Of a stretch of DNA of 64,000 nucleotides, positions 1 through 64,000 are shown piece after piece (the stretch's first letter is position 1; every line of letters begins with the position of its first letter). The notes beneath the pieces were generated by a model. That model did not search any database, was not told where the DNA came from, and saw nothing but the letters and a program-made list of their open reading frames with translations. This stretch comes from Nonlabens sp. YIK11 (GTDB taxonomy: Bacteria > Bacteroidota > Bacteroidia > Flavobacteriales > Flavobacteriaceae). Made by a program: the position numbers and the translations under genes. The stretch spans positions 1,321,001-1,385,000 of the forward strand of contig NZ_LBMJ01000001.1 in NCBI RefSeq assembly GCF_001413925.1, read 5' to 3'.

Positions 1-512
1 TTGGGAGATATACGTTTCATCAATTTGTGCTTTCCCAACAATCTACCTGAGATATAGGCAAAGCTGTCATTCGTCCAGATAATGGCAAAAATTCCAATGA
101 GTAATTCTGGGCGATAGGTTTCCACAATGTTGGGAAGCAAGGCTAGGAACAAACTAGATCCTATGAGATACAAAAGAGCTATAATGTGCTTTTTGGTATT
201 GAAAAGTGCGATACGGTCTACTAATACTAAATCCCTTATCAAGTAGATGTTTACTAATAGGGTAGCGATAAGCAGTAGGTAAATGAAATTGATGGGGACA
301 CCTTTCCATACAATAAAGTAATAGGCTAATGGTAGCATAGGATAAATGACCCATTGCCTTAAACGTATCATGGGCATCAATTCTACCAAACATATAAAGG
401 CAAAAATGCAAAACAGTAACGTAAAAACCCATTCTGGTGCGTATAGCGCACTAATGACCACCAACGAGACATAAATGATTCCCGACATGGATCTAACTAA
501 CAATTCTCTCAT
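1..512 (-). CDS. cdsA: Phosphatidate cytidylyltransferase (CDP-diglyceride synthase), partial
   Basis: The enzyme makes CDP-diacylglycerol from phosphatidate and CTP in the inner membrane, the branch point of phospholipid synthesis. The first 170 or so residues are present; the C-terminus lies beyond the left edge. The translation begins MRELLVRSMSGIIYVSL, has several hydrophobic helices, and near the edge carries TNDSFAYISGRLLGKHKL followed by ISPK, the start of the conserved SPKKTxEG region of CdsA. The ATG lies one base after the stop of the LUD gene, so the two are translationally coupled. The order rsfS-ftsH-LUD-cdsA is usual in flavobacteria. Confidence 0.92.
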   Translation of the reverse strand, partial: MRELLVRSMSGIIYVSLVVISALYAPEWVFTLLFCIFAFICLVELMPMIRLRQWVIYPMLPLAYYFIVWKGVPINFIYLLLIATLLVNIYLIRDLVLVDRIALFNTKKHIIALLYLIGSSLFLALLPNIVETYRPELLIGIFAIIWTNDSFAYISGRLLGKHKLMKRISP

Positions 513-513
513 G

Positions 514-1140
514 CTACAAGTCTTCTAATAGGATGAGATAAAGACGTTTGTTAGGTACTCCATAATTCATGAGATCTTTTTCTTTCTCTTTGGTCAGGCT
601 TTGATCTTGGAAGTTTTTTAGAGTGGTAATATTTGTTGGAATAGAACCTCTGCTATTGTGGTGTTTGATGCCTCTCAATCCTTCACCTATAGATTCTACA
701 ATTTGACTTGTACTTGCTAAGACTACAAAAGTATCTGGCAGTTGTTTGGGTTTATTCTCTTTGATCTGGTTTGAAGAAAATAATATCGCACCATTGTCAG
801 CAATGATGTATTCGCAAGTGCTTAGAAAAAAACTACTTTCTCGCAAATGCTGATTAAAATCTAGATTAAAACCGTTGAAACGTTCCTTCAATTGCTCGTC
901 ATAGCAAAAAACAGGTGTTTCAAAAAAGTCGTGTTCTACAAGGATATCCTCAAAATGTTGCTGTACTTCATTCTCATCAACGGCATATAAAAAACGACCG
1001 CCTTGTCTAGAGAAATTATGTATAAACTGCTCATCTAGAGGTAGTTTTTCCTCTGGCATATATTTCGATCGTTCAGCGGTTGACCGCCCAGATTCACTGG
1101 TAACGGAAACCTTCCTGAAGATTTTTTTGAATATGCCCAT
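514..1140 (-). CDS. LUD domain (LutC/YkgG-like) protein
   Basis: A 208-residue protein of the LUD family, whose best known member LutC is part of the LutABC lactate oxidation complex. The C-terminal half shows the family pattern: EYIIADNGAILFSSNQ, then PDTFVVLASTSQIVESI and SRGSIPTNITTL. No lutA or lutB partner is visible, so a role in lactate use is not supported. It sits between ftsH and cdsA, 62 bases after ftsH and one base before cdsA, a conserved flavobacterial arrangement that hints at a membrane-related or housekeeping job. The N-terminal 60 residues are basic and poorly conserved. The family call is firm; the function is unknown. Confidence 0.8.
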   Translation of the reverse strand: MGIFKKIFRKVSVTSESGRSTAERSKYMPEEKLPLDEQFIHNFSRQGGRFLYAVDENEVQQHFEDILVEHDFFETPVFCYDEQLKERFNGFNLDFNQHLRESSFFLSTCEYIIADNGAILFSSNQIKENKPKQLPDTFVVLASTSQIVESIGEGLRGIKHHNSRGSIPTNITTLKNFQDQSLTKEKEKDLMNYGVPNKRLYLILLEDL

Positions 1141-1202
1141 TGTTGATCTTACCTATAATAGCAGATTAATGTAAATATAGCTACTTATTTATGGAAGACA
1201 AA

Positions 1203-3239
1203 CTATTCTTCCTCGCTTACGTCAGTTACTTCAGTAGTTTCTGGTGCAGCGATAGAACGACTTGAGGACTTTAAGGCTATGGGCTCTTCTTTTACAAAAG
1301 CACGTTTACCGAAAATCTTTTCAAGATCATCTTTGAAAATCACCTCTTTCTCAAGAAGTAACTCTGCAAGCTCCGTCAATTTATCCTTATTATCTGTCAA
1401 TAATTTGATCGCTCGTTGATATTGCGCTTCAATGATCTTTGATATTTCCTCGTCAATAGTGACCGCAGTAGCCTCGCTATAAGGTTTGGTCATATTGTAT
1501 TCTTGTTGACCGCTAGAATCGTAATAGGTAATATTACCTACTTTTTCATTTAGACCATAGATGGTTACCATGGCACGAGCTTGTTTAGTTACCTTTTCAA
1601 GGTCACTCAACGCACCAGTAGAAATATTGTCAAAAATGACTTTTTCAGCTGCGCGACCACCCATTGTAGCACACATTTCATCAAGCATTTGCTCTGGTCT
1701 CACGATCTGACGTTCTTCAGGTAGATACCAAGCAGCTCCCAATGATTGACCTCTAGGTACGATGGTTACTTTTACTAACGGTGCCGCATGCTCTGTCATC
1801 CAGCTTACTGTAGCATGTCCAGCCTCGTGATAGGCGATCGTTTTCTTCTCACTAGGTGTGATCAGTTTGTTCTTTTTCTCAAGTCCACCTACAATACGGT
1901 CTACCGCATCTAGGAAGTCTTGCTTGTCAACTGCTTTCTTTCCTTTACGTGCTGCGATAAGTGCCGCTTCATTACAAACGTTTGCAATGTCTGCACCACT
2001 AAATCCAGGCGTTTGTCTTGCTAAAAATTCGATATCAAGTTCGTTAGCAACCTTTTTGATAGGTCTCAAGTGTACTTCAAAAATTTCTTCACGTTCACGT
2101 ACGTCTGGAAGATCTACATAGATCTGACGGTCAAAACGTCCAGCGCGCATTAACGCTTTGTCTAGAATATCACCACGGTTTGTTGCTGCAAGAACAATCA
2201 CGTTGGTATTGGTTCCAAAACCATCCATCTCAGTCAACAGCTGGTTCAACGTGTTTTCTCTCTCGTCGTTTGACCCAGAGAAATTGGATTTTCCACGAGC
2301 ACGACCTATGGCGTCAATCTCATCGATAAAAATGATGGCAGGACTTTTCTCTTTTGCCTGCTTGAATAGGTCACGTACACGACTGGCACCTACACCTACA
2401 AACATCTCGACAAAATCAGAACCACTCAATGAGAAGAATGGAACTTTTGCCTCACCAGCGACTGCTTTGGCCAGCAATGTTTTACCGGTTCCTGGGGAAC
2501 CTATAAGAAGCGCACCTTTAGGAATCTTACCACCTAGACTGGTGTATTTTTCCGGATTTTTAAGGAAGTCAACAATTTCTTGAACTTCTTCTTTGGCACC
2601 TTCCAGTCCAGCAACATCTTTAAATGTCGTCTTTACATCGGTTTTTTGATCAAAAAGTTTTGCCTTGGATTTCCCTATGTTGAATATCTGTCCACCAGCG
2701 CCACCACCAGCACCGCCAGACATGCGTCGCATTAAGAATATCCAGATACCTATAATGATGATGAAAGGCAGCACGTTGATCAACAAGCTCCATAGACCAT
2801 CATCTTCCGCATCAAATTTTAAAGTGGTTGATAAATCTTTTTCTGCAATGATTTCATCAATCTTGCGCTCAAAAATTTCAAGATCCCCATATTCAACACT
2901 GTATTGTGGAATATCACCACCAGCTAAAACACCGTCTTTAATGGCTTTGCTGTGTTTTTGAAGTTTCAAGGCTTCTTGGGTAAGAAAGACTCTAGCAATA
3001 CTTCTGTTTTTGACAACTACCACCTTACTCACTTCACCATTCTCCAGATATTCAAAGAAATCATTAGGAGTAGTTACTTGCGGCGCCGTCAACTGGCTAG
3101 AAACAAAATTATAGCCTAGAAAAAGCAATATGATGGGTACCACGACCCACCATATACTGAACTTAGGTTTTTGATTAAGTGGCGAGCCCATTTTTTTAGG
3201 CGCCTTATTTTTTGGGTTACTATTATTATCCTGAGACAT
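1203..3239 (-). CDS. ftsH: ATP-dependent zinc metalloprotease FtsH
   Basis: Membrane-anchored AAA+ protease that degrades unassembled membrane proteins and short-lived regulators. At 678 residues it is of normal length. It has a first membrane helix around residues 28-47, a periplasmic stretch, a second helix around 150-168 (NVLPFIIIIGIWIFLM), then a Gly-rich linker. The AAA module has Walker A GSPGTGKT near residue 248 (Ser replaces the more usual second Pro), Walker B IIFIDEID, and SRH residues MRAGRFDRQI. The protease zinc motif HEAGH lies near residue 472. It follows rsfS by 15 bases and belongs to the same transcription unit. Confidence 0.98.
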   Translation of the reverse strand: MSQDNNSNPKNKAPKKMGSPLNQKPKFSIWWVVVPIILLFLGYNFVSSQLTAPQVTTPNDFFEYLENGEVSKVVVVKNRSIARVFLTQEALKLQKHSKAIKDGVLAGGDIPQYSVEYGDLEIFERKIDEIIAEKDLSTTLKFDAEDDGLWSLLINVLPFIIIIGIWIFLMRRMSGGAGGGAGGQIFNIGKSKAKLFDQKTDVKTTFKDVAGLEGAKEEVQEIVDFLKNPEKYTSLGGKIPKGALLIGSPGTGKTLLAKAVAGEAKVPFFSLSGSDFVEMFVGVGASRVRDLFKQAKEKSPAIIFIDEIDAIGRARGKSNFSGSNDERENTLNQLLTEMDGFGTNTNVIVLAATNRGDILDKALMRAGRFDRQIYVDLPDVREREEIFEVHLRPIKKVANELDIEFLARQTPGFSGADIANVCNEAALIAARKGKKAVDKQDFLDAVDRIVGGLEKKNKLITPSEKKTIAYHEAGHATVSWMTEHAAPLVKVTIVPRGQSLGAAWYLPEERQIVRPEQMLDEMCATMGGRAAEKVIFDNISTGALSDLEKVTKQARAMVTIYGLNEKVGNITYYDSSGQQEYNMTKPYSEATAVTIDEEISKIIEAQYQRAIKLLTDNKDKLTELAELLLEKEVIFKDDLEKIFGKRAFVKEEPIALKSSSRSIAAPETTEVTDVSEEE

Positions 3240-3254
3240 TAAGTTTTTTTGAAA

Positions 3255-3626
3255 TTAGTAAGTACTCTCAATATTCGTGGTAACGGCATCGCCCCACAAT
3301 CCTTCCAGATCATAGTATTCACGTATTTGTTTTTGAAAAACATGAACCACTACATCGACATAATCCATAAGCACCCATTCACCTTGAGACGCACCTTCAA
3401 CATGCCAGGCATTTTCCTGAAGTTGCTTGCTTACCTTCCGTTGTACTGAATTTACTATGGCGTTTACTTGAGTATTTGAGGTACCATTGCAGATAATGAA
3501 ATAGCTGGTTACCGTATTTTCAATTTCTCTCAAGTCTAGTATCGTGATATCATTTCCCTTTACATCTTCAATCCCAGCAACGATTTGCGAGATAAGAGCA
3601 TCGGTAGAAACATTTTCTTTAATCAT
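3255..3626 (-). CDS. rsfS: Ribosomal silencing factor RsfS (Iojap/YbeB)
   Basis: RsfS binds uL14 and blocks joining of the ribosomal subunits when nutrients run out. The 123-residue protein covers the whole Iojap domain: ITILDLREIENTVTSYFIICNGTSNTQVNAI and the C-terminal WVLMDYVDVVVHVFQKQIREYYDLEGLWGDA are the two signature segments. It is the first gene of the minus-strand unit rsfS-ftsH-LUD-cdsA and diverges from birA with only 39 bases between them. A TAAATTTG promoter box lies 19 bases upstream of its ATG. Confidence 0.97.
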   Translation of the reverse strand: MIKENVSTDALISQIVAGIEDVKGNDITILDLREIENTVTSYFIICNGTSNTQVNAIVNSVQRKVSKQLQENAWHVEGASQGEWVLMDYVDVVVHVFQKQIREYYDLEGLWGDAVTTNIESTY

Positions 3627-3645
3627 TAAAAATTTTTTGTATCCA

Positions 3646-3653
3646 CAAATTTA
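3646..3653 (-). promoter_or_regulatory. Candidate -7 promoter box of rsfS-ftsH operon
   Basis: The minus strand reads TAAATTTG, a full match to the Bacteroidota -7 consensus TAnnTTTG, ending 19 bases before the rsfS ATG. No good TTTG -33 box is seen at the expected distance, so this rests on one element and the position. Confidence 0.4.
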
Positions 3654-3665
3654 TTCTTTTTTTGA

Positions 3666-4418
3666 ATGTCCTTGAAAATAAGGTCCTTCAAACTTATCCT
3701 ATTTGTGTCCTTTCAATTAGTCAAAATACATGCCACTGAGTCCACTAACGAGGATTTGAAAGTTCGCTTTCGCGAAAGCGAACCGCCACAACTCACCACG
3801 CTATATACAAACCACCAGATGGCCGGCAAAGGTCAAATGGGAGCAAAGTGGCTTTCAGAACCACGTAAAAACCTGACATTCAGTATATTGATATCTGATC
3901 TACTTGATGGTTTAACAGATTTTGAAATCAATAAATGGGTGGCCGTTACAGTAGTAGAGTGGTTGCGTCAAAAATTACAAATACAGGCAGTTATAAAATG
4001 GCCCAACGACATCCTGTCAGTAAATCATAAGCTAGGCGGGATTCTAATCGAAAACATCTTACAAAATGGCAAGCGCCAGGCGACCATCATAGGTATAGGT
4101 TTAAACATCAATCAAACAGATTTTCAGGAGCTGCCTAAGGCAATTTCCCTAAAACAGATCACTGGTAAATCTTGGGATCTGGAAGGTTTGCTTATCGACT
4201 TTATGACTTTTTTGGAAAATAGTATTCAATCGCCACAGGAATCTATCGATAGATATGAATCGCTACTTTTCAAATTGGGTCGCAAGACGACGTTTCAATG
4301 TCAAAATGAGGTATTCGAAGCACTAGTTCAAGGTGTGACCCCAGATGGTAAACTAAGACTATCCGTCAAAGGAACTGAAAAAACCTACGGACTAAAGGAA
4401 GTCTTCTGGATCTACTAG
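3666..4418 (+). CDS. birA: Biotin--[acetyl-CoA-carboxylase] ligase
   Basis: Attaches biotin to the carrier subunit of acetyl-CoA carboxylase. It is a catalytic-domain-only enzyme of up to 250 residues with no N-terminal DNA-binding domain, so no BirA-type repressor function is expected. Motifs seen are ATESTNEDL, GKGQMGAKW (the biotinyl-AMP loop), KWPNDI with the catalytic Lys, and GGILIE. The start is uncertain: homologues usually begin only a few residues before the xxSTN motif, so the in-frame GTG at 3705 may be the true start. A copy of the window's palindrome (3763-3782) encodes RFRESE in a variable loop. The stop overlaps that of the convergent SRPBCC gene in a shared CTAG. Confidence 0.92.
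   Translation: MSLKIRSFKLILFVSFQLVKIHATESTNEDLKVRFRESEPPQLTTLYTNHQMAGKGQMGAKWLSEPRKNLTFSILISDLLDGLTDFEINKWVAVTVVEWLRQKLQIQAVIKWPNDILSVNHKLGGILIENILQNGKRQATIIGIGLNINQTDFQELPKAISLKQITGKSWDLEGLLIDFMTFLENSIQSPQESIDRYESLLFKLGRKTTFQCQNEVFEALVQGVTPDGKLRLSVKGTEKTYGLKEVFWIY
3763..3782. repeat. Palindromic element copy 1 (in birA)
   Basis: Perfect 20-bp palindrome TTCGCTTTCGCGAAAGCGAA; one further base pair on each side also matches (3762 G, 3783 C), making this the longest copy in the window. Inside birA it is read as RFRESE. Confidence 0.95.
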
Positions 4419-4801
4419 AGTTTCTCGATACCGTTAGCAAGTTGCTCCAAGAACTTATTGATAGGTCCTTTGATCATCATTGCCATCATGGCATTAAAAT
4501 CTCCTTGAAAAAACAGTTGTGCTGCGGCACCTTGAGGATCTTCTTCAATGTCTGCCGTTAATGTGAACGACAATTTATCACTTAGTGAACCCAGTACAAC
4601 CTTTGAATATGGAGTAGATTCTTTAAGTGTTAGCTTAATTTCTGGCATGCCTTTGAGGCCAAACAGGAATTTGTCTTCTCCTAACAGTTCAAATTTTGCA
4701 TCATCAGGCAAGAGGTGTTTGAAATTCTCTACTTGGGTCAGAAAATTATAAAGTTCTTCTGGTGATTTTTGTGTTTTGGCAACACGGCTTTCTAGATTCA
4801 T
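4415..4801 (-). CDS. SRPBCC-fold protein (polyketide cyclase/START-like)
   Basis: A 128-residue protein that looks like a single SRPBCC (START/Bet v1-like) domain: an N-terminal strand MNLESRVAKTQ, the helix SPEELYNFLTQVENFKHLLP typical of these folds, a run of amphipathic strands, and a long C-terminal helix KGPINKFLEQLANGIEKL. Such folds bind hydrophobic ligands, but nothing here identifies the ligand. It lies two bases downstream of pyrE on the same strand, so it is probably co-transcribed with it. It ends convergently with birA, sharing CTAG. Confidence 0.7.
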   Translation of the reverse strand: MNLESRVAKTQKSPEELYNFLTQVENFKHLLPDDAKFELLGEDKFLFGLKGMPEIKLTLKESTPYSKVVLGSLSDKLSFTLTADIEEDPQGAAAQLFFQGDFNAMMAMMIKGPINKFLEQLANGIEKL

Positions 4802-4803
4802 AA

Positions 4804-5454
4804 TTAGGAGTTACTGTTGTTCCAGTTGCTGGGATCTTTTCTCCAGCTGGTGAGTAATTCAAGAGTCTTACTGTCAAAGTGACCTTGTTTGGTAGCTACT
4901 TCTATCAAGTGGTTGTAGTCGCTCAAAACCGTGAGTTCCATACGGGCATCTTCAAAGTTTTGAACAGCAAAGTCAAATCCATAGGAGAAAAGAGCGACCA
5001 TGCCTTTAATTTCTGCACCAGCATCTTTTAAAGCGGTGGCAGCATTAAGGCTGCTCATTCCAGTACTGATCAGATCCTCTACGATCACAACCTTTTGCCC
5101 TTTATTAAGTTGCCCTTCTACCTGATTTTGACGACCGTGTTTTTTTGCTTCTGGCCGTACATAGATAAAAGGTAGGTTCATATAATCTGCTACCAGCATA
5201 CCTATACCTATGGCGCCTGTGGCAACACCAGCGATCACATCTGGTTTGCCGTAAAGGTGTTCAATTTGGGAAGCTAGATGTTCTCTAAGATAATTGCGAA
5301 CGCTAGGATAGGAGAGCGTGATGCGATTGTCACAGTAGATAGGAGATTTCCAACCACTGGCCCATGTGAAAGGTTTTTGTGGTTGTAATTTTATTGCCTT
5401 TATTTGCAACAGCAATTCAGCAGTTTTTATCCCAACGTTTTTATCTCTGACCAT
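4804..5454 (-). CDS. pyrE: Orotate phosphoribosyltransferase
   Basis: Converts orotate and PRPP to orotidine 5'-phosphate in pyrimidine synthesis. Starting at 5454 gives 216 residues, beginning MVRDKNVGIKTAELLLQIKAI. An upstream in-frame ATG at 5487 would add 11 residues but would remove the promoter box and overlap the NUDIX gene, so I prefer 5454. The PRPP-binding motif VVIVEDLISTGMSS is intact, as are FTWASGWKSPIYCDNR (substrate loop) and PEAKKHGRQNQVEG (catalytic flexible loop). Its ATG overlaps the possible start of the divergent NUDIX gene within CATG. A TACATTTG box ends four bases before the ATG. Confidence 0.95.
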   Translation of the reverse strand: MVRDKNVGIKTAELLLQIKAIKLQPQKPFTWASGWKSPIYCDNRITLSYPSVRNYLREHLASQIEHLYGKPDVIAGVATGAIGIGMLVADYMNLPFIYVRPEAKKHGRQNQVEGQLNKGQKVVIVEDLISTGMSSLNAATALKDAGAEIKGMVALFSYGFDFAVQNFEDARMELTVLSDYNHLIEVATKQGHFDSKTLELLTSWRKDPSNWNNSNS

Positions 5455-6052
5455 GCCGCAAATGTATAAAGTTTTTGTCAAAGACATCGCGGTTATCGTG
5501 ACCTCTGACAGGGATCTTTTTCCTGATCATGATGCTTTCAATCTCAAAACGGTCAATTTCAAAAAGTTGATCAAGGCCATCAAGAAAAATAAAGTGGAGC
5601 GACCTTTACTTTACTCTAAGAATGAAGACAAGCTGCTCAAACGTTTGCACAAAAAAATACCACTCGTACTGGCCGCAGGCGGCCTGGTAAAAAACCAAAA
5701 AGGCGAGTACCTATTCATTCACCGTAATGGAAAATGGGACTTGCCTAAAGGAAAGACCGAGAAAAACGAGAGCATGGAAGCCACGGCTCTTCGGGAAGTA
5801 GAGGAAGAAACTGGTGTAGAAAATCTTTCCATCAACAATTATATAGGGCCTACCTACCATGTGTTTTCACGCAATAACAAGTACAGGCTTAAACTGACAC
5901 ACTGGTATGCCATGACCACCGATTATACCGGTCAACTGGTTCCACAAGACAAAGAAGGTATTGATCAGGCCGTATGGCTCAATGATGAGCAAGCTCGTGA
6001 ATCACTGGAACAGAGTTATGCCAATATCAAAGACGTATTTCTCAACGATTAA
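5453..6052 (+). CDS. NUDIX hydrolase
   Basis: A hydrolase of nucleoside-diphosphate-linked compounds. The Nudix box is complete: GKTEKNESMEATALREVEEETGV fits GX5EX7REUXEEXGU (Glu ligands REVEEE). About 65 residues precede the domain (MYKVFVKDIAVIVTSD onward), a region shared by flavobacterial relatives next to pyrE. The start could be the ATG at 5453 or at 5462 (MYKVF); the first shares bases with the pyrE start codon. Substrate cannot be told from sequence. The gene ends convergently with the M14 peptidase gene, sharing TTAA. Its promoter must lie inside pyrE. Confidence 0.88.
   Translation: MPQMYKVFVKDIAVIVTSDRDLFPDHDAFNLKTVNFKKLIKAIKKNKVERPLLYSKNEDKLLKRLHKKIPLVLAAGGLVKNQKGEYLFIHRNGKWDLPKGKTEKNESMEATALREVEEETGVENLSINNYIGPTYHVFSRNNKYRLKLTHWYAMTTDYTGQLVPQDKEGIDQAVWLNDEQARESLEQSYANIKDVFLND
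5459..5466 (-). promoter_or_regulatory. -7 promoter box of pyrE, four bases from the ATG
   Basis: The minus strand reads TACATTTG followed by CGGC and then the pyrE ATG. It matches TAnnTTTG fully and has the same four-base spacing to the start codon as at five other genes in the window, predicting a leaderless mRNA. It also overlaps the first codons of the divergent NUDIX gene. Confidence 0.55.
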
Positions 6053-7806
6053 TTCAATCGATAGATAGGATACGTAAGGTGCGCCGGTTCATAATTGGGA
6101 GACCTTTTATGAAGCCATGACAACTGGGCACCATTGCTGGCGGCAAAACGAGCATCGGCACGCTTGAGTGAGTCAAATTCTCTTTTAAGTTGTTCATTTT
6201 CATCCAGCATCTTTTTTGCCGTAGCTTCAAAAACATAGGCAGAGTAACCTTCTTTTTGCTGTAGTATCGTATCGAAGAAATTCCACTTAAAAAAAGAGTC
6301 AGACATAACGGGCTCTAGCGTTTCTAAAATGTATTTGATTCCAGGTTGTGCCGTAGGTATGATGATATCGCTTTCGCGAAAGCGAACTTTCCCAACCTTC
6401 TCACTAACAACAATATTGCTATGCGGGTAGTGACCTTCATAGGCGTTGCTGGCCGTGTCATAACTTTCTATTTTGTAGGTTCCTACCGTAAAGGTGCTAT
6501 CCTTTTCCAGAGGTTTCATGATCACATTGTTGAGTCTCAATAGATCCAACACTTCCCATTGACCCTGCGGGATCACATAATATTCAGGAACGCGAATGGA
6601 GTCTGTCGCCTTGAAATAGTTTTGAAAAGCCGTTTTCTTGCTAAATGGCTGTTTCCTATCATAAGTCTGTAATTTGTTTCCCGTCAAATCACTTACCTCG
6701 TTGATCGCTTCATAGCCCAAAAAGTTAAGCGTATCGGCCTTAGTTTGATCCAACTCAAAGCTGGAAGCATAAAACGGATTCTCTTGAAAATCCTTGAAGT
6801 TTGACTTTCTAACTTCTTTGATTTTTTTGATGTCCCTGCTGCCTATGGCAATCATTTCTTCCATGATCGCCTTGGTTCCCACCACCCTATCTTTATAGGG
6901 TTTCAACATGTGTGTTTCTACCATCATTCCCAGCACGTTCCACAGCGAAGTGTATCCCGTAGAATATCTGGGATAATCCACAAACTGGCTAAAGCCGTCT
7001 TCTGGCGATTGATTGAAAACGTTTACATAAGGTGTAATAGGTAGCGATCTCTTTTCAAGCGCTTTTTCCAGTGTAGGTTGCAGACTGTCATGCAGATAAT
7101 CTCCTGCAGCTCCGCCCAATCGATTGTGCTGTGTAAAAAGATGAGTCAGGGTATATTGATAGTCTGCACCATTGCTCACATGGTTGTCAATAAAAAGATC
7201 TGGTTTGATTTTATGGAATGCAGTGGCAAAGGCTCTGGCATTGCGACTGTCTGCCTTTATAAAATCACGATTGAGGTCGTAGTTTCTCGCGTTTCCTCTA
7301 AAACCATAAGATTCTGGGCCGTTTTGGTTCGTTCTTGTGGTAGAGTTTCGGTTTAGGGAACCACCTATGTTGTAAATCGCGACAGAGCTAAAGATGACGT
7401 TGTCGTCTACTTTTAAGTTGCCTGTGGCAAGGTCTCGCATCAACATCATGGTGGCATCAATACCATCGCTTTCTCCTGGATGTATACCATTATTGATCAT
7501 GATCTTGATACGATCCTCGTTAGGAGAATCCCAATCTATGCTTTTATTGGAATAGTGTACGACGTGAAGTGGTTTACCGGCATCTGTATTGCCCACTTCT
7601 TCTATCGTGATGGTGCTAAAACCTGCGGCCAGCTGCTGGTAAAAATCAATACATTCTTGATAGGTAGCGGTTTGGTTGCCATTACCTTTTTCAAAAGGAG
7701 TAAGATATTCTGTATCTGTGGTTGTAGTAGCTGAATTGGTGTCATTCGACGTGTCCTTACAACTTAAAACTGCAAAAGCGATGGCTAGTAAATAGGTTTT
7801 TCTCAT
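6049..7806 (-). CDS. M14-family zinc carboxypeptidase, lipoprotein
   Basis: A secreted 585-residue peptidase. The signal peptide ends in a lipobox (VLSC, Cys 16), so it is probably a membrane-anchored lipoprotein. The metallocarboxypeptidase zinc ligands are visible: HPGE with His 109 and Glu 112, and a third His at 209 in DLFIDNHVSNGADYQ; NGARNYDLNRDF carries the usual substrate-binding Asn/Arg region. The last 250 residues form a probable beta-rich C-terminal part typical of the Bacteroidota members. It overlaps coaD by four bases (ATGA), so it is in the ddl-coaD unit. A palindrome copy encodes RFRESD near residue 475. Confidence 0.88.
   Translation of the reverse strand: MRKTYLLAIAFAVLSCKDTSNDTNSATTTTDTEYLTPFEKGNGNQTATYQECIDFYQQLAAGFSTITIEEVGNTDAGKPLHVVHYSNKSIDWDSPNEDRIKIMINNGIHPGESDGIDATMMLMRDLATGNLKVDDNVIFSSVAIYNIGGSLNRNSTTRTNQNGPESYGFRGNARNYDLNRDFIKADSRNARAFATAFHKIKPDLFIDNHVSNGADYQYTLTHLFTQHNRLGGAAGDYLHDSLQPTLEKALEKRSLPITPYVNVFNQSPEDGFSQFVDYPRYSTGYTSLWNVLGMMVETHMLKPYKDRVVGTKAIMEEMIAIGSRDIKKIKEVRKSNFKDFQENPFYASSFELDQTKADTLNFLGYEAINEVSDLTGNKLQTYDRKQPFSKKTAFQNYFKATDSIRVPEYYVIPQGQWEVLDLLRLNNVIMKPLEKDSTFTVGTYKIESYDTASNAYEGHYPHSNIVVSEKVGKVRFRESDIIIPTAQPGIKYILETLEPVMSDSFFKWNFFDTILQQKEGYSAYVFEATAKKMLDENEQLKREFDSLKRADARFAASNGAQLSWLHKRSPNYEPAHLTYPIYRLN
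6368..6385. repeat. Palindromic element copy 2 (in M14 peptidase gene)
   Basis: Perfect 18-bp palindrome TCGCTTTCGCGAAAGCGA. On the coding (minus) strand it is read as RFRESD, the same frame as in birA and the HAD gene. Confidence 0.95.
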
Positions 7807-8258
7807 TTTTTCTCTACGGTATTAGGGACAAGTAGTTTGTAATCACCATTGTTGCGCATCACATCACGTACGATGGAAGATGATATGTAACTGGTACGCA
7901 CACTGGTGAGTAGAAACACGGTTTCTATCTCGCTTAATAATCTATTGGTATGGCCTATAGCTTTTTCAAATTCAAAATCGGCAGGATTGCGTAGGCCTCT
8001 TAGAATGAAATTGGCTTCATGTTTCTTACAAAAGTCCACCGTTAGTCCTGAGTAGGTCATGACCTTGATCTTAGGCTCATTTTTATAAAGTTCTTCTATA
8101 AACGCAACACGTTGATCCAATTCAAACATGTATTTCTTGTCTGCATTGATACCTATAGCGATGATAATCTCGTCAAAAAGATTCAATCCACGATTGATGA
8201 TATCGCTGTGCCCTAAGGTTATGGGATCAAAACTTCCCGGGAAAACGGCTCTTCTCAT
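7803..8258 (-). CDS. coaD: Pantetheine-phosphate adenylyltransferase
   Basis: Transfers AMP from ATP to 4'-phosphopantetheine, the penultimate step to coenzyme A. The 151-residue length is standard. The nucleotidyltransferase motif appears as FPGSFDPITLGHSDII with the TxGH element, and the second motif as VRTSYISSSIVRDVM (ISSS-type KMSKS equivalent). RGLRNPADFEFE is the adenine-side loop. It overlaps ddl upstream and the peptidase gene downstream by four bases each, so translation is coupled along the unit. Confidence 0.97.
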   Translation of the reverse strand: MRRAVFPGSFDPITLGHSDIINRGLNLFDEIIIAIGINADKKYMFELDQRVAFIEELYKNEPKIKVMTYSGLTVDFCKKHEANFILRGLRNPADFEFEKAIGHTNRLLSEIETVFLLTSVRTSYISSSIVRDVMRNNGDYKLLVPNTVEKK

Positions 8259-9235
8259 TTCTTGTGGTTTTTTATGGTGTCTTCAATAATGGCAGTCAGT
8301 ACGGTACTAAGTTCTTTACCTGCAGCCCTGATTTGTTGTGGGATGATGCTCTCGCGACTCATCCCAGGATTGGTATTGATTTCTATAAAATGCGGTGTTC
8401 CTTCATGGAATATGAAGTCTGCCCTTGCAATTCCCTTTAATTTCAAAATGCTGTAAATGCGTTTGCTTAATTCTTGAACCGCCAGTGTGGCAGACTCTGT
8501 GAGTCGTGCTGGCGTGATTTCCTGGGCTTTACCCATATACTTTGCCTCATAGTCAAAGAAGTCGTTTTCGCTCACGATTTCAGTTGGAGGTAAAGAATGA
8601 ACGGTGTCACCTATTTGATATATGCCTACAGATACTTCCATTCCATCCAGGAAGGATTCAATGATGATTTCATCGTCCACTGCAAATGCGGTTTGTAACG
8701 CTTTCGCGAAAGCGGAAACCTCATAGACTTTTGAAACGCCAAAACTACTACCACTGCGATTTGCCTTTACAAAACAGGGCAGACCTACCACTTCTACAAT
8801 ATGATCAAAATTAACGTCTTCACCTTCATTAAGATACAAATGCCTGCCGGTATGGATGCTCCAGGGTTTTAACACCGCAATACAATCCCTTTTATTAAAA
8901 GTAATGGCAGATTGATAGGAGTCGCAAGAAGTTTGCGGCATGTCAAGAAGCTCCAGATAAGCCTGGAAAATACCGTCCTCGCCTGGCGTACCATGTATCG
9001 TATTGTAAACCGCATCAAAATTGATACGCTCGCCATCAACATTTACTGTAAAATCATTTTTATCAATGTCATAGGTGTTGTTTTCGGTCTTGAGAAACCA
9101 TCTATTTTTTTCAATAATTATGGGAAACCCCTTGAATAATTTAGGATCTAGATTTTCCATAATGACGTGACCGCTCTTGATGGAAATTTCTTTCTCACTG
9201 GAATAGCCGCCCATGATGACTGCGATGTTTCTCAT
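8255..9235 (-). CDS. ddl: D-alanine--D-alanine ligase
   Basis: Joins two D-alanines with ATP for peptidoglycan precursor synthesis. It is an ATP-grasp protein of 326 residues: N-terminal VIMGGYSSEKEISIKSG, the substrate segment HGTPGEDGIFQAYLELL, ATP-binding VKANRSGSSFGVSKV, and metal-binding FIEINTNPGMS are all present. It is the first gene of ddl-coaD-M14 peptidase. A TAACTTTG box lies 28 bases upstream. A palindrome copy encodes SAFAKAL in the helix after GVSKV, where it fits without any visible insertion. Confidence 0.97.
   Translation of the reverse strand: MRNIAVIMGGYSSEKEISIKSGHVIMENLDPKLFKGFPIIIEKNRWFLKTENNTYDIDKNDFTVNVDGERINFDAVYNTIHGTPGEDGIFQAYLELLDMPQTSCDSYQSAITFNKRDCIAVLKPWSIHTGRHLYLNEGEDVNFDHIVEVVGLPCFVKANRSGSSFGVSKVYEVSAFAKALQTAFAVDDEIIIESFLDGMEVSVGIYQIGDTVHSLPPTEIVSENDFFDYEAKYMGKAQEITPARLTESATLAVQELSKRIYSILKLKGIARADFIFHEGTPHFIEINTNPGMSRESIIPQQIRAAGKELSTVLTAIIEDTIKNHKK
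8699..8714. repeat. Palindromic element copy 3 (in ddl)
   Basis: Perfect 16-bp palindrome CGCTTTCGCGAAAGCG. On the coding strand it is read in the AFAKA frame (SAFAKAL). Confidence 0.95.
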
Positions 9236-9263
9236 AAAGTACTCTTGAATTGGAGAGGTACAA

Positions 9264-9271
9264 CAAAGTTA
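9264..9271 (-). promoter_or_regulatory. Candidate -7 promoter box of ddl
   Basis: The minus strand reads TAACTTTG, a full TAnnTTTG match, 28 bases before the ddl ATG, in the 136-base gap between ddl and the divergent PASTA gene. A clear -33 box is not seen. Confidence 0.4.
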
Positions 9272-9371
9272 CGAAAGGTGTCGTTCTTAGTTAGATCATA
9301 CATTCTTATCTTTGAGACTTATTTTAATCCCTAATTTGAGGCCTTGTGCTTCAAGATGAAACGCCTGATTT

Positions 9372-10001
9372 ATGAATTTTTTGCAGTTCATGTTTACCAA
9401 GACTTTTTGGGTTCAAATGTTGCTTGCCGTCTTATTGGTGGTGGTTTTGTGTTTTGGTTATCTCTACTGGCTGGACTGGCATACCAATCACGGTCAACAA
9501 ATCACCGTTCCAGATCTTTCCCGCAAGAGTTTGTCAGAGGCTGATGAAATATTGGAAGAACTGGATCTGCGCCGTCATATCATTGACAGTGCCAGCTTCA
9601 ATCCTGATTTCCCACCTAGATCAGTGATCGAACAAAATCCCAAGGCTGGTTTATTTGTTAAAGAAAATAGACAGATATACATCAAGCTCAATCCTTCTGG
9701 TTATGGAAAGGTGTTGGTGCCTAACGTAGTTTTCAAAACTAAACGTCAAGCCATACCTACACTAGAAGCCCTAGGATTTAAAATAGGTGACATTACTTAC
9801 AAACAGAACATCGCTAAGGATATGGTGCTTGAAATCAAGCATAAAGGTGAGAATCTAGAATCTGGAACGCAGCTGCGCAAGGCATCAGTCATTGATCTGG
9901 TCCTAGGCGATGGAACTAGAGAAGGTCAGGAATATGAAGAAGAATCTCAGGATATCGAAGATGAGAATATCGATGTAGAAGCTGTTGAAGATGATGCTTA
10001 A
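9372..10001 (+). CDS. PASTA domain membrane protein
   Basis: A 209-residue protein with a short cytoplasmic N-terminus, one membrane helix (about residues 12-32, FWVQMLLAVLLVVVLCFGYLYWL), and an outside part holding PASTA repeats: ITVPDLSRKSLSEADEILEELDL with VIEQNPKAGLFVKENRQIYIKLNP, and VLVPNVVFKTKRQAIPTLEALGFKIG onward. PASTA domains bind peptidoglycan or muropeptides. It has no kinase or transpeptidase domain. The last 40 residues are very acidic. It overlaps the 5' end of rluD, as is usual in flavobacteria, and lies across from ddl, so a cell-wall role is plausible but inferred. Confidence 0.9.
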   Translation: MNFLQFMFTKTFWVQMLLAVLLVVVLCFGYLYWLDWHTNHGQQITVPDLSRKSLSEADEILEELDLRRHIIDSASFNPDFPPRSVIEQNPKAGLFVKENRQIYIKLNPSGYGKVLVPNVVFKTKRQAIPTLEALGFKIGDITYKQNIAKDMVLEIKHKGENLESGTQLRKASVIDLVLGDGTREGQEYEEESQDIEDENIDVEAVEDDA

Positions 10002-11028
10002 TAGCTATGATGAGGACATGGATGAGGATAATCTCCATGAACATTACCATTTTGTTGCGAGTGCTGGTCAGGTACCTTTAAGGATTGATAAATTCTTGAT
10101 GAATTTTATCGAGAATTCCACACGCAATAAAATCCAGAGTGCGATCAAGGACGGATCTGTAAGGGTCAACGGCGATATTGTAAAATCCAATTATAAGGTA
10201 AAACCAGAGGACGATATCAAGGTACTATTGAATCATCCACCGCACGAGAACCTGCTGGTGGCAGAAAATATACCGTTAGATATTGTTTATGAAGATGACA
10301 CACTTGTTGTAGTCAACAAACCAGCAGGAATGGTGGTTCATCCAGGTCACGGTAATTATTCAGGTACTTTGATCAATGCACTTATTTATCACTTTGAGAA
10401 CTTACCCAATAATTCAAGTGAACGTCCAGGTTTGGTCCACAGGATTGACAAGGACACCAGTGGCTTGTTAGTGGTTGCCAAGACAGAACACGCCATGTCT
10501 TACTTATCAGCCCAGTTTGCTGCCAAAACCAGTGAGCGTGAATATGTGGCCATCGCTTGGGGAAACTTTGTAGAACCAAAGGGAACAGTCGAAGGTAACA
10601 TAGGCAGGCATCCTAAAAACAGATTACAGAACACCGTCTGGGAAGGCGATGATAGCGATAAAGGGAAACCTGCGGTAACGCATTATGAGGTCCTCGAGGA
10701 TTTGGGATATGTTTCTGTCATTAAATGTAAACTGGAAACGGGTCGCACGCACCAGATTAGGGTACACCTCAAGCATATAGGTCATACCTTGTTTAATGAT
10801 GAGCGTTATGGTGGTGATCGCATTTTAAAAGGGACCAACTTTACCAAATACAAACAGTTTGTAGATAACTGTTTTAAAGTGCTGCCCAGACAGGCGCTAC
10901 ACGCCAAAACATTAGGCTTTGAACATCCAGTTACTAAGGAATGGATGAGTTTCTCAAGTGATATTCCAGAAGATATGGCAGCCTGCATTGAAAAATGGCG
11001 CAGTTATGCCAGTCATGCGCACTTATAG
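9985..11028 (+). CDS. rluD: 23S rRNA pseudouridine synthase, RluD family
   Basis: Makes pseudouridines in 23S rRNA helix 69 if it acts as RluD. An S4 RNA-binding domain occupies roughly residues 32-80 (LRIDKFLMNFIENSTRNKIQ, then VRVNGDIVKSNYKV), followed by the catalytic domain with HRIDKDTSGLLVVAK; the catalytic Asp is residue 155 counted from 9985. GRTHQIRVHLKHIGH is the second family motif. The exact start is unclear: ATGs at 9985, 9991, 9994 and 10018 are in frame, and the first overlaps the PASTA gene by 17 bases. RluC-type specificity cannot be excluded, but length and context favour RluD. Confidence 0.92.
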   Translation: MKMMLNSYDEDMDEDNLHEHYHFVASAGQVPLRIDKFLMNFIENSTRNKIQSAIKDGSVRVNGDIVKSNYKVKPEDDIKVLLNHPPHENLLVAENIPLDIVYEDDTLVVVNKPAGMVVHPGHGNYSGTLINALIYHFENLPNNSSERPGLVHRIDKDTSGLLVVAKTEHAMSYLSAQFAAKTSEREYVAIAWGNFVEPKGTVEGNIGRHPKNRLQNTVWEGDDSDKGKPAVTHYEVLEDLGYVSVIKCKLETGRTHQIRVHLKHIGHTLFNDERYGGDRILKGTNFTKYKQFVDNCFKVLPRQALHAKTLGFEHPVTKEWMSFSSDIPEDMAACIEKWRSYASHAHL

Positions 11029-11101
11029 TAATTCAAACTAGCAGAATAGTGTAGTTATTTTTTGGCCTTCAATCCTTATTTTAGAGGTTTAAAACATTTC
11101 T

Positions 11102-11863
11102 ATGAAGATTCTACTTTCGCCAGCAAAAACTTTGGATTATGAAACAAAGCTTCCTACAACAAGAGGAACTCAACCTGTTTTTGTAGAAGAAGCGGTACAG
11201 ATCAACGCCAAGCTGGAGCGTCAGTCCAAAAAAGACATTCAGGATCTTATGGGTATTTCTGAAAATCTAGCAGATCTCAATTACCAGCGATACAAGGATT
11301 TTAAGGAAGAACATGACAAATCTGTTGCGAGGCCTGCGATTTATGCCTTTGCAGGTGACGTGTATTCTGGATTTGACGCCTACTCTTTAGATACCCAACT
11401 TTTAGACGCTGCGCAAGATCGTATTAGAATTCTATCTGGTATGTATGGAGTGTTGAGACCTTTGGACCTGCTGCAACCTTATCGTTTGGAAATGGGAACC
11501 AAGCTTCCCATAGAACGAAATAAAGATCTCTACGAATTCTGGAAAGACAAAATTACACCACGCCTTAATGATGAGATGGAAGATGATGAATTGCTGGTAA
11601 ACCTAGCCAGCAATGAATATTTCAAGGCAGTTGATAAGAAGAATCAGAAAGGCAAGCTTATAAGTCCCATTTTCAAGGATTATAAAAATGGTAAACTTAA
11701 AGTGATCGCTTTTTATGCCAAAAAAGCCAGAGGAACGATGGCAAGATTTCTTGTGGAACAAAAGGCCAATAGCCTGGAAGACATTTTGAAATTTAGTGGA
11801 GACGATTATAAATACAGCGAGAAGGATACCGTTAAGGAGAACGAACCAGTCTTCACAAGATAG
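11102..11863 (+). CDS. yaaA: Peroxide stress protein YaaA
   Basis: A 253-residue member of the YaaA (DUF328) family, which in E. coli lowers free iron and limits oxidative DNA damage under hydrogen peroxide. The N-terminus [12 protein letters not shown] and the segments [38 protein letters not shown] and [12 protein letters not shown] are family hallmarks. It starts 73 bases after rluD and is followed by radC 11 bases later. It may thus share a transcript with radC. Confidence 0.95.
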
Positions 11864-11874
11864 GTCATTAAGAT

Positions 11875-12573
11875 ATGGCGACACCGCGATCTTACATATC
11901 CATAAAGGACTGGTCAGAAAGTGATCGCCCTAGAGAAAAATTGCTACAACAAGGCAGCAGGAGCTTGACAGATGCAGAGCTTCTTGCGATTCTTTTGGGT
12001 AGCGGGACCGTTTCTATGAGTGCTGTAGAGTTGAGCAGAAACATCTTGAGCGATGCAGGACAGTCACTGCAACAGTTAGGGAAGAAGACGCTCAAAGAGC
12101 TCATGGTTCATAAAGGAATAGGAGAGGCTAAAGCCATTACCATCGCTGCAGCCATGGAACTAGGAAGACGCAGGGCTATGGAGATGCCTGCCCAAGTAGT
12201 CAAGATCACATCCTCGCAAGACGCGTTCAAGGTATTGCAGCCCATTATAGGCGAGCTACCTCATGAAGAGTTCTGGGTATTGTTGCTGGACAACAGTAAT
12301 AAAGTTTTGGAGAAACATCAGGTAAGCAAAGGCGGCATCACCGCAACCCATGTAGATCATCGGTTGTTGTTTAAGCAAGCCATAGCTGCTGGTGCCGTGG
12401 CCATTATAATCGCACACAATCATCCCAGCGGCACGCTCAAGCCCAGTAAACCAGATCAAGATATCACGCGCAAGATCAAAACGGCTGGTGATACACTCGA
12501 CATAAAAGTATTGGATCATTTGATCGTTACGCAAGAAAACTACTATAGCTTTGCAGATAACCAGCTCCTATGA
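11875..12573 (+). CDS. radC: RadC family protein (JAB/MPN metalloprotein)
   Basis: A 232-residue RadC: an N-terminal helix-hairpin-helix-like part (LTDAELLAILLGSG, then HKGIGEAKAITI) followed by a JAB1/MPN domain. The JAMM zinc motif is intact, with His 181, His 183 and Asp 194 in AHNHPSGTLKPSKPD and an upstream Glu at 131 or 132. Despite the name, a repair role was withdrawn for E. coli RadC and the substrate is unknown. Its last four bases overlap the start of the next gene (ATGA). Confidence 0.93.
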   Translation: MATPRSYISIKDWSESDRPREKLLQQGSRSLTDAELLAILLGSGTVSMSAVELSRNILSDAGQSLQQLGKKTLKELMVHKGIGEAKAITIAAAMELGRRRAMEMPAQVVKITSSQDAFKVLQPIIGELPHEEFWVLLLDNSNKVLEKHQVSKGGITATHVDHRLLFKQAIAAGAVAIIIAHNHPSGTLKPSKPDQDITRKIKTAGDTLDIKVLDHLIVTQENYYSFADNQLL

Positions 12574-13877
12574 TACTCATTTATTGTCCTGACCTAACTT
12601 CTAGAAAGCAATATATTTTCAAGCACATCTTCCGCAGGATGTTGGAAGTGGAGTATGAGATCACTGGAGAGCTCAACGTGTTTGTGGGTCATGAGGGAAC
12701 TAAATTTTCTTATGGAGACAAACCATTAGGTGAGGAAACTTTTATCTGGTCTAATGGTTTATTAAGCGAGCACGGTATTGACGATCATGACATCGACATT
12801 ATACAATGGGATGATTTACCGGCATTTTTCCAGGCACCAGAAAGGAGCGATGTTCCTTTCGATATTTTTGCGGCATCGTTTTACCTTATCACAAGGTATG
12901 AGGAATATTTCCCGCAGGTAAAAGATGATTTGGGAAGATACAGTCCTTACGAGAGTATCGCCTATAAGTATGATTTTTTGCGAGAGCCGCTCATAGATCT
13001 TTGGATCAAGAAATTTTCTCAAGTAGTGTTGAAGCAGGATTTTAAATCGCTTTCGCGAAAGCGAACTCCCAAAAGAACTGTCGCCATAGAAGTAGCTACC
13101 TTCAATAAATACAGAAAAAGAGGACTTATTGTCAATGCGACCCTTTTCTCACGACACGTGCGCAATTTACGACTCAACCGCGCCTGGAAGCAGATCAAAA
13201 CCTTGCTCAATTTACGCGAAGATCCCTATGACAACAGTGATGATATCCTGGTACCTATCAAGAAAATAAGGTTTGATAGGTCTCGAGATAGAAAAAATCG
13301 TGCGGACATGGTTTTCTTCTTCCATTTGGGGAATTATAATGATTTCAACACAGGTGTTACCTACAAGAGCAAAAGCTATGTTGAGGCGATCAAACATATT
13401 GCAGACTATGTAAAAGTAGGTTTACGCTTCTCATCAAACACATCCAGTGATGATGTGTATCAAGAAGAAAAACGCTTTGAGGAACTGGTAAAAAGACCAT
13501 TACAGCACACCATGGCGGCAAATTCCAAAATAAGTATGCCAGGACACTACAAGCTGCTGGTAGATACAAAAACCATGGAGGATTATAGCATGGGTTATGT
13601 GGCAGAGCCTGGTTTTAGAGCCTCCACAAGCCTGCCTTTTTATTTCTATGATCTGGATTATGAGGTGCAAACGCCTTTGCTTATCCATCCGTATTGTTTG
13701 CATTATAACACGATGGCATTGCAAACGCGCAGTGGCCAGCAATCCATATTGAAAGAAATACAGGAAGTGGTCGACAACGTGCATGGAAACTTTATCGTAC
13801 AGTTTCATTATGAACATTTTGACCGTGACATCAAGAGTCACGCGTTGGAAATATTAGAATCTATAATAGATGAGTAA
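12570..13877 (+). CDS. Polysaccharide deacetylase-like protein
   Basis: A 435-residue protein resembling the Bacteroidota polysaccharide deacetylase-like group found after radC. Shared features are the N-terminal DUF-type region (PFDIFAASFYLITRYEEY, DDLGRYSPYESIAYK), the middle segment around FFFHLGNYNDFNTGV, and the C-terminal motif DYSMGYVAEPGFRASTSLPFYFYDLD. At the place where relatives have an Asp-containing TxDID or TIDV motif, this one reads AIEVATFNKYRKRG, with Glu instead of Asp, so catalytic activity is doubtful. A palindrome copy just before it encodes SLSRKR. It overlaps radC by four and the HAD gene by eight bases. Confidence 0.65.
   Translation: MILIYCPDLTSRKQYIFKHIFRRMLEVEYEITGELNVFVGHEGTKFSYGDKPLGEETFIWSNGLLSEHGIDDHDIDIIQWDDLPAFFQAPERSDVPFDIFAASFYLITRYEEYFPQVKDDLGRYSPYESIAYKYDFLREPLIDLWIKKFSQVVLKQDFKSLSRKRTPKRTVAIEVATFNKYRKRGLIVNATLFSRHVRNLRLNRAWKQIKTLLNLREDPYDNSDDILVPIKKIRFDRSRDRKNRADMVFFFHLGNYNDFNTGVTYKSKSYVEAIKHIADYVKVGLRFSSNTSSDDVYQEEKRFEELVKRPLQHTMAANSKISMPGHYKLLVDTKTMEDYSMGYVAEPGFRASTSLPFYFYDLDYEVQTPLLIHPYCLHYNTMALQTRSGQQSILKEIQEVVDNVHGNFIVQFHYEHFDRDIKSHALEILESIIDE
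13047..13064. repeat. Palindromic element copy 4 (in deacetylase-like gene)
   Basis: Perfect 18-bp palindrome TCGCTTTCGCGAAAGCGA, read as SLSRKR on the coding strand. Confidence 0.95.
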
Positions 13878-14565
13878 CTTTAAGGGAATCAAGCACGTTT
13901 TTTTTGATCTGGATCACACTTTGTGGGATTTTGACCGAAACAGCAAAATGGCCTATGCACAGATCTTTGAAGAAGAACAGATAGGCCTGGATCTCGAAAA
14001 GTTTATCGAGGTGTACCAGCCTTTGAATTTGCAATATTGGAAACGCTTTCGCGAAAGCGAGATGTCCAAAGAAGAGTTGAGGTACCGCAGACTCAAGGAT
14101 ACTTTTGATGCCTGTGATTTTAGTGTGGCAGACGATCACATCAACAAAATGGCAGATATGTATCTGGAGTACTTGCCTAATCATAATCATTTGTTTCCCA
14201 ATTGTACGCCGTTGTTAGACACCCTTAAGGATCAATTTGAGTTGCACATCATCACCAATGGCTTTGATGAGGTTCAAGCAAGAAAAATGCAGAACTCTGG
14301 GCTATCGCCTTATTTTAAATATGTGCTCACAGCTGAAACGGCTGGTGTGAAAAAACCGGATCCAGCTATTTTTGAGCGCGCTTTGAAAGATACAGGTGCA
14401 ACCATCGGCAACAGCGTAATGATAGGAGATAGCCATGAGGCAGATATTTTGGGCGCTCGCAAGATCGGTTTGCGTACCATTTGGTTCACAGATACCGCTC
14501 ATCATACCCATGATGAGATCGCGGTAAGTGATCTTAAGCAGATTCACTCCTTGCTGCTGCCGTAA
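13870..14565 (+). CDS. HAD-family hydrolase, YjjG-type nucleotidase
   Basis: A 231-residue haloacid dehalogenase-fold phosphatase. Motif I is FFDLDHTLWDF with Asp 13 and Asp 15, motif II is ITNGFDEVQARKM, motif III the Lys in AGVKKPDPAIF, and motif IV IGDSHEADILGA. The Trp after DHTL and overall layout match YjjG, a nucleotidase that clears non-canonical pyrimidine nucleotides, but the substrate is inferred. It overlaps the preceding gene by eight bases and runs 22 bases into the 3' end of convergent rarA. A palindrome copy encodes RFRESE near residue 60, in the cap. Confidence 0.88.
   Translation: MSNFKGIKHVFFDLDHTLWDFDRNSKMAYAQIFEEEQIGLDLEKFIEVYQPLNLQYWKRFRESEMSKEELRYRRLKDTFDACDFSVADDHINKMADMYLEYLPNHNHLFPNCTPLLDTLKDQFELHIITNGFDEVQARKMQNSGLSPYFKYVLTAETAGVKKPDPAIFERALKDTGATIGNSVMIGDSHEADILGARKIGLRTIWFTDTAHHTHDEIAVSDLKQIHSLLLP
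14044..14059. repeat. Palindromic element copy 5 (in HAD gene)
   Basis: Perfect 16-bp palindrome CGCTTTCGCGAAAGCG, read in the RFRES frame (KRFRESEM). Only 1.0 kb from copy 4, the closest pair in the window. Confidence 0.95.
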
Positions 14566-15839
14566 TTGTAATGTTTGCCCCAGCGTTTTTCCAGAAATTC
14601 TCGCTGTGATTTCTCTCTTGGATTGTTTCCTGGTTCAAACAGGGTAGTGCCGCTAATTTCTTTAGGCAAAAATTCATTGAAGGCAAAGTTGCCACTGAAG
14701 TCGTGAGCGTATTTGTAGTCATCGCCGTAGCCCAATTCTTTCATCAATTTAGTTTGTGAATTACGCAAACCTAATGGAACCGATAAATCACCAGTTTGCT
14801 TCACTATTTTTTGTGCATTCCCAATGGCGAGATAGGAGGCATTGCTTTTGATGCTAGTTGCAAGATAAATGGCGCATTGACTTAATATGATTCTCGATTC
14901 TGGATAGCCTATAGTACTCACGGCTTGAAAGGTATTGTTAGCCATTATTAGTGCTGTAGGATTGGCATTTCCAATATCCTCGCTGGCCAGGATCAACATG
15001 CGTCGTGCAATAAATTTGAGATCTTCTCCACCTTCTATCATTCTAGCGAGCCAGTATACAGATGCGTTAGGATCGCTACCTCTTATGCTTTTTATGAATG
15101 CACTTATGATATCATAGTGTTGCTCACCGGTTTTGTCATATCTGGCAGGATTGGAACTCACTTGATCCAGTACCATTTCGTTGGTAATGGTGATCATTGG
15201 ATCGTTTTGGGAGTTGATAACCAGCTCAAAAATATTAAGGAGTTTACGGGCATCACCACCACTAATTCTCAAAAGTGCATCTGTTTCTTGGAGCTCGATC
15301 TGTTTTTCCTTAAGGTATTTGTCTGTGGTCAACGCTCGATGAAGTAGTTGAACCAGTTCATCTTTAGAGAAGGCATCAAGCACGTAAACCTGACAGCGGC
15401 TCAACAGAGCAGGAATCACCTCAAAACTTGGGTTTTCGGTAGTTGCACCTATTAATGTAATCCAGCCGCGTTCTACAGCACCTAGTAGCGAATCTTGTTG
15501 CGATTTACTAAACCTGTGGATCTCGTCTATAAATAAAATCGGATTCTTTTGGGTAAATATTCCACCAGCATTTTTAGCTTTATCAATTACCTCTCGTATG
15601 TCTTTAACGCCACTATTGATTGCGCTAAGCTTATAAAAAGGTCGTTGGGATTCTTGCGCTATTATTTCTGCCAGTGTTGTTTTACCCGTACCAGGTGGTC
15701 CCCATAAAATAAAGGAAGGAATGGTACCATTGAGAATATGATTTCTTAACGCACCCTTTTCACCGACAAGGTGCGATTGGCTTAAGTATTCTGTGAGATT
15801 AGTAGGTCGTATTCGTTCCGCTAAAGGTATTTGTGTCAT
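14544..15839 (-). CDS. rarA: Replication-associated recombination protein A (MgsA/RarA)
   Basis: AAA+ ATPase related to the clamp loader that acts at stalled replication forks. The 431-residue protein has Walker A GPPGTGKT at residues 47-54, Walker B ILFIDEIHRF near 98-107, sensor I GATTENPSFEV and the arginine-finger segment LLSRCQVYVL. The C-terminal half (SIRGSDPNASVYWLARMIEGGEDLKFIARRMLILASEDIG) is the tetramerisation part diagnostic for RarA. Its 3' end overlaps the HAD gene by 22 bases. Confidence 0.97.
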   Translation of the reverse strand: MTQIPLAERIRPTNLTEYLSQSHLVGEKGALRNHILNGTIPSFILWGPPGTGKTTLAEIIAQESQRPFYKLSAINSGVKDIREVIDKAKNAGGIFTQKNPILFIDEIHRFSKSQQDSLLGAVERGWITLIGATTENPSFEVIPALLSRCQVYVLDAFSKDELVQLLHRALTTDKYLKEKQIELQETDALLRISGGDARKLLNIFELVINSQNDPMITITNEMVLDQVSSNPARYDKTGEQHYDIISAFIKSIRGSDPNASVYWLARMIEGGEDLKFIARRMLILASEDIGNANPTALIMANNTFQAVSTIGYPESRIILSQCAIYLATSIKSNASYLAIGNAQKIVKQTGDLSVPLGLRNSQTKLMKELGYGDDYKYAHDFSGNFAFNEFLPKEISGTTLFEPGNNPREKSQREFLEKRWGKHYNYGSSKE

Positions 15840-15927
15840 GATACGATGGTTTCTTATAATGGTATATGTTCCTATGACAATATTACGGCTCTTGTCACAA
15901 AGGCTAGGTTATTGATTTCACAGATCT

Positions 15928-16608
15928 ATGAACAACAATGTATCCACATTTGAGATGAAGTGGTTGATGAAGCCTATCATATTCGTGTTCCTGATGTGGC
16001 TTGCATTCTGGATCGAGATGCGATTCCATACAGATTTTACAAAATACGGTCTTCGGCCTAGAACTCTGGAAGGTATCCTTGGTGTTTTTACAAGTCCGTT
16101 CATTCATTCAGGTTTTTCCCATCTATGGAGTAATACTGCGCCTATCGCCGTACTATTATTTTTCCTGAGTCTATTCTATTATAAGTGGAGTTCTAAAGTG
16201 CTTATATATGGGATTTTGATGAGCGGTATATTGACATGGCTCATCGGTAGAGATTCATACCATATAGGTGCTAGCGGTATCGTTTACTTTTTAGCCAGTT
16301 TCATTTTCTTCAAAGGAATATTTCTCAATAACTACCGCCAAATTGCCGCCAGTTTGATTGTCGTTTTTTTGTATGGTAGCCTTGTGTGGTACATGCTGCC
16401 TATCAAACCCAATATGTCTTGGGAAGGTCATTTAAGCGGTGCCGTTGCCGGTTTGATACTTGCCATATTTCTAAAGGTAAACATCCCGAAAGAAAAGCCT
16501 TTTGCAAAGGTGAATCAGAAAGTATTATCGGATGAGGAAGATTGGTTCCTGCAACAATTTGATGAAGATGGAAACTTCTCACCGATTCCTGTTGATGAAG
16601 AAGAGTAG
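15928..16608 (+). CDS. Rhomboid-family intramembrane serine protease
   Basis: A 226-residue polytopic membrane protease. The catalytic Ser is Ser 116 in GASG (114-117) and the catalytic His is His 168 in SWEGHLSGAVAG. The oxyanion-side motif FIHSGFSHLWSN lies around residues 59-69. About six membrane helices are visible, followed by an acidic C-terminal tail of some 40 residues. Its substrates are unknown. The gene ends two bases from the end of convergent rlmB. Confidence 0.92.
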   Translation: MNNNVSTFEMKWLMKPIIFVFLMWLAFWIEMRFHTDFTKYGLRPRTLEGILGVFTSPFIHSGFSHLWSNTAPIAVLLFFLSLFYYKWSSKVLIYGILMSGILTWLIGRDSYHIGASGIVYFLASFIFFKGIFLNNYRQIAASLIVVFLYGSLVWYMLPIKPNMSWEGHLSGAVAGLILAIFLKVNIPKEKPFAKVNQKVLSDEEDWFLQQFDEDGNFSPIPVDEEE

Positions 16609-16610
16609 GT

Positions 16611-17342
16611 CTATTGTCTTTGACGCACCGCTTCATACAACATCGCTCCACATGCTACAGATACATTTAGAGACGCTATCTTACCTAGCATAGGTAATTT
16701 AAAAGTATCATCTAATGTTTTTAGGGTAGAAGGATTGATACCTCGATCTTCAGAACCCATTACTATGGCAATAGGTTTTTTAAGCTCAGTATCAAAAATC
16801 GATTTTACGGCTTTTTCAGAAGCCCCAATAGTGGCTATTCCATAAGCTTGCATTAGGTATATCGCATCCTTAAGGTGATTCACCTTGCTCATTGGGATGT
16901 TGAAAACTGCACCAGCGCTTGTTTTTACAACCACTCCATTAACAGGAGCTGATCCTTTTTCAGACAATATAATTGCAGATACACCAGTGCATTCTGCCGT
17001 ACGAATAATGGCACCAAAATTACCAACGTCTGTGATACCGTCAAGTAATAGAAATACGGGATTTGTTTCCAGATCGGTAGCTTCTAAAACTTCCTGAAGA
17101 TTTTGGTAGGAAATAGGGGAAAGGACCGCTACGGCACCTTGATGATTTTCCTTAGTAAGTTTATAAAGCTTTTCTTCTGGAACAAAGGATGTCACTATCC
17201 CTGCTTTTTTAGCAGCAAACTTCAGCTGATTGAATAGCACTCCATTTCCTTCCTTCAGAAAGTAAATCTTTGAGATTTCTTCTCCACTTTCTATAGCTTC
17301 CAAAATCGGCCTAAGACCGTGAATTTGTTGTTTTGATTCCAT
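16611..17342 (-). CDS. rlmB: 23S rRNA (guanosine-2'-O)-methyltransferase RlmB-like (SPOUT)
   Basis: A TrmH-type SPOUT methyltransferase of 243 residues; RlmB methylates G2251 of 23S rRNA. The N-terminal substrate-binding domain begins IHGLRPILEAIESGEEI, and the knotted SAM-binding domain has LLLDGITDVGNFGAIIRTAECTGV, IVMGSEDRGI and LNVSVACGAMLYEA. It stands alone on the minus strand. A TATCTTTG box ends exactly four bases before its ATG, so its mRNA is probably leaderless. Confidence 0.92.
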   Translation of the reverse strand: MESKQQIHGLRPILEAIESGEEISKIYFLKEGNGVLFNQLKFAAKKAGIVTSFVPEEKLYKLTKENHQGAVAVLSPISYQNLQEVLEATDLETNPVFLLLDGITDVGNFGAIIRTAECTGVSAIILSEKGSAPVNGVVVKTSAGAVFNIPMSKVNHLKDAIYLMQAYGIATIGASEKAVKSIFDTELKKPIAIVMGSEDRGINPSTLKTLDDTFKLPMLGKIASLNVSVACGAMLYEAVRQRQ

Positions 17343-17346
17343 AAGG

Positions 17347-17354
17347 CAAAGATA
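17347..17354 (-). promoter_or_regulatory. -7 promoter box of rlmB, four bases from the ATG
   Basis: The minus strand reads TATCTTTG-CCTT-ATG, a full TAnnTTTG match with a four-base spacer to the start codon. A TTG lies 23 bases further upstream, slightly longer than the usual -33 spacing. Confidence 0.55.
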
Positions 17355-17383
17355 AACGAACTATCAAAAGTTTCTACCAACAA

Positions 17384-17414
17384 AAAACCCGTCTAGAAGT
17401 TCTAGACGGGTTTT
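17384..17414 (-). terminator. Rho-independent terminator of SusC-SusD operon
   Basis: Fourteen-base stem AAAACCCGTCTAGA / TCTAGACGGGTTTT with a three-base loop. On the minus strand it ends in a run of T, 21 bases after the lipoprotein stop, so it ends the SusC-SusD-lipoprotein transcript just before the rlmB promoter. Confidence 0.9.
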
Positions 17415-17435
17415 GGATAAACATTAAAAGATTTG

Positions 17436-18287
17436 CTAAACCTTAGTTGCTAGTATTGTCGCTGTATTTCCAGGACCACAGTCTTCGGTAGTATCTTGGC
17501 GCAATGATATGGTGAATTGAGAATCATCATTAGGATCATATTCACTGAAATCAACTGCAGGATCAGTCGTTGGACCTAAAAACAATTGAACACTACAACC
17601 ATTTCCAGTTCCCTGATCCACAAATCGAATTTTGTTACAAACAAAATTCATTCTGTAAGTACGGTCAGGAAAAGCATTAAACGGTGCATAATCAGATACA
17701 AATTGTCTTTGAAGGTTGTTATCGGCATTCGTAAGTGTGATAATTTCACCTGGCTCAAATACAGTACTATTTGGTGGTGCAAAATAGCCGCCACTCAATT
17801 GTGTAAGTTGATAATCACCAGTGAAAGCCGTGTTGTCTACAGGACAAACTTGAAATACATTGACGGTTACACGTTGATTTGTGAAATTATCAGCTGCATT
17901 AGGTGAACTTAATTCCAAAACTAATGGACGAGCATCTACCTCAACGTCTCCGTTTATGTCTGTACCAGTAATCGTTAAATCACCTTCATAAGACCCAGCT
18001 GGTATAGTAACCGTGTTGGGAACTGATACTGATCCAGCCACTACATCAGTAGCTTCATCAACAATTGATACATTATAGGTGCGATCTACATCTGAAAGAG
18101 AAGAAGCTTCAACAGGAATAGTTACCGCTCCATCAGAGTTAATCGTAATAGGTAGATCTACTGTTGTTACTTCAAAACTAAGTAAAGTCTCCCTATTGCT
18201 TCCATCGTATATAACATCTACATCTTCATTATCACAGGATACTACAGCCATGACTGCAGTTAATCCAAAAATTATAAGTTTTCTCAT
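17436..18287 (-). CDS. SusCD-associated lipoprotein, beta-sandwich type
   Basis: A 283-residue lipoprotein of unknown specific function. The signal peptide ends in VVSC with the lipid-modified Cys at 18. The N-terminal half (LLSFEVTTVDLPITINSDGAVTIPVEASSLSD, then VPNTVTIPAGSYEGDLTITG) resembles the DUF1735/DUF4843-type beta-sandwich domains often placed behind susD. The C-terminal half has four Cys and an aromatic-rich strand pattern (FTGDYQLTQLSGGYF), suggesting a second surface domain. It lies 17 bases after susD and is the last gene of the operon. It is probably a surface accessory that binds the imported ligand; this is inference. Confidence 0.7.
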   Translation of the reverse strand: MRKLIIFGLTAVMAVVSCDNEDVDVIYDGSNRETLLSFEVTTVDLPITINSDGAVTIPVEASSLSDVDRTYNVSIVDEATDVVAGSVSVPNTVTIPAGSYEGDLTITGTDINGDVEVDARPLVLELSSPNAADNFTNQRVTVNVFQVCPVDNTAFTGDYQLTQLSGGYFAPPNSTVFEPGEIITLTNADNNLQRQFVSDYAPFNAFPDRTYRMNFVCNKIRFVDQGTGNGCSVQLFLGPTTDPAVDFSEYDPNDDSQFTISLRQDTTEDCGPGNTATILATKV

Positions 18288-18304
18288 TTTTTTAATTTTT
18301 AAAA

Positions 18305-19807
18305 TTAATATCCAGGATTTTGTTGAATTGTTGTATTCACTCTAGTTTCATTTAGAGGAATTGGTAATGCGTTCAAACGGAAATCACTGAAAGGTAAATC
18401 ACAAACTGATGATGGGTAAAGGGTACAATCGGTTTCATTTCTGTCATACCCTTGGTTAGCTAATTCACCAATTCTTTTGATATCGATGTAACGATGACCT
18501 TCTGCAAACAATTCAATTTTACGTTCTTCCAAGATACCTGCAAAAGCTTGTTGCTGCGTTGTATATGCAGGAGCCGCAGTTTGAGTTGTATATCTTGCAT
18601 CTTGAATTATCTTCAACTGTCGCCCTACTTCCACAAAGTTGCTTGCATTCGCTGCTGCTTCAGCAAGTATAAAATGCATCTCAACAACTCTCATTACTTT
18701 AAGGTCGTTCGTATAACCAGCTATCAAACCGTTTAGGGTTGGGTCACCAGGATACTTATCTACAACAAGTACATCTGCATTACGTGGATCAAGTTCACTG
18801 TCATAATCATCAGAAATTACAGAAGTTGGGTCAATAAAGACAGGTCTTCTAATATCGCCGAAAGCGTCAAAATCTGCTTGTAACGAGTTAAACAGGTTAC
18901 GGCTCATCTCATAATTAACTGCCCCTTCAAAATCGCTCCTGTTAGTGTTGAATATTTGACCTGGTCTAGCAGTCGTATTCAACGTTTGCTCTAATTTGAA
19001 AATGATTTCATTTTCTCCAGATCCAGGTAGATCCTGCCAGATCGCTCTATAATCTTCCTCACTCGCCGTTGCTGGTAATGTATAGTCTGCTAATACAGAG
19101 TTGGCTGCCGCTACCGCAGTTGGGTAATCTCTATTATATAGTGCCATTCTAGCTCTAAGTGCTCTTACAAATCGAGCGTCAATGAACGTTTGACTCGCAG
19201 TCGTTCCTGCGGAAACGAATAAATCTTCGGCTTGCTGCAGGTCATTATAAATGAATTCCAAAGTTTCTCCGACTGTATTTCTAGGTAGAACAGTAGTTTG
19301 GGCAGGAACGAAATCCAAGTTAATAACTCCTAATGATGAGTTATCTGCTAAGTCTTCTGCGAAATAGCTCAACAATTTACTATGAGCATAGGCTCTGATG
19401 GTTAAAGCTTCAGCTATCGCTTCATTATATAAAGCTTGCTCATCAGCATCAGCTGGCTCAATGTTTTCTGCAGCGTCTAAAAGAACGTTTGCATCCAAAA
19501 TTGCCCCATAATTATTTACCCATATGGTACTGACAATATCTGTCGTCTCATTCAGGTTATATTGGTGCAATGATCCACCACTACCACCTACACGGCCAGC
19601 GGCTGCTTCATCTGTAAAAATTGCTGTGAATGCAATTTCGTTATCAGTGTTAACACCAGAGTAAACACCTAAAACACCTGTCTTCAAATCGTCGACATTT
19701 GCAAAGGCATTAGCTGCCAGAAGTTCTCCTGGCTGTATAATTTCAGTAGCGTCCTCACAAGCAAATGTGAGGGCTACCGCTGCAATTAATGTTACTATTT
19801 TTTTCAT
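18305..19807 (-). CDS. SusD/RagB-family nutrient-binding lipoprotein
   Basis: The extracellular lid lipoprotein of a SusCD importer. At 500 residues it has a lipoprotein signal ending in FACE (Cys 17), TPR-like helices (ALYNEAIAEALTIRAYAHSKLLSYFAED is the classic RagB segment; NTVGETLEFIYNDLQQAEDLF another), and the C-terminal EERKIELFAEGHRYIDIKRIG motif with the end VNTTIQQNPGY. It starts 12 bases after susC. No glycoside hydrolase or sulfatase lies nearby, so the ligand is not indicated; peptide-type RagAB systems look the same. Confidence 0.96.
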   Translation of the reverse strand: MKKIVTLIAAVALTFACEDATEIIQPGELLAANAFANVDDLKTGVLGVYSGVNTDNEIAFTAIFTDEAAAGRVGGSGGSLHQYNLNETTDIVSTIWVNNYGAILDANVLLDAAENIEPADADEQALYNEAIAEALTIRAYAHSKLLSYFAEDLADNSSLGVINLDFVPAQTTVLPRNTVGETLEFIYNDLQQAEDLFVSAGTTASQTFIDARFVRALRARMALYNRDYPTAVAAANSVLADYTLPATASEEDYRAIWQDLPGSGENEIIFKLEQTLNTTARPGQIFNTNRSDFEGAVNYEMSRNLFNSLQADFDAFGDIRRPVFIDPTSVISDDYDSELDPRNADVLVVDKYPGDPTLNGLIAGYTNDLKVMRVVEMHFILAEAAANASNFVEVGRQLKIIQDARYTTQTAAPAYTTQQQAFAGILEERKIELFAEGHRYIDIKRIGELANQGYDRNETDCTLYPSSVCDLPFSDFRLNALPIPLNETRVNTTIQQNPGY

Positions 19808-19819
19808 CTTTTTCTTTTT

Positions 19820-22800
19820 TTAAAAATTAATATCAACACCTAGTGAAACTATTCGTGATGTAGGATATCTGTTTTGGTCGATATTGCTAGGTCTTTCTGG
19901 GTCACTACCTCTCCATTTAGTGAATGTCAATAGATTCTCAGCATTAGCATAAATTCTCGCAGAATTAATGAAAGATTTCTCAACTAACGACTGAGGCAAA
20001 TTATAACCGAATTGAAGGAAACGCAATCTCAAGAAATCTGACTCTCTTAAGAAACGGTCTGTGTTAATACCGTTAGCCGCAAGGTTAGTAGCATTAATAG
20101 CTGGAATATCAGTAATACGATTATCTGGAGTCCAAGCTCTCTCAAAAGCACTACTTACCTGATACAGACCAATATTATCTGGATCTAAATAATCAGCAGC
20201 TTGCAAGTCAAATCTATCGATACCAGTCATATAGACAAAGTCCGCAGAAAGGAAGAAGTTTTTAAAACTTAGGTTAGTACCAAAACCTCCTTGGAAATCT
20301 GGTGTAAAGCTAGTGCCAGTATGTCTGCGATCTTCAGCGGTAATGTTTTCAGTAATGTTACCATCAATATCTTCAAATAATAAATTACCATTAGCTGGGT
20401 TTACTCCAATGTATGGTACTACGAAGTATTCGCTAATTTGTCTTCCAATTTCAATAACAGTACCTGAACCAGTATTGTCTTGTCTTCCATCTGGTAAGTC
20501 AACGAAAGTCACTTCATTCTCGTTGTAGGCAACGTTGGCATACACGCTCATTGCAAAATCACCATCCTTCTCAGCACGAATCAAGTCGTAATTAGCCCCT
20601 AATTCAATACCTCGGTTATATAGATCACCAATATTTGCTGTAGTTGAGTATACACCGTTAATACCCGATACGAAAGTGTCAAAGAATAAATCTGTTGTCT
20701 CTCTATCATAAAGTTCTAACGAACCTCTTAATCTATTATCAAACAAACCAAATTCTAATCCAATATTTAATGTGGATACATTCTCCCATTTCAAATCTGG
20801 GTTAGCAAGTACATTTGATCTTACGAAAGTTTGAGTGTCGTTATAACCTGTACCTGTAACGAAGAGCTGTCTAATATTACTTAGACCTGCGTAATAACCT
20901 CCTGCTATTCGATCGTTACCTGTTACACCATAGCTTACTCTTAACTTTAAGTTATTTACAACATCAGAGTCTGCTAGGAAGGCTTCTTTATGGATATTCC
21001 ATCTACCTGCAACGGAGTAGAATGTTCCGTAGGCGTTGTCATCTGTAAATCGGAAAGATGCATCACGTCTAAGAGTTCCCGTAAATCCATACTTCTCGTC
21101 ATAGTCGTAATCTACTTCACCAAAATAGGAGAATAGCCCAACGGTATTTTTGTTAGATCCAACAGTAGGAACGTAAATGTCGTCTGCACCACCATCTTGT
21201 AGGTAACCTGCGCCATCTCCAAATGCAAATGTTCTAGGATCTAGACCATTTTGGTTGTAGTTGAAGGATTTCAATTCACCTTTTACATATTCAACATATG
21301 CATTGGCAAGAACTCTGTGTTTTTTCTGAGCTTCAGTTCCGCTACCAAATCTTTTTTCCCATCCTAAATTTAGGTTAGAATTAAAACGAAAATCTCTTAG
21401 GAAACTTTCACTTTGATCACCTTCTAACTGACCGGCACCTCTAATCAATGAAAGCGCTGACGTTGGTGGGTTAGCTCTAATTCCTATGACGTTTTGATAA
21501 TCTACCCCTAAGCGGTAACGTAATGTAAATTCGTCCGAAAGATCATAAGCAAAATCACCACCTAGTATAAGCTTTAATTCATCATCGCGATTGATGTTTT
21601 GAAGGTTATTGTCAATAACAACGAATGGAGATAATTGAATTCCATTGAAATAGCTTAACAATGAGGCTGGGTCTTGTCTATAGTCTGCTGGATCTAGATA
21701 CGGTCTTGCATTAAAGGCCGCTTGGATAGAACTAAAATAGATAAAGTTGTTTCTTCCATTAGTCGTTTCTGTTTGAGACTCATTTTTTGAGTAACCCATC
21801 AAAGCGTTTGTGGAATATCTAAACTTACCGTTTTCTGATTTACCAGTGATATTAGTTCTAAAGTTAAACCTTTGGATACCAGTGTTAATCAAAGTACCTT
21901 CTTGATTAGTATAGTTTAATGATGTAAACTGAGTAGAATTTTCGCCACCTGAAGTCAAACTAAGGTTATGCGATTGATTTACACCTGTTCTGAAAAAGTA
22001 ATCTTGAAAACTTTGACTAACTGTAAAATTATCAATTTCAGCATCGGTAAGTGATTGACCTAATCCTGTGTTTTGTCTTCTTTCTAACCTTAAGTAACCA
22101 GATGCATCATAAAGATCATAATCTCTTTCTATAAAACTTGAGAAAGAAGTTGTACCGTTATAGCTGATACGCAATGGAGAGTTGAATTTACCACCTTTAG
22201 TCGTTATGATGATAACACCATTAGCACCTCTGTTACCGTAAATCGCTGTAGCTGCAGCATCTTTAAGCACAGTAGTGGACTCAACGTCATTTGGGTTAAA
22301 TGATCTAAAAGTATCCTCATCAACAGGTACACCATCAACAATGATCAAAGGTTCAGTATTTCCATTTATGGAGCTGGCACCACGCAATTGTATTGTTGAG
22401 TTAGCGCCAGGTTGACCTGTTCCTGTTTGTACGATTAATCCAGGCACCTGCCCTTGTAATCGTTGCAGAATGGACGCGTTGGGTCTGTCTTGAGTGTCTT
22501 CACCAGAAACCGTAGTAGCCGCTACGTTGCTAGTCGCTGAACTGGCAGATCTATATGCTTGTACAACTACTGCATCAAGAGAAGTTGAAAGAGTAGTGTT
22601 AATCGTGGTTTGATTTCCCACCACCTTCTCTACACTGTCATAACCACTAAAGGAAAATACCAGGGTATCTTCTGAGTTTGCTGAAATGGTATAATTACCA
22701 TCAAAATCTGTTGTGGTAGCGTTTGAACTACCTTTTACCAGTACCGTTGCTCCAAGTATAGGAGCTCCTTCTGGGTCAGTTACCTTACCGGTAACCGTTT

Positions 22801-22870
22801 GCTGCGCAAAAGCTACTTGCACAACTAACGCTAGTAAAAGCGTCAAAATTCCATTTAATTTTGTTTTCAT
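19820..22870 (-). CDS. SusC/RagA-family TonB-dependent outer-membrane transporter
   Basis: The outer-membrane channel of the pair, 1016 residues. It has a signal peptide ending in VAFAQ, a carboxypeptidase-regulatory-like domain (VTGKVTDPEGAPILGATVLVKG, about residues 26-105), the plug with QLRGASSINGNTEPLIIVDGVPV and ITTKGGK, and a 22-strand barrel ending in a strand that finishes with Phe (VSLGVDINF). There is no anti-sigma or sensor gene nearby, so regulation is not the usual PUL type. The 117 bases upstream hold TTTTTTGG and TAATTC, a weak promoter candidate. Confidence 0.97.
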   Translation of the reverse strand: MKTKLNGILTLLLALVVQVAFAQQTVTGKVTDPEGAPILGATVLVKGSSNATTTDFDGNYTISANSEDTLVFSFSGYDSVEKVVGNQTTINTTLSTSLDAVVVQAYRSASSATSNVAATTVSGEDTQDRPNASILQRLQGQVPGLIVQTGTGQPGANSTIQLRGASSINGNTEPLIIVDGVPVDEDTFRSFNPNDVESTTVLKDAAATAIYGNRGANGVIIITTKGGKFNSPLRISYNGTTSFSSFIERDYDLYDASGYLRLERRQNTGLGQSLTDAEIDNFTVSQSFQDYFFRTGVNQSHNLSLTSGGENSTQFTSLNYTNQEGTLINTGIQRFNFRTNITGKSENGKFRYSTNALMGYSKNESQTETTNGRNNFIYFSSIQAAFNARPYLDPADYRQDPASLLSYFNGIQLSPFVVIDNNLQNINRDDELKLILGGDFAYDLSDEFTLRYRLGVDYQNVIGIRANPPTSALSLIRGAGQLEGDQSESFLRDFRFNSNLNLGWEKRFGSGTEAQKKHRVLANAYVEYVKGELKSFNYNQNGLDPRTFAFGDGAGYLQDGGADDIYVPTVGSNKNTVGLFSYFGEVDYDYDEKYGFTGTLRRDASFRFTDDNAYGTFYSVAGRWNIHKEAFLADSDVVNNLKLRVSYGVTGNDRIAGGYYAGLSNIRQLFVTGTGYNDTQTFVRSNVLANPDLKWENVSTLNIGLEFGLFDNRLRGSLELYDRETTDLFFDTFVSGINGVYSTTANIGDLYNRGIELGANYDLIRAEKDGDFAMSVYANVAYNENEVTFVDLPDGRQDNTGSGTVIEIGRQISEYFVVPYIGVNPANGNLLFEDIDGNITENITAEDRRHTGTSFTPDFQGGFGTNLSFKNFFLSADFVYMTGIDRFDLQAADYLDPDNIGLYQVSSAFERAWTPDNRITDIPAINATNLAANGINTDRFLRESDFLRLRFLQFGYNLPQSLVEKSFINSARIYANAENLLTFTKWRGSDPERPSNIDQNRYPTSRIVSLGVDINF

Positions 22871-22987
22871 GTTTAGATTTATTTGAATTAGCCAGCGCCA
22901 AAAGTGCCAAAAAACAGTTAATAAAACAACTTTTCAGGACTAATTTATGGAATTATTTAAGGGCAGCTTAACAATAAGGTAACTTTA

Positions 22988-24637
22988 CTAAAATAATATA
23001 GTAAAATTTAGATGGGCTATAGTGTTGGAAATGCTTTCATTAGAACTTAAAAATCGTCCGTTAGCGACCTCCAGTCTTAGGATTCCTGCTTGAGTTAGTA
23101 TTCCGAATCCTGCACCAAACGAGTATAAAAATTGAGGTTTTCTCTGTATATAATCTTCAAAAACGCCACCGTCGTTCAATAAGTTGATGTAAAACCGGTC
23201 GTTGAAACTGTATCTAAAGTCAGTTTGCAGTAAGGTGTATGCCGCTGTATCGATGCTATTTTGATTAAATCCTCTAATTGTCTTGATTCCACCTATTTGT
23301 GTCAATTCGTTAAATTGCAATCGTTCCGTTTTCAAAAGGTGTGCATTTATACTTGTTTTTAAGCTCAACTTATTCAATAACGGCCAGAGATTTTCAAACG
23401 ACAAGTCCATTGAATATTGACCATTGGACTGATTTTCCAAATTTCTATGGTAATAGCCCATGCCTAACAAAAAGCTCAGGGTTTCTGGTTGAAGCGTGTT
23501 TGCGGAATTCCCTCCATAAGTTAATTGTGTTGCAACACCGCGTGTTTGAAAGTTGTTTACATTGATCAGATTGTTTTCCTCAGTAGAGGATTTGCTGTAA
23601 TAATTCAGTTGCGTGTTCCAGCTGCCCAAAAATTGGTAACTCAATCCTGCCACAAAACTTGAGTTTTGATAAATAGAATCCCTTCTCGTTATATCAAGGC
23701 TACTTGTAATTCCTATTCGTTCAAATAATAAGGATGGAACATTTAGTTGTAACGAGATATTAGTTTGATCATTATTATCATTGCGATACTCAAAGTCAAA
23801 TCGCTCTCCACGATTAAAATTATTAATCAGACTGGCATCGACAAACCCATTTATATTCAGTTTTCCATCCTCATCAGTATTGAAACCAATCAACCCATCG
23901 GCTTTATTCGCATTTTTTTTTCTTAAGTAAACGTAAAGTAGGGTGCTGTCTTTTTTAAAAAGAGCTTCTGGCTCTTTGATGCTTTCCAAGTATTTCAAAT
24001 TTGCCAACCTCGTCGAGAGGCGATTTACATTTTTGCTGTTAAGTTTTGTATGGTTGGCTACAAGATTTTCGATAACATTTCTTGGGTACTTTGGGTATCC
24101 ATTCACAATAATTCTGTCAATTTGCCGCTGCTCGATATTTTTCACCTCATAAAATAAGGTGGCCGTGTCTTGCTTGGTGAAATTCCAACGGTTGATAATG
24201 ACTTCTGCAAAAGGAGAACCTTGATTGTTGTATTTTTTTTGAACTGCTTCAAGTTCTTCAAGAAATTTATCTGGTGTTGTTTTTTTAGGTCGCTTTCGCG
24301 AAAGCGAACTCTCCATTATTATTCCATTTTCCATGTTATCATCTTCCTTCATGATGATTGTCGTGAAAGGTTTGTTGAGAACGATACTTAACTGGTTGGT
24401 GTTTTTTCTTAATGTGTCCGCAATGATTAGATTGAGGTAGCCTTTACGGATCAAATTGATTTTAATGCTATCTAATCGCCGGCTGGAGATCTGATTTTCT
24501 GTTTTCTTTAGAAAAATAGTATCCATCGGCTGTATCGATTGTGCATCTGGTAATAAGAATATTTGGGTGTGATCTGTTTGCGCAAAAAGACCAATGCTAA
24601 AAAGTATATATATAATAAGGACTGATTTCTTTATCAA
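22988..24637 (-). CDS. BamA/TamA-like outer-membrane protein
   Basis: A 549-residue outer-membrane protein starting with TTG at 24637; no ATG lies upstream in frame. It has a signal peptide (IIYILFSIGLFAQ), two or three POTRA-like segments (residues roughly 45-250, with GYLNLIIAD, YNNQGSPFAEVIINRW, RIIVNGYPKYPRNVIENLV), and a C-terminal barrel that ends LNFTILF. The motif IGGIKTIRGFNQNSID matches the conserved xRGF loop of the Omp85 superfamily. It is shorter than BamA and is therefore an accessory Omp85 member; its clients are unknown. A palindrome copy encodes SLSRKR between POTRA-like segments. Confidence 0.78.
   Translation of the reverse strand: MIKKSVLIIYILFSIGLFAQTDHTQIFLLPDAQSIQPMDTIFLKKTENQISSRRLDSIKINLIRKGYLNLIIADTLRKNTNQLSIVLNKPFTTIIMKEDDNMENGIIMESSLSRKRPKKTTPDKFLEELEAVQKKYNNQGSPFAEVIINRWNFTKQDTATLFYEVKNIEQRQIDRIIVNGYPKYPRNVIENLVANHTKLNSKNVNRLSTRLANLKYLESIKEPEALFKKDSTLLYVYLRKKNANKADGLIGFNTDEDGKLNINGFVDASLINNFNRGERFDFEYRNDNNDQTNISLQLNVPSLLFERIGITSSLDITRRDSIYQNSSFVAGLSYQFLGSWNTQLNYYSKSSTEENNLINVNNFQTRGVATQLTYGGNSANTLQPETLSFLLGMGYYHRNLENQSNGQYSMDLSFENLWPLLNKLSLKTSINAHLLKTERLQFNELTQIGGIKTIRGFNQNSIDTAAYTLLQTDFRYSFNDRFYINLLNDGGVFEDYIQRKPQFLYSFGAGFGILTQAGILRLEVANGRFLSSNESISNTIAHLNFTILF
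24290..24307. repeat. Palindromic element copy 6 (in BamA-like gene)
   Basis: Perfect 18-bp palindrome TCGCTTTCGCGAAAGCGA, read as SLSRKR on the coding minus strand. Confidence 0.95.
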
Positions 24638-24731
24638 GGGAATCTCTATTTAGCTTATGCCGCAAAAATGGGATTACTAATCTTTTTAAGATTATGTCAA
24701 AAAAAGTTATGGTAAAAACTTGGAAATGAGA

Positions 24732-24762
24732 TTTGAATAAGTAAATATTATTCATACCTTTG
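24732..24762 (+). promoter_or_regulatory. Promoter of rpsL and the ribosomal cluster
   Basis: TTTG (24732-24735), 19 bases, then TACCTTTG (24755-24762): a complete Bacteroidota promoter with ideal spacing, the best in the window. It predicts a leader of about 38 bases. That leader holds a small perfect hairpin, CCCTA (24767-24771) with TAGGG (24775-24779), just after the expected transcription start. Confidence 0.8.
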
Positions 24763-24804
24763 CCGACCCTAAAATAGGGGATTAATTTATTAGCGTAAAA
24801 CAAT

Positions 24805-25179
24805 ATGCCAACGATTTCACAATTAGTACGTAAAGGAAGGTCCAAAATAACCAAGAAGAGCAAATCGGCTGCTTTAGATTCTTGTCCTCAACGTCGTGGA
24901 GTTTGTACTCGTGTTTACACTACTACACCTAAGAAACCTAACTCAGCAATGAGAAAGGTGGCACGTGTAAGACTTACCAATGGTAAGGAAGTGAATGCAT
25001 ACATTCCAGGAGAAGGACACAATCTACAAGAGCACTCGATAGTATTGGTTAGAGGTGGAAGGGTAAAGGATTTACCAGGAGTTAGATACCACATCGTTCG
25101 TGGGGCGCTGGACACCGCAGGTGTTGCAGATCGCACGCAACGTAGGTCTAAGTATGGTGCAAAACGCCCTAAGAAGTAA
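24805..25179 (+). CDS. rpsL: 30S ribosomal protein S12 (uS12)
   Basis: Decoding-centre protein of 124 residues, first gene of the cluster. The loops that contact the decoding site, [12 protein letters not shown] and [14 protein letters not shown], carry the standard lysines, so no streptomycin-resistance change is visible. It is transcribed from a textbook promoter 70 to 40 bases upstream. A 54-base gap leads to rpsG. Confidence 0.99.
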
Positions 25180-25233
25180 TTAACTTTTAGTGTTCACAAT
25201 GTGGGCATCTAATAACAAACTCAAAGAGAAGAA

Positions 25234-25710
25234 ATGAGAAAAAGACAGGCAAAAAAACGCCCGATCCTTCCAGATCCGCGTTTCAATGACCAGCTAGTGA
25301 CTCGATTTGTCAACATGATGATGTTGCATGGTAAGAAGTCAGTAGCATTTAAAATTTTCTATGATGCGATGGATATCGTTGAAGAGAAAAACCAAGATGA
25401 GGAAAAGACTTCACTTGAAATATGGAAAGATGCGTTATCAAACGTAATGCCTCACGTAGAGGTGCGTAGCCGTCGTGTAGGTGGTGCGACTTTCCAGATT
25501 CCAATGCAAATACGTCCAGATAGAAAGATTTCAACCGCAATGAAATGGTTGATAAGCTATTCTAGAAAGCGTAATGAGAAGTCTTTCTCCCAAAAACTGG
25601 CTGCTGAAGTCCTTGCCGCGGCAAAGGAAGAAGGTGCAGCAGTTAAGAAGAAAACAGATACTCATAAAATGGCAGAAGCCAATAAGGCATTCTCACACTT
25701 TAGATTCTAA
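25234..25710 (+). CDS. rpsG: 30S ribosomal protein S7 (uS7)
   Basis: Nucleates assembly of the 30S head by binding the 3' domain of 16S rRNA and lines the E site. The 158-residue chain has the usual [18 protein letters not shown] start and [18 protein letters not shown] helix, and ends in KAFSHFRF. fusA starts two bases after its stop, so the pair is tightly coupled. Confidence 0.99.
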
Positions 25711-25712
25711 AA

Positions 25713-27854
25713 ATGGCACAAAGAGACTTAAAATACACAAGAAATATTGGAATTGCTGCGCACATTGATGCGGGTAAAACCACTACGACAGAGCGTATTC
25801 TTTTTTATACTGGAGTAAGCCATAAAATAGGAGAGGTGCATGATGGTGCAGCTACTATGGACTGGATGGAGCAAGAGCAGGAGCGTGGTATTACGATCAC
25901 ATCTGCAGCTACAACTTGTACCTGGAAGTTCCCTATGGAGAACGCACAGCCGTTACCAGAAACTAAGGATTATCACTTTAATATTATTGACACTCCTGGG
26001 CACGTTGACTTTACTGTAGAGGTAAATAGATCATTGCGTGTACTTGATGGGTTGGTATTCTTGTTTAGTGCGGTTGATGGTGTTGAGCCACAATCAGAAA
26101 CAAACTGGAGACTAGCTGATAACTATAAAGTACCACGTATAGGTTTCGTAAACAAAATGGACCGTCAAGGTTCTAACTTTCTTGCTGTATGTCAGCAAGT
26201 AAAAGATATGTTGAAGTCTAATGCGGTGCCTATCGTATTGAATATTGGTGATGAAGGTGACTTCAAAGGAATAGTTGATCTTGTAAAAAATCGTGCGATT
26301 GTATGGCATGATGATACTCAAGGCGCAACATTTGATGTTATTGAAATCCCAGAAGAACTTAAGGCTGAGGCTCGTAAATATAGAGGTATGCTTATCGAAG
26401 AGGTAGCTACTTATGACGAGAGCCTTCTTGAGAAATATATGGAAGATGAAGATTCCATAACTGAGGAGGAAGTGCATGCAGCACTACGTGCCGCAGTAAT
26501 GGATATGGCAATCATTCCAATGATTTGTGGTTCTGCATTTAAAAACAAGGGTGTTCAATTCCTATTGGACGCTGTATGTAGATACCTACCTGCTCCAACT
26601 GATAAGGAAGGAATCGTTGGTATCAACCCTGATACTGATGAAAAGGAATTACGTAAGCCTGATGTAACTGCACCATTTGCAGCTCTTGCATTCAAGATTG
26701 CTACTGACCCATTTGTAGGTCGTTTGGCGTTCTTCCGTGCTTATTCAGGTCGTTTGGATGCCGGTTCCTACATATTGAACAATCGTTCAGGTAAGAAAGA
26801 GCGTATCTCACGTATTTACCAAATGCACTCCAACAAGCAAAACGCTATCGATTATATCGAGGCTGGAGATATAGGTGCTGCGGTAGGATTTAAAGACATC
26901 AAGACTGGTGATACCATGTCTGATGAAAAGCATCCAATCGTATTGGAGTCCATGGACTTCCCTGATCCGGTAATTGGTATTGCGGTAGAGCCTAAAACCA
27001 AAGCAGACGTTGATAAATTGGGTATGGCTTTGGCTAAATTGGCTGAAGAAGATCCAACATTCCAAGTAAGAACTGACGAGGCTTCTGGCCAGACGATCAT
27101 TTCAGGAATGGGTGAGCTTCACTTAGATATCATCGTTGATCGTTTGAGACGTGAGTTCAAGGTAGAAGTAAATCAAGGTGCACCTCAAGTAGAGTACAAA
27201 GAGGCCATCACTAGATCTGCAGATCACCGTGAGACTTACAAAAAGCAATCTGGTGGACGTGGTAAGTTTGGGGATATCGTATTTACTATGGAGCCTGCTC
27301 ATGAAGATGCAGAAGGTAAAGTAGCAGAAGGTCTTCAATTTATCAATGAAATCAAAGGTGGTAATATTCCTAAGGAATTTATCCCAGCGATTGAGAAAGG
27401 ATTTAGAGAAGCAATGAATAACGGTCCTTTAGCAGGATTTGAGATGGATAGTATGAGAGTAACTCTTAAGGATGGATCTTTCCACCCAGTAGACTCTGAT
27501 GCTCTATCATTTGAACTTGCTGCTAGAATGGGTTACAAAGCTGCTTCAAAAGCTGCTGGTGCCGTAATTCTTGAGCCTATCATGAAAGTAGAGGTAATCA
27601 CTCCAGAAGAAAACATGGGTGATATCGTTGGTGACTTGAACCGTCGCCGTGGGCAAGTAAATGATATGAGCGATAGAGCTGGTGCTAAAGTGGTAAAGGC
27701 AGAAGTTCCTCTTTCAGAGATGTTCGGTTATGTTACGACTCTTAGAACGCTTTCTTCAGGTCGTGCAACATCCACTATGGAATTTGCTCACTATGCAGAA
27801 ACTCCTTCTAGTATTAGTGAAGAAGTAATCGCAGCAGCAAAAGGTAACAATTAA
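25713..27854 (+). CDS. fusA: Elongation factor G
   Basis: GTPase that drives translocation on the ribosome. At 713 residues it is full length. The G motifs are [15 protein letters not shown] (G1), [11 protein letters not shown] (G2), DTPGHVDFT (G3) and NKMD (G4), with [10 protein letters not shown] as G5. Domain IV has [10 protein letters not shown] in place of the usual GGxGQY(F/A), with Lys where Gln is common; this may simply be a lineage feature. No tuf gene follows; rpsJ comes 10 bases later. Confidence 0.98.
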
Positions 27855-27864
27855 TTTTCAAGAG

Positions 27865-28170
27865 ATGAGTCAAAAAATCAGAATCAAGTTAAAGTCTTAC
27901 GATTACATGCTGGTAGATAAATCTGCTGAAAAGATTGTAAAGACCGTGAAAAGTACTGGAGCAGTCGTAACTGGCCCAATTCCATTGCCTACTCACAAAA
28001 AAATATTTACCGTATTGAGATCTCCTCACGTAAACAAAAAGTCACGTGAGCAGTTTGAACTTAGTTCCTACAAGAGATTGTTGGATATCTACAGTTCTTC
28101 TTCAAAAACGATTGATGCATTGATGAAACTTGAACTTCCTAGTGGAGTTGAAGTTGAGATCAAAGTGTGA
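27865..28170 (+). CDS. rpsJ: 30S ribosomal protein S10 (uS10)
   Basis: A 101-residue head protein of the 30S subunit that also serves as a transcription antitermination partner (NusE) in bacteria. The motif [31 protein letters not shown] is fully conserved. It directly follows fusA. The 71-base gap after it is unusually long for this cluster and contains a palindrome copy. Confidence 0.99.
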
Positions 28171-28189
28171 TAAATATTTGATGATATTT

Positions 28190-28205
28190 CGCTTTCGCGA
28201 AAGCG
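28190..28205. repeat. Palindromic element copy 7 (rpsJ-rplC gap)
   Basis: Perfect 16-bp palindrome CGCTTTCGCGAAAGCG in the 71-base space between rpsJ and rplC. It is the only exact copy in the 17-kb ribosomal cluster. It is followed by an A-rich stretch rather than a T run, so it is not a standard terminator. Confidence 0.95.
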
Positions 28206-28241
28206 TAACAAACAAAATACAATAACAATTAATTAATAATT

Positions 28242-28859
28242 ATGTCTGGGTTAATAGGAAAAAAAATAGGGATGACCAGCATCTATGACGAGAATGGTAA
28301 GAATATGCCATGTACCGTTATCCAAGCTGGCCCTTGTGTAGTTACCCAAGTCAGAACTGAAGAAACAGACGGTTATGCCGCGCTGCAATTAGGTTTCGAT
28401 GACAAATCAGACAAAAATGCTTCTAAAGCTGCTCAAGGGCACTTTAAGAAAGCTGGTACTGCTGTCAAGAGAAAAGTTGCTGAATTCAAGAGTTTTGATA
28501 AGGAGTACAAATTAGGTGACACTGTAAGTGTTGATATGTTTACTGAAGGTGAATTTGTCGATATCAGTGGTACTTCAAAAGGAAAAGGATTTCAAGGTGT
28601 TGTGAAGCGCCACGGTTTTGGTGGTGTAGGTCAAGCGACACACGGGCAACACAACCGTTTGAGAGCTCCAGGTTCCATCGGTGCGGCATCTTATCCTGCA
28701 CGTGTATTCAAAGGAATGCGCATGGCTGGACAGATGGGTAACGAAAAAGTAAAAGTTGAAAATTTAAGAGTTCTTAAAGTTGTTCCAGAACAAAATATCC
28801 TTGTAGTTAAGGGTTGTGTTCCTGGTCACAAGAATGCTTATGTAATCGTACAGAAATAA
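28242..28859 (+). CDS. rplC: 50S ribosomal protein L3 (uL3)
   Basis: Early-assembly protein of the 50S subunit, 205 residues, with a globular domain on the surface and a loop reaching the peptidyl transferase centre. The loop sequence [20 protein letters not shown] carries the Gln that is methylated in many bacteria. The stop codon shares one base with the rplD ATG (TAATG). Confidence 0.99.
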
Positions 28860-29488
28860 TGAAGGTAGCAGTTATAGACATTAAAGGAAAAGAAACTGGT
28901 CGTCAGATAGAGTTATCAGATGATGTTTTTGGAATTGAGCCTAATGATCACGCTATCTATCTAGATGTTAAGCAATATCAGGCTAATCAACGTCAGGGTA
29001 CTCACAAAGCTAAGCAACGTGCAGAGATCGTAGGTAGTACACGTAAGATCAAAAAGCAAAAAGGTACGGGTACTGCTCGTGCCGGATCTATCAAGTCACC
29101 TGTGTTTAGAGGTGGTGGTAGAATCTTTGGTCCTGTGCCTAGAGATTATTCTTTCAAACTTAATAAAGCACAAAAGCGTCTCGCACGTAAAAGTGCCTTA
29201 AGCTTGAAGGTTTCTGAAGGTAATTTGCAGGTGGTGGAAGACTTCAATTTTGATGCTCCTAAAACCAGTGATTTCAAGGAAGTTTTGAGCAGCTTGGGAC
29301 TTTCAAATAAAAAATCCCTGTTTGTGTTGGGTGAATCAAATAATAATGTATATTTGTCTTCGCGAAATTTGAAGGGTATAGAAGTTATAACTTACTCAGA
29401 ATTAAGCACTTACAAGATTATTAATGCCAATAATTTGGTTGTCTTGGAAGGTTCTCTAGAAGGAATTCAGGAAAATTTAAGTAAATAA
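28859..29488 (+). CDS. rplD: 50S ribosomal protein L4 (uL4)
   Basis: A 209-residue exit-tunnel protein. I place the start at the ATG 28859-28861, giving [15 protein letters not shown]; an earlier in-frame ATG at 28814 would add 15 unrelated residues inside rplC. The tunnel loop [20 protein letters not shown] is conserved. In E. coli L4 represses the S10 operon; no matching leader is recognised here. Confidence 0.98.
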
Positions 29489-29491
29489 GCC

Positions 29492-29782
29492 ATGAGCATT
29501 TTAATAAAACCCATAATTACAGAAAAGGCGACTAGCGATAGTGAGCTGTTGAATCGATATGGTTTTGAGGTGTCTCCCAAGGCTAACAAAGTTCAAATAA
29601 AAAAAGAAGTTGAAGAGGTGTACGGTGTGACTGTTCTTAAAGTAAGAACTATGAATACTAGAATAGCTCGTAAAACTAAACATACTAAAACAGGGACGCA
29701 AGTTGGTAAAACATCAGCAGTTAAGAAGGCTTTTGTACAACTCAAGGATGGTGATACCATCGATCTTTATAGTAATCTATAA
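29492..29782 (+). CDS. rplW: 50S ribosomal protein L23 (uL23)
   Basis: A 96-residue protein at the tunnel exit, the docking site for trigger factor and SRP. It opens with ILIKPIITEKAT and has the tunnel-side hairpin VKVRTMN-type segment around KVRTMNTRIARKTKHTKTG. It lies three bases after rplD. Confidence 0.98.
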   Translation: MSILIKPIITEKATSDSELLNRYGFEVSPKANKVQIKKEVEEVYGVTVLKVRTMNTRIARKTKHTKTGTQVGKTSAVKKAFVQLKDGDTIDLYSNL

Positions 29783-29795
29783 ATAAAATACTGTA

Positions 29796-30620
29796 ATGTC
29801 AGTAAGAAAATTAAAACCTGTAACTCCAGGACAGCGATTTAGAGTTGTGAATGGCTATGATGCCATCACGACTGATAAGCCGGAGAAGAGCTTGCTCGCT
29901 CCGAACAAACGTTCTGGTGGTCGTAATGCAAAAGGTCGTATGACTATGCGTTACTTAGGTGGTGGTCACAAAAGACGCTACCGTATCATTGATTTCAAAA
30001 GAAATCGTCATGGTGTGCCCGCAACGGTTGCATCTATTGAATATGATCCTAATAGAACGGCATTTATCGCTCTTGTAAACTATCAAGATGGAGAGAAGCG
30101 TTATGTGATTGCTCAAAATGGATTGCAAGTAGGTCAAAATATCGTTTCTGGTGATAATGTTGCTCCTGAAGTCGGGAATGCAATGAAGCTTGCAAATATT
30201 CCATTAGGTTCGATTGTTAGCTGTATTGAGTTACGACCCGGGCAAGGAGCTGTTATAGCTCGTAGTGCTGGATCCTTTGCACAATTAATGGCAAGAGATG
30301 GTAAGTATGCTACGGTTAAGATGCCTTCTGGTGAAATCAGATTGATCTTACAAGAATGTCTTGCTACTATCGGTGCGATTTCTAACAGTGATCATCAACT
30401 TGTGGTTGGTGGTAAAGCTGGTAGAAGCAGATGGTTAGGTAGAAGACCAAGAACAAGACCGGTTGCGATGAACCCAGTCGATCACCCAATGGGTGGTGGT
30501 GAAGGTCGCGCTTCAGGTGGTCACCCAAGATCTCGTAATGGTGTTCCTGCTAAAGGATATCGTACACGTGACTTGAACAAGGCAAGTACTCAATATATTT
30601 TAGAACGTAGAAAGAAATAA
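29796..30620 (+). CDS. rplB: 50S ribosomal protein L2 (uL2)
   Basis: A 274-residue protein needed for subunit joining and peptidyl transfer. The C-terminal part [20 protein letters not shown] contains the conserved His near the peptidyl transferase centre. The N-terminal RNA-binding OB-like region [21 protein letters not shown] is standard. rpsS follows after three bases. Confidence 0.99.
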
Positions 30621-30623
30621 ATT

Positions 30624-30902
30624 ATGGCTCGTTCATTAAAAAAAGGACCTTATGTATTTCATAAGTTGGAATCTAAGGTGGCTCAAAATGTTGAGTCTGG
30701 AAAGAAAACAGTAATTAAGACTTGGTCTCGTGCATCAATGATCACACCTGACTTTGTTGGACAAACTATAGCAGTTCATAACGGTAGACAATTTGTTCCC
30801 GTTTATGTAACAGAGAATATGGTTGGACACAAGCTTGGAGAATTCTCTCCAACACGTTCTTACCGTGGTCACGCAGCTGCTAAGAATAAGGGAAAAAAAT
30901 AA
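30624..30902 (+). CDS. rpsS: 30S ribosomal protein S19 (uS19)
   Basis: A 92-residue head protein that contacts the A-site tRNA and bridges to the 50[12 protein letters not shown], the [27 protein letters not shown] region and the basic tail are all typical. It forms a complex with S13, which is encoded further down this cluster. Confidence 0.99.
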
Positions 30903-30910
30903 CTTAAGCT

Positions 30911-31318
30911 ATGGGAGTTCGTAAAAGACAAACGGCCGAAAGGTTGAAGGAAGAAAAGAAGAGCATAGCTTTTGCAAAGTTGAATAATTGCCCAACATCT
31001 CCACGTAAAATGAGATTGGTTGCTGATATTATTCGCGGTAAGAAAGTAGAGGACGCACTTAATATTCTTAAGTTTTCTTCTAAAGAGGCAGCTAGACGAC
31101 TAGATAAGTTAGTCTTGTCTGCTGTATCTAACTGGCAAGCTAAAAATGAAGATGGTGATGTTGCAGATGCAGGGTTGTTCATCAAAGAAATTAGAGTTGA
31201 TGGTGGAACGATGCTTAAGAGATTAAGACCAGCTCCACAAGGTCGTGCTCACAGAATTAGAAAAAGATCTAACCATGTCACTCTAGTGTTGGGTGAATCC
31301 AATACCGAGAAGAAATAG
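30911..31318 (+). CDS. rplV: 50S ribosomal protein L22 (uL22)
   Basis: A 135-residue protein whose long beta hairpin reaches the narrow part of the exit tunnel: [21 protein letters not shown] holds the hairpin tip where macrolide-resistance changes occur in other bacteria, and nothing unusual is seen. The N-terminus ([19 protein letters not shown]) is slightly longer than in E. coli, as in other Bacteroidota. Confidence 0.98.
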
Positions 31319-31323
31319 TTAAT

Positions 31324-32040
31324 ATGGGACAGAAAACAAATCCAATAGGTAATAGGTTAGGAATCATCCGTGGATGGGAATCTAACTGGTACGGAGGAAA
31401 CGATTATGGAGATAAGCTTGCAGAAGATGATAAGCTTAGAAAGTATATCCATGCTCGTTTGGCTAAGGCCAGCGTTTCAAGAATCATAATTGAGCGCACT
31501 CTTAAATTAGTTACCATAACTATCATGACTGCCAGACCTGGTATTATTATCGGTAAAGGTGGACAAGAGGTTGATCGTCTTAAGGAAGAATTGAAGAAAA
31601 TATCTGGAAAAGATGTTCAAATCAATATTCATGAGATCAAACGACCAGAACTAGATGCTCATTTAGTTGGAGCTAGTGTTGCTAGACAAATTGAGAATAG
31701 AATTTCTTATCGTCGTGCCATTAAAATGGCTATTGCAGCAGCGATGAGAATGAATGCTGAAGGTATTAAGATACAGATTTCTGGTAGGTTGAACGGTGCT
31801 GAAATGGCTCGTAGTGAATCTTACAAGGATGGACGTATTCCACTTTCAACTTTTAGAGCAGATATCGACTATGCATTAGTTGAAGCTCATACTACTTACG
31901 GTAGAATCGGTGTAAAGGTTTGGATTATGAAAGGTGAGGTTTATGGAAAACGTGAACTTTCTCCATTAGCTGGTCTTTCAAAGAAACAAGGTAAACAAGG
32001 TGGCGCTGACCGTGGAAACAGTCGTCGTCGTAGAAAATAA
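31324..32040 (+). CDS. rpsC: 30S ribosomal protein S3 (uS3)
   Basis: A 238-residue protein at the mRNA entry channel with helicase activity on incoming mRNA. The KH domain motif [20 protein letters not shown] is intact and the C-terminal domain has the [12 protein letters not shown] segment. The tail is short and basic (RGNSRRRRK). Confidence 0.99.
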
Positions 32041-32051
32041 TATAGCTAGAG

Positions 32052-32471
32052 ATGTTACAACCTAGAAAAACAAAGTTTAGAAAGCAGCAGAAAGGCCGCA
32101 TGAAAGGAGATTCTGGTAGAGGTAATCAACTAGCCTATGGTACTTTTGGTATCAAGTCTTTAGATTCAGAATTTATCAATTCTCGTCAAATAGAGGCAGC
32201 TCGTATTGCGGCTACTAGATATATGAAGCGTGAAGGTTCTTTATGGATCAAAATATTCCCAGACAAGCCTATCACCAAAAAACCTCTTGAGGTTCGTATG
32301 GGTAAAGGTAAAGGTGCTGTAGAATATTGGGCAGCTGTTGTGAAGCCAGGTAGAATTCTCTTTGAGGTTTCTGGTGTACCACTAGCTACTGCACAAGAAG
32401 CATTAAGACTTGCTGCACAAAAGTTACCAGTAAAAACCAAGTTTATAGTCGCTCGCGATTATCAAGAATAA
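32052..32471 (+). CDS. rplP: 50S ribosomal protein L16 (uL16)
   Basis: A 139-residue protein that positions the A-site tRNA. The N-terminus [19 protein letters not shown] and the internal [23 protein letters not shown] are conserved. The Arg targeted by the hydroxylase RoxA in E. coli falls in the MGKGKG neighbourhood, where no change can be judged from one sequence. Confidence 0.99.
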
Positions 32472-32480
32472 AAGCATATC

Positions 32481-32663
32481 ATGAAGCAATCAGAGGTTAA
32501 AGGTTATTCTCAGGAAGAATTGAAAGACAGACTTGCAGAGTCTCAGAAGTCATATGCTGACTTGAAGCGTACGCATATTGTTTCGCCATTAGAAAATCCA
32601 TCACAGATTACTAAGGCACGTAAAACGATTGCTAGACTTAAAACAGCACTTAATAATTCATAA
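32481..32663 (+). CDS. rpmC: 50S ribosomal protein L29 (uL29)
   Basis: A 60-residue two-helix protein next to L23 at the tunnel exit. The chain [20 protein letters not shown] and the final [15 protein letters not shown] match the family. Confidence 0.97.
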
Positions 32664-32674
32664 TACGAATTGTA

Positions 32675-32932
32675 ATGGAAGAAAGAAATTTAAGAAAAGA
32701 GCGTATCGGTGTTGTCCGCAGTAGCAAAATGGATAAGTCTATAGTTGTTGCAGAAGTAAAGAGACAGAAACACCCTATGTACGGAAAATTCGTATTGAAT
32801 ACTAAGAAGTACGTTGCTCACGATGAAAAGAATGAGTGTAATGAAGGTGACACTGTTCGCATCATGGAAACTCGTCCACTTAGTAAAACCAAGACTTGGA
32901 GACTTGTCGAAATTTTAGAAAGAGCTAAATAA
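32675..32932 (+). CDS. rpsQ: 30S ribosomal protein S17 (uS17)
   Basis: An 85-residue OB-fold protein that binds 16S rRNA early in assembly. [27 protein letters not shown] and [27 protein letters not shown] are the two signature stretches. Its stop codon shares one base with the rplN ATG (TAATG). Confidence 0.99.
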
Positions 32933-33300
32933 TGTTACAACAAGAATCAAGATTAAAGGTCGCAGACAATACTGGAGCCAAAGAGGTTTTGTGTATTCGT
33001 GTTTTGGGAGGTACTAAGAGACGTTATGCGTCTGTTGGTGATAAAATTGTTGTTTCTGTAAAAGAAGCTACACCTAACGGAAATATTAAAAAGGGAGCTG
33101 TATCTACTGCTGTTGTAGTACGTACTAAAAAAGAAGTACGTCGTCCTGATGGATCGTACATCAGATTTGATGATAATGCATGCGTTCTTTTAAACCCTAA
33201 CTCTGAGATGCGCGGTACTCGTGTATTTGGACCGGTTGCAAGAGAGTTACGTGATCGTCAATTCATGAAGATTGTATCACTCGCACCAGAAGTATTATAA
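32932..33300 (+). CDS. rplN: 50S ribosomal protein L14 (uL14)
   Basis: A 122-residue interface protein, the binding site of the silencing factor RsfS, which is encoded in this window at 3255-3626. It opens [27 protein letters not shown] and ends [11 protein letters not shown], as in the whole family. Confidence 0.99.
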
Positions 33301-33307
33301 TTAAGCT

Positions 33308-33619
33308 ATGGGAAAATTGAAAATTAAATCTGGAGATACTGTAAGAGTCATTGCTGGTGAACATAAAGGCAGCGAAGGAAAAGTGACTAAAGTATTGTTG
33401 GATAAGAACAAAGCCATCGTTGAAGGTGTGAATATGGTTTCCAAGCATGAGAAACCTAGTGCAACAAATCCTCAAGGAGGAATAAAGCAAAAGGAAGCTG
33501 CTATTCAAGTATCCAACCTTTCGCTTGTGGATGGTAATGGTAAAACTACTCGTGTAGGTTACAAACTAGAGAATGGTAAAAAAGTACGTATTGCACGTAC
33601 AACTAAAGAAGAAATATAG
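33308..33619 (+). CDS. rplX: 50S ribosomal protein L24 (uL24)
   Basis: A 103-residue assembly initiator of the 50S subunit. The KOW motif is clear in [24 protein letters not shown], followed by the [18 protein letters not shown] loop. Confidence 0.98.
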
Positions 33620-33621
33620 TC

Positions 33622-34173
33622 ATGTCATACATTCCAAGACTTAAGGAAGAATATAAAGAGCGTGTAGCTACTTCACTCAAAGAAGAGTTTGGATATTCCA
33701 ATGTAATGGAAATACCTAAACTTCAAAAGATTGTTTTGAGTAGAGGTGTTGGTGCAGCGGTTGCTGACAAAAAGCTTATCGACTATGCGGTAGAGGAACT
33801 TACCATGATTACTGGTCAAAAGGCGGTAGCGACATTATCTAAAAAGGATGTAGCTTCTTTCAAATTGAGAAAGGGCATGCCTATTGGAGCTAAAGTAACT
33901 CTTAGAGGTGAACGCATGTATGAGTTTTTGGATCGTTTGATCACCGTAGCACTACCACGAGTTAGAGATTTTCAAGGGATTAAAGCTACTGGTTTTGATG
34001 GTAGAGGAAATTACAATCTTGGTATTACTGAGCAGATCATTTTCCCAGAGATCAATATTGACAAAGTAAATAAAATTGCAGGTATGGATATTACATTCGT
34101 TACTACTGCTAAAACAGATAAAGAGGCTAAATCACTCCTAGGTGAGCTAGGTTTACCTTTTAAAAAGGACTAA
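33622..34173 (+). CDS. rplE: 50S ribosomal protein L5 (uL5)
   Basis: A 183-residue protein of the central protuberance that binds 5S rRNA and contacts P-site t[19 protein letters not shown] and [12 protein letters not shown] are conserved segments. It sits two bases before rpsN. Confidence 0.99.
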
Positions 34174-34175
34174 GG

Positions 34176-34445
34176 ATGGCAAAAGAATCAATGAAAGCGC
34201 GTGAGCGCAAAAGAGAAGCACTAGTAGAAAAGTACGCTGAAAAGCGTAAAGCTTTGAAGGAGGCAGGTGATTATGAAGAGCTTCAAAAGTTGCCTAAAAA
34301 TTCATCTCCAGTAAGATTACACAATAGATGTAAGTTAACTGGTCGTCCTAAAGGTTATATGAGACAATTTGGTTTGTCCAGAGTAATGTTTAGAGAAATG
34401 GCGAATAAAGGTTTAATACCTGGTGTTAAAAAAGCTAGTTGGTAA
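34176..34445 (+). CDS. rpsN: 30S ribosomal protein S14 (uS14), zinc-free type
   Basis: An 89-residue S14 of the long form. It ends [21 protein letters not shown], and carries only a single Cys ([11 protein letters not shown]), lacking the CxxC pairs of the zinc-binding short form. With the zinc-free L36 below, this suggests that the main ribosome of this organism does not depend on zinc for these two proteins. Confidence 0.98.
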
Positions 34446-34464
34446 CTAGTCTAAAGATAAGATT

Positions 34465-34863
34465 ATGAATACAGATCCAATAGCAGATTATTTAACAAGA
34501 ATTCGTAACGCTGTGCGTGCGAATCATAGAGTAGTTGAGATACCAGCATCTAACTTGAAAAAGGAAATTACAAAAATCCTTTTTGATCAAGGTTATATCT
34601 TGAGTTATAAGTTCATGGAACAGTCTACTCAAGATGTTATCAAAATTGCACTTAAGTACGACCGCGACACAAAAGAATCAGTGATCAAGGATATTCAGCG
34701 TTTGTCTAAGCCTGGTCTTAGAAAATATGCTGGGTCTACTGAACTTCCTAGAATTCTAAATGGATTAGGCATCGCTATCATCTCTACATCAAAAGGTGTA
34801 ATGACTGATAAGCAGGCAAGATCTGAGAATGTAGGTGGAGAAGTTCTTTGTTACGTTTATTAA
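34465..34863 (+). CDS. rpsH: 30S ribosomal protein S8 (uS8)
   Basis: A 132-residue 16S rRNA-binding protein. MNTDPIADYLTRIRNA and the C-terminal GIAIISTSKGVMTDKQARSENVGGEVLCYVY are diagnostic. In E. coli S8 represses the spc operon; no matching RNA target was recognised in this cluster. Confidence 0.99.
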   Translation: MNTDPIADYLTRIRNAVRANHRVVEIPASNLKKEITKILFDQGYILSYKFMEQSTQDVIKIALKYDRDTKESVIKDIQRLSKPGLRKYAGSTELPRILNGLGIAIISTSKGVMTDKQARSENVGGEVLCYVY

Positions 34864-34872
34864 AAAAGAGTT

Positions 34873-35415
34873 ATGTCTAGAATAGGAAATAATCCGGTAG
34901 CAATACCATCAGGAGTTGAAGTAAAGGTTGCTGACGGTGAGATTAACGTAGAAGGTAAACTAGGAAAATTGGTTCAGCCATTTTCTGATGTTGAAATTAG
35001 AGTTGAGGATAATGAAGTTTTTGTAACTCGTCCTTCAGATTCTAAGGATCACAGGGCTAAGCACGGTTTATACCGTTCACTCGTGAATAACATGATTCAG
35101 GGTGTTTCTGTGGGTTGGACAAAGCAATTAGAGTTGGTTGGTGTAGGTTATAGAGCCTCTAATCAAGGTCAAAAGTTGGATCTTGCTTTAGGTTTTTCAC
35201 ACAATATCGTTATCGACGTTGCTCCAGAAGTTAAGGTTGAAACTATTTCGGAAAAAGGAAAAAACCCAATCGTGAAGTTGACTTCTTTTGACAAGCAGTT
35301 GGTAGGACAAGTTGCCGCAAAAATTAGAGCTTTTAGAAAGCCTGAGCCGTACAAAGGAAAAGGAATCAAGTTCGTAGGAGAAATAATTAGAAGAAAAGCT
35401 GGTAAATCAGCATAA
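34873..35415 (+). CDS. rplF: 50S ribosomal protein L6 (uL6)
   Basis: A 180-residue protein with two similar domains near the factor-binding site. MSRIGNNPVAIPSGVEV starts the first, and PEPYKGKGIKFVGEIIRRKAGKSA ends the second. Confidence 0.99.
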   Translation: MSRIGNNPVAIPSGVEVKVADGEINVEGKLGKLVQPFSDVEIRVEDNEVFVTRPSDSKDHRAKHGLYRSLVNNMIQGVSVGWTKQLELVGVGYRASNQGQKLDLALGFSHNIVIDVAPEVKVETISEKGKNPIVKLTSFDKQLVGQVAAKIRAFRKPEPYKGKGIKFVGEIIRRKAGKSA

Positions 35416-35427
35416 GAATATAGTATT

Positions 35428-35775
35428 ATGGCATTTTCAAAGTCAGTTAGAAGACAAAAGATCCGTCGTAGAATCAGAAAAACCGTTTCTGGTACTGCAG
35501 ATCGTCCACGTCTATCAGTATATCGTAGTAACAAAGAGATCTATGCTCAGGTTATTAATGATGTAGATGGAATAACAATCGCTTCAGCTAGTTCACGCGA
35601 GTTGAAATCTTCTGCACCTAAGAAGGATGCTGCAAAAGAAGTTGGAATGAAGCTAGCCGAAAAAGCAAAGGCTGCAGGCGTTGAGTCTGTTTCTTTTGAC
35701 AGAGGTGGTTATCTTTACCACGGTAGAGTTTTATCTCTAGCTGAAGGAGCTCGTGAAGGCGGTTTGAAATTTTAA
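35428..35775 (+). CDS. rplR: 50S ribosomal protein L18 (uL18)
   Basis: A 115-residue 5S rRNA-binding protein. The basic N-terminal stretch [30 protein letters not shown] and the end [26 protein letters not shown] match the family well. Confidence 0.99.
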
Positions 35776-35792
35776 TTAGAAAGATTTACGTA

Positions 35793-36317
35793 ATGTATCA
35801 GAAGTATAAAAATATTGAAACTGTAAAGCCAGGTGGTTTAGATCTTAAAGATCGCCTTGTTGGTGTACAACGTGTTACTAAGGTAACAAAAGGTGGTCGT
35901 GCCTTTGGTTTCTCTGCAATTGTAGTAGTTGGTGATGAAAACGGTGTTGTTGGACATGGTCTAGGAAAATCTAAAGAGGTTTCTGAAGCTATTAGTAAAG
36001 CAGTAGAAGACGCAAAGAAAAATCTAGTCCGCATACCTTTGCAAAAGGGAACTATTCCCCATGAGCAAAAAGGTAAGTTTGGCGGTGCAAGAGTTTTATT
36101 ACTTCCTGCAGCAACGGGTACTGGAGTAATCGCAGGTGGTGCTATTCGTGCCGTACTTGAGGCAGTTGGTGTACACGACGTACTTTCTAAAAACCAAGGT
36201 TCTTCAAATCCACACAATGTGGTGAAAGCAACTTTTGATGCTTTGTTACAACTGCGTAATGCAGCGACTGTGGCAAAACAAAGAGGTGTTTCAATAGATA
36301 AAGTATTTAACGGATAA
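35793..36317 (+). CDS. rpsE: 30S ribosomal protein S5 (uS5)
   Basis: A 174-residue protein important for accuracy and mRNA unwinding. The double-stranded RNA-binding-like domain begins [24 protein letters not shown] and the second domain has [25 protein letters not shown]. rpmD begins five bases after its stop. Confidence 0.99.
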
Positions 36318-36322
36318 GCATC

Positions 36323-36502
36323 ATGGCCAAGTTACACGTAAAAAAAGTGCGTAGTGCAATCAACCGCACGGCACGTCAGAAAAAAACGCTGCAAGCTTTA
36401 GGTTTGCATAAAATGAATCAGGTAGTTGAGCATGATGATTCACCAGCTGTTATGGGAATGATAGCAAAAGTGTCTCACTTAGTCACCGTAGAAAAAGCAT
36501 AA
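36323..36502 (+). CDS. rpmD: 50S ribosomal protein L30 (uL30)
   Basis: A small gene of 59 codons that fits exactly between rpsE and rplO. The product begins MAKLHVKKVRSAINRTARQK, continues with LQALGLHKMNQ and ends VSHLVTVEKA, the usual L30 layout. It is below many ORF length limits and easily missed. Confidence 0.96.
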   Translation: MAKLHVKKVRSAINRTARQKKTLQALGLHKMNQVVEHDDSPAVMGMIAKVSHLVTVEKA

Positions 36503-36507
36503 GTACA

Positions 36508-36960
36508 ATGGGTCTAAATAATTTAAAACCTGCTGAAGGTTCCGTAAAGAAATCTGCAAAGATTATTGGTCGTGGACAAGGTTCTGGTAAAGGTGGCACA
36601 GCAACAAGAGGTCACAAAGGAGCAAAGTCTCGTTCTGGTTATTCTAAAAAGATCGGTTTTGAAGGTGGTCAAATGCCTTTACAAAGACGTGTTCCTAAGT
36701 TTGGTTTCACAAACATTAACCGTAAGGACTATAAAGGAATTAACTTGGATACTCTTCAAGCGTACCACGCAGAAGGTAGATTGGGTGATACAATTGTTGT
36801 AGAAGATTTAATCAGAGAGCGTTTGGTTGACAAAAACGATCTTGTTAAGATATTAGGTAGAGGTGAAATTAATTCAGCTATTACCATTACAGCTCATAAA
36901 TTTACCGCTTCCGCGAAAGCTGCCATAGAAAAGGCTGGTGGTAAAATAGAAACTGCATAA
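36508..36960 (+). CDS. rplO: 50S ribosomal protein L15 (uL15)
   Basis: A 150-residue assembly protein with the usual glycine-rich N-terminus (GRGQGSGKGGTATRGHKGAKSRSG). Near the end, a near-copy of the window's palindrome (36906-36921, two mismatches of 16) encodes ASAKA in the AFAKA frame. Confidence 0.98.
   Translation: MGLNNLKPAEGSVKKSAKIIGRGQGSGKGGTATRGHKGAKSRSGYSKKIGFEGGQMPLQRRVPKFGFTNINRKDYKGINLDTLQAYHAEGRLGDTIVVEDLIRERLVDKNDLVKILGRGEINSAITITAHKFTASAKAAIEKAGGKIETA
36906..36921. repeat. Degenerate palindromic element (in rplO)
   Basis: CGCTTCCGCGAAAGCT differs from the 16-bp element CGCTTTCGCGAAAGCG at two positions. It is read as ASAKA, the frame that gives AFAKA in exact copies. Confidence 0.5.
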
Positions 36961-36969
36961 TCAATCCCA

Positions 36970-38304
36970 ATGAAGTTAATTGATACAATTAAAAATATCT
37001 GGAAGATTGAGGAACTGAAAGATCGTATTCTTATGACTTTCAGTTTATTGCTTGTGTACCGTTTTGGTGCTCAGGTGGTATTACCCTTTATAGATTCCAC
37101 TCAGTTAGCGGGATTTGCCTCTAATTTTGAAGGTGGTGGTATAGGTTCCATACTTAATGCCTTTACGGGTGGAGCGTTTGCGAATGCTTCCGTTTTTGCT
37201 TTAGGTATCATGCCTTACATTTCTGCAAGTATTGTTGTACAATTAATGGGTATTGCGGTTCCATATTTACAGAAGTTACAAAAGGAAGGTGAGTCTGGAA
37301 GACGTAAAATCAATCAGATCACAAGATGGCTTACCATAGGTATTTGTTTAGTACAAGCTCCTAGTTATTTATTAAGTCTAGGTTCTTTAGGTGTACCACC
37401 TGAAGCTTACTTGATCGATAATCAAACGTTGATTTTAGTAGTAGGGACGATTATTCTTGTCACTGGATGTGTGTTTGCCATGTGGTTAGGAGAAAAAATT
37501 ACTGATAAAGGTATTGGTAATGGTATCTCTCTCTTAATTATGGTAGGTATTATTGCTACTTTACCTCAAGCTTTTGCACAAGAATTTGTATCTCGATTTG
37601 AGGGTGTAGGTGGTCCTTTTGTTATAATTATTGAAATAGTTATTTGGTTATTAGTCATCATGGCATGTATTATGCTTGTAATGGCAGTAAGAAAGATACC
37701 AGTTCAGTACGCAAGACGAACTGCTTCTGGTGGATATGAAAAGAATGTTTTTGGATCAAGACAATATATTCCCTTAAAACTTAACGCTTCTGGTGTTATG
37801 CCAATCATCTTTGCACAGGCATTGATGTTTGTACCTCAAGCTTTAGGTCAATTGGAGTCAGATTGGGCAACTTCTGTGGCTACGGCTTTTGGTGATATTT
37901 TCGGGTTCTGGTACAATTTAGTTTTTGCATTGTTGATTATAGTATTTACTTACTTCTACACTGCGATTACGGTTCCTACCAATAAGATGGCAGATGATTT
38001 GAAACGAAATGGTGGATTTATCCCTGGTATTAGACCGGGAACTGAAACCTCAGAGTATTTGGACCGTATCATGTCTCAGATAACCCTTCCAGGTTCGATC
38101 TTTTTAGCACTAGTTGCGATTGTACCTGCATTTGTATCACTTATGGGTGTGACTCAGTCATGGGCATTATTTTATGGAGGTACCTCCATGTTGATTATGG
38201 TAGGTGTAGCAATTGATACAATGCAACAAATCAATTCATATTTATTGAATAGACATTACGACGGTCTTATAAAGACTGGTAAAAATAGAAAAGCAGTAGC
38301 ATAA
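36970..38304 (+). CDS. secY: Preprotein translocase subunit SecY
   Basis: The channel subunit of the Sec translocon, 444 residues with ten predicted membrane helices. The plug region follows [41 protein letters not shown], and the cytoplasmic ribosome-docking loop shows [11 protein letters not shown] and [15 protein letters not shown]. adk and map, often placed after secY in other phyla, are absent; infA follows after two bases, the Bacteroidota arrangement. Confidence 0.99.
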
Positions 38305-38306
38305 TT

Positions 38307-38522
38307 ATGGCTAAACAATCAGCGATAGAACAAGATGGATCAATAATAGAAGCTTTATCAAACGCGATGTTTAGGGTAGAGTTGGAAAATGGTCATGTTG
38401 TTACAGCGCATATATCAGGAAAGATGCGCATGCATTACATTAAATTACTTCCTGGTGATAAAGTTAAATTAGAAATGAGCCCTTACGATTTGACTAAGGC
38501 AAGGATTACTTATAGATATTGA
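38307..38522 (+). CDS. infA: Translation initiation factor IF-1
   Basis: A 71-residue OB-fold factor that blocks the A site during initiation. It begins [17 protein letters not shown] and includes [41 protein letters not shown], typical for the family. It is directly followed by rpmJ. Confidence 0.99.
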
Positions 38523-38523
38523 T

Positions 38524-38640
38524 ATGAAAGTTAGAGCATCGATAAAGAAGAGAAGTGCAGATTGTAAAATTGTACGCCGTAAGGGTCGCCTTTACGTTAT
38601 CAACAAAAAGAACCCAAAATTTAAACAAAGACAAGGTTAA
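38524..38640 (+). CDS. rpmJ: 50S ribosomal protein L36 (bL36), zinc-free type
   Basis: A 38-codon gene between infA and rpsM. The product starts [20 protein letters not shown] and ends in KFKQRQG. It has one Cys instead of the three Cys plus His of the zinc-binding form, so it is of the zinc-independent type. Confidence 0.96.
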
Positions 38641-38643
38641 GCT

Positions 38644-39018
38644 ATGGCTAGAATCGCAGGGGTAGATATACCTAAAAACAAAAGAGGAGAAATAGCACTT
38701 ACTTACATCTATGGTGTAGGTAGAAGTAGAGCTCAAGAAGTTTTATTGTCGACTGGTGTTGGTGTAGATAAGAAGGTAAGTGAATGGGATGATGACGAGA
38801 TCGGTAAGATTCGTAATGCCATCGGTGAATTTACCATTGAAGGTGAATTGCGTTCTGAAACTCAAATGAACATCAAGCGTTTGATGGACATCGGTTGTTA
38901 CAGAGGTATACGTCACAGATCTGGGCTTCCATTAAGAGGTCAGCGTACTAAGAATAACTCTCGTACTCGTAAAGGAAAACGTAAGACTGTTGCTAACAAG
39001 AAGAAAGCAACTAAATAA
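38644..39018 (+). CDS. rpsM: 30S ribosomal protein S13 (uS13)
   Basis: A 124-residue head protein making bridges to the 50S and contacting P-site tRNA through its basic tail. [26 protein letters not shown] and [22 protein letters not shown] are diagnostic. Confidence 0.99.
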
Positions 39019-39030
39019 TAAGTAACTGAT

Positions 39031-39420
39031 ATGGCAAAGTCTAAAACAGTAGCAAAAAAGCGTAAAGTAATCGTTGAAAGTGTAGGTGAGGCTCACATTT
39101 CATCTTCATTTAACAACATACTTGTTTCGCTTACAAATAAAAAAGGAGAAGTCATTTCATGGTCTTCTGCTGGTAAGATGGGCTTTAGAGGTTCAAAAAA
39201 GAATACTCCATATGCAGCGCAACTTGCTGCAGAGGATGCTTCTAAAGTTGCTCACGAGGCAGGACTTAGAAAGGTTAAGGCCTATGTAAAAGGACCAGGG
39301 AATGGTCGTGAAAGTGCGATACGTACCATTCACAATGCTGGTATTGAGGTGACTGAAATTATCGATGTTACTCCATTGCCACACAATGGATGTCGCCCTC
39401 CAAAAAGAAGAAGAGTATAA
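39031..39420 (+). CDS. rpsK: 30S ribosomal protein S11 (uS11)
   Basis: A 129-residue platform protein. [33 protein letters not shown] and the C-terminal [18 protein letters not shown] are standard. The 85-base gap after it, before rpsD, is long for this cluster and contains a potential RNA stem. Confidence 0.99.
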
Positions 39421-39431
39421 TTAATTTAATA

Positions 39432-39464
39432 ATATCTGGTGATTATCAGACTGCTGAAGGATAT
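39432..39464 (+). other. Candidate structured leader before rpsD
   Basis: In the 85-base rpsK-rpsD gap, ATATC (39432-39436) can pair with GATAT (39460-39464), with an inner inverted repeat CTGGTGATTATCAG. S4 controls its own operon in other bacteria through a leader RNA, so this position is suggestive; the structure itself is only a short pairing seen by eye. Confidence 0.3.
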
Positions 39465-39505
39465 AGACCTGAATTCACAGTACATCACTTTTAAACAATT
39501 TTATA

Positions 39506-40111
39506 ATGGCAAGATATAGAGGTCCTAAGGCAAAAATTGCTCGTAGATTCAGAGAACCAATTTTTGGCCCTAGTAAAGCATTGGAGAAGAAAAACTATCC
39601 TCCAGGAATGCATGGTAACGCAAGAAGACGTGGAAAAGAGTCTGAATATGCGGTACAACTTAAGGAAAAGCAAAAAGCTAAGTACACTTACGGAATTCTT
39701 GAAAAGCAATTCCGCTTAATGTTTGAAAAAGCAGTTCGTAGTTCTGGTATTACAGGTGAAGTTTTACTTCAGCTAGCAGAGTCTCGTTTGGACAACGTGG
39801 TATACAGAATGGGAATAGCTCGTACCAGAAGAGGTGCTAGACAGCTTGTTTCACACAGACACATTACCGTAAATGGTCAGTTGGTAAACATTCCATCTTA
39901 TCAATTGCAGGCAGGTGATGTTGTTGCAGTTAGAGAAAAATCAAAATCACTTACAGCTATTGACGATGCACTTTCTTCAAATGAGCATGTATATGATTTC
40001 ATTACATTCAACAAGGCCAGCATGTCTGGTACATTTGTAGCAGTTCCAGAAAGAATTCAGATACCTGAAAACATCAAGGAGCAGTTAATTGTTGAATTGT
40101 ATTCTAAATAA
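39506..40111 (+). CDS. rpsD: 30S ribosomal protein S4 (uS4)
   Basis: A 201-residue primary 16S rRNA binder. The S4 domain is seen in [43 protein letters not shown]. The N-terminus [21 protein letters not shown] is of the zinc-free type, without the CxxC pairs. Confidence 0.99.
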
Positions 40112-40131
40112 TTTTTAACCACATTATTCTT

Positions 40132-41124
40132 ATGGCAATATTAAATTTCCAAAAGCCGGATAAAGTAATCATGATCGATTCAACCGATTTTGAAGGTAAG
40201 TTTGAGTTCAGACCTTTAGAACCAGGATATGGATTGACCGTTGGAAATGCTCTTAGAAGAGTATTACTTTCTTCCTTGGAAGGATTCGCAATAACATCTA
40301 TCAGAATTGAAGGCGTTGATCACGAGTTCTCTACCATTGAAGGAGTGGTTGAAGATGTTACCGAAATAATCCTAAACTTCAAACAAGTTAGATTTAGACG
40401 TCAAATCGACGAGGTAGATAGTGAAGTAGTAAATGTTTCTTTCTCTGGAAAGGATCAATTTACCGCTGGTGATATGCAAAAATATATTTCTGGTTTTCAA
40501 GTATTGAATCCAGAAATGGTAATCTGTAATACAGAATCCTCCATAAATCTTAATCTTGAATTAACTATCGAGAAAGGAAGAGGATATGTACCAGCTGAAG
40601 AAAACAAGAACAGCAGCGCTGCTCTTGGAACTATAGCAATCGACAGTATTTTTACACCTATCAAGAATGTGAAATACAGTATAGAGAACTATCGTGTAGA
40701 GCAAAAAACTGACTATGAGAAGTTGGTATTTGAAATCATCACAGATGGTAGCATTCATCCAAAGCATGCTCTTACTGAGGCTGCAAAAACTTTGATTCAC
40801 CACTTCATGTTATTCTCTGATGAGAGAATTACTCTTGAGGCAGATGAAATTGCTCAGACTGAAACTTATGATGAAGAAAGTCTTCACATGCGTCAGTTGC
40901 TTAAAACTAAACTTGTGGATATGGAACTTTCAGTTCGTGCCCTCAACTGTTTGAAAGCTGCAGAAGTTGAAACTCTTGGAGATCTTGTTTCTTACAACAA
41001 GAATGATCTAATGAAGTTCAGAAACTTTGGTAAGAAGTCTTTGACAGAGTTAGAAGAGTTGGTAAACGTGAAAGGTTTGAATTTTGGTATGGATCTTTCA
41101 AAATATAAATTAGACCGTGACTAG
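40132..41124 (+). CDS. rpoA: DNA-directed RNA polymerase subunit alpha
   Basis: A 330-residue subunit. The N-terminal assembly domain includes [31 protein letters not shown], and the C-terminal domain, contacted by regulators and upstream DNA, has [22 protein letters not shown] and [16 protein letters not shown]. It lies between rpsD and rplQ as in most bacteria. Confidence 0.99.
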
Positions 41125-41154
41125 GTTTTCACCTAGTTGTAGAAATAGAAGACA

Positions 41155-41631
41155 ATGAGACACGGAAAAAAAGTAAATCATTTAAGTAGAAAGACAGCAC
41201 ACCGTAAGGCGATGCTTTCTAATATGGCTTGTTCATTAATTGAGCATAAGCGTATTAACACTACTGTTGCAAAAGCAAAAGCTCTTAAACAATTCGTAGA
41301 GCCACTTATAACTAAATCTAAGGCAGACACAACTCACAATCGTCGATTGACTTTTGCTCAATTACGTAGCAAAGAAGCAGTGACAGAATTGTTCAGAGAA
41401 GTAGCTGCAAAAGTCGGTGACCGTCCAGGTGGTTACACTAGAATTATAAAGATGGGTAATAGACTAGGAGATAATGCAGATATGGCATTAATCGAGTTGG
41501 TTGATTACAACGATGTTTACAAAGCAGGCGCTGACACTAAGAAAACTACAAGACGTAGTCGTCGTGGTGGAAAGGCAAAAACTGAAGCTCCTAAAAAGGA
41601 AACTACAGAAGCAACTAATGAGGAAGAGTAA
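41155..41631 (+). CDS. rplQ: 50S ribosomal protein L17 (bL17)
   Basis: Last gene of the cluster, 158 residues. The conserved core [34 protein letters not shown] is followed by a 35-residue Lys/Glu/Thr-rich tail not needed in other phyla and common in Bacteroidota. A hairpin terminator follows 22 bases after the stop. Confidence 0.98.
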
Positions 41632-41653
41632 AAAACCCTTCATAAACAATTAT

Positions 41654-41690
41654 AAAAGGATTAATGTTTCGGCATTGATCCTTTTTTTTT
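41654..41690 (+). terminator. Terminator of the ribosomal protein cluster
   Basis: Thirteen-base stem AAAAGGATTAATG / CATTGATCCTTTT (one G-T pair) with loop TTTCGG, followed by a run of T. It separates rplQ from the carA promoter. Confidence 0.9.
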
Positions 41691-41695
41691 ATCAT

Positions 41696-41703
41696 TATTT
41701 TTG
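41696..41703 (+). promoter_or_regulatory. -7 promoter box of carA, four bases from the ATG
   Basis: TATTTTTG, then AATT, then the carA ATG. A TTG at 41675-41677 lies 18 bases upstream within the arm of the rplQ terminator and could serve as the -33 box. The spacing predicts a leaderless carA-eno mRNA. Confidence 0.6.
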
Positions 41704-41707
41704 AATT

Positions 41708-44112
<2,405 letters not shown>

Positions 44113-44133
44113 TTGATCTTGTCAATTAAAAGC

Positions 44134-44159
44134 AAAGCCATCCTTCGGGATGGCTTTTT
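44134..44159 (+). terminator. Terminator of carA-eno
   Basis: Ten-base stem AAAGCCATCC / GGATGGCTTT closed by a TTCG tetraloop and followed by T residues, 21 bases after the eno stop. Confidence 0.92.
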
Positions 44160-44216
44160 GCGTTATGAATTTTTGTTCTCCCTATGGTATTTGGAGTGGT
44201 GATGTTGATGGTTGTA

Positions 44217-44236
44217 TTCGCTTTCGCGAAAGCGAA
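44217..44236. repeat. Palindromic element copy 8 (eno-gltA gap)
   Basis: Perfect 20-bp palindrome TTCGCTTTCGCGAAAGCGAA in the 287-base gap between eno and gltA. Apart from this copy, the eno terminator and the gltA promoter box, I see nothing else in the gap. Confidence 0.95.
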
Positions 44237-44365
44237 CTATCTTAAATTAACCTACAATTTTAGTTTCTTGCATTTGGTGACCTTGATTCACTACGATTAT
44301 TCCAAAATTTATACTAAAGTCCGAAACATCAATTGATAAAATTTCAATTTGATAAGTTCCAGTCG

Positions 44366-44373
44366 TATTTTTG
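44366..44373 (+). promoter_or_regulatory. Candidate -7 promoter box of gltA
   Basis: TATTTTTG, a full TAnnTTTG match, 26 bases before the gltA ATG. The nearest TTTG upstream is 14 bases away, short of ideal. A three-codon frame (ATG AAA AAA TAA, 44385-44396) sits in the predicted leader, in frame with gltA. Confidence 0.45.
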
Positions 44374-44399
44374 AGAGAACGATAATGAAAAAATAAATA

Positions 44400-45686
44400 A
44401 TGGCAGATAAAGCAATACTGGATATAGATGGAGAAAAGTTTGAGTTTCCCATTATAACTGGAACAGAGAACGAAAGAGCAATCGATATCAAATCCTTGCG
44501 CAGCGCAACTAATGGTGTTGTAACCATCGACCCTGGATATAAAAATACGGGTAGTTGTACGAGCGCAATCACGTTCCTAAATGGAGAAGAAGGAATCCTG
44601 AGATATCGTGGCTATGCCATTGAAGATCTTGCTGAAAAGGCAAGCTTTCTAGAGGTCTCTTACCTATTGATCTTTGGAGAACTTCCTACAAAGGAGCAAC
44701 TCAATAAATTTCACTCAGATATCAAGGCTCAATCTCACGTAGATGAGGATGTGAAAAAAATCCTTGATGGTTTCCCTAAGTCGGCTCACCCCATGGGTGT
44801 TCTATCCTCATTGACGAGCGCGCTCATTGCCTTCAATCCAGCTTCTGTAAATGTGGAGAGTGAAGAAGACATGTATAAGGCCATTGTCAATATCATGGGT
44901 AAATTCCCAGTTTTGGTTGCATGGGCTTTGCGTAAGAGAACTGGACAACCATTGGATTATGGTGATGACAACCTGGGTTATGTAGAGAACATACTTAAAA
45001 TGATGTTCAAGAAACCTAATTCAGAATATAAAGCAGATAAAGTAGTTGTAGATGCACTGGATAAATTACTTATCCTTCATGCTGACCATGAGCAGAATTG
45101 TTCTACTAGTACCGTACGTATCGTTGGATCTTCACACGCAGGATTGTTTGCAAGTTTAAGTGCAGGTATCAATGCCTTATGGGGACCATTACATGGTGGT
45201 GCTAATCAGGCCGTTCTTGAAATGTTGGAAGCAATCAAGGAAGATGGTGGTGATACAAAGAAATATATGGGCAAAGCTAAGGATAAGGAGGATCCTTTCC
45301 GTTTGATGGGCTTTGGACATAGGGTATATAAAAACTTTGATCCACGAGCGAAAATTATCAAGAAAGCTGCAGACGAGGTACTTGCAGACTTAGGTGTTGA
45401 TGACCCAATTCTTGATATTGCCAAAGGACTTGAGAAAGAAGCGTTGAGCGATCCTTATTTTGTAGATCGCAAATTGTATCCTAATGTAGATTTCTATTCA
45501 GGAATTATCTATAGAGCCATGAACATACCTGTAGAAATGTTTACAGTAATGTTTGCTCTAGGTAGGTTGCCAGGATGGATCGCACAATGGAAGGAAATGC
45601 GTGAGAATAAAGAGCCTATAGGCCGTCCTCGTCAAATTTACACTGGTGAGACGCACAGACCTTTCAAAGAAGTTTCTGAACGATAG
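44400..45686 (+). CDS. gltA: Citrate synthase
   Basis: Condenses oxaloacetate and acetyl-CoA at the entry of the TCA cycle. The 428-residue protein belongs to the large hexameric type of Gram-negative bacteria, with the N-terminal extension MADKAILDIDGEKFEFPII. Catalytic residues sit in ILHADHEQNCSTSTVR, GPLHGGANQAVLEML (His) and MGFGHRVYKNFDPRAK (His), with the catalytic Asp in PNVDFYSGIIY. It is a single-gene unit with its own promoter box and terminator. Confidence 0.99.
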   Translation: MADKAILDIDGEKFEFPIITGTENERAIDIKSLRSATNGVVTIDPGYKNTGSCTSAITFLNGEEGILRYRGYAIEDLAEKASFLEVSYLLIFGELPTKEQLNKFHSDIKAQSHVDEDVKKILDGFPKSAHPMGVLSSLTSALIAFNPASVNVESEEDMYKAIVNIMGKFPVLVAWALRKRTGQPLDYGDDNLGYVENILKMMFKKPNSEYKADKVVVDALDKLLILHADHEQNCSTSTVRIVGSSHAGLFASLSAGINALWGPLHGGANQAVLEMLEAIKEDGGDTKKYMGKAKDKEDPFRLMGFGHRVYKNFDPRAKIIKKAADEVLADLGVDDPILDIAKGLEKEALSDPYFVDRKLYPNVDFYSGIIYRAMNIPVEMFTVMFALGRLPGWIAQWKEMRENKEPIGRPRQIYTGETHRPFKEVSER

Positions 45687-45710
45687 AACTATTAGAAAAA
45701 TCAACTTTGA

Positions 45711-45739
45711 AAACCCAAGCAAACTTGCTTGGGTTTTTT
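45711..45739 (+). terminator. Terminator of gltA
   Basis: Stem AAACCCAAGC / GCTTGGGTTT with loop AAACTT, followed by more T residues, 24 bases after the gltA stop. Confidence 0.9.
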
Positions 45740-45807
45740 GGTATCTATCGTGTGATAAAAAATGGTAAAACAATAATTTTTACGACCATTATCCTGAAGT
45801 AAGAAAG

Positions 45808-45815
45808 TATTTTTG
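45808..45815 (+). promoter_or_regulatory. -7 promoter box of the DDAH-like gene, four bases from the ATG
   Basis: TATTTTTG, then ACCT, then ATG. Full TAnnTTTG match and the same four-base spacing as at carA, rlmB and pyrE. No TTTG is seen at the usual -33 distance. Confidence 0.55.
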
Positions 45816-45819
45816 ACCT

Positions 45820-46740
45820 ATGAATCGACTGAATTTACATGTTAAGGACGAGACCTCAAGATTAAGAGCCGTAGTGCTGGGAACGGCGCGCAGCAATGGG
45901 CCTGTGCCAGATCTTAAGGACGCTTATGATCCTAAATCCAGACAGCATATCCTTGCAGGTACCTATCCTAAAATTGAGGATATGGTGAGTGAAATGGAAG
46001 CCGTTGCTACAGTTTTTGAAAAGTATGATGTTCAGGTCTTTAGGCCCAAACAGATTGAAGATTGCAACCAGATATTTACCAGGGACATAGGCTTTGTTAT
46101 TGACGATGTTTTTGTCAAGGCTAATATTCTACCAGATCGCGAGGAAGAACTCGAGGCGATCAAACACGTCATCGATCTAGTCGACCCAAAGAAAGTGATT
46201 AGACCGCCAGAAGAAGTCCATATTGAAGGTGGCGACGTGATGCTTTTTGGAGAGTACATTTTTGTAGGTACTTATCGCGGTGCCGATTATGCTGATTATA
46301 TCATTGCCCGGACGAATGTAGAAGGAGTTGATTGGCTCAAGGAAACGTTCCCACATAAAAAAGTAGTATCCTTCAATCTGCGGAAGGATAACCTAGATCC
46401 CTACAACAATGCACTACACTTGGATTGCTGCTTCCAACCCGTAGGAAATGGTAAATGCATCATTTACAAAGGTGGTTTTTTACAGGAAGAGGAATATCAG
46501 TTTTTGGTAGATCTATTTGGTGAAGAAAACTGTTTTGAGATTACTAGAGAAGAAATGTACCACATGAACTCCAATGTGTTTTCCATCGCGCCAGATGTAG
46601 TGGTTTCAGAGCGTAATTTTACCAGACTCAATAACTGGTTGCGCAGCCATAACATTACCGTAGAAGAAGTTCCCTATGCCGAAATTTCAAAACAAGAAGG
46701 CCTTTTACGTTGTTCCACATTGCCCCTAATTAGAGATTAA
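45820..46740 (+). CDS. Dimethylarginine dimethylaminohydrolase-like amidinotransferase-fold protein
   Basis: A 306-residue guanidino-group-modifying enzyme of the arginine deiminase/DDAH superfamily. Catalytic features are visible: EGGD (residues 136-139), His 200 in NALHLDCC, and the nucleophile Cys 298 in GLLRCSTLPLIRD at the very end. The start MNRLNLHVKDETSRLRAVVLG matches close relatives. Substrate could be arginine, a methylarginine or a related guanidine; sequence alone does not decide. It shares one base with the next gene (TAATG), also of this fold, so the two probably act in one pathway. Confidence 0.85.
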   Translation: MNRLNLHVKDETSRLRAVVLGTARSNGPVPDLKDAYDPKSRQHILAGTYPKIEDMVSEMEAVATVFEKYDVQVFRPKQIEDCNQIFTRDIGFVIDDVFVKANILPDREEELEAIKHVIDLVDPKKVIRPPEEVHIEGGDVMLFGEYIFVGTYRGADYADYIIARTNVEGVDWLKETFPHKKVVSFNLRKDNLDPYNNALHLDCCFQPVGNGKCIIYKGGFLQEEEYQFLVDLFGEENCFEITREEMYHMNSNVFSIAPDVVVSERNFTRLNNWLRSHNITVEEVPYAEISKQEGLLRCSTLPLIRD

Positions 46741-47684
46741 TGAAACAAATTACCGATACCATTCTCATGGTGCGTCCAGTGCAGTTCCGATTGAATGAAG
46801 AGACTGCAGTAAATAACTATTATCAGGATCAGCAGTTCCATAAGGAGATCAAAAACGCCGTTGCCAATCAACGAGCGCAGGAAGAATTTGACGCTTTCGC
46901 GAAAGCGTTACAAGACAACAACATCAACGTTATCATCGTCCAGGATGACAACAAACATGACACTCCAGATTCGGTTTTCCCAAATAACTGGCTGTCCACA
47001 CACGAGAATGGTACCGCAGTTTTGTATCCCATGTTTGCACCCAACCGCAGGCTGGAACGCAGGCCAGAAGTTCTAGAAGCGCTGGAAGAAAACGGCTTTG
47101 TAATAGAAGATGTCATGGACTACACCAGCGCTGAAGATGAGGAGATCTTCCTGGAAGGAACTGGCAGCCTTCTACTAGATCGCGCTAACGACGTCGCTTA
47201 CTGCAGCATATCGCCACGAGCTGACGAGGATTTATTCATTGAGTTTTGTGAAGATTTTGAATACACACCAGTCGTGTTTACGGCCTATCAAAATGTAGGC
47301 GATGCCAGATTACCCATTTATCATACTAATGTGATGATGGCTCTAGGTGAAGAATATGCTGTGATCTGTCTGGATGCTATTGATAGTAAAGCCGAGGTCA
47401 AAAACGTGCTCCACCATTTAAAGCGCACCAATAAGGAAGTCATCAATATTACTGAAGCGCAAGTCGAAAGTTTTGCTGGAAATATGATACAAGTGAAGAA
47501 TAGCGAAGGCAAGAAGTTTCTCGTCATGAGCAACCAGGCCTATGAATCACTTACCGAAGCGCAGATCAACAAACTAGAGAAGTACAACGAAATCATCCAT
47601 CCAGACATTAAAACTATAGAGACCTTAGGCGGTGGCAGCGTACGCTGTATGATGGCAGAGGTTTTTTTGCCTAGAAAAGTGTAG
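46740..47684 (+). CDS. ctlX: Citrulline utilization hydrolase CtlX-like
   Basis: A second amidinotransferase-fold enzyme, 314 residues, matching the CtlX group (TDTILMVRPVQFRLNEETAVNNYYQ start). Catalytic residues are expected in EIFLEGTGSLLLDR (Glu), YHTNVMMALG (His near 198) and GGGSVRCMMAEVFLP (Cys near 303). In the CtlX proposal the enzyme hydrolyses citrulline to ornithine; pairing with the DDAH-like protein would then link arginine, citrulline and ornithine, an inference. A palindrome copy encodes DAFAKALQ near residue 52. Confidence 0.85.
   Translation: MKQITDTILMVRPVQFRLNEETAVNNYYQDQQFHKEIKNAVANQRAQEEFDAFAKALQDNNINVIIVQDDNKHDTPDSVFPNNWLSTHENGTAVLYPMFAPNRRLERRPEVLEALEENGFVIEDVMDYTSAEDEEIFLEGTGSLLLDRANDVAYCSISPRADEDLFIEFCEDFEYTPVVFTAYQNVGDARLPIYHTNVMMALGEEYAVICLDAIDSKAEVKNVLHHLKRTNKEVINITEAQVESFAGNMIQVKNSEGKKFLVMSNQAYESLTEAQINKLEKYNEIIHPDIKTIETLGGGSVRCMMAEVFLPRKV
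46891..46908. repeat. Palindromic element copy 9 (in ctlX)
   Basis: Perfect 18-bp palindrome ACGCTTTCGCGAAAGCGT, the only copy whose outer bases are A and T in this order. It is read as DAFAKAL. Confidence 0.95.
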
Positions 47685-47740
47685 CTGGTATTACATAGGG
47701 CGGTTTCTTGTGTTTACCATTTTGAATCGGGAATAAGAAA

Positions 47741-49168
47741 CTACTTACCAGTCGCAATATGTTTGATCATTCCTGCAAAAATAAAATAGTGAAAGGGCAA
47801 CATACTGTACCAGTACAACCTGCCCCAAAGTCCTCGTGGTCTAAAAGTAGCCGTCTGGTGAACGACATTATCTTCATCGATTTCAAACTCTAACCAGGCT
47901 TCTCCTGGGACGCGCATTTCGGCAAAAAGTAAAAGGCGTCTTTCTTGACGGTCTGCTACGAGAACACGCCAGAAGTCCAATGAATCACCAGAATGTATTT
48001 TGGTCTGATTCGTGCGTCCGCGGCGCAGACCAACGCCACCAAAAAGCTTGTCCAGATAACCGCGTATTTTCCAAAGGAAGTCGGCATAATAATATCCATT
48101 GTTGCCGCCTATCGCCCATATGCGATTGAGCGCCTCTTCAGGTTCTTCTGTTTTATAGGTTTGGGCATCGCGCAGACAACCAAATCGTGGAACCTGTTTG
48201 AACTTGTTGATGTTGTACTTGAACCTACCGCTCACCATACTGTCCTTCCAACTACTGGCGACGTTGTTTTGCTCGATTTTGGCAAAAGCCATATTCAAGG
48301 CTTCTTTATAGGTATAAAGCTCGATGCCTAGATCTTCCGCAAGTGAGTTTTCCTTGGCTACCACTTCGACAGACATGCTGTTTACCAGATTGCGTGCTAA
48401 TTTATAGGAAGTACTCGTCACAAAGTACAACCAGTAGGAACTTAGTTTAGGAGTCATGACCGGTACCGTCAGGATGGTCAGGTGCAAATTTCTGTTTTCA
48501 GAATATTGCTGCATCATCTGTTTGTAGGTGAGTACATTCTTGCCGCCTATATCATAGGATTGATTATAACTCACCTCGCGACCCAATACACCTATCAGGA
48601 AACTCATCACATTGCGTATCGCGATAGGATGTGTCTTGGTATTGACCCATTTAGGCGTGATCATGATAGGTAATTTCTCGCATAGATCACGTATGATTTC
48701 AAAGGAAGAACTACCGCTGCCCACGATGATTCCAGCACGTAGTACCGTCGTAGGAATGTCACTTGCACTAAGAATTTCTTCAACTCGCTTTCGCGAAAGC
48801 AAGTGTTTGCTCAACACATCTTGGTTCACAATTCCAGATAGGTAGATGATCTGTTTGCAACTTGTGTGAGCCAGCTGTTCCAAAAAATTGGTCGCACTAT
48901 CGGCTTCCATTTTGTCAAAACTCTCTGTACTACTGGTCATGGAATGGATCAGGTAATACGCCACATCAATATCTGCAGGAATGGGATTGACCTCTGGTAA
49001 GTCCAGAAAATCGATCTCGATAATCTCGACCTGCGATCGCACCTCATCAGGCACGGATAATCGACTCGCACTACGCACGGCACAGACGACCTCGTGGTCT
49101 TCTTTGAGTAGTTCGTAGAGTAGGCGCACGCCTATGTAACCGTTTGCTCCTGTAAGTAGTACCTTCAT
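47741..49168 (-). CDS. NAD(P)-binding SDR-type protein with DUF2867 domain
   Basis: A 475-residue protein with an N-terminal Rossmann fold of the atypical SDR type: MKVLLTGANGYIGVRLL has the GxxGxxG motif (residues 7-13), and YYLIHSMTSS and IYLSGIVNQ follow. The C-terminal 170 residues (RFKYNINKFKQVPRFGCLRD onward, with RVLVADRQERRLLLFAEMRVPGEAWLEFEI) match DUF2867, which has a lipid-binding-like fold. A TATCTTTA box ends four bases before the ATG. A palindrome copy encodes LSRKR near residue 127. Substrate unknown. Confidence 0.82.
   Translation of the reverse strand: MKVLLTGANGYIGVRLLYELLKEDHEVVCAVRSASRLSVPDEVRSQVEIIEIDFLDLPEVNPIPADIDVAYYLIHSMTSSTESFDKMEADSATNFLEQLAHTSCKQIIYLSGIVNQDVLSKHLLSRKRVEEILSASDIPTTVLRAGIIVGSGSSSFEIIRDLCEKLPIMITPKWVNTKTHPIAIRNVMSFLIGVLGREVSYNQSYDIGGKNVLTYKQMMQQYSENRNLHLTILTVPVMTPKLSSYWLYFVTSTSYKLARNLVNSMSVEVVAKENSLAEDLGIELYTYKEALNMAFAKIEQNNVASSWKDSMVSGRFKYNINKFKQVPRFGCLRDAQTYKTEEPEEALNRIWAIGGNNGYYYADFLWKIRGYLDKLFGGVGLRRGRTNQTKIHSGDSLDFWRVLVADRQERRLLLFAEMRVPGEAWLEFEIDEDNVVHQTATFRPRGLWGRLYWYSMLPFHYFIFAGMIKHIATGK
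48787..48800. repeat. Palindromic element copy 10 (in SDR gene)
   Basis: Perfect 14-bp core GCTTTCGCGAAAGC. The left flank continues TC as in longer copies but the right flank reads AA instead of GA, so this is the shortest exact copy. Coding strand reads LSRKR. Confidence 0.9.
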
Positions 49169-49172
49169 ATTA

Positions 49173-49180
49173 TAAAGATA
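49173..49180 (-). promoter_or_regulatory. -7-like promoter box of the SDR gene, four bases from the ATG
   Basis: The minus strand reads TATCTTTA-TAAT-ATG. It differs from TAnnTTTG only at the last base and has the four-base spacing seen at five other genes. Confidence 0.4.
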
Positions 49181-49222
49181 GGTGGTGGTAGCTCGTGGTT
49201 GTGATACGATGGTGTTAAAACA

Positions 49223-49252
49223 ACAAACGCCGCTCCTGGGAGCGACGTTTGT
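49223..49252 (-). terminator. Terminator of the ABC permease-peptidase operon
   Basis: Stem ACAAACG-C-CGCTCC / GGAGCG-A-CGTTTGT with one mismatch and a two-base loop, 20 bases after the stop of the M1 fusion gene. On the minus strand the 3' side continues TTGTTGTTTT. Confidence 0.75.
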
Positions 49253-49272
49253 ATAATTAGTGGAATAAAGAC

Positions 49273-52200
49273 TTATTCCTTTTTTTCAGATATGTTCCTG
49301 CGATTGTCTTGAGTGTTGCGATCAATCAATTTGTTGAACGGGTCGATACCTACTTCTACCGGTTTCTCATTTACCTTGATTTTGAAATCATTATTGATGT
49401 CGGTTATCTTCAATTTTTGAAGGTACAGCACTTTAGGCTGATCGTTTTCTTCATCATTCTCGCCAAAGACGCCAACCTCTATGTAATCTGCCAGCGGTAG
49501 AGATTCCAGAGCTTTTTTCTTACCTTCTGGAGTGAATGTGATGCTGTCGTTCATCTCGTTTTTGTAACGCAGTTTTCCTTTGGCATTGCTTCTCGCTTTT
49601 ATCACTTGTGCATTGATGTCCACCTCATAGGTACCATCGGCAAGTTGTATGTAGCTACCATCATTTATCTGATTGTCATAGAGCGTGATGGTTTCAAACA
49701 TGTCCTTAATCAAATATTGAAGGCTGTCTGGTGTCGCTGCTCTTATATCATCGACAAATTCTGTAGCGGTAGGATAAGGAGCTCCTTTGAATTGGTACTT
49801 TTCTGCAAAACGCTTTGCCACGTTATTAAAGTTCTTCTCACCTATATAATCACTAATTGCATAAAGAATAAGCGATCCCTTTTGATAGTGAATGTATTGC
49901 TGGTTCTCGTTGTACATCAAAGGATTCTCACCTATGCTTTCTGTTGTTCTTCCCAGTAGATAGCCGTCCATGGCATCTTTTAAGAAATTGCGCATCTGGT
50001 ATTTTCCATTGGTCTTTTCAAGAACCTTGAGCGAACTATATTCTGACATACTTTCTGATAGGAGTGTGGCACCTTTTGCATTAGCTCCTATTACTTGATG
50101 CGCCCACCACTGGTGTGCAAGCTCATGAGCCGTGATGCTAAATGGATAATCTACATTGTCATTGGACTCATCATCTACATCTGCAATAAATCCTATCGCC
50201 TCGCTAAATGGGATCGTATTGGGGAATGCCTGCGCAAAACCGCCACCAGTTCTAGGGAACTCGATAATGCGAGCTTGTCTATGCTGGTAAGGCGTATAAT
50301 TATCATTATAATAATCCAGTCCTTTCTTGAGACCCTTCATCATCCTGTCGATGTTGTAGTCATGCTGTGGATGATAATAAATCTCAAGCGCCACACCTTT
50401 ATGGTTGTCCTTGAGCACCGCATAGCGACCACTCAAGAATGCATAGAAGTTCAGCATTTTGGAATCCATCTTATAGTGGAAGTATCTGCGCCCATCTTCT
50501 TCCCATTCCTTGATCAAATATCCAGGCGCTATCGCGATCTGGTCAGGTGACGTGCTCACGGTCGCCTCAAAATCAATCCAGTGAGCATTAGGTCCTAGAT
50601 AGTTACGATCTCTAGCGCCAGGAGCTTCTGGAGCTGGTAGACGATCCTTAGGCGGTAGGTTATATTTTTCACGCACTTGAGTGTTGCGTATTTCAACTTG
50701 CTCGTTGTAACCTATCGCGGGAAAAATTCCGTTATTGATGAATGTACCATTATCCAAAACCGGTGAATTGTTCTTGAGTAAGGTATTGGGTTCATTTTCT
50801 GTAGTAAATGAAAATTGAAGTGTATCACCTGGCATGAGTGGCGATTCAAATTGATACATGCGATAGTCATAATCCTCGTTGTCATAAACAATTTCGCTGT
50901 TGCGATCCATTTCGATCGTTGTGGGACGATCAGGATAATTCACGTGCAGGGTATCAATGGGATACTGCGTCTGATTGACCATGGTATACGTAGCGCCAGC
51001 CTTGAAATCTCTGGTTTCTGGATAGATATCCATATAAGTGTTGATGGCGACCGTAATAGGTTGCGGCACGCCAGCAAACTTGCCCAACTCTTTTTCAAAG
51101 TTGACCTGTAGCTCTTCACGTTCCTTGCCTGTCATTTGCTCATCCAGGACATTGTTGAGGTACCACAAATAGCCACCTATACCTAGAAATACGATTAATG
51201 AAACTGCGATGGTTGCAGTAGTGGTTGTTGTGGTTCTCGCTTTCGCGAAAGCGAATCTCTCCTTCATACTGCTTCCCATGCCACGACGGTAAAACAAGAC
51301 GGCCAGTGTAAATAAGGCTATTCCCAAAGCAATCCAATACATGCGATACGTGTAGAAACTAGGTAGTCCAACACCATAACCGTTCATGTCGCTAGGCGAT
51401 GGAGAACTGCCACCTTGATTAAAGATGAATTGTCCCTGCTCAACGCCTATCGCACTCATTAATAGTGGTACGCCTACCGCAAAAACTAATAAGGTCAATA
51501 ATCCCAGCCATTTGTTTTTGATCAATGTGTGAACCAATAGGGTAAGTAGGATCCATGGGATGAAATTCCAGGAATTGATGACGTATAAGTCAAAAAGGTA
51601 TAGCGGTATCTCAAAATCAAAGAAGCCGTTGTAACCTTGGATGATCATACCGCTTATCATGACTATTAGCAATAAGGTCAATGTCATGAGGAATAACGCG
51701 ATAAACTTGGATATCAGGATGGTCCAGTTTTGTGTAGGTGTCGCATCAATCATTTGCTTAAGATGTGACGAGTTGGCTCTATCCATAATCAAACCACCAT
51801 AGAGAAAAATCAACAAGTAGATGAATATGGTGAAGAGTCCCGTGACGATGCTGAGCATTAACCAGGTTTTAGGCAGGATACCTGTACCATAAATCTCTCC
51901 AGACACGAGCATGGTCACCAGGGAAAATGCAAATGCGATGACGACAATAATGATAAAGGGCCAACCGGTCACGATATATTTCAAGTCTGATTTTGCCAGA
52001 ACCCAAGCTGTTTTGAGCTGTCCCATAAAAGAAAAGTCTGCAGTGACTTTAGGCATCTTAATGGACTGAATGGTTCCAAAATTGCGCTTGACGGCACGTT
52101 GGGCTTTTTTAGGCTTTAGCCTTAGACTGGTTGGATTTTGTGAAAAATTAAAACCAAATAGAACCGCAAAGAAAATGATGAGTGAGATACCCAACCATAA

Positions 52201-52944
52201 CAAACGATTATATAATAAAGTGCCTTCTACCGGTATGAGTTGATTGCTTTGCTCTTCTGGAGACCAATATCTTATTTGGATGTAGGTAGCGGCATCACCA
52301 GTAGGTTCCAGCAATTCTACCCAGTAGGTATCATCCATGGATTGTAGGCTCGAACTTGCCGTTAGCTGCAGAATAATCATTACCAACACAAACATGAAGC
52401 CTATGTTGATGTTGCGTAAGAAGGCTGTAATGGAAAATACAATAATCCCGTAGAAAAATACATTAGGAATGATGTACAACAGGAATGGTTGCAAATAATT
52501 CATGATCTCAAAAGGACCTACCAATGCTTCATTAGCACCTGGCAGATAGAAACCTAACGTGGTACCTAAGACGCTGGCGAAGATGACTAACAAAGTGATC
52601 GTCATTCCAGCGCTGAATTTTGCGACCAGATAGGTAAACTTAGTTAGCGGATATGAATACAGGACATTGTGCATGTTATTGTCAAAATCACGCTGTATGG
52701 TGCCGCCCATGACGGAAGGAATCAATAGGTAGGTGAGCAACGCAAAAAAACCAAGCATGCTATAAATTCCCACCGCACTGTTGAGTTCGATGGATGAGGT
52801 TACCGTCACATTATCGCTGTCAAATACACCTACAGCGATAGCAGATAATAACATTGCGAGTATGAATAGGGCACCTGCGTAGATATAAAACAATGGTTTT
52901 TTGAACCAGGTTTTTATCTCGTGTGTATAAATAGTTGTAAACAT
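49273..52944 (-). CDS. ABC-2 permease fused to M1-family aminopeptidase
   Basis: A 1223-residue fusion. The first 580 residues are an ABC-2-type permease with about twelve membrane helices in two halves, beginning MFTTIYTHEIKTWFKKPLFYIYAG. The C-terminal half is an M1 metallopeptidase facing outward: the zinc motif HELAHQWW is near residue 938, with the third ligand Glu in LLSESMSEYSSL some 19 residues later. The usual GxMEN substrate motif is replaced by GGGFAQAFPNTIPFSE. The ATPase gene lies three bases upstream in the operon. It may couple export or envelope signalling to peptide cleavage; the substrate is unknown. A palindrome copy encodes AFAKA in the linker region. Confidence 0.9.
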   Translation of the reverse strand: MFTTIYTHEIKTWFKKPLFYIYAGALFILAMLLSAIAVGVFDSDNVTVTSSIELNSAVGIYSMLGFFALLTYLLIPSVMGGTIQRDFDNNMHNVLYSYPLTKFTYLVAKFSAGMTITLLVIFASVLGTTLGFYLPGANEALVGPFEIMNYLQPFLLYIIPNVFFYGIIVFSITAFLRNINIGFMFVLVMIILQLTASSSLQSMDDTYWVELLEPTGDAATYIQIRYWSPEEQSNQLIPVEGTLLYNRLLWLGISLIIFFAVLFGFNFSQNPTSLRLKPKKAQRAVKRNFGTIQSIKMPKVTADFSFMGQLKTAWVLAKSDLKYIVTGWPFIIIVVIAFAFSLVTMLVSGEIYGTGILPKTWLMLSIVTGLFTIFIYLLIFLYGGLIMDRANSSHLKQMIDATPTQNWTILISKFIALFLMTLTLLLIVMISGMIIQGYNGFFDFEIPLYLFDLYVINSWNFIPWILLTLLVHTLIKNKWLGLLTLLVFAVGVPLLMSAIGVEQGQFIFNQGGSSPSPSDMNGYGVGLPSFYTYRMYWIALGIALFTLAVLFYRRGMGSSMKERFAFAKARTTTTTTATIAVSLIVFLGIGGYLWYLNNVLDEQMTGKEREELQVNFEKELGKFAGVPQPITVAINTYMDIYPETRDFKAGATYTMVNQTQYPIDTLHVNYPDRPTTIEMDRNSEIVYDNEDYDYRMYQFESPLMPGDTLQFSFTTENEPNTLLKNNSPVLDNGTFINNGIFPAIGYNEQVEIRNTQVREKYNLPPKDRLPAPEAPGARDRNYLGPNAHWIDFEATVSTSPDQIAIAPGYLIKEWEEDGRRYFHYKMDSKMLNFYAFLSGRYAVLKDNHKGVALEIYYHPQHDYNIDRMMKGLKKGLDYYNDNYTPYQHRQARIIEFPRTGGGFAQAFPNTIPFSEAIGFIADVDDESNDNVDYPFSITAHELAHQWWAHQVIGANAKGATLLSESMSEYSSLKVLEKTNGKYQMRNFLKDAMDGYLLGRTTESIGENPLMYNENQQYIHYQKGSLILYAISDYIGEKNFNNVAKRFAEKYQFKGAPYPTATEFVDDIRAATPDSLQYLIKDMFETITLYDNQINDGSYIQLADGTYEVDINAQVIKARSNAKGKLRYKNEMNDSITFTPEGKKKALESLPLADYIEVGVFGENDEENDQPKVLYLQKLKITDINNDFKIKVNEKPVEVGIDPFNKLIDRNTQDNRRNISEKKE
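51237..51254. repeat. Palindromic element copy 11 (in M1 fusion gene)
   Basis: Perfect 18-bp palindrome TCGCTTTCGCGAAAGCGA. On the coding strand it is read as FAFAKAR, just before the last membrane helix ahead of the peptidase part. Confidence 0.95.
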
Positions 52945-52947
52945 CGA

Positions 52948-53847
52948 CTATAGGGTTTCAGGTTGCGCGACCAACTCGTCGTTGCTCAATGTGGTGAAAT
53001 AAACATCTTCCAATGTAGGAGCGCCAGCAATAAATTGATCGCTGGGTTGCGTTATGGCAAGCACCCGAACCTTAAGATTGTTGTTCTCGTCAAAACTGGA
53101 GGAAATAACATTGTATTGTTTTTGAAGCTCCTCAATATTTTCTCGATCTACAACAGTGGTCCAAATCTTCCCTTGTAAACTTGCGACAAGCTCTTTAGGA
53201 GTTGCGTGAGCTAATATTTTACCGCCATTAAGGATTGCCATATCCGTGCAAAGCTCCTTGACATCATCCACGATGTGCGTTGAGAAAATTACAATGTGAT
53301 TGGTTCCTATCTCTCGCAGGACATTTAAGAAACGGTGTCTTTCTGCTGGGTCCAGACCTGCGGTAGGTTCATCTACAATGATAAGTTTAGGCTCATTGAG
53401 CAGTAATTGGGCAATACCAAAACGTTGCTTCATACCACCAGAATAACCTGCGACGTGCTTATGCTTGACATCACTTAGATTAGTTACCTGCAATGCTTTC
53501 TCTACAATAGCGTTGCGTTCTGATTTATTGGTGATGCCTTTAAGACTGGCGAAGTAATGCAAGAGATCCTCGGCACTCATTTTAGGATAGACACCAAACT
53601 CTTGAGGCAAATACCCCAATGTTTTGCGAAATTCAATTTTCTCTTCGAGAACGTTCAAGTCTTCTAGATGTATTTCTCCACTGTCAGGACTTTGCAAGGT
53701 CGCGATGGTACGCATTAAAGAGGATTTCCCGGCACCGTTGGGTCCCAGCAGGCCGAACATGCCGTTGTGTATATCTATAGTAACTCCATCCAGCGCCTTG
53801 ACGCCGTTGTTATATGTTTTGGAAACGTTTTTTAAACTTAGTATCAT
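52948..53847 (-). CDS. ABC transporter ATP-binding protein
   Basis: The ATPase partner of the permease-peptidase fusion, 299 residues. Walker A is GPNGAGKSS (residues 35-43), the signature is YSGGMKQR near 139, Walker B is LIIVDEPTAGLDP, and the switch His lies in IFSTHIVDD. The last 80 residues form a small C-terminal domain typical of ABC-2-type ATPases. It is the first gene of a two-gene operon; the next gene starts three bases later. Confidence 0.95.
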   Translation of the reverse strand: MILSLKNVSKTYNNGVKALDGVTIDIHNGMFGLLGPNGAGKSSLMRTIATLQSPDSGEIHLEDLNVLEEKIEFRKTLGYLPQEFGVYPKMSAEDLLHYFASLKGITNKSERNAIVEKALQVTNLSDVKHKHVAGYSGGMKQRFGIAQLLLNEPKLIIVDEPTAGLDPAERHRFLNVLREIGTNHIVIFSTHIVDDVKELCTDMAILNGGKILAHATPKELVASLQGKIWTTVVDRENIEELQKQYNVISSSFDENNNLKVRVLAITQPSDQFIAGAPTLEDVYFTTLSNDELVAQPETL

Positions 53848-54056
53848 TCCAGTCTTTTTAGTTTGCAGTTGGACTGCCCAAAGTACAAAACGTTACAGAA
53901 ATGTTAGGGAAATGGAGGTGAACCGCTCTCAGAAATTCTTAACTTTTAGAAGAACTGGTGTAGAAATTTACACAACCTCTGTTTAAGCGCTGTGCAAGTG
54001 ATGAACTCAAAATATCCTAGTATTGTAGCAGCTTTTGATTTAAAGAAGTCCTAACT

Positions 54057-55733
54057 GTGATTGTATTGCTGCTGTATTTTATTTTTTTAATTGGCGTCAC
54101 CGTACCCTGTGGATTGCTCATTCAAAAAATCATGAGAATCCAGGCGTTATCACTGCTCGATCTATTCTGGTTAGGCATAGCCCTTATTACCATCATGGCC
54201 GGCGTCTGGTGCTTGTTTCTGCCTTTGGATTTCAAGTTTGTGATCGTATTGATAAGTTCTGTTATTCTCACCATATGGGTGTGTCAGGACATGATTAAAT
54301 TGCAGTGTTCCAGCGCGAAGCAATTTATATCAACGATTACAACTAAGAACTTGGTTTGGGTCGTGATATGCACGGTATTGGTATTGGCAGCTGGAACGCT
54401 CTCTGGTTATGTACTGGATAACGACAGTTATTATTTGCAAACCATCCAATGGTTGGATACACATGGATTGGTTCCTGGAATTGCAAACTGGCATCTTTTT
54501 CTGGCGCAACAAAGTGGTTTTCATATTTTGGAGTCCGCCGTGAATTTGGAATTTTTAGATTTAGAATTTAATGATCTTGGACTTTTCATAACCCTTGTGA
54601 TGATTTTATGGTCCATACTTCCCAGCAGCATTGGGGAATCAGTTTTTCAAAAGGCCTATAGAAATTTGCTTGCTATTACATTCCCATTATTACTCTTATT
54701 GGGAACTGCTCCGTCGCCAGACGTTCCCGTCATTTTGTTGTCTTATTATGTGATATATAAATTCTTGTTTGGAGCTAGCGAGTGGACCAATGTGTTTATG
54801 ATGAGCGTGCTTACTGCTATGGCTTGCTATTTCAAGATTACATCTGTTTTACTGGGTATTTTCCCGTTGCTCATGATATTTAGGCTTAAAGAAGATCGAT
54901 GGCGATCTACGTTGCATTTCTGTGGATTAGGTCTCCTATTTGGCGGATTGTTTATGGCTAAAAACATTGTAGCAAGTGGCTACCCCTTATTTCCGTTGAC
55001 GTCTGTTTCTCTGGATGTCGACTGGCTAGTGCCTGAGGAAATGATTCGGTTTTATACGGATGCGACAGTCGCGCAAGCTTATGGAATTTCCTTTACAGAA
55101 TTGAATCAGGTGGATGGATGGCAGCGTTTTTTGCTCTGGATCCAGCAAGCTGGAATGGAAGGTTTGATGAATAAAGGGATTCTTTTAGTGGTCATCGCAA
55201 GTATTTGTGGAGCCTTTTTTTACAGGCATAAACCCAAAATCGTCACCGTGCTTTTGGTATTTGTGTCGTTTGCATTGATCATGGCGTTAAGTTCGCCGCA
55301 AGCGCGATTTTTTCTTCCTTTCTTGATTCCCGCAACCATGGTGTTGTTGCTTTCCACCTTAAGCATGGCAAGGAACTATAGTTTGGGAATTGCAAGGTTC
55401 GCGGTGATTTCTGGTGTCTCTATTTTGCTATTGCCATCCATCATTCGGCTATCAACAGATAATGAGCGCATGAAAAATGTACCTGAGTTTGAACTTGGCA
55501 ACTTGCTGTTTCCATCGCAAAGAAGTAGGTATAGTGACGCTTTCGCGAAAGCGAACATCAACAACATCCAGTACAACGATCCCACAGGTGATGATTTCTT
55601 TTATGGGACTTATGACGTGCCCTTGCCGGCAGCCCAGAAAGAATATCTGGATTATTTCAAAACCTATTACCAGGTCTCGCCAGAGTATCGTGGCGATACG
55701 CCAGCAGAAGGTTTTAGAGCAGTGAAAAACTAG
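54057..55733 (+). CDS. Polytopic membrane protein (LIC_10190-like)
   Basis: A 558-residue integral membrane protein with roughly twelve helices. I take GTG at 54057 as the start; no in-frame ATG precedes the first helix. Features resemble the LIC_10190 family and, more distantly, GT-C glycosyltransferases: an outside loop GYVLDNDSYYLQTIQWLDTHGLVPGIANWH with acidic residues after early helices, then a second loop SGYPLFPLTSVSLDVDWLVP. The C-terminal 90 residues are soluble. A role in envelope polysaccharide is possible but not shown. A palindrome copy encodes DAFAKAN in the soluble tail. Confidence 0.65.
   Translation: MIVLLLYFIFLIGVTVPCGLLIQKIMRIQALSLLDLFWLGIALITIMAGVWCLFLPLDFKFVIVLISSVILTIWVCQDMIKLQCSSAKQFISTITTKNLVWVVICTVLVLAAGTLSGYVLDNDSYYLQTIQWLDTHGLVPGIANWHLFLAQQSGFHILESAVNLEFLDLEFNDLGLFITLVMILWSILPSSIGESVFQKAYRNLLAITFPLLLLLGTAPSPDVPVILLSYYVIYKFLFGASEWTNVFMMSVLTAMACYFKITSVLLGIFPLLMIFRLKEDRWRSTLHFCGLGLLFGGLFMAKNIVASGYPLFPLTSVSLDVDWLVPEEMIRFYTDATVAQAYGISFTELNQVDGWQRFLLWIQQAGMEGLMNKGILLVVIASICGAFFYRHKPKIVTVLLVFVSFALIMALSSPQARFFLPFLIPATMVLLLSTLSMARNYSLGIARFAVISGVSILLLPSIIRLSTDNERMKNVPEFELGNLLFPSQRSRYSDAFAKANINNIQYNDPTGDDFFYGTYDVPLPAAQKEYLDYFKTYYQVSPEYRGDTPAEGFRAVKN
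55538..55553. repeat. Palindromic element copy 12 (in polytopic membrane protein gene)
   Basis: Perfect 16-bp palindrome CGCTTTCGCGAAAGCG, read as DAFAKAN. Confidence 0.95.
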
Positions 55734-56155
55734 AGGTCGTCCACGTAGGTGAAGCCTTGGTCGTTTTTGATATCCTGCAGCTTGTTGAAATATTTATGTA
55801 TGCTTTTGCGGTCGGCATTTATCTTGACAAAATAATTATCCATATAGACACTATATTCTTCTGACTGGCCTTTGTACAGTGTCAACTTGTAGAACGGGAT
55901 AGGTAGCGCATAGGTTTCCAACAAAGACCTGAATCTGAGTATTATCCCTTTTTCTCTTATTTCAATATTGCAGGTATTGGCATTGTTGTCCAGTACCATG
56001 AGGTTGTGGATCTGGATGCTGCAGCTGGTCATGATCAATTTGGGCGATCCGGAACCCTTGATTTTCCAGCGTTCTTTTAAAGTAAGCATATTGCCCACTT
56101 TTTCACGTATTTCTCTATCGATCTTTGGGTTGTTGTAGGAGACGTTGTACAGCAT
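55730..56155 (-). CDS. Hypothetical protein, PH-like small protein
   Basis: A 141-residue soluble protein I do not recognise by name. It has alternating strands (RWKIKGSGSPKLIMTSCSIQIHNLMVLDNN, EIREKGIILRFRSLL, PIPFYKLTLYKGQSEEYSVYMDNYFVKINAD) and a final helix (RKSIHKYFNKLQDI), a pattern compatible with a PH-like or GRAM-like fold, which is a guess. No signal peptide or membrane helix is seen. It ends convergently with the membrane protein gene (shared CTAG). A TAACTTTA box ends four bases before its ATG. Confidence 0.6.
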   Translation of the reverse strand: MLYNVSYNNPKIDREIREKVGNMLTLKERWKIKGSGSPKLIMTSCSIQIHNLMVLDNNANTCNIEIREKGIILRFRSLLETYALPIPFYKLTLYKGQSEEYSVYMDNYFVKINADRKSIHKYFNKLQDIKNDQGFTYVDDL

Positions 56156-56159
56156 AGCG

Positions 56160-56167
56160 TAAAGTTA
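56160..56167 (-). promoter_or_regulatory. -7-like promoter box of the hypothetical gene, four bases from the ATG
   Basis: The minus strand reads TAACTTTA-CGCT-ATG, one base off TAnnTTTG, with the four-base spacing. A TTG lies 23 bases further upstream, the same distance as at rlmB. Confidence 0.4.
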
Positions 56168-56208
56168 CAATCTTAGTCTGTGCCTAGGGACAAGCCTTTC
56201 ATAATAGT

Positions 56209-56216
56209 TATATTTG
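56209..56216 (+). promoter_or_regulatory. Candidate -7 promoter box of argS
   Basis: TATATTTG, a full TAnnTTTG match, 18 bases before the argS ATG at 56235. It supports the later ATG, because the earlier in-frame ATG-like start at 56214 would lie inside the box. No -33 box is evident. Confidence 0.45.
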
Positions 56217-56234
56217 TGCGTTTACAAATTACCT

Positions 56235-58019
56235 ATGACACTGCCGGAACAACTGGAAAAAAGTACGATTGAAATTGTTTATTCGCTGTTTGATGTAACG
56301 CTGGATAAAGTAGATATATCGCTCACCCGTAAAGATCAACAAGGCGATTATACCGTTATGGTTTTCCCTATGTTGCGCCATATCAAAGGCAATCCAGCGG
56401 TGATAGGTAAGCAGATAGGTGAACGCCTGCGAGTGGAAAGTGACCTGGTTTCTGATATTGAAGTGATTAAAGGTTTCCTTAACCTGACGCTTTCTTATAA
56501 AGCATTCCTCAAAGATTTTAATTCCATTTTACTGGATTCTAATTATGGCACCACGCCTGTGAATAGTGATGTACCTGGAATGATGGTAGAGTATAGCTCG
56601 CCTAACACCAATAAACCATTACACCTAGGACACATTAGAAATATAGTCCTGGGATATTCTACCGCATTGATCATAGAAGCTACAGGTAAGTACGTAGTCA
56701 AAACGCAAATCATCAATGATCGAGGCATCCACATTTGTAAGTCCATGCTGGCATGGCTCAAGTATGGTGAAGGAGTGACGCCAGAATCTGCCGGTGTCAA
56801 AGGAGATAAGCTGGTAGGTGACTTTTACGTAAAGTTTGATCAAGAATACAAGAAGGAAGTTGCTGCGTTGATACGCGAAGGTATTCCAGAAGAAGAAGCT
56901 AAAAAACGATCGCCGTCCATTCTTGAAGCGCAGGAAATGTTGCGTAAATGGGAAAATGGCGATGATGAGGTAGTACGATTATGGAAAATGATGAACGGCT
57001 GGGTTTATGCTGGCTTTGATACGACCTATCGCAGTCTAGGCGTCACTTTTGATAGTTTGTATTATGAAAGTGACACCTATCTATTAGGAAAGGATGTGAT
57101 TGCCCACGGACTTAACACCGGTGTATTCTATAGAAAGGAAGATGGATCGGTATGGATCGATCTGACTGACGATGGTCTGGATGAAAAAATTGTATTGCGT
57201 AGCGACGGTACTGCCGTCTATATGACGCAAGATATAGGTACCGCGATCCAGCGCGTACGTGACCATGATGTGGATGGGATGGTGTACACCGTTGGTAATG
57301 AGCAAGACTACCATTTCAAGGTGTTGTTCCTGATCATGAAAAAACTGGGCTATGAATGGGCAGATAACCTGTACCACTTAAGTTACGGAATGATCGAATT
57401 GCCGTCTGGTAAAATGAAATCCCGTGAAGGTACCGTTGTCGATGCTGACGATATGATTCAAGAGATGACCGATACCGCTCGCGAAATCGCCCAAGAGCAA
57501 GGCAAGTTGGAAGGTCTATCCAATGACGAGAAGGAAGAGTTGTACCATATGATAGGTTTGGGCGCCTTGAAATATTTCATGCTCAAGATTGATCCTAAAA
57601 AGAGCATGGTGTTTGACCCTAAGGAATCTGTAGATTTTCAGGGTAATACAGGTCCTTTTATCCAATATGCTCATGCTAGGATTCAGTCGATTCTTAAGAA
57701 GTCCAACTTTAATGATCACGCCCTACAGGCCGCTATAGATTTACCGCTCATTGAGAAAGATCTTGCGGTCATCAAGTTGATCCAGCAATATCCAGAAACA
57801 GTAGCTTCAGCAGCTCGCAATTATAGTCCGGCATTGATAGCCAACTATTTATTTGATTTGGTGAAGGAGTTCAATAGTTTTTATCAAAACGTGCCTAAGA
57901 TTGTTGAGGAAGAAAATGCCGACCTCAAACACTTTAGACTTTTGTTGTGCTACAAAACAGCTCGCATTATTAAGAGCGGTTGCGCCCTTCTAGGCATCCA
58001 GGTGCCAGATCAGATGTAA
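56235..58019 (+). CDS. argS: Arginyl-tRNA synthetase
   Basis: Charges tRNA-Arg. With the start at 56235 (MTLPEQLEKSTIEIV) it has 594 residues. The N-terminal Add-1 domain recognises the tRNA D-loop; the catalytic core has SSPNTNKPLHLGHIRN (HIGH motif as HLGH) and GKMKSREG at the KMSKS position; the C-terminal anticodon-binding DALR domain starts near IQYAHARIQSILKK. It is monocistronic as far as can be seen. Confidence 0.98.
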   Translation: MTLPEQLEKSTIEIVYSLFDVTLDKVDISLTRKDQQGDYTVMVFPMLRHIKGNPAVIGKQIGERLRVESDLVSDIEVIKGFLNLTLSYKAFLKDFNSILLDSNYGTTPVNSDVPGMMVEYSSPNTNKPLHLGHIRNIVLGYSTALIIEATGKYVVKTQIINDRGIHICKSMLAWLKYGEGVTPESAGVKGDKLVGDFYVKFDQEYKKEVAALIREGIPEEEAKKRSPSILEAQEMLRKWENGDDEVVRLWKMMNGWVYAGFDTTYRSLGVTFDSLYYESDTYLLGKDVIAHGLNTGVFYRKEDGSVWIDLTDDGLDEKIVLRSDGTAVYMTQDIGTAIQRVRDHDVDGMVYTVGNEQDYHFKVLFLIMKKLGYEWADNLYHLSYGMIELPSGKMKSREGTVVDADDMIQEMTDTAREIAQEQGKLEGLSNDEKEELYHMIGLGALKYFMLKIDPKKSMVFDPKESVDFQGNTGPFIQYAHARIQSILKKSNFNDHALQAAIDLPLIEKDLAVIKLIQQYPETVASAARNYSPALIANYLFDLVKEFNSFYQNVPKIVEEENADLKHFRLLLCYKTARIIKSGCALLGIQVPDQM

Positions 58020-58075
58020 GGCATCGATAGGCTTTTGGTTTTACTAGGTTATATTCACAATTCAATTTTCTGAAT

Positions 58076-59023
58076 TTGCAAATCACCCTTTACACACCAC
58101 AATTTAAAGACCAATGGGATCAATGCGTCCGCGAGTCTCATAGTGGTTGTTTCTTGCATGAGCGTGATTTTATGGAATATCACGCACATCGATTTGAAGA
58201 TCATAGCCTAATGTTTTTTGATAACGATACATTTGTTGCTTGTTTTCCCGCGCACATCATTGACAAGAGTTTGAAAAGCCATAAAGGTTTGACTTATGGG
58301 AGTTTTCTGATTTCAACTTATGCTTGCCAGGCAAGCGATCATCCAAAATTTTATCGGGCGCTAACAAAAGAATTAATCGATTATGCCAAAGCAGAGGATT
58401 TAGCAATATTAAACCTCAAGCTGCCACCACAGTATTATAATCCGAATTTTAATGCGGAATGGTTGACTCTCAAAAACAACAGTTTTGAAACGAGCCAGGA
58501 ATCTGTAGATCTAGTAGTGGATTTGACCCAAGAATGGCAACCTAGTCCCAAAAAAACGATTGGCTATCGCAACGGGAAGTTTGAAAAGTTGAGGTTGATG
58601 AAGGACGTTCATCTTAAAAATTTCTGGAGTGATTTATTAGAACCTCAATTAATGGCCAGACATCAAGCGAGACCGGTACACAGTATTGAGGAAATTGAAT
58701 TGCTGCAACAGTTGTTTCCTGATCAAATCCTACAATATGGCGTTGAGGTTGATGATATGTTAGTTGCTGGTATCACTTTGTTTGATTTTGGCAACATTCT
58801 TAAGATTCAATATGCCGCCGCAAATAAGCAAGGCTTTGAGCACAACGCGATGGACTTTTTATACCTAGAAATCATAAAGGAAGCTAAAGAGCAGAAGAAA
58901 GAATTCGTCGACTTGGGAACTGTCAATCATCCAGATGGCAGCGTCAATAAAGGCCTTAAGAGATTCAAACAGCAATTAGGCGCCACAACCACCTCAGTTT
59001 TTGAATTAACTTTAAGCTTATGA
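58076..59023 (+). CDS. FemAB/GNAT-like acyltransferase
   Basis: A 315-residue protein with the two-lobed GNAT fold of FemAB-type enzymes: TLYTPQFKDQWDQCVRESHSGCFLHERDFMEYH at the start and FDFGNILKIQYAAANKQGFEHNAMDFLYLEIIKEAKEQKKEFVDLGTVNHPDG near the end. The start is TTG at 58076; no ATG precedes the conserved N-terminus. Such proteins sit in surface-polysaccharide clusters of flavobacteria and may acylate a sugar. It overlaps the next gene by four bases, and the DegT and flippase genes follow. Confidence 0.75.
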   Translation: MQITLYTPQFKDQWDQCVRESHSGCFLHERDFMEYHAHRFEDHSLMFFDNDTFVACFPAHIIDKSLKSHKGLTYGSFLISTYACQASDHPKFYRALTKELIDYAKAEDLAILNLKLPPQYYNPNFNAEWLTLKNNSFETSQESVDLVVDLTQEWQPSPKKTIGYRNGKFEKLRLMKDVHLKNFWSDLLEPQLMARHQARPVHSIEEIELLQQLFPDQILQYGVEVDDMLVAGITLFDFGNILKIQYAAANKQGFEHNAMDFLYLEIIKEAKEQKKEFVDLGTVNHPDGSVNKGLKRFKQQLGATTTSVFELTLSL

Positions 59024-59319
59024 ATTTTTCCAAACGCAGTTTTCACTTCTCTGTATTTTCCATCATTCTAATGGTGGCCTTTCTCATTTTGTCCATGAGC
59101 AACAGGAATGGAAGTACTGCTTTGGATAGTGTGGTGGGCTATCTGATCACCCTATTTTTTGTAACGGTGATCATCGGTTTTGTACTGGCACTACTCAGCA
59201 TTAAGGAAAAGGCGAGTTTGAAAAAGCACATTGCTCTGGTGGTGAACATAGGCCTAGCGTTGTTACTCACCTACCACACGCTCCAAAATCTATCTAGCAT
59301 CTCACAGGCATTTTCCTAA
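59020..59319 (+). CDS. Small hypothetical membrane protein
   Basis: A 99-residue protein with three predicted membrane helices (FSVFSIILMVAFLILSM, VVGYLITLFFVTVIIGFVLALL and HIALVVNIGLALLLTYHTL) separated by short polar loops. It resembles no family I can name. It overlaps the FemAB-like gene by four bases, so it is translated from the same mRNA and may help the cluster's envelope function. Confidence 0.65.
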   Translation: MNFSKRSFHFSVFSIILMVAFLILSMSNRNGSTALDSVVGYLITLFFVTVIIGFVLALLSIKEKASLKKHIALVVNIGLALLLTYHTLQNLSSISQAFS

Positions 59320-59369
59320 ATACTTGATTACTTTTACGATAACCTAATCTAGAACCTATCGACTTTCAC

Positions 59370-60458
59370 ATTCCATATCTGGATATCAAAGCACTACAGC
59401 GTCGTTTTTCCCAAAGAGATAGCGAGGCCTTGCAGGAATTGCAGGATCTGGGTATTTACATTGGTGGTGAGCCTGTTACAAGGTTTGAAATGGATTATGC
59501 CCAATATTGTGGCACTCAATTTTGTATAGGGACCGGTAACGGACTCGATGCACTGACGATCATCCTACGTGCCGAAAAACAGTTGGGAAGACTACCTGAA
59601 AATGCTCGTATACTCGTGCCAGCGCATACCTACATCGCCACTTTTTTAAGCATTACAGAGGCTGGCATGCATCCTATTCCCGTGGATGTCCACGATCTAT
59701 TGATCACTAAGGATGTGGTAGAGAAACACCTTGAAAATGTGGATGCGATAGTTGCCGTAGATATTTATGGAAAACTGGTGGATGATGAGGTGTACGCTTT
59801 CGCGAAAGCGAACCACAAACCCATCTATACAGACGCGGCACAATCCCATGGAGCTAAAACCAGCAACGGTGAACGATCTGGAAGTCGTGGTATGGCCAGC
59901 GCATTTTCATTTTATCCCACAAAAAATCTGGGCGCTCTAGGAGATGCTGGTGCGATCACGACCAATGACGAAGAACTTGCCGTAATGGCACGTCGTATGG
60001 CTAATTATGGTAGGACCTCACGGTTTGTCAATGATATGAAAGGTGTTAACAGCAGGCTGGATCCTTTGCAGGCGTCATTTCTCAATAACAGGTTGCTATT
60101 TCTGGATAACGACAATAAAAAACGGAAAAAGATCGCGCAGGTTTACATGGAGCAGATTGAGAATCCTAGAGTCAAACTACCTCCAACTGATTTTCTAGAG
60201 TCTAATTCCATTCATGTGTTTCCAATTTTTCTGGAAGAAAGAGATCAATTTGTGGCCTATCTGGAAGATCGCGGCATTCAAACCAATAGGCATTATGCCA
60301 TACCACCACACCAGCAACTGGCATTTAAGGAATTCAATGACATGAGCTTCCCACAAACGGAATATCTTCATGATAGTGAGGTAAGTTTGCCCTGTCATCC
60401 TTTACTGGAAGATCATGAGGTCCAGGAAATCGTGATTGCCATAAACGAGTATTCATGA
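59370..60458 (+). CDS. DegT/DnrJ/EryC1/StrS-family PLP aminotransferase
   Basis: A sugar aminotransferase using PLP, acting on nucleotide-linked keto sugars for surface glycans. The Schiff-base Lys is in SAFSFYPTKNLGALGDAGAI; GTGNGLDALTIIL and VDIYGKLVDDE and DAAQSHGA fit the family. The start is unusual: the conserved N-terminus IPYLDIKALQRRFSQRDSEAL is in frame upstream of the first TTG (59430), but no ATG, GTG or TTG precedes it before a stop at 59340. I set the start at the ATT codon 59370, giving 362 residues. It overlaps the flippase gene by four bases. A palindrome copy encodes YAFAKAN. Confidence 0.85.
   Translation: MPYLDIKALQRRFSQRDSEALQELQDLGIYIGGEPVTRFEMDYAQYCGTQFCIGTGNGLDALTIILRAEKQLGRLPENARILVPAHTYIATFLSITEAGMHPIPVDVHDLLITKDVVEKHLENVDAIVAVDIYGKLVDDEVYAFAKANHKPIYTDAAQSHGAKTSNGERSGSRGMASAFSFYPTKNLGALGDAGAITTNDEELAVMARRMANYGRTSRFVNDMKGVNSRLDPLQASFLNNRLLFLDNDNKKRKKIAQVYMEQIENPRVKLPPTDFLESNSIHVFPIFLEERDQFVAYLEDRGIQTNRHYAIPPHQQLAFKEFNDMSFPQTEYLHDSEVSLPCHPLLEDHEVQEIVIAINEYS
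59795..59810. repeat. Palindromic element copy 13 (in DegT aminotransferase gene)
   Basis: Perfect 16-bp palindrome CGCTTTCGCGAAAGCG, read as YAFAKAN, in the helix before the IYTDAAQSHGA cofactor motif. Confidence 0.95.
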
Positions 60459-61744
60459 GACAATTGCTGCGATACTTCAATCGCAATTTGTTGCTTAAAG
60501 TTGCCGGTTTCAATTCCATTCACATTGTTATACGCATTGCTACTGGTGCGGTCATGTCTTGGGTAGTGGCTAATTTTCTGGGCACGACAGGAATGGCTGT
60601 GATGGGAAATTTCCGCAACTTTTTTCAAGGGCTGCAAACCTTTAGTGTTTTAGGAATGGAAAATGGATTGGTGCGCTATGCAGCCCAACATAAAGACAAT
60701 ATACAAGAACTTAAATCCATTTTCTCTACCGCATGGATCGCAGCGCTTGCGGCATCTTTGCTTATAGGAGTGACCGTTTTTTTTATGGCTACTTGTCTAG
60801 ATGCTTATCTCATTGGCCTAGATCGCAGCTACGCCTTCATTTTTAGAGGTCTTGCGATCACCATGCCGTTCTATATTCTGTTCATCATGGTCAGTTCCAT
60901 ATTACAAGGTTTTGAATGGTATAAGACCTATGTCTCAGTTAATATTGTGATCAATTTGATCGCTTTTGGAACTAGCGTATTATTGATTTACAATTATTTG
61001 TTGGATGGAGCGATGATTGCCATTGTCGCAACTCCAGTACTACAGTGTGTGATCGCGGTGATTATCTGGTGGCGTTTGAAAAGGACTTTTACTTTAAAGG
61101 AATTGCTATCAAATGGCTTTTCTCAAGATAAATTCAAGCCATTGATGAGCTACAGCAGCATGGCGTTGATCAGTGCCTTGTTGATACCAGTAACTTTCAT
61201 TGCGGTACGACAGGATGTGCGAGGCGTTTTGGGCGATACCACCGCAGGCAATTGGGAAGGTTTACAACGTATTTCTGGATACTACATGATGTTCGTAACA
61301 ACCCTAGTGAGTTTGTATGTATTACCTAATTTAAGTAAAGACGCATCTTATCAGAATTACAGATCTACTGTTTTCCATTTCTATAAAACGATATTGATTC
61401 CTATCAGCTTAGGTTTGGTCGCTATTTACTTGAGTAGAGATCTTATTGTCAGCTACCTCTTTTCTGAAGAGTTTACAGGAATGTTACCTTTATTCAAGTG
61501 GCAGCTCGCTGGTGATTTCATCAAAGCAATCACCACGGTTCTTGCCTTTAGATTCATTGCGGTGAATGACTTGAAGCGTTATGCGATTGCTGAGGTGGTG
61601 AGTTTGGCCTCTTTTTTTATAGCCAACTACTTTTTGATCAGAATTTATGGCAGTCAAGGCGTCGTCATGGCTCACCTCGCCAGTTACTTGATTTATCTAG
61701 TAGCGATTGTGGTGATGTTGCGTAAGGAATTATTCAACAATTAA
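60455..61744 (+). CDS. O-antigen translocase (Wzx-type flippase)
   Basis: A 429-residue membrane protein with about twelve helices, of the MATE-like polysaccharide flippase fold. The opening IHIVIRIATGAVMSWVVANFLGTTGMAVMGNFRNFFQGLQTFSVLGMENGLVRY closely follows WzxE-type O-antigen translocases, which move lipid-linked oligosaccharides across the inner membrane. It is coupled to the DegT gene by a four-base overlap, as wecE and wzxE are neighbours in enterobacteria. It ends convergently with a small hypothetical gene (shared TTAA). Confidence 0.9.
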   Translation: MRQLLRYFNRNLLLKVAGFNSIHIVIRIATGAVMSWVVANFLGTTGMAVMGNFRNFFQGLQTFSVLGMENGLVRYAAQHKDNIQELKSIFSTAWIAALAASLLIGVTVFFMATCLDAYLIGLDRSYAFIFRGLAITMPFYILFIMVSSILQGFEWYKTYVSVNIVINLIAFGTSVLLIYNYLLDGAMIAIVATPVLQCVIAVIIWWRLKRTFTLKELLSNGFSQDKFKPLMSYSSMALISALLIPVTFIAVRQDVRGVLGDTTAGNWEGLQRISGYYMMFVTTLVSLYVLPNLSKDASYQNYRSTVFHFYKTILIPISLGLVAIYLSRDLIVSYLFSEEFTGMLPLFKWQLAGDFIKAITTVLAFRFIAVNDLKRYAIAEVVSLASFFIANYFLIRIYGSQGVVMAHLASYLIYLVAIVVMLRKELFNN

Positions 61745-62127
61745 CGACTGCGAACGCTGTCCGTATCGATGCGTCGTATCTCGCGTCCCAGACTATCGGT
61801 TTTTCTTATTTGGATATTATCCTGTGGTTTAGTTACTACCGCCACATAGGTATGTGTGGTATCTGCATCCTTTTTCGGGATAAGCGTCAGTAGATCTTTG
61901 GAGGATTTTGCAGGAATGCTAGTAATGATGGGACGATCTGCCCGTCGACGGAAACCATCGCTCTCCACTTTAAAGAACAGGCTCAAAGGTTTGTCTGTTA
62001 CATTAGTGGCAACATAAACAATTTTCTTATGCTCTTTTCTGACGCTAATCTCGATGCCGTCCGGTACTTGACTGGCATTATGAAACAGAAAGATGGGAAT
62101 CCATAAGAGGTACTTTAACATGGTCAT
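61741..62127 (-). CDS. Small secreted hypothetical protein
   Basis: A 128-residue protein with a probable signal peptide (LKYLLWIPIFLFHNASQ) and an Ig-like strand pattern (EISVRKEHKKIVYVATNVTDKPLSLFFKVESDGF). The tail is rich in Arg and Asp. It is probably periplasmic. It follows the next entry with a four-base overlap, so the two form a pair. I know no named function. Confidence 0.6.
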   Translation of the reverse strand: MTMLKYLLWIPIFLFHNASQVPDGIEISVRKEHKKIVYVATNVTDKPLSLFFKVESDGFRRRADRPIITSIPAKSSKDLLTLIPKKDADTTHTYVAVVTKPQDNIQIRKTDSLGREIRRIDTDSVRSR

Positions 62128-62534
62128 GCTTTTTTATTGAACAATTCTTTGGCTTTCTCTCTTTGGGTGGCAATGAAGTCTTCGCCAAATGCGTCCGTCA
62201 ATTCTTTGTTCTTTTTATTCATGTAAGCCAGTTCAGGTCCTATCAAATTACAACCGTAGAATTCATAGCCTACATTGTAATTCTGGATAAGATATTGTCT
62301 AAAGAAAACTTCAAACTTACTAAGCTGACCCGTCAAACTTCCCAAGGTAACATATACCAGACCAGAGCTGGTGCCTTTCTGGCCTATGGGTTGTAAAACA
62401 GATGGATTGGAATTAGCGACAAGAACTTCTAGATTTTCAGGTTGTTGCTCTGACTTTTTACCGGTGTTGATGACGACTTGTGCCACGCAAAGCTGTGCTG
62501 TAAGGAATAGAAGTAGTAGTAAAGAATATTTCAT
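62124..62534 (-). CDS. Small secreted hypothetical protein, FEKHF-like
   Basis: A 136-residue protein with a signal peptide ending around LCVAQ. The central part (LSKFEVFFRQYLIQNYNVGYEFYGCNLIGPELAYMNKKNKELTDAFGEDFI) resembles small secreted proteins of unknown function found widely in flavobacteria. It is the first gene of a two-gene unit with the entry above. Confidence 0.6.
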   Translation of the reverse strand: MKYSLLLLLFLTAQLCVAQVVINTGKKSEQQPENLEVLVANSNPSVLQPIGQKGTSSGLVYVTLGSLTGQLSKFEVFFRQYLIQNYNVGYEFYGCNLIGPELAYMNKKNKELTDAFGEDFIATQREKAKELFNKKA

Positions 62535-62634
62535 GATGTTTCTTATGGATGGAAAGAAGGTTTATCCTGTTTTGACCAGCTATCTTTGTAAAAGTATAAA
62601 ATTGAGGGTAAATAAGTTACTGGCTTTAGTTAAG

Positions 62635-62654
62635 TTCGCTTTCGCGAAAGCGAA
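62635..62654. repeat. Palindromic element copy 14 (gap before exonuclease gene)
   Basis: Perfect 20-bp palindrome TTCGCTTTCGCGAAAGCGAA in the 180-base gap between the divergent hypothetical gene and the exonuclease gene, about 60 bases before the latter's ATG. A TATCTTTG sequence (62581-62588) on the plus strand upstream could be its promoter box. Confidence 0.95.
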
Positions 62655-62714
62655 ACATCAAAACATCCTCAACGTCAAATACTGACCTGAATCCATTTTA
62701 AAGAACCAATACCC

Positions 62715-63482
62715 ATGAAGCTCAACCTACATCGTCCCATCTGTTTTTTTGATCTGGAAACCACTGGAACCAATATTTCCAAGGATCGAATTGTTGAGAT
62801 TTCCATTCATAAGGTGTTTCCTGATGGTAGTGAAAAGACGTATACCTACAGGGTGAATCCAACAGTCCCGATTCCAGCAGAAACTACTGCAGTACACGGT
62901 ATTACAGATGATATGGTGGCTGATGAGCCCACTTTTAAAGAGCTTGCCCGCGAGATCAATAAGATTATCAAGGACTCTGATCTGGCTGGGTTCAACTCCA
63001 ACCGTTTTGATATCCCATTGTTAGCCGAGGAAATGTTGCGTGCCGATGTGGACTTTGATATGGGCAATAGAAATGCGATCGATGTGCAGAATATCTTCCA
63101 CAAAATGGAACAGCGCACGCTAGTCGCGGCCTATAAATTCTACTGTGATAAGGACCTTACTGACGCACACAGCGCAGAGGCAGATACCATCGCGACCTAT
63201 GAGGTGCTCAAGGGCCAGTTGGAACGTTATCCGGAGCTTGATAATGACATGAAATCCCTAGCAGAATTTTCTACCAGACGCAAACCTGTGGATTTTGCAG
63301 GTATGCTAGCTTATAATGAGAAAGGTGAGGAGTGCTTCAACTTTGGTAAGCACAAAGGCAAACTTGTCGTGGATGTGCTTGAAAATGAGCCAGGTTATTA
63401 TAGCTGGATCCAGAACGCAGATTTCCCACTTTATACAAAAAAGGTCTTGACTGCCATCAAACTGCGCGGATTTAACCAGTAG
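62715..63482 (+). CDS. 3'-5' exonuclease, DnaQ-like DEDDh family
   Basis: A 255-residue nuclease. The DEDDh residues are visible: Asp 13 and Glu 15 in FFDLETTGTN, an Asp in FNSNRFDIPLLAEEM, and His and Asp in DAHSAEADTIATYEVL. The last 60 residues (ECFNFGKHKGKLVVDVLENEPGYYSWIQNADFPLYTKKVL) form the small C-terminal putative DNA-binding module seen in these stand-alone exonucleases. It may proofread for polymerase III or process RNA; the specific role is not shown. Confidence 0.92.
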   Translation: MKLNLHRPICFFDLETTGTNISKDRIVEISIHKVFPDGSEKTYTYRVNPTVPIPAETTAVHGITDDMVADEPTFKELAREINKIIKDSDLAGFNSNRFDIPLLAEEMLRADVDFDMGNRNAIDVQNIFHKMEQRTLVAAYKFYCDKDLTDAHSAEADTIATYEVLKGQLERYPELDNDMKSLAEFSTRRKPVDFAGMLAYNEKGEECFNFGKHKGKLVVDVLENEPGYYSWIQNADFPLYTKKVLTAIKLRGFNQ

Positions 63483-63540
63483 AGTAATCTAATTCCCTAA
63501 AATTATTGAGATTTATCTTAGCTTTAGGCAAAACTCTTGC

Positions 63541-64000
63541 TTGAAGGTATTTCTATTTATTGCCAGCTTTTTCTTTAGTTTTCTCTTGGTGCAGGCGCAA
63601 GAGTTGCCACCGGTGCGCAACTTTTCACCAGCAACCTACGGCGCCGAAAATCAAAACTGGAAGATCGCACAGTCTGAGGACCGAAATATATTTTTCGCGA
63701 ATAATCAAGGACTGTTAGAGTACAATGGAGAACATTGGTATCTATATCCAACACCTAACGAGAGCATCATGCGGTCTGTTGAGTGGCATGAAGATCGTGT
63801 CTATACAGGATCTTATATGGATTTTGGTTACTGGGAGCGACAAAACGATGGGACGCTGGCTTATACATCCATTGTTGATTCCCTCAACGTTCCCATACTG
63901 GAAGATGAGCAATTCTGGGACATCATCTCTAGTGAATCTATTGTTTTAATACAGTCCTTAGGTCGTATTTATGCCTATAACCCAGAAAATAAAACGGTTC
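63541..64000 (+). CDS. Two-component-propeller sensor/regulator (triple tyrosine type), partial
   Basis: The N-terminal 153 residues of a large protein cut by the window edge. The start is TTG at 63541; a signal peptide FLFIASFFFSFLLVQAQ follows. The segment VRNFSPATYGAENQNWKIAQ, then NIFFANNQGLLEYNGEHWYLYPTPNESIMRSVEWHEDRVYTGSYMDFGYW, is the repeated blade of the two-component regulator propeller family in flavobacteria, usually followed by a Y_Y_Y domain and a helix-turn-helix or kinase domain. The output domain lies outside the window. Confidence 0.82.
   Translation, partial: MKVFLFIASFFFSFLLVQAQELPPVRNFSPATYGAENQNWKIAQSEDRNIFFANNQGLLEYNGEHWYLYPTPNESIMRSVEWHEDRVYTGSYMDFGYWERQNDGTLAYTSIVDSLNVPILEDEQFWDIISSESIVLIQSLGRIYAYNPENKTV

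Follow-up and report, generated by a model that had tools for sequence, protein, structure and literature searches.

We found that the perfect palindrome GCTTTCGCGAAAGC occurs 752 times in the genome of Nonlabens sp. YIK11, where it forms the core of a symmetric 46-bp site, and that such sites are spaced much more evenly than random placement would give in five genomes of three genera. DNA uptake provides the best fit to the spacing, the conservation, the permissive positions and the all-or-none turnover of the sites. By analogy with the DNA uptake sequences of Neisseria and Haemophilus, the palindrome may be a genome-wide motif for the recognition of self DNA, built up by uptake-biased drive, a reading that we hold to be nearly an even call.

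Copies in the window and in the genome

The window, i.e. the whole 64-kb stretch of DNA that was analysed, contains 14 exact copies of the 14-bp core. These had been listed in an earlier, sequence-only reading of the window, and all 14 starting positions were reproduced, with none of 100 dinucleotide shuffles of the window containing any copy. Eleven of the 14 lie inside plausible genes, as had been claimed. No strand is assigned to any of the 46-bp sites, which are given here with their cores in brackets. The genic sites in the left part of the window are 3750..3795 (3766-3779) in the ORF 3666-4418, with an exact core in 7 of the 8 related species compared; 6354..6399 (6370-6383) in the ORF 6049-7806, exact in 6 of 8; 8684..8729 (8700-8713) in a D-Ala-D-Ala ligase gene; 13033..13078 (13049-13062) in a DUF7033 gene; 14029..14074 (14045-14058) in a HAD hydrolase gene; and 24276..24321 (24292-24305) in the ORF 22988-24637. 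Further along, genic sites are found at 46877..46922 (46893-46906) in a PF19420, dimethylarginine dimethylhydrolase-type gene, with a one-mismatch form in genome G018; at 48771..48816 (48787-48800) in a DUF2867 / NAD-binding gene; at 51223..51268 (51239-51252) in an M1 peptidase / ABC-2 membrane gene; at 55523..55568 (55539-55552) in the ORF 54057-55733; and at 59780..59825 (59796-59809) in a DegT/DnrJ aminotransferase gene. The exceptions are 28175..28220 (28191-28204), which is intergenic and exact in all 5 aligned species, 44204..44249 (44220-44233), also intergenic, and 62622..62667 (62638-62651), which is intergenic or covered by a doubtful GTG ORF of 104 aa.

A stretch of about 16 kb without sites (28205..44219, no strand assigned) holds a block of ribosomal-protein, secY and rpoA genes, in which the four proteins tested (rpsC, secY, rpsD and rpoA) were all matched in NCBIfam. 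A mobile region as the reason for this gap was ruled out, since it holds that block.

Over the whole genome the sites occur at a density of one per 4.3 kb, and every one of 19 sampled chromosome stretches holds 2-7 of them. With Markov models of orders 1-4 trained on 444 kb of the genome, 0.002-0.024 cores per genome are expected. The order-5 model expects 2.1 with the sites left in and 0.005 with the sites masked, and the masked expectations span 0.002-0.012. The reversed sequence, used as a control, does not occur at all. The genome-wide count is thus nowhere near the Markov expectation, an outcome on which the sequence-only reading had staked its claim. In the open-access literature, no paper with the 14-mer was found, and those with the 10-mer are on other subjects by their titles.

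Footprint and spacing of the sites

In the window the perfect palindrome reaches 22 bp in one copy, 20 bp in two, 18 bp in five, 16 bp in five and 14 bp in one. Since C precedes the core in 14 of 14 copies and G follows it in 13 of 14, the practical core is CGCTTTCGCGAAAGCG. The palindrome and its 16-bp flanks together form a symmetric footprint of 46 bp, with the left flank depleted in C and the right flank in G. The exact core carries 28 bits of information and the flanks about 12 more, whereas about 12 bits would suffice to specify 752 sites; this excess resembles a driven sequence more than an ordinary operator. Each half-site shows the same base preference. An oriented motif was considered and dismissed, as the right-flank excess of the window was gone over 101 sites and both arms were alike in the unsymmetrised table.

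Pairing between the flank arms over 16 positions was 6.24, compared with 6.20 expected from independent columns. The arms do not co-vary, which argues for recognition of the duplex by a dimer and not of a hairpin; a hairpin or cruciform was ruled out on this ground, and the site is probably bound by a dimeric protein. Longer symmetric copies had earlier been taken as a sign of selection on symmetry; the longer copies are real, but the lack of covariation speaks against selection on pairing. The claim that the palindrome is neither a terminator nor a CRISPR array holds; against a terminator there are this lack of covariation, a 3' flank consensus that has no T run, and intergenic sites that match the background of gene orientations.

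Among 90 sampled sites, 66 lie wholly inside called genes and 24 do not, in DNA called as 92.7% coding (P=2e-8), and the genic sites occupy all three reading frames. The DNA around the sites is permissive, with an identity of 0.716 at 24-40 bp against about 0.75 past 80 bp. Over the sites listed first for the five genomes of three genera, the coefficients of variation (CV) of the spacing were 0.45, 0.55, 0.65, 0.68 and 0.69, compared with about 0.98 for random placement, and gaps below 1 kb made up 2/99, 1/49, 2/99, 4/60 and 0/80, where 23.4, 11.3, 20.3, 14.5 and 9.9 were expected. The window alone has an unremarkable CV of 0.875 because the ribosomal-protein block leaves its 16-kb gap. Large gaps between sites occur in Dokdonia. 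A regulator acting at close pairs of sites was also considered and rejected, as the pairs examined lie mostly within single genes.

The second contig, C2, of 29 kb, holds no site where 6.8 were expected (P=0.001). The motif may be excluded from acquired DNA, for which this one contig is the basis, but it is present in segments of G004 and G020 that have no matching site or alignment in YIK11 (46248, 61607), and metal-efflux islands of other genera bear it.

Conservation and distribution in the family

In the alignments, the core stays exact amid flanks of about 80% identity, and where a site is lacking, it is mostly gone altogether. In G020 the core is exact at 13 of 13 aligned sites with a flanking identity of about 0.79. 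Across 354 ordered site comparisons, which are non-independent, 272 were exact, 18 had one to three mismatches and 64 had four or more. Among the 30 ligase loci with the best matches, 5 have the site that lies in the ligase gene of the window, the window's own locus counted. Between Dokdonia and Nonlabens 1 of 13 alignable sites is shared, several of the 13 alignments being weak.

All 22 other Nonlabens genomes searched contain the motif, with 288-857 copies each. A count across Flavobacteriaceae, which had been proposed as a check, was run on 397 genomes of the family: the motif-rich ones belong to Nonlabens, Dokdonia sinensis (857 copies) and one further genus (408), and the rest have at most 19 copies. 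In a five-protein tree of 45 genomes, a clade with support 83 unites Nonlabens with D. sinensis (G250) and G234. This clade also takes in the motif-poor genomes G131 and G188, and therefore one gain followed by losses and several gains are both possible. As possible remnants of decay, G188 has 9 exact and 20 one-mismatch copies; 6 of the 18 copies scored (9 exact and 9 one-mismatch) have flank scores above 0. Nine 20-kb stretches from nine other genera contained no 12-bp palindrome occurring twice that could represent another HIP-like motif.

Possible uptake sequence or other function

The sites share many features with the DNA uptake sequences known as DUS in Neisseriaceae and USS in Pasteurellaceae: there are hundreds of copies, the core is conserved and the flanks are degenerate, placement is permissive, sites are gained or lost outright and not through single changes, spacing has some evenness and the flanks show a dialect between genera. 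Uptake was not among the roles listed in the sequence-only reading. A short palindromic mark of self DNA is known from Campylobacter jejuni, where methylated RAATTY marks DNA for transformation; it has six bases and is read through methylation, and we know of no footprint or spacing of the present kind for it. In the mechanism that we propose, incoming DNA that carries the 46-bp duplex site would be bound there by a dimeric receptor and be favoured in uptake and recombination, so that alleles with a site would displace alleles without one. Sites would build up at tolerant places, in genes and between them, until there is about one per typical fragment (about 4 kb); the spacing would be even because an extra site near an existing one gives no advantage. 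In contrast to DUS and USS, the motif is palindromic, symmetric over 46 bp and found in Bacteroidota, and its density is lower than their roughly one per 1-1.5 kb. The motif-rich genomes also differ in that none of the seven tested has a pilus-type ATPase (PF00437) above the cut-off, and the receptor is therefore probably not on a classical type IV pilus. Among 24 genomes, PF00437 was above the cut-off in one, a motif-poor one, with weak sub-threshold matches elsewhere. ComEC is present in all 24, motif-poor genera included, and is thus not discriminating. No gene beside ComEC was common to six motif-rich and absent from six motif-poor genomes, and a competence cluster specific to motif-rich genera was rejected after comparison of these 12 neighbourhoods.

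Several observations count against the uptake reading. To our knowledge, known uptake sequences are not palindromic. One-mismatch forms number 11 against 101 exact ones, and at USS such forms are commoner than this. The flank rule is weak in G234, and recombination tracts centred on the sites were rejected, as interspecies identity near the sites is at or below background with no rise. The site could instead be bound inside the cell by a dimeric protein that structures the nucleoid, anchors loops or acts in a Chi-like way, with a role in chromosome organisation, repair or recombination, in which case the largest gap would matter and each site would be under purifying selection. Such a role, which we regard as unlikely but a serious contender, agrees with the even spacing, the exact and position-stable conservation within Nonlabens, the palindromic duplex footprint without arm covariation, the occurrence in all sampled stretches and a density near that of Chi in E. 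coli. However, the Chi sites of RecBCD/AddAB are short, oriented and read on a single strand, whereas the present site is long, palindromic, of a duplex type and without orientation. Noc/ParB, SlmA and MatP are dimeric proteins with palindromic chromosomal sites as well, but the sites here are many more and lie in every sampled stretch; moreover, YIK11 has a single ParB-domain (ParB_N) match and therefore no Noc-like ParB paralogue, two or three matches being found in 3 of 22 other Nonlabens. That Dokdonia and Nonlabens have only 1 of the 13 alignable sites in common, several of the alignments being weak, is also odd for a conserved architecture.

The sequence-only reading had compared the palindrome to HIP1 (GCGATCGC) of cyanobacteria, in which case an orphan methylase would modify a sequence in the core and methylated sites would be maintained. 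The likeness stands broadly, as both are highly iterated perfect palindromes acting at the DNA level, mostly genic and lineage-wide, but core and phylum differ: HIP1 has 8 bp, compared with a 16-bp core in a 46-bp footprint, a length well beyond that of a methylase site. HIPs are linked to methylases in passages of PMC4390886. The C5 methylase domain PF00145 had no match in four of the seven motif-rich genomes tested (G000, G020, G016 and G234; YIK11 is among the four), so that a C5 methylase is not needed here and C5-cytosine methylation, as a form of the methylation role suggested earlier, is not general; we consider maintenance by a methylase improbable. It is very improbable that a mobile or REP-like palindromic element was copied into genes, as the hundreds of identical palindromes and the copies in other genera might suggest: the alignment of 30 ligase loci has neither insertions nor gaps at the site, where codons are replaced in place, and the genic location in all frames, the even spacing, the positional conservation and the lack of arm covariation are further points against it. 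A bias in mutation or composition, or selection acting on an encoded peptide, for which the preference for the AFAKA frame (37 of 66 genic sites) could be cited, is scarcely credible in view of copies in all frames and between genes, the masked Markov expectation and the empty reversed control.

Passages of PMC7811141 name two families with short uptake sequences, Pasteurellaceae and Neisseriaceae, both of which use pili according to part of PMC7965970. Counting towards the uptake reading, the portions of PMC2397512 and PMC7811141 considered here describe DUS and USS as strongly conserved, located in the core genome and at permissive spots and missing from recently acquired genes; many of the new copies are said to have diverged too far to stem from point mutation, and molecular drive is reported. 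The distribution of USS is called 'uneven' in the introduction of PMC7811141 and 'relatively even' later, and even spacing is therefore no clean hallmark. The transformation genes reported for Riemerella include ComEC, DprA, ComF and RecA together with four proteins unlike known transformation proteins (PMC8459023, in part); R. columbina is reported to prefer its own DNA, while, against the uptake reading, Flavobacterium johnsoniae was reported not to be competent (both PMC7965970, in part).

New here are the 46-bp footprint, the even spacing, the exact core in diverged DNA and the lack of sites in the 29-kb contig and in the ribosomal-protein block. More tentatively, and at somewhat less than even chances, we suggest that this may be the first uptake sequence of Bacteroidota, a palindromic 46-bp tag of self DNA with a dimeric receptor and pilus-independent transformation, which would have built up in Nonlabens, Dokdonia and the third genus for the most part independently, with a genus-specific dialect. 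Should the site serve organisation or repair instead, it would be an unusually regular system of chromosome landmarks. If the uptake reading is true, a palindromic case free of the pilus ATPase in marine Bacteroidota would make it possible to test directly whether such motifs can arise from biased uptake alone, and it could account for the self-DNA preference of R. columbina described in part of PMC7965970.

Abundance and anatomy of the palindrome

All 14 copies of GCTTTCGCGAAAGC that the sequence-only reading had reported in the window proved to be exact and correctly placed, and shuffled window sequences contained none. When up to two mismatches were allowed, only two further places were found. 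The base 5' of the core is C in 14 of 14 window copies and the base 3' is G in 13. Across the source genome (3,260,677 b, two contigs) we counted 752 copies, compared with 0 for the reversed control and with 0.002-0.024 per genome expected under Markov orders 1-4, so that the proposed over-representation was borne out genome-wide. Order 5 predicts 2.1 copies with the sites included and 0.005 with the sites masked. The palindrome is real, strong and lineage-wide.

A flank profile built from 101 sites, taken from the window and from 19 20-kb stretches spread evenly over the genome (444 kb in all), revealed a degenerate, symmetric signal on both sides of the core. At left flank bases 2-17, C makes up about 3-11% versus a background of 20%, and G and T are preferred; the right flank shows the mirror image. 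Base 16 still carries 0.29 bits of information and base 17 only 0.04, beyond which C stays mildly depleted (about 15%) out to base 30. The footprint thus comprises 46 bp, in which the flanks add about 12 bits to the 28 of the 14-mer, the latter holding by construction since exact copies alone were counted; about 12 suffice for 752 sites. Near misses are scarce (11 with one and 7 with two mismatches versus 101 exact copies), and flank scores are positive for 11 of the 18. The suggestion that selection acts on symmetry as such was not supported, since mirror positions do not covary (pairing 6.24 observed, 6.20 expected); the same lack of covariation speaks against a hairpin. The sequence pattern suggests that a symmetric dimer may read each half of the duplex site.

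The flank rule recurs in 340 kb of Dokdonia sinensis (75 exact, 18 one-mismatch and 22 two-mismatch copies) as a dialect, in which the second flank base is A instead of T and the C depletion extends further out. In G234, from a third motif-rich genus, the flanks of the eight sites read fit the Nonlabens rule poorly, and one-mismatch forms are relatively more frequent (128, beside 408 exact copies), which might reflect decay, build-up or a different dialect. Spacing in G234 (L282, L425) is near 7.5 kb. L282 (G234:C1:1-20000) also holds another word, AACAACACATAACG, in what seem to be about five copies over the 20 kb (five for each of its three 12-mers); as far as seen, it is unrelated to the palindrome.

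Placement, spacing and retention of sites

Of 90 sampled sites, 66 lay wholly within called genes and 24 did not, in DNA that is 92.7% coding according to a crude ORF caller (P=2e-8). The intergenic sites track background gene orientations, with 17 between co-directional, 4 between convergent and 3 between divergent genes, and the genic ones divide among the reading frames as 37 (AFAKA), 14 and 15. The window's 16-kb stretch without sites contains the ribosomal-protein, secY and rpoA block, and the second contig of the source genome (29,179 b) has 0 sites versus 6.8 expected. One site each in the relatives G004 and G020 lies within a segment not aligning to any site here, which counts against strict exclusion from accessory DNA. 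Ten proteins from three of the four D. sinensis gaps above 10 kb included members of a GH109/transporter cluster and of a curli cluster, a MACPF protein and also ordinary enzymes, with acquisition shown for none of the ten.

Spacing was analysed for the first-listed sites of each genome. The first 100 chromosome sites of the source genome have a mean spacing of 3,686 and a CV of 0.45, equalled in evenness by none of 20,000 random placements; 2 of 99 gaps are below 1 kb versus 23.4 expected. Corresponding values are 0.65 and 2/99 for D. sinensis, 0.55 and 1/49 for G019, 0.68 and 4/60 for G004 (contig C4, leaving out three listed sites on smaller contigs; 18 of 20,000 placements as even), and 0.69 and 0/80 for G234 (6 of 20,000). 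Site counts for the 20-kb stretches show under-dispersion (variance/mean 0.49). The window on its own is not evenly spaced (CV 0.875).

Window sites are kept in homologues from G004 (14/14, 95% identity), G020 (13/13 aligned, 81%), G019 (8/9), G018 (5/8) and G008 (7/11), with exact cores and adjacent flanks at about background identity. In 354 ordered, non-independent comparisons among nine species, 272 were exact and 64 had at least four mismatches, with only 15, 1 and 2 at one, two and three mismatches, respectively; random 14-mers were exact in 7.4% of 2,247. The D-Ala-D-Ala ligase gene has a site in 5 of the 30 best-matching loci and the others align gap-free, indicating that codons were replaced in place. 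Identity 24-80 bp from sites is 0.716-0.728 versus about 0.75 farther off. Between genera, 13 of 75 D. sinensis sites could be aligned to sampled Nonlabens DNA, several weakly, and one of the 13 was shared, in a gene that we take from its sequence to be valyl-tRNA synthetase-like. Of 98 Dokdonia and G234 sites compared with Nonlabens, 6 aligned and none was shared. A POT-family transporter gene near comEC (G000 L484:6845-8440; homologue in L488 of D. sinensis) shows 77-81% identity when four Nonlabens are compared with D. sinensis, while the other genes around comEC in the source genome are 29-66% identical to those of D. sinensis; this gene possibly moved by transfer between motif-bearing genera.

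Distribution among genomes

The window aligns with an uncultured Nonlabens at 79.6% across 8,046 bases. Each of 22 other searched genomes of the genus carries 288-857 copies. Of 13 further genera in the family, each represented by one genome, one gave 6 copies and the remaining 12 gave 0, and 23 genomes from other families of the order gave 0 each. In a survey of 397 genomes of the family, 80 had at least one copy, and high counts were limited to four Nonlabens (578-752), D. sinensis (857) and G234 (408), followed by 19, 17 and 16. A five-protein tree of 45 genomes places Nonlabens, D. sinensis and G234 in one clade together with the motif-poor G131 and G188 (support 83). A 16-mer scan of named genomes found at least 111 stretches; among the matches listed, 41 are titled Nonlabens and 50 Dokdonia, 5 carry the title 'Flavobacteria bacterium BBFL7', and the remaining 15 have other titles. 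Twelve of these 15 score below 0 against the Nonlabens flank profile, as expected of chance copies, the exceptions being an Aquimarina, a Polaribacter and a Cytophagaceae bin.

Low counts outside the motif-rich genera are partly clustered. A site pair 933 bp apart recurs in G131 (L285), G259 (L286), G122, G145 and an Aquimarina locus (L077). Several copies lie in heavy-metal efflux islands of otherwise nearly motif-free genera, L286 (G259:C1:1153000-1172999), encoding CusA/CzcA, CopA, a CusB-type adaptor and a TolC-family protein whose gene holds the 933-bp pair, and L288 (G380:C5:45000-64999), encoding CusA/CzcA. Several are also found in L284/L285 (G131:C1:2536000-2572000); efflux genes are shown for L286 and L288 only. 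Such islands would represent transfers out of motif-rich genera. All six copies in G033 lie on one contig stretch (G033:C18:76088-174393) whose start is close to a 616-aa ParB-domain frame; the stretch may be an integrated element. Viral contigs with motif copies and the flank signature (L165/L243, L196, L204/L274, L247/L268/L271 and others) were also seen, a site scoring above 4 in 17 of 120 viral loci; these contigs may derive from phages that infect the motif-bearing bacteria or may be host DNA.

A possible role in DNA uptake

By analogy, the most likely function is DNA-uptake specificity, to which we give slightly less than an even chance. As described in excerpts of PMC2397512 and PMC7811141, the DNA uptake sequences of Neisseriaceae (DUS) and Pasteurellaceae (USS) have a similar signature of conservation and placement, and there too new sites lie opposite unrelated sequence in relatives, a pattern that the Neisseria authors interpret as arrival by recombination (PMC2397512). 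The Haemophilus paper describes the distribution of USS both as 'uneven' and, elsewhere, as 'relatively even' (PMC7811141). In Riemerella, assigned to the same family by the authors of PMC8459023 and PMC7965970, transformation requires ComEC, DprA, ComF and RecA as well as four proteins not homologous to any known transformation protein, according to PMC8459023. PMC7965970 reports that R. columbina prefers its own DNA and that Flavobacterium johnsoniae is not competent. ComEC was present in all 24 genomes tested; that of the source genome is only 29-54% identical to 11 others (L484-L495), below most neighbouring genes. The motif differs from DUS and USS in a classical membership feature, since PF00437 ATPases scored above cut-off in only one of the 24 genomes, a motif-poor one.

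The comparison with the cyanobacterial palindrome HIP1 held in that the motif is highly iterated and lineage-wide; a HIP1-like methylation of it is weakened, because C5 methylases were not found in four of seven motif-rich genomes tested. Occupation of the sites by a Noc-like protein is likewise weakened by the single ParB match in the source genome. The main rival to uptake specificity is some other type of protein that organises or repairs the chromosome. Overall, no account of this motif was found in the literature searched; it belongs with the known highly iterated self-marking sequences, as a variant not described in that literature.
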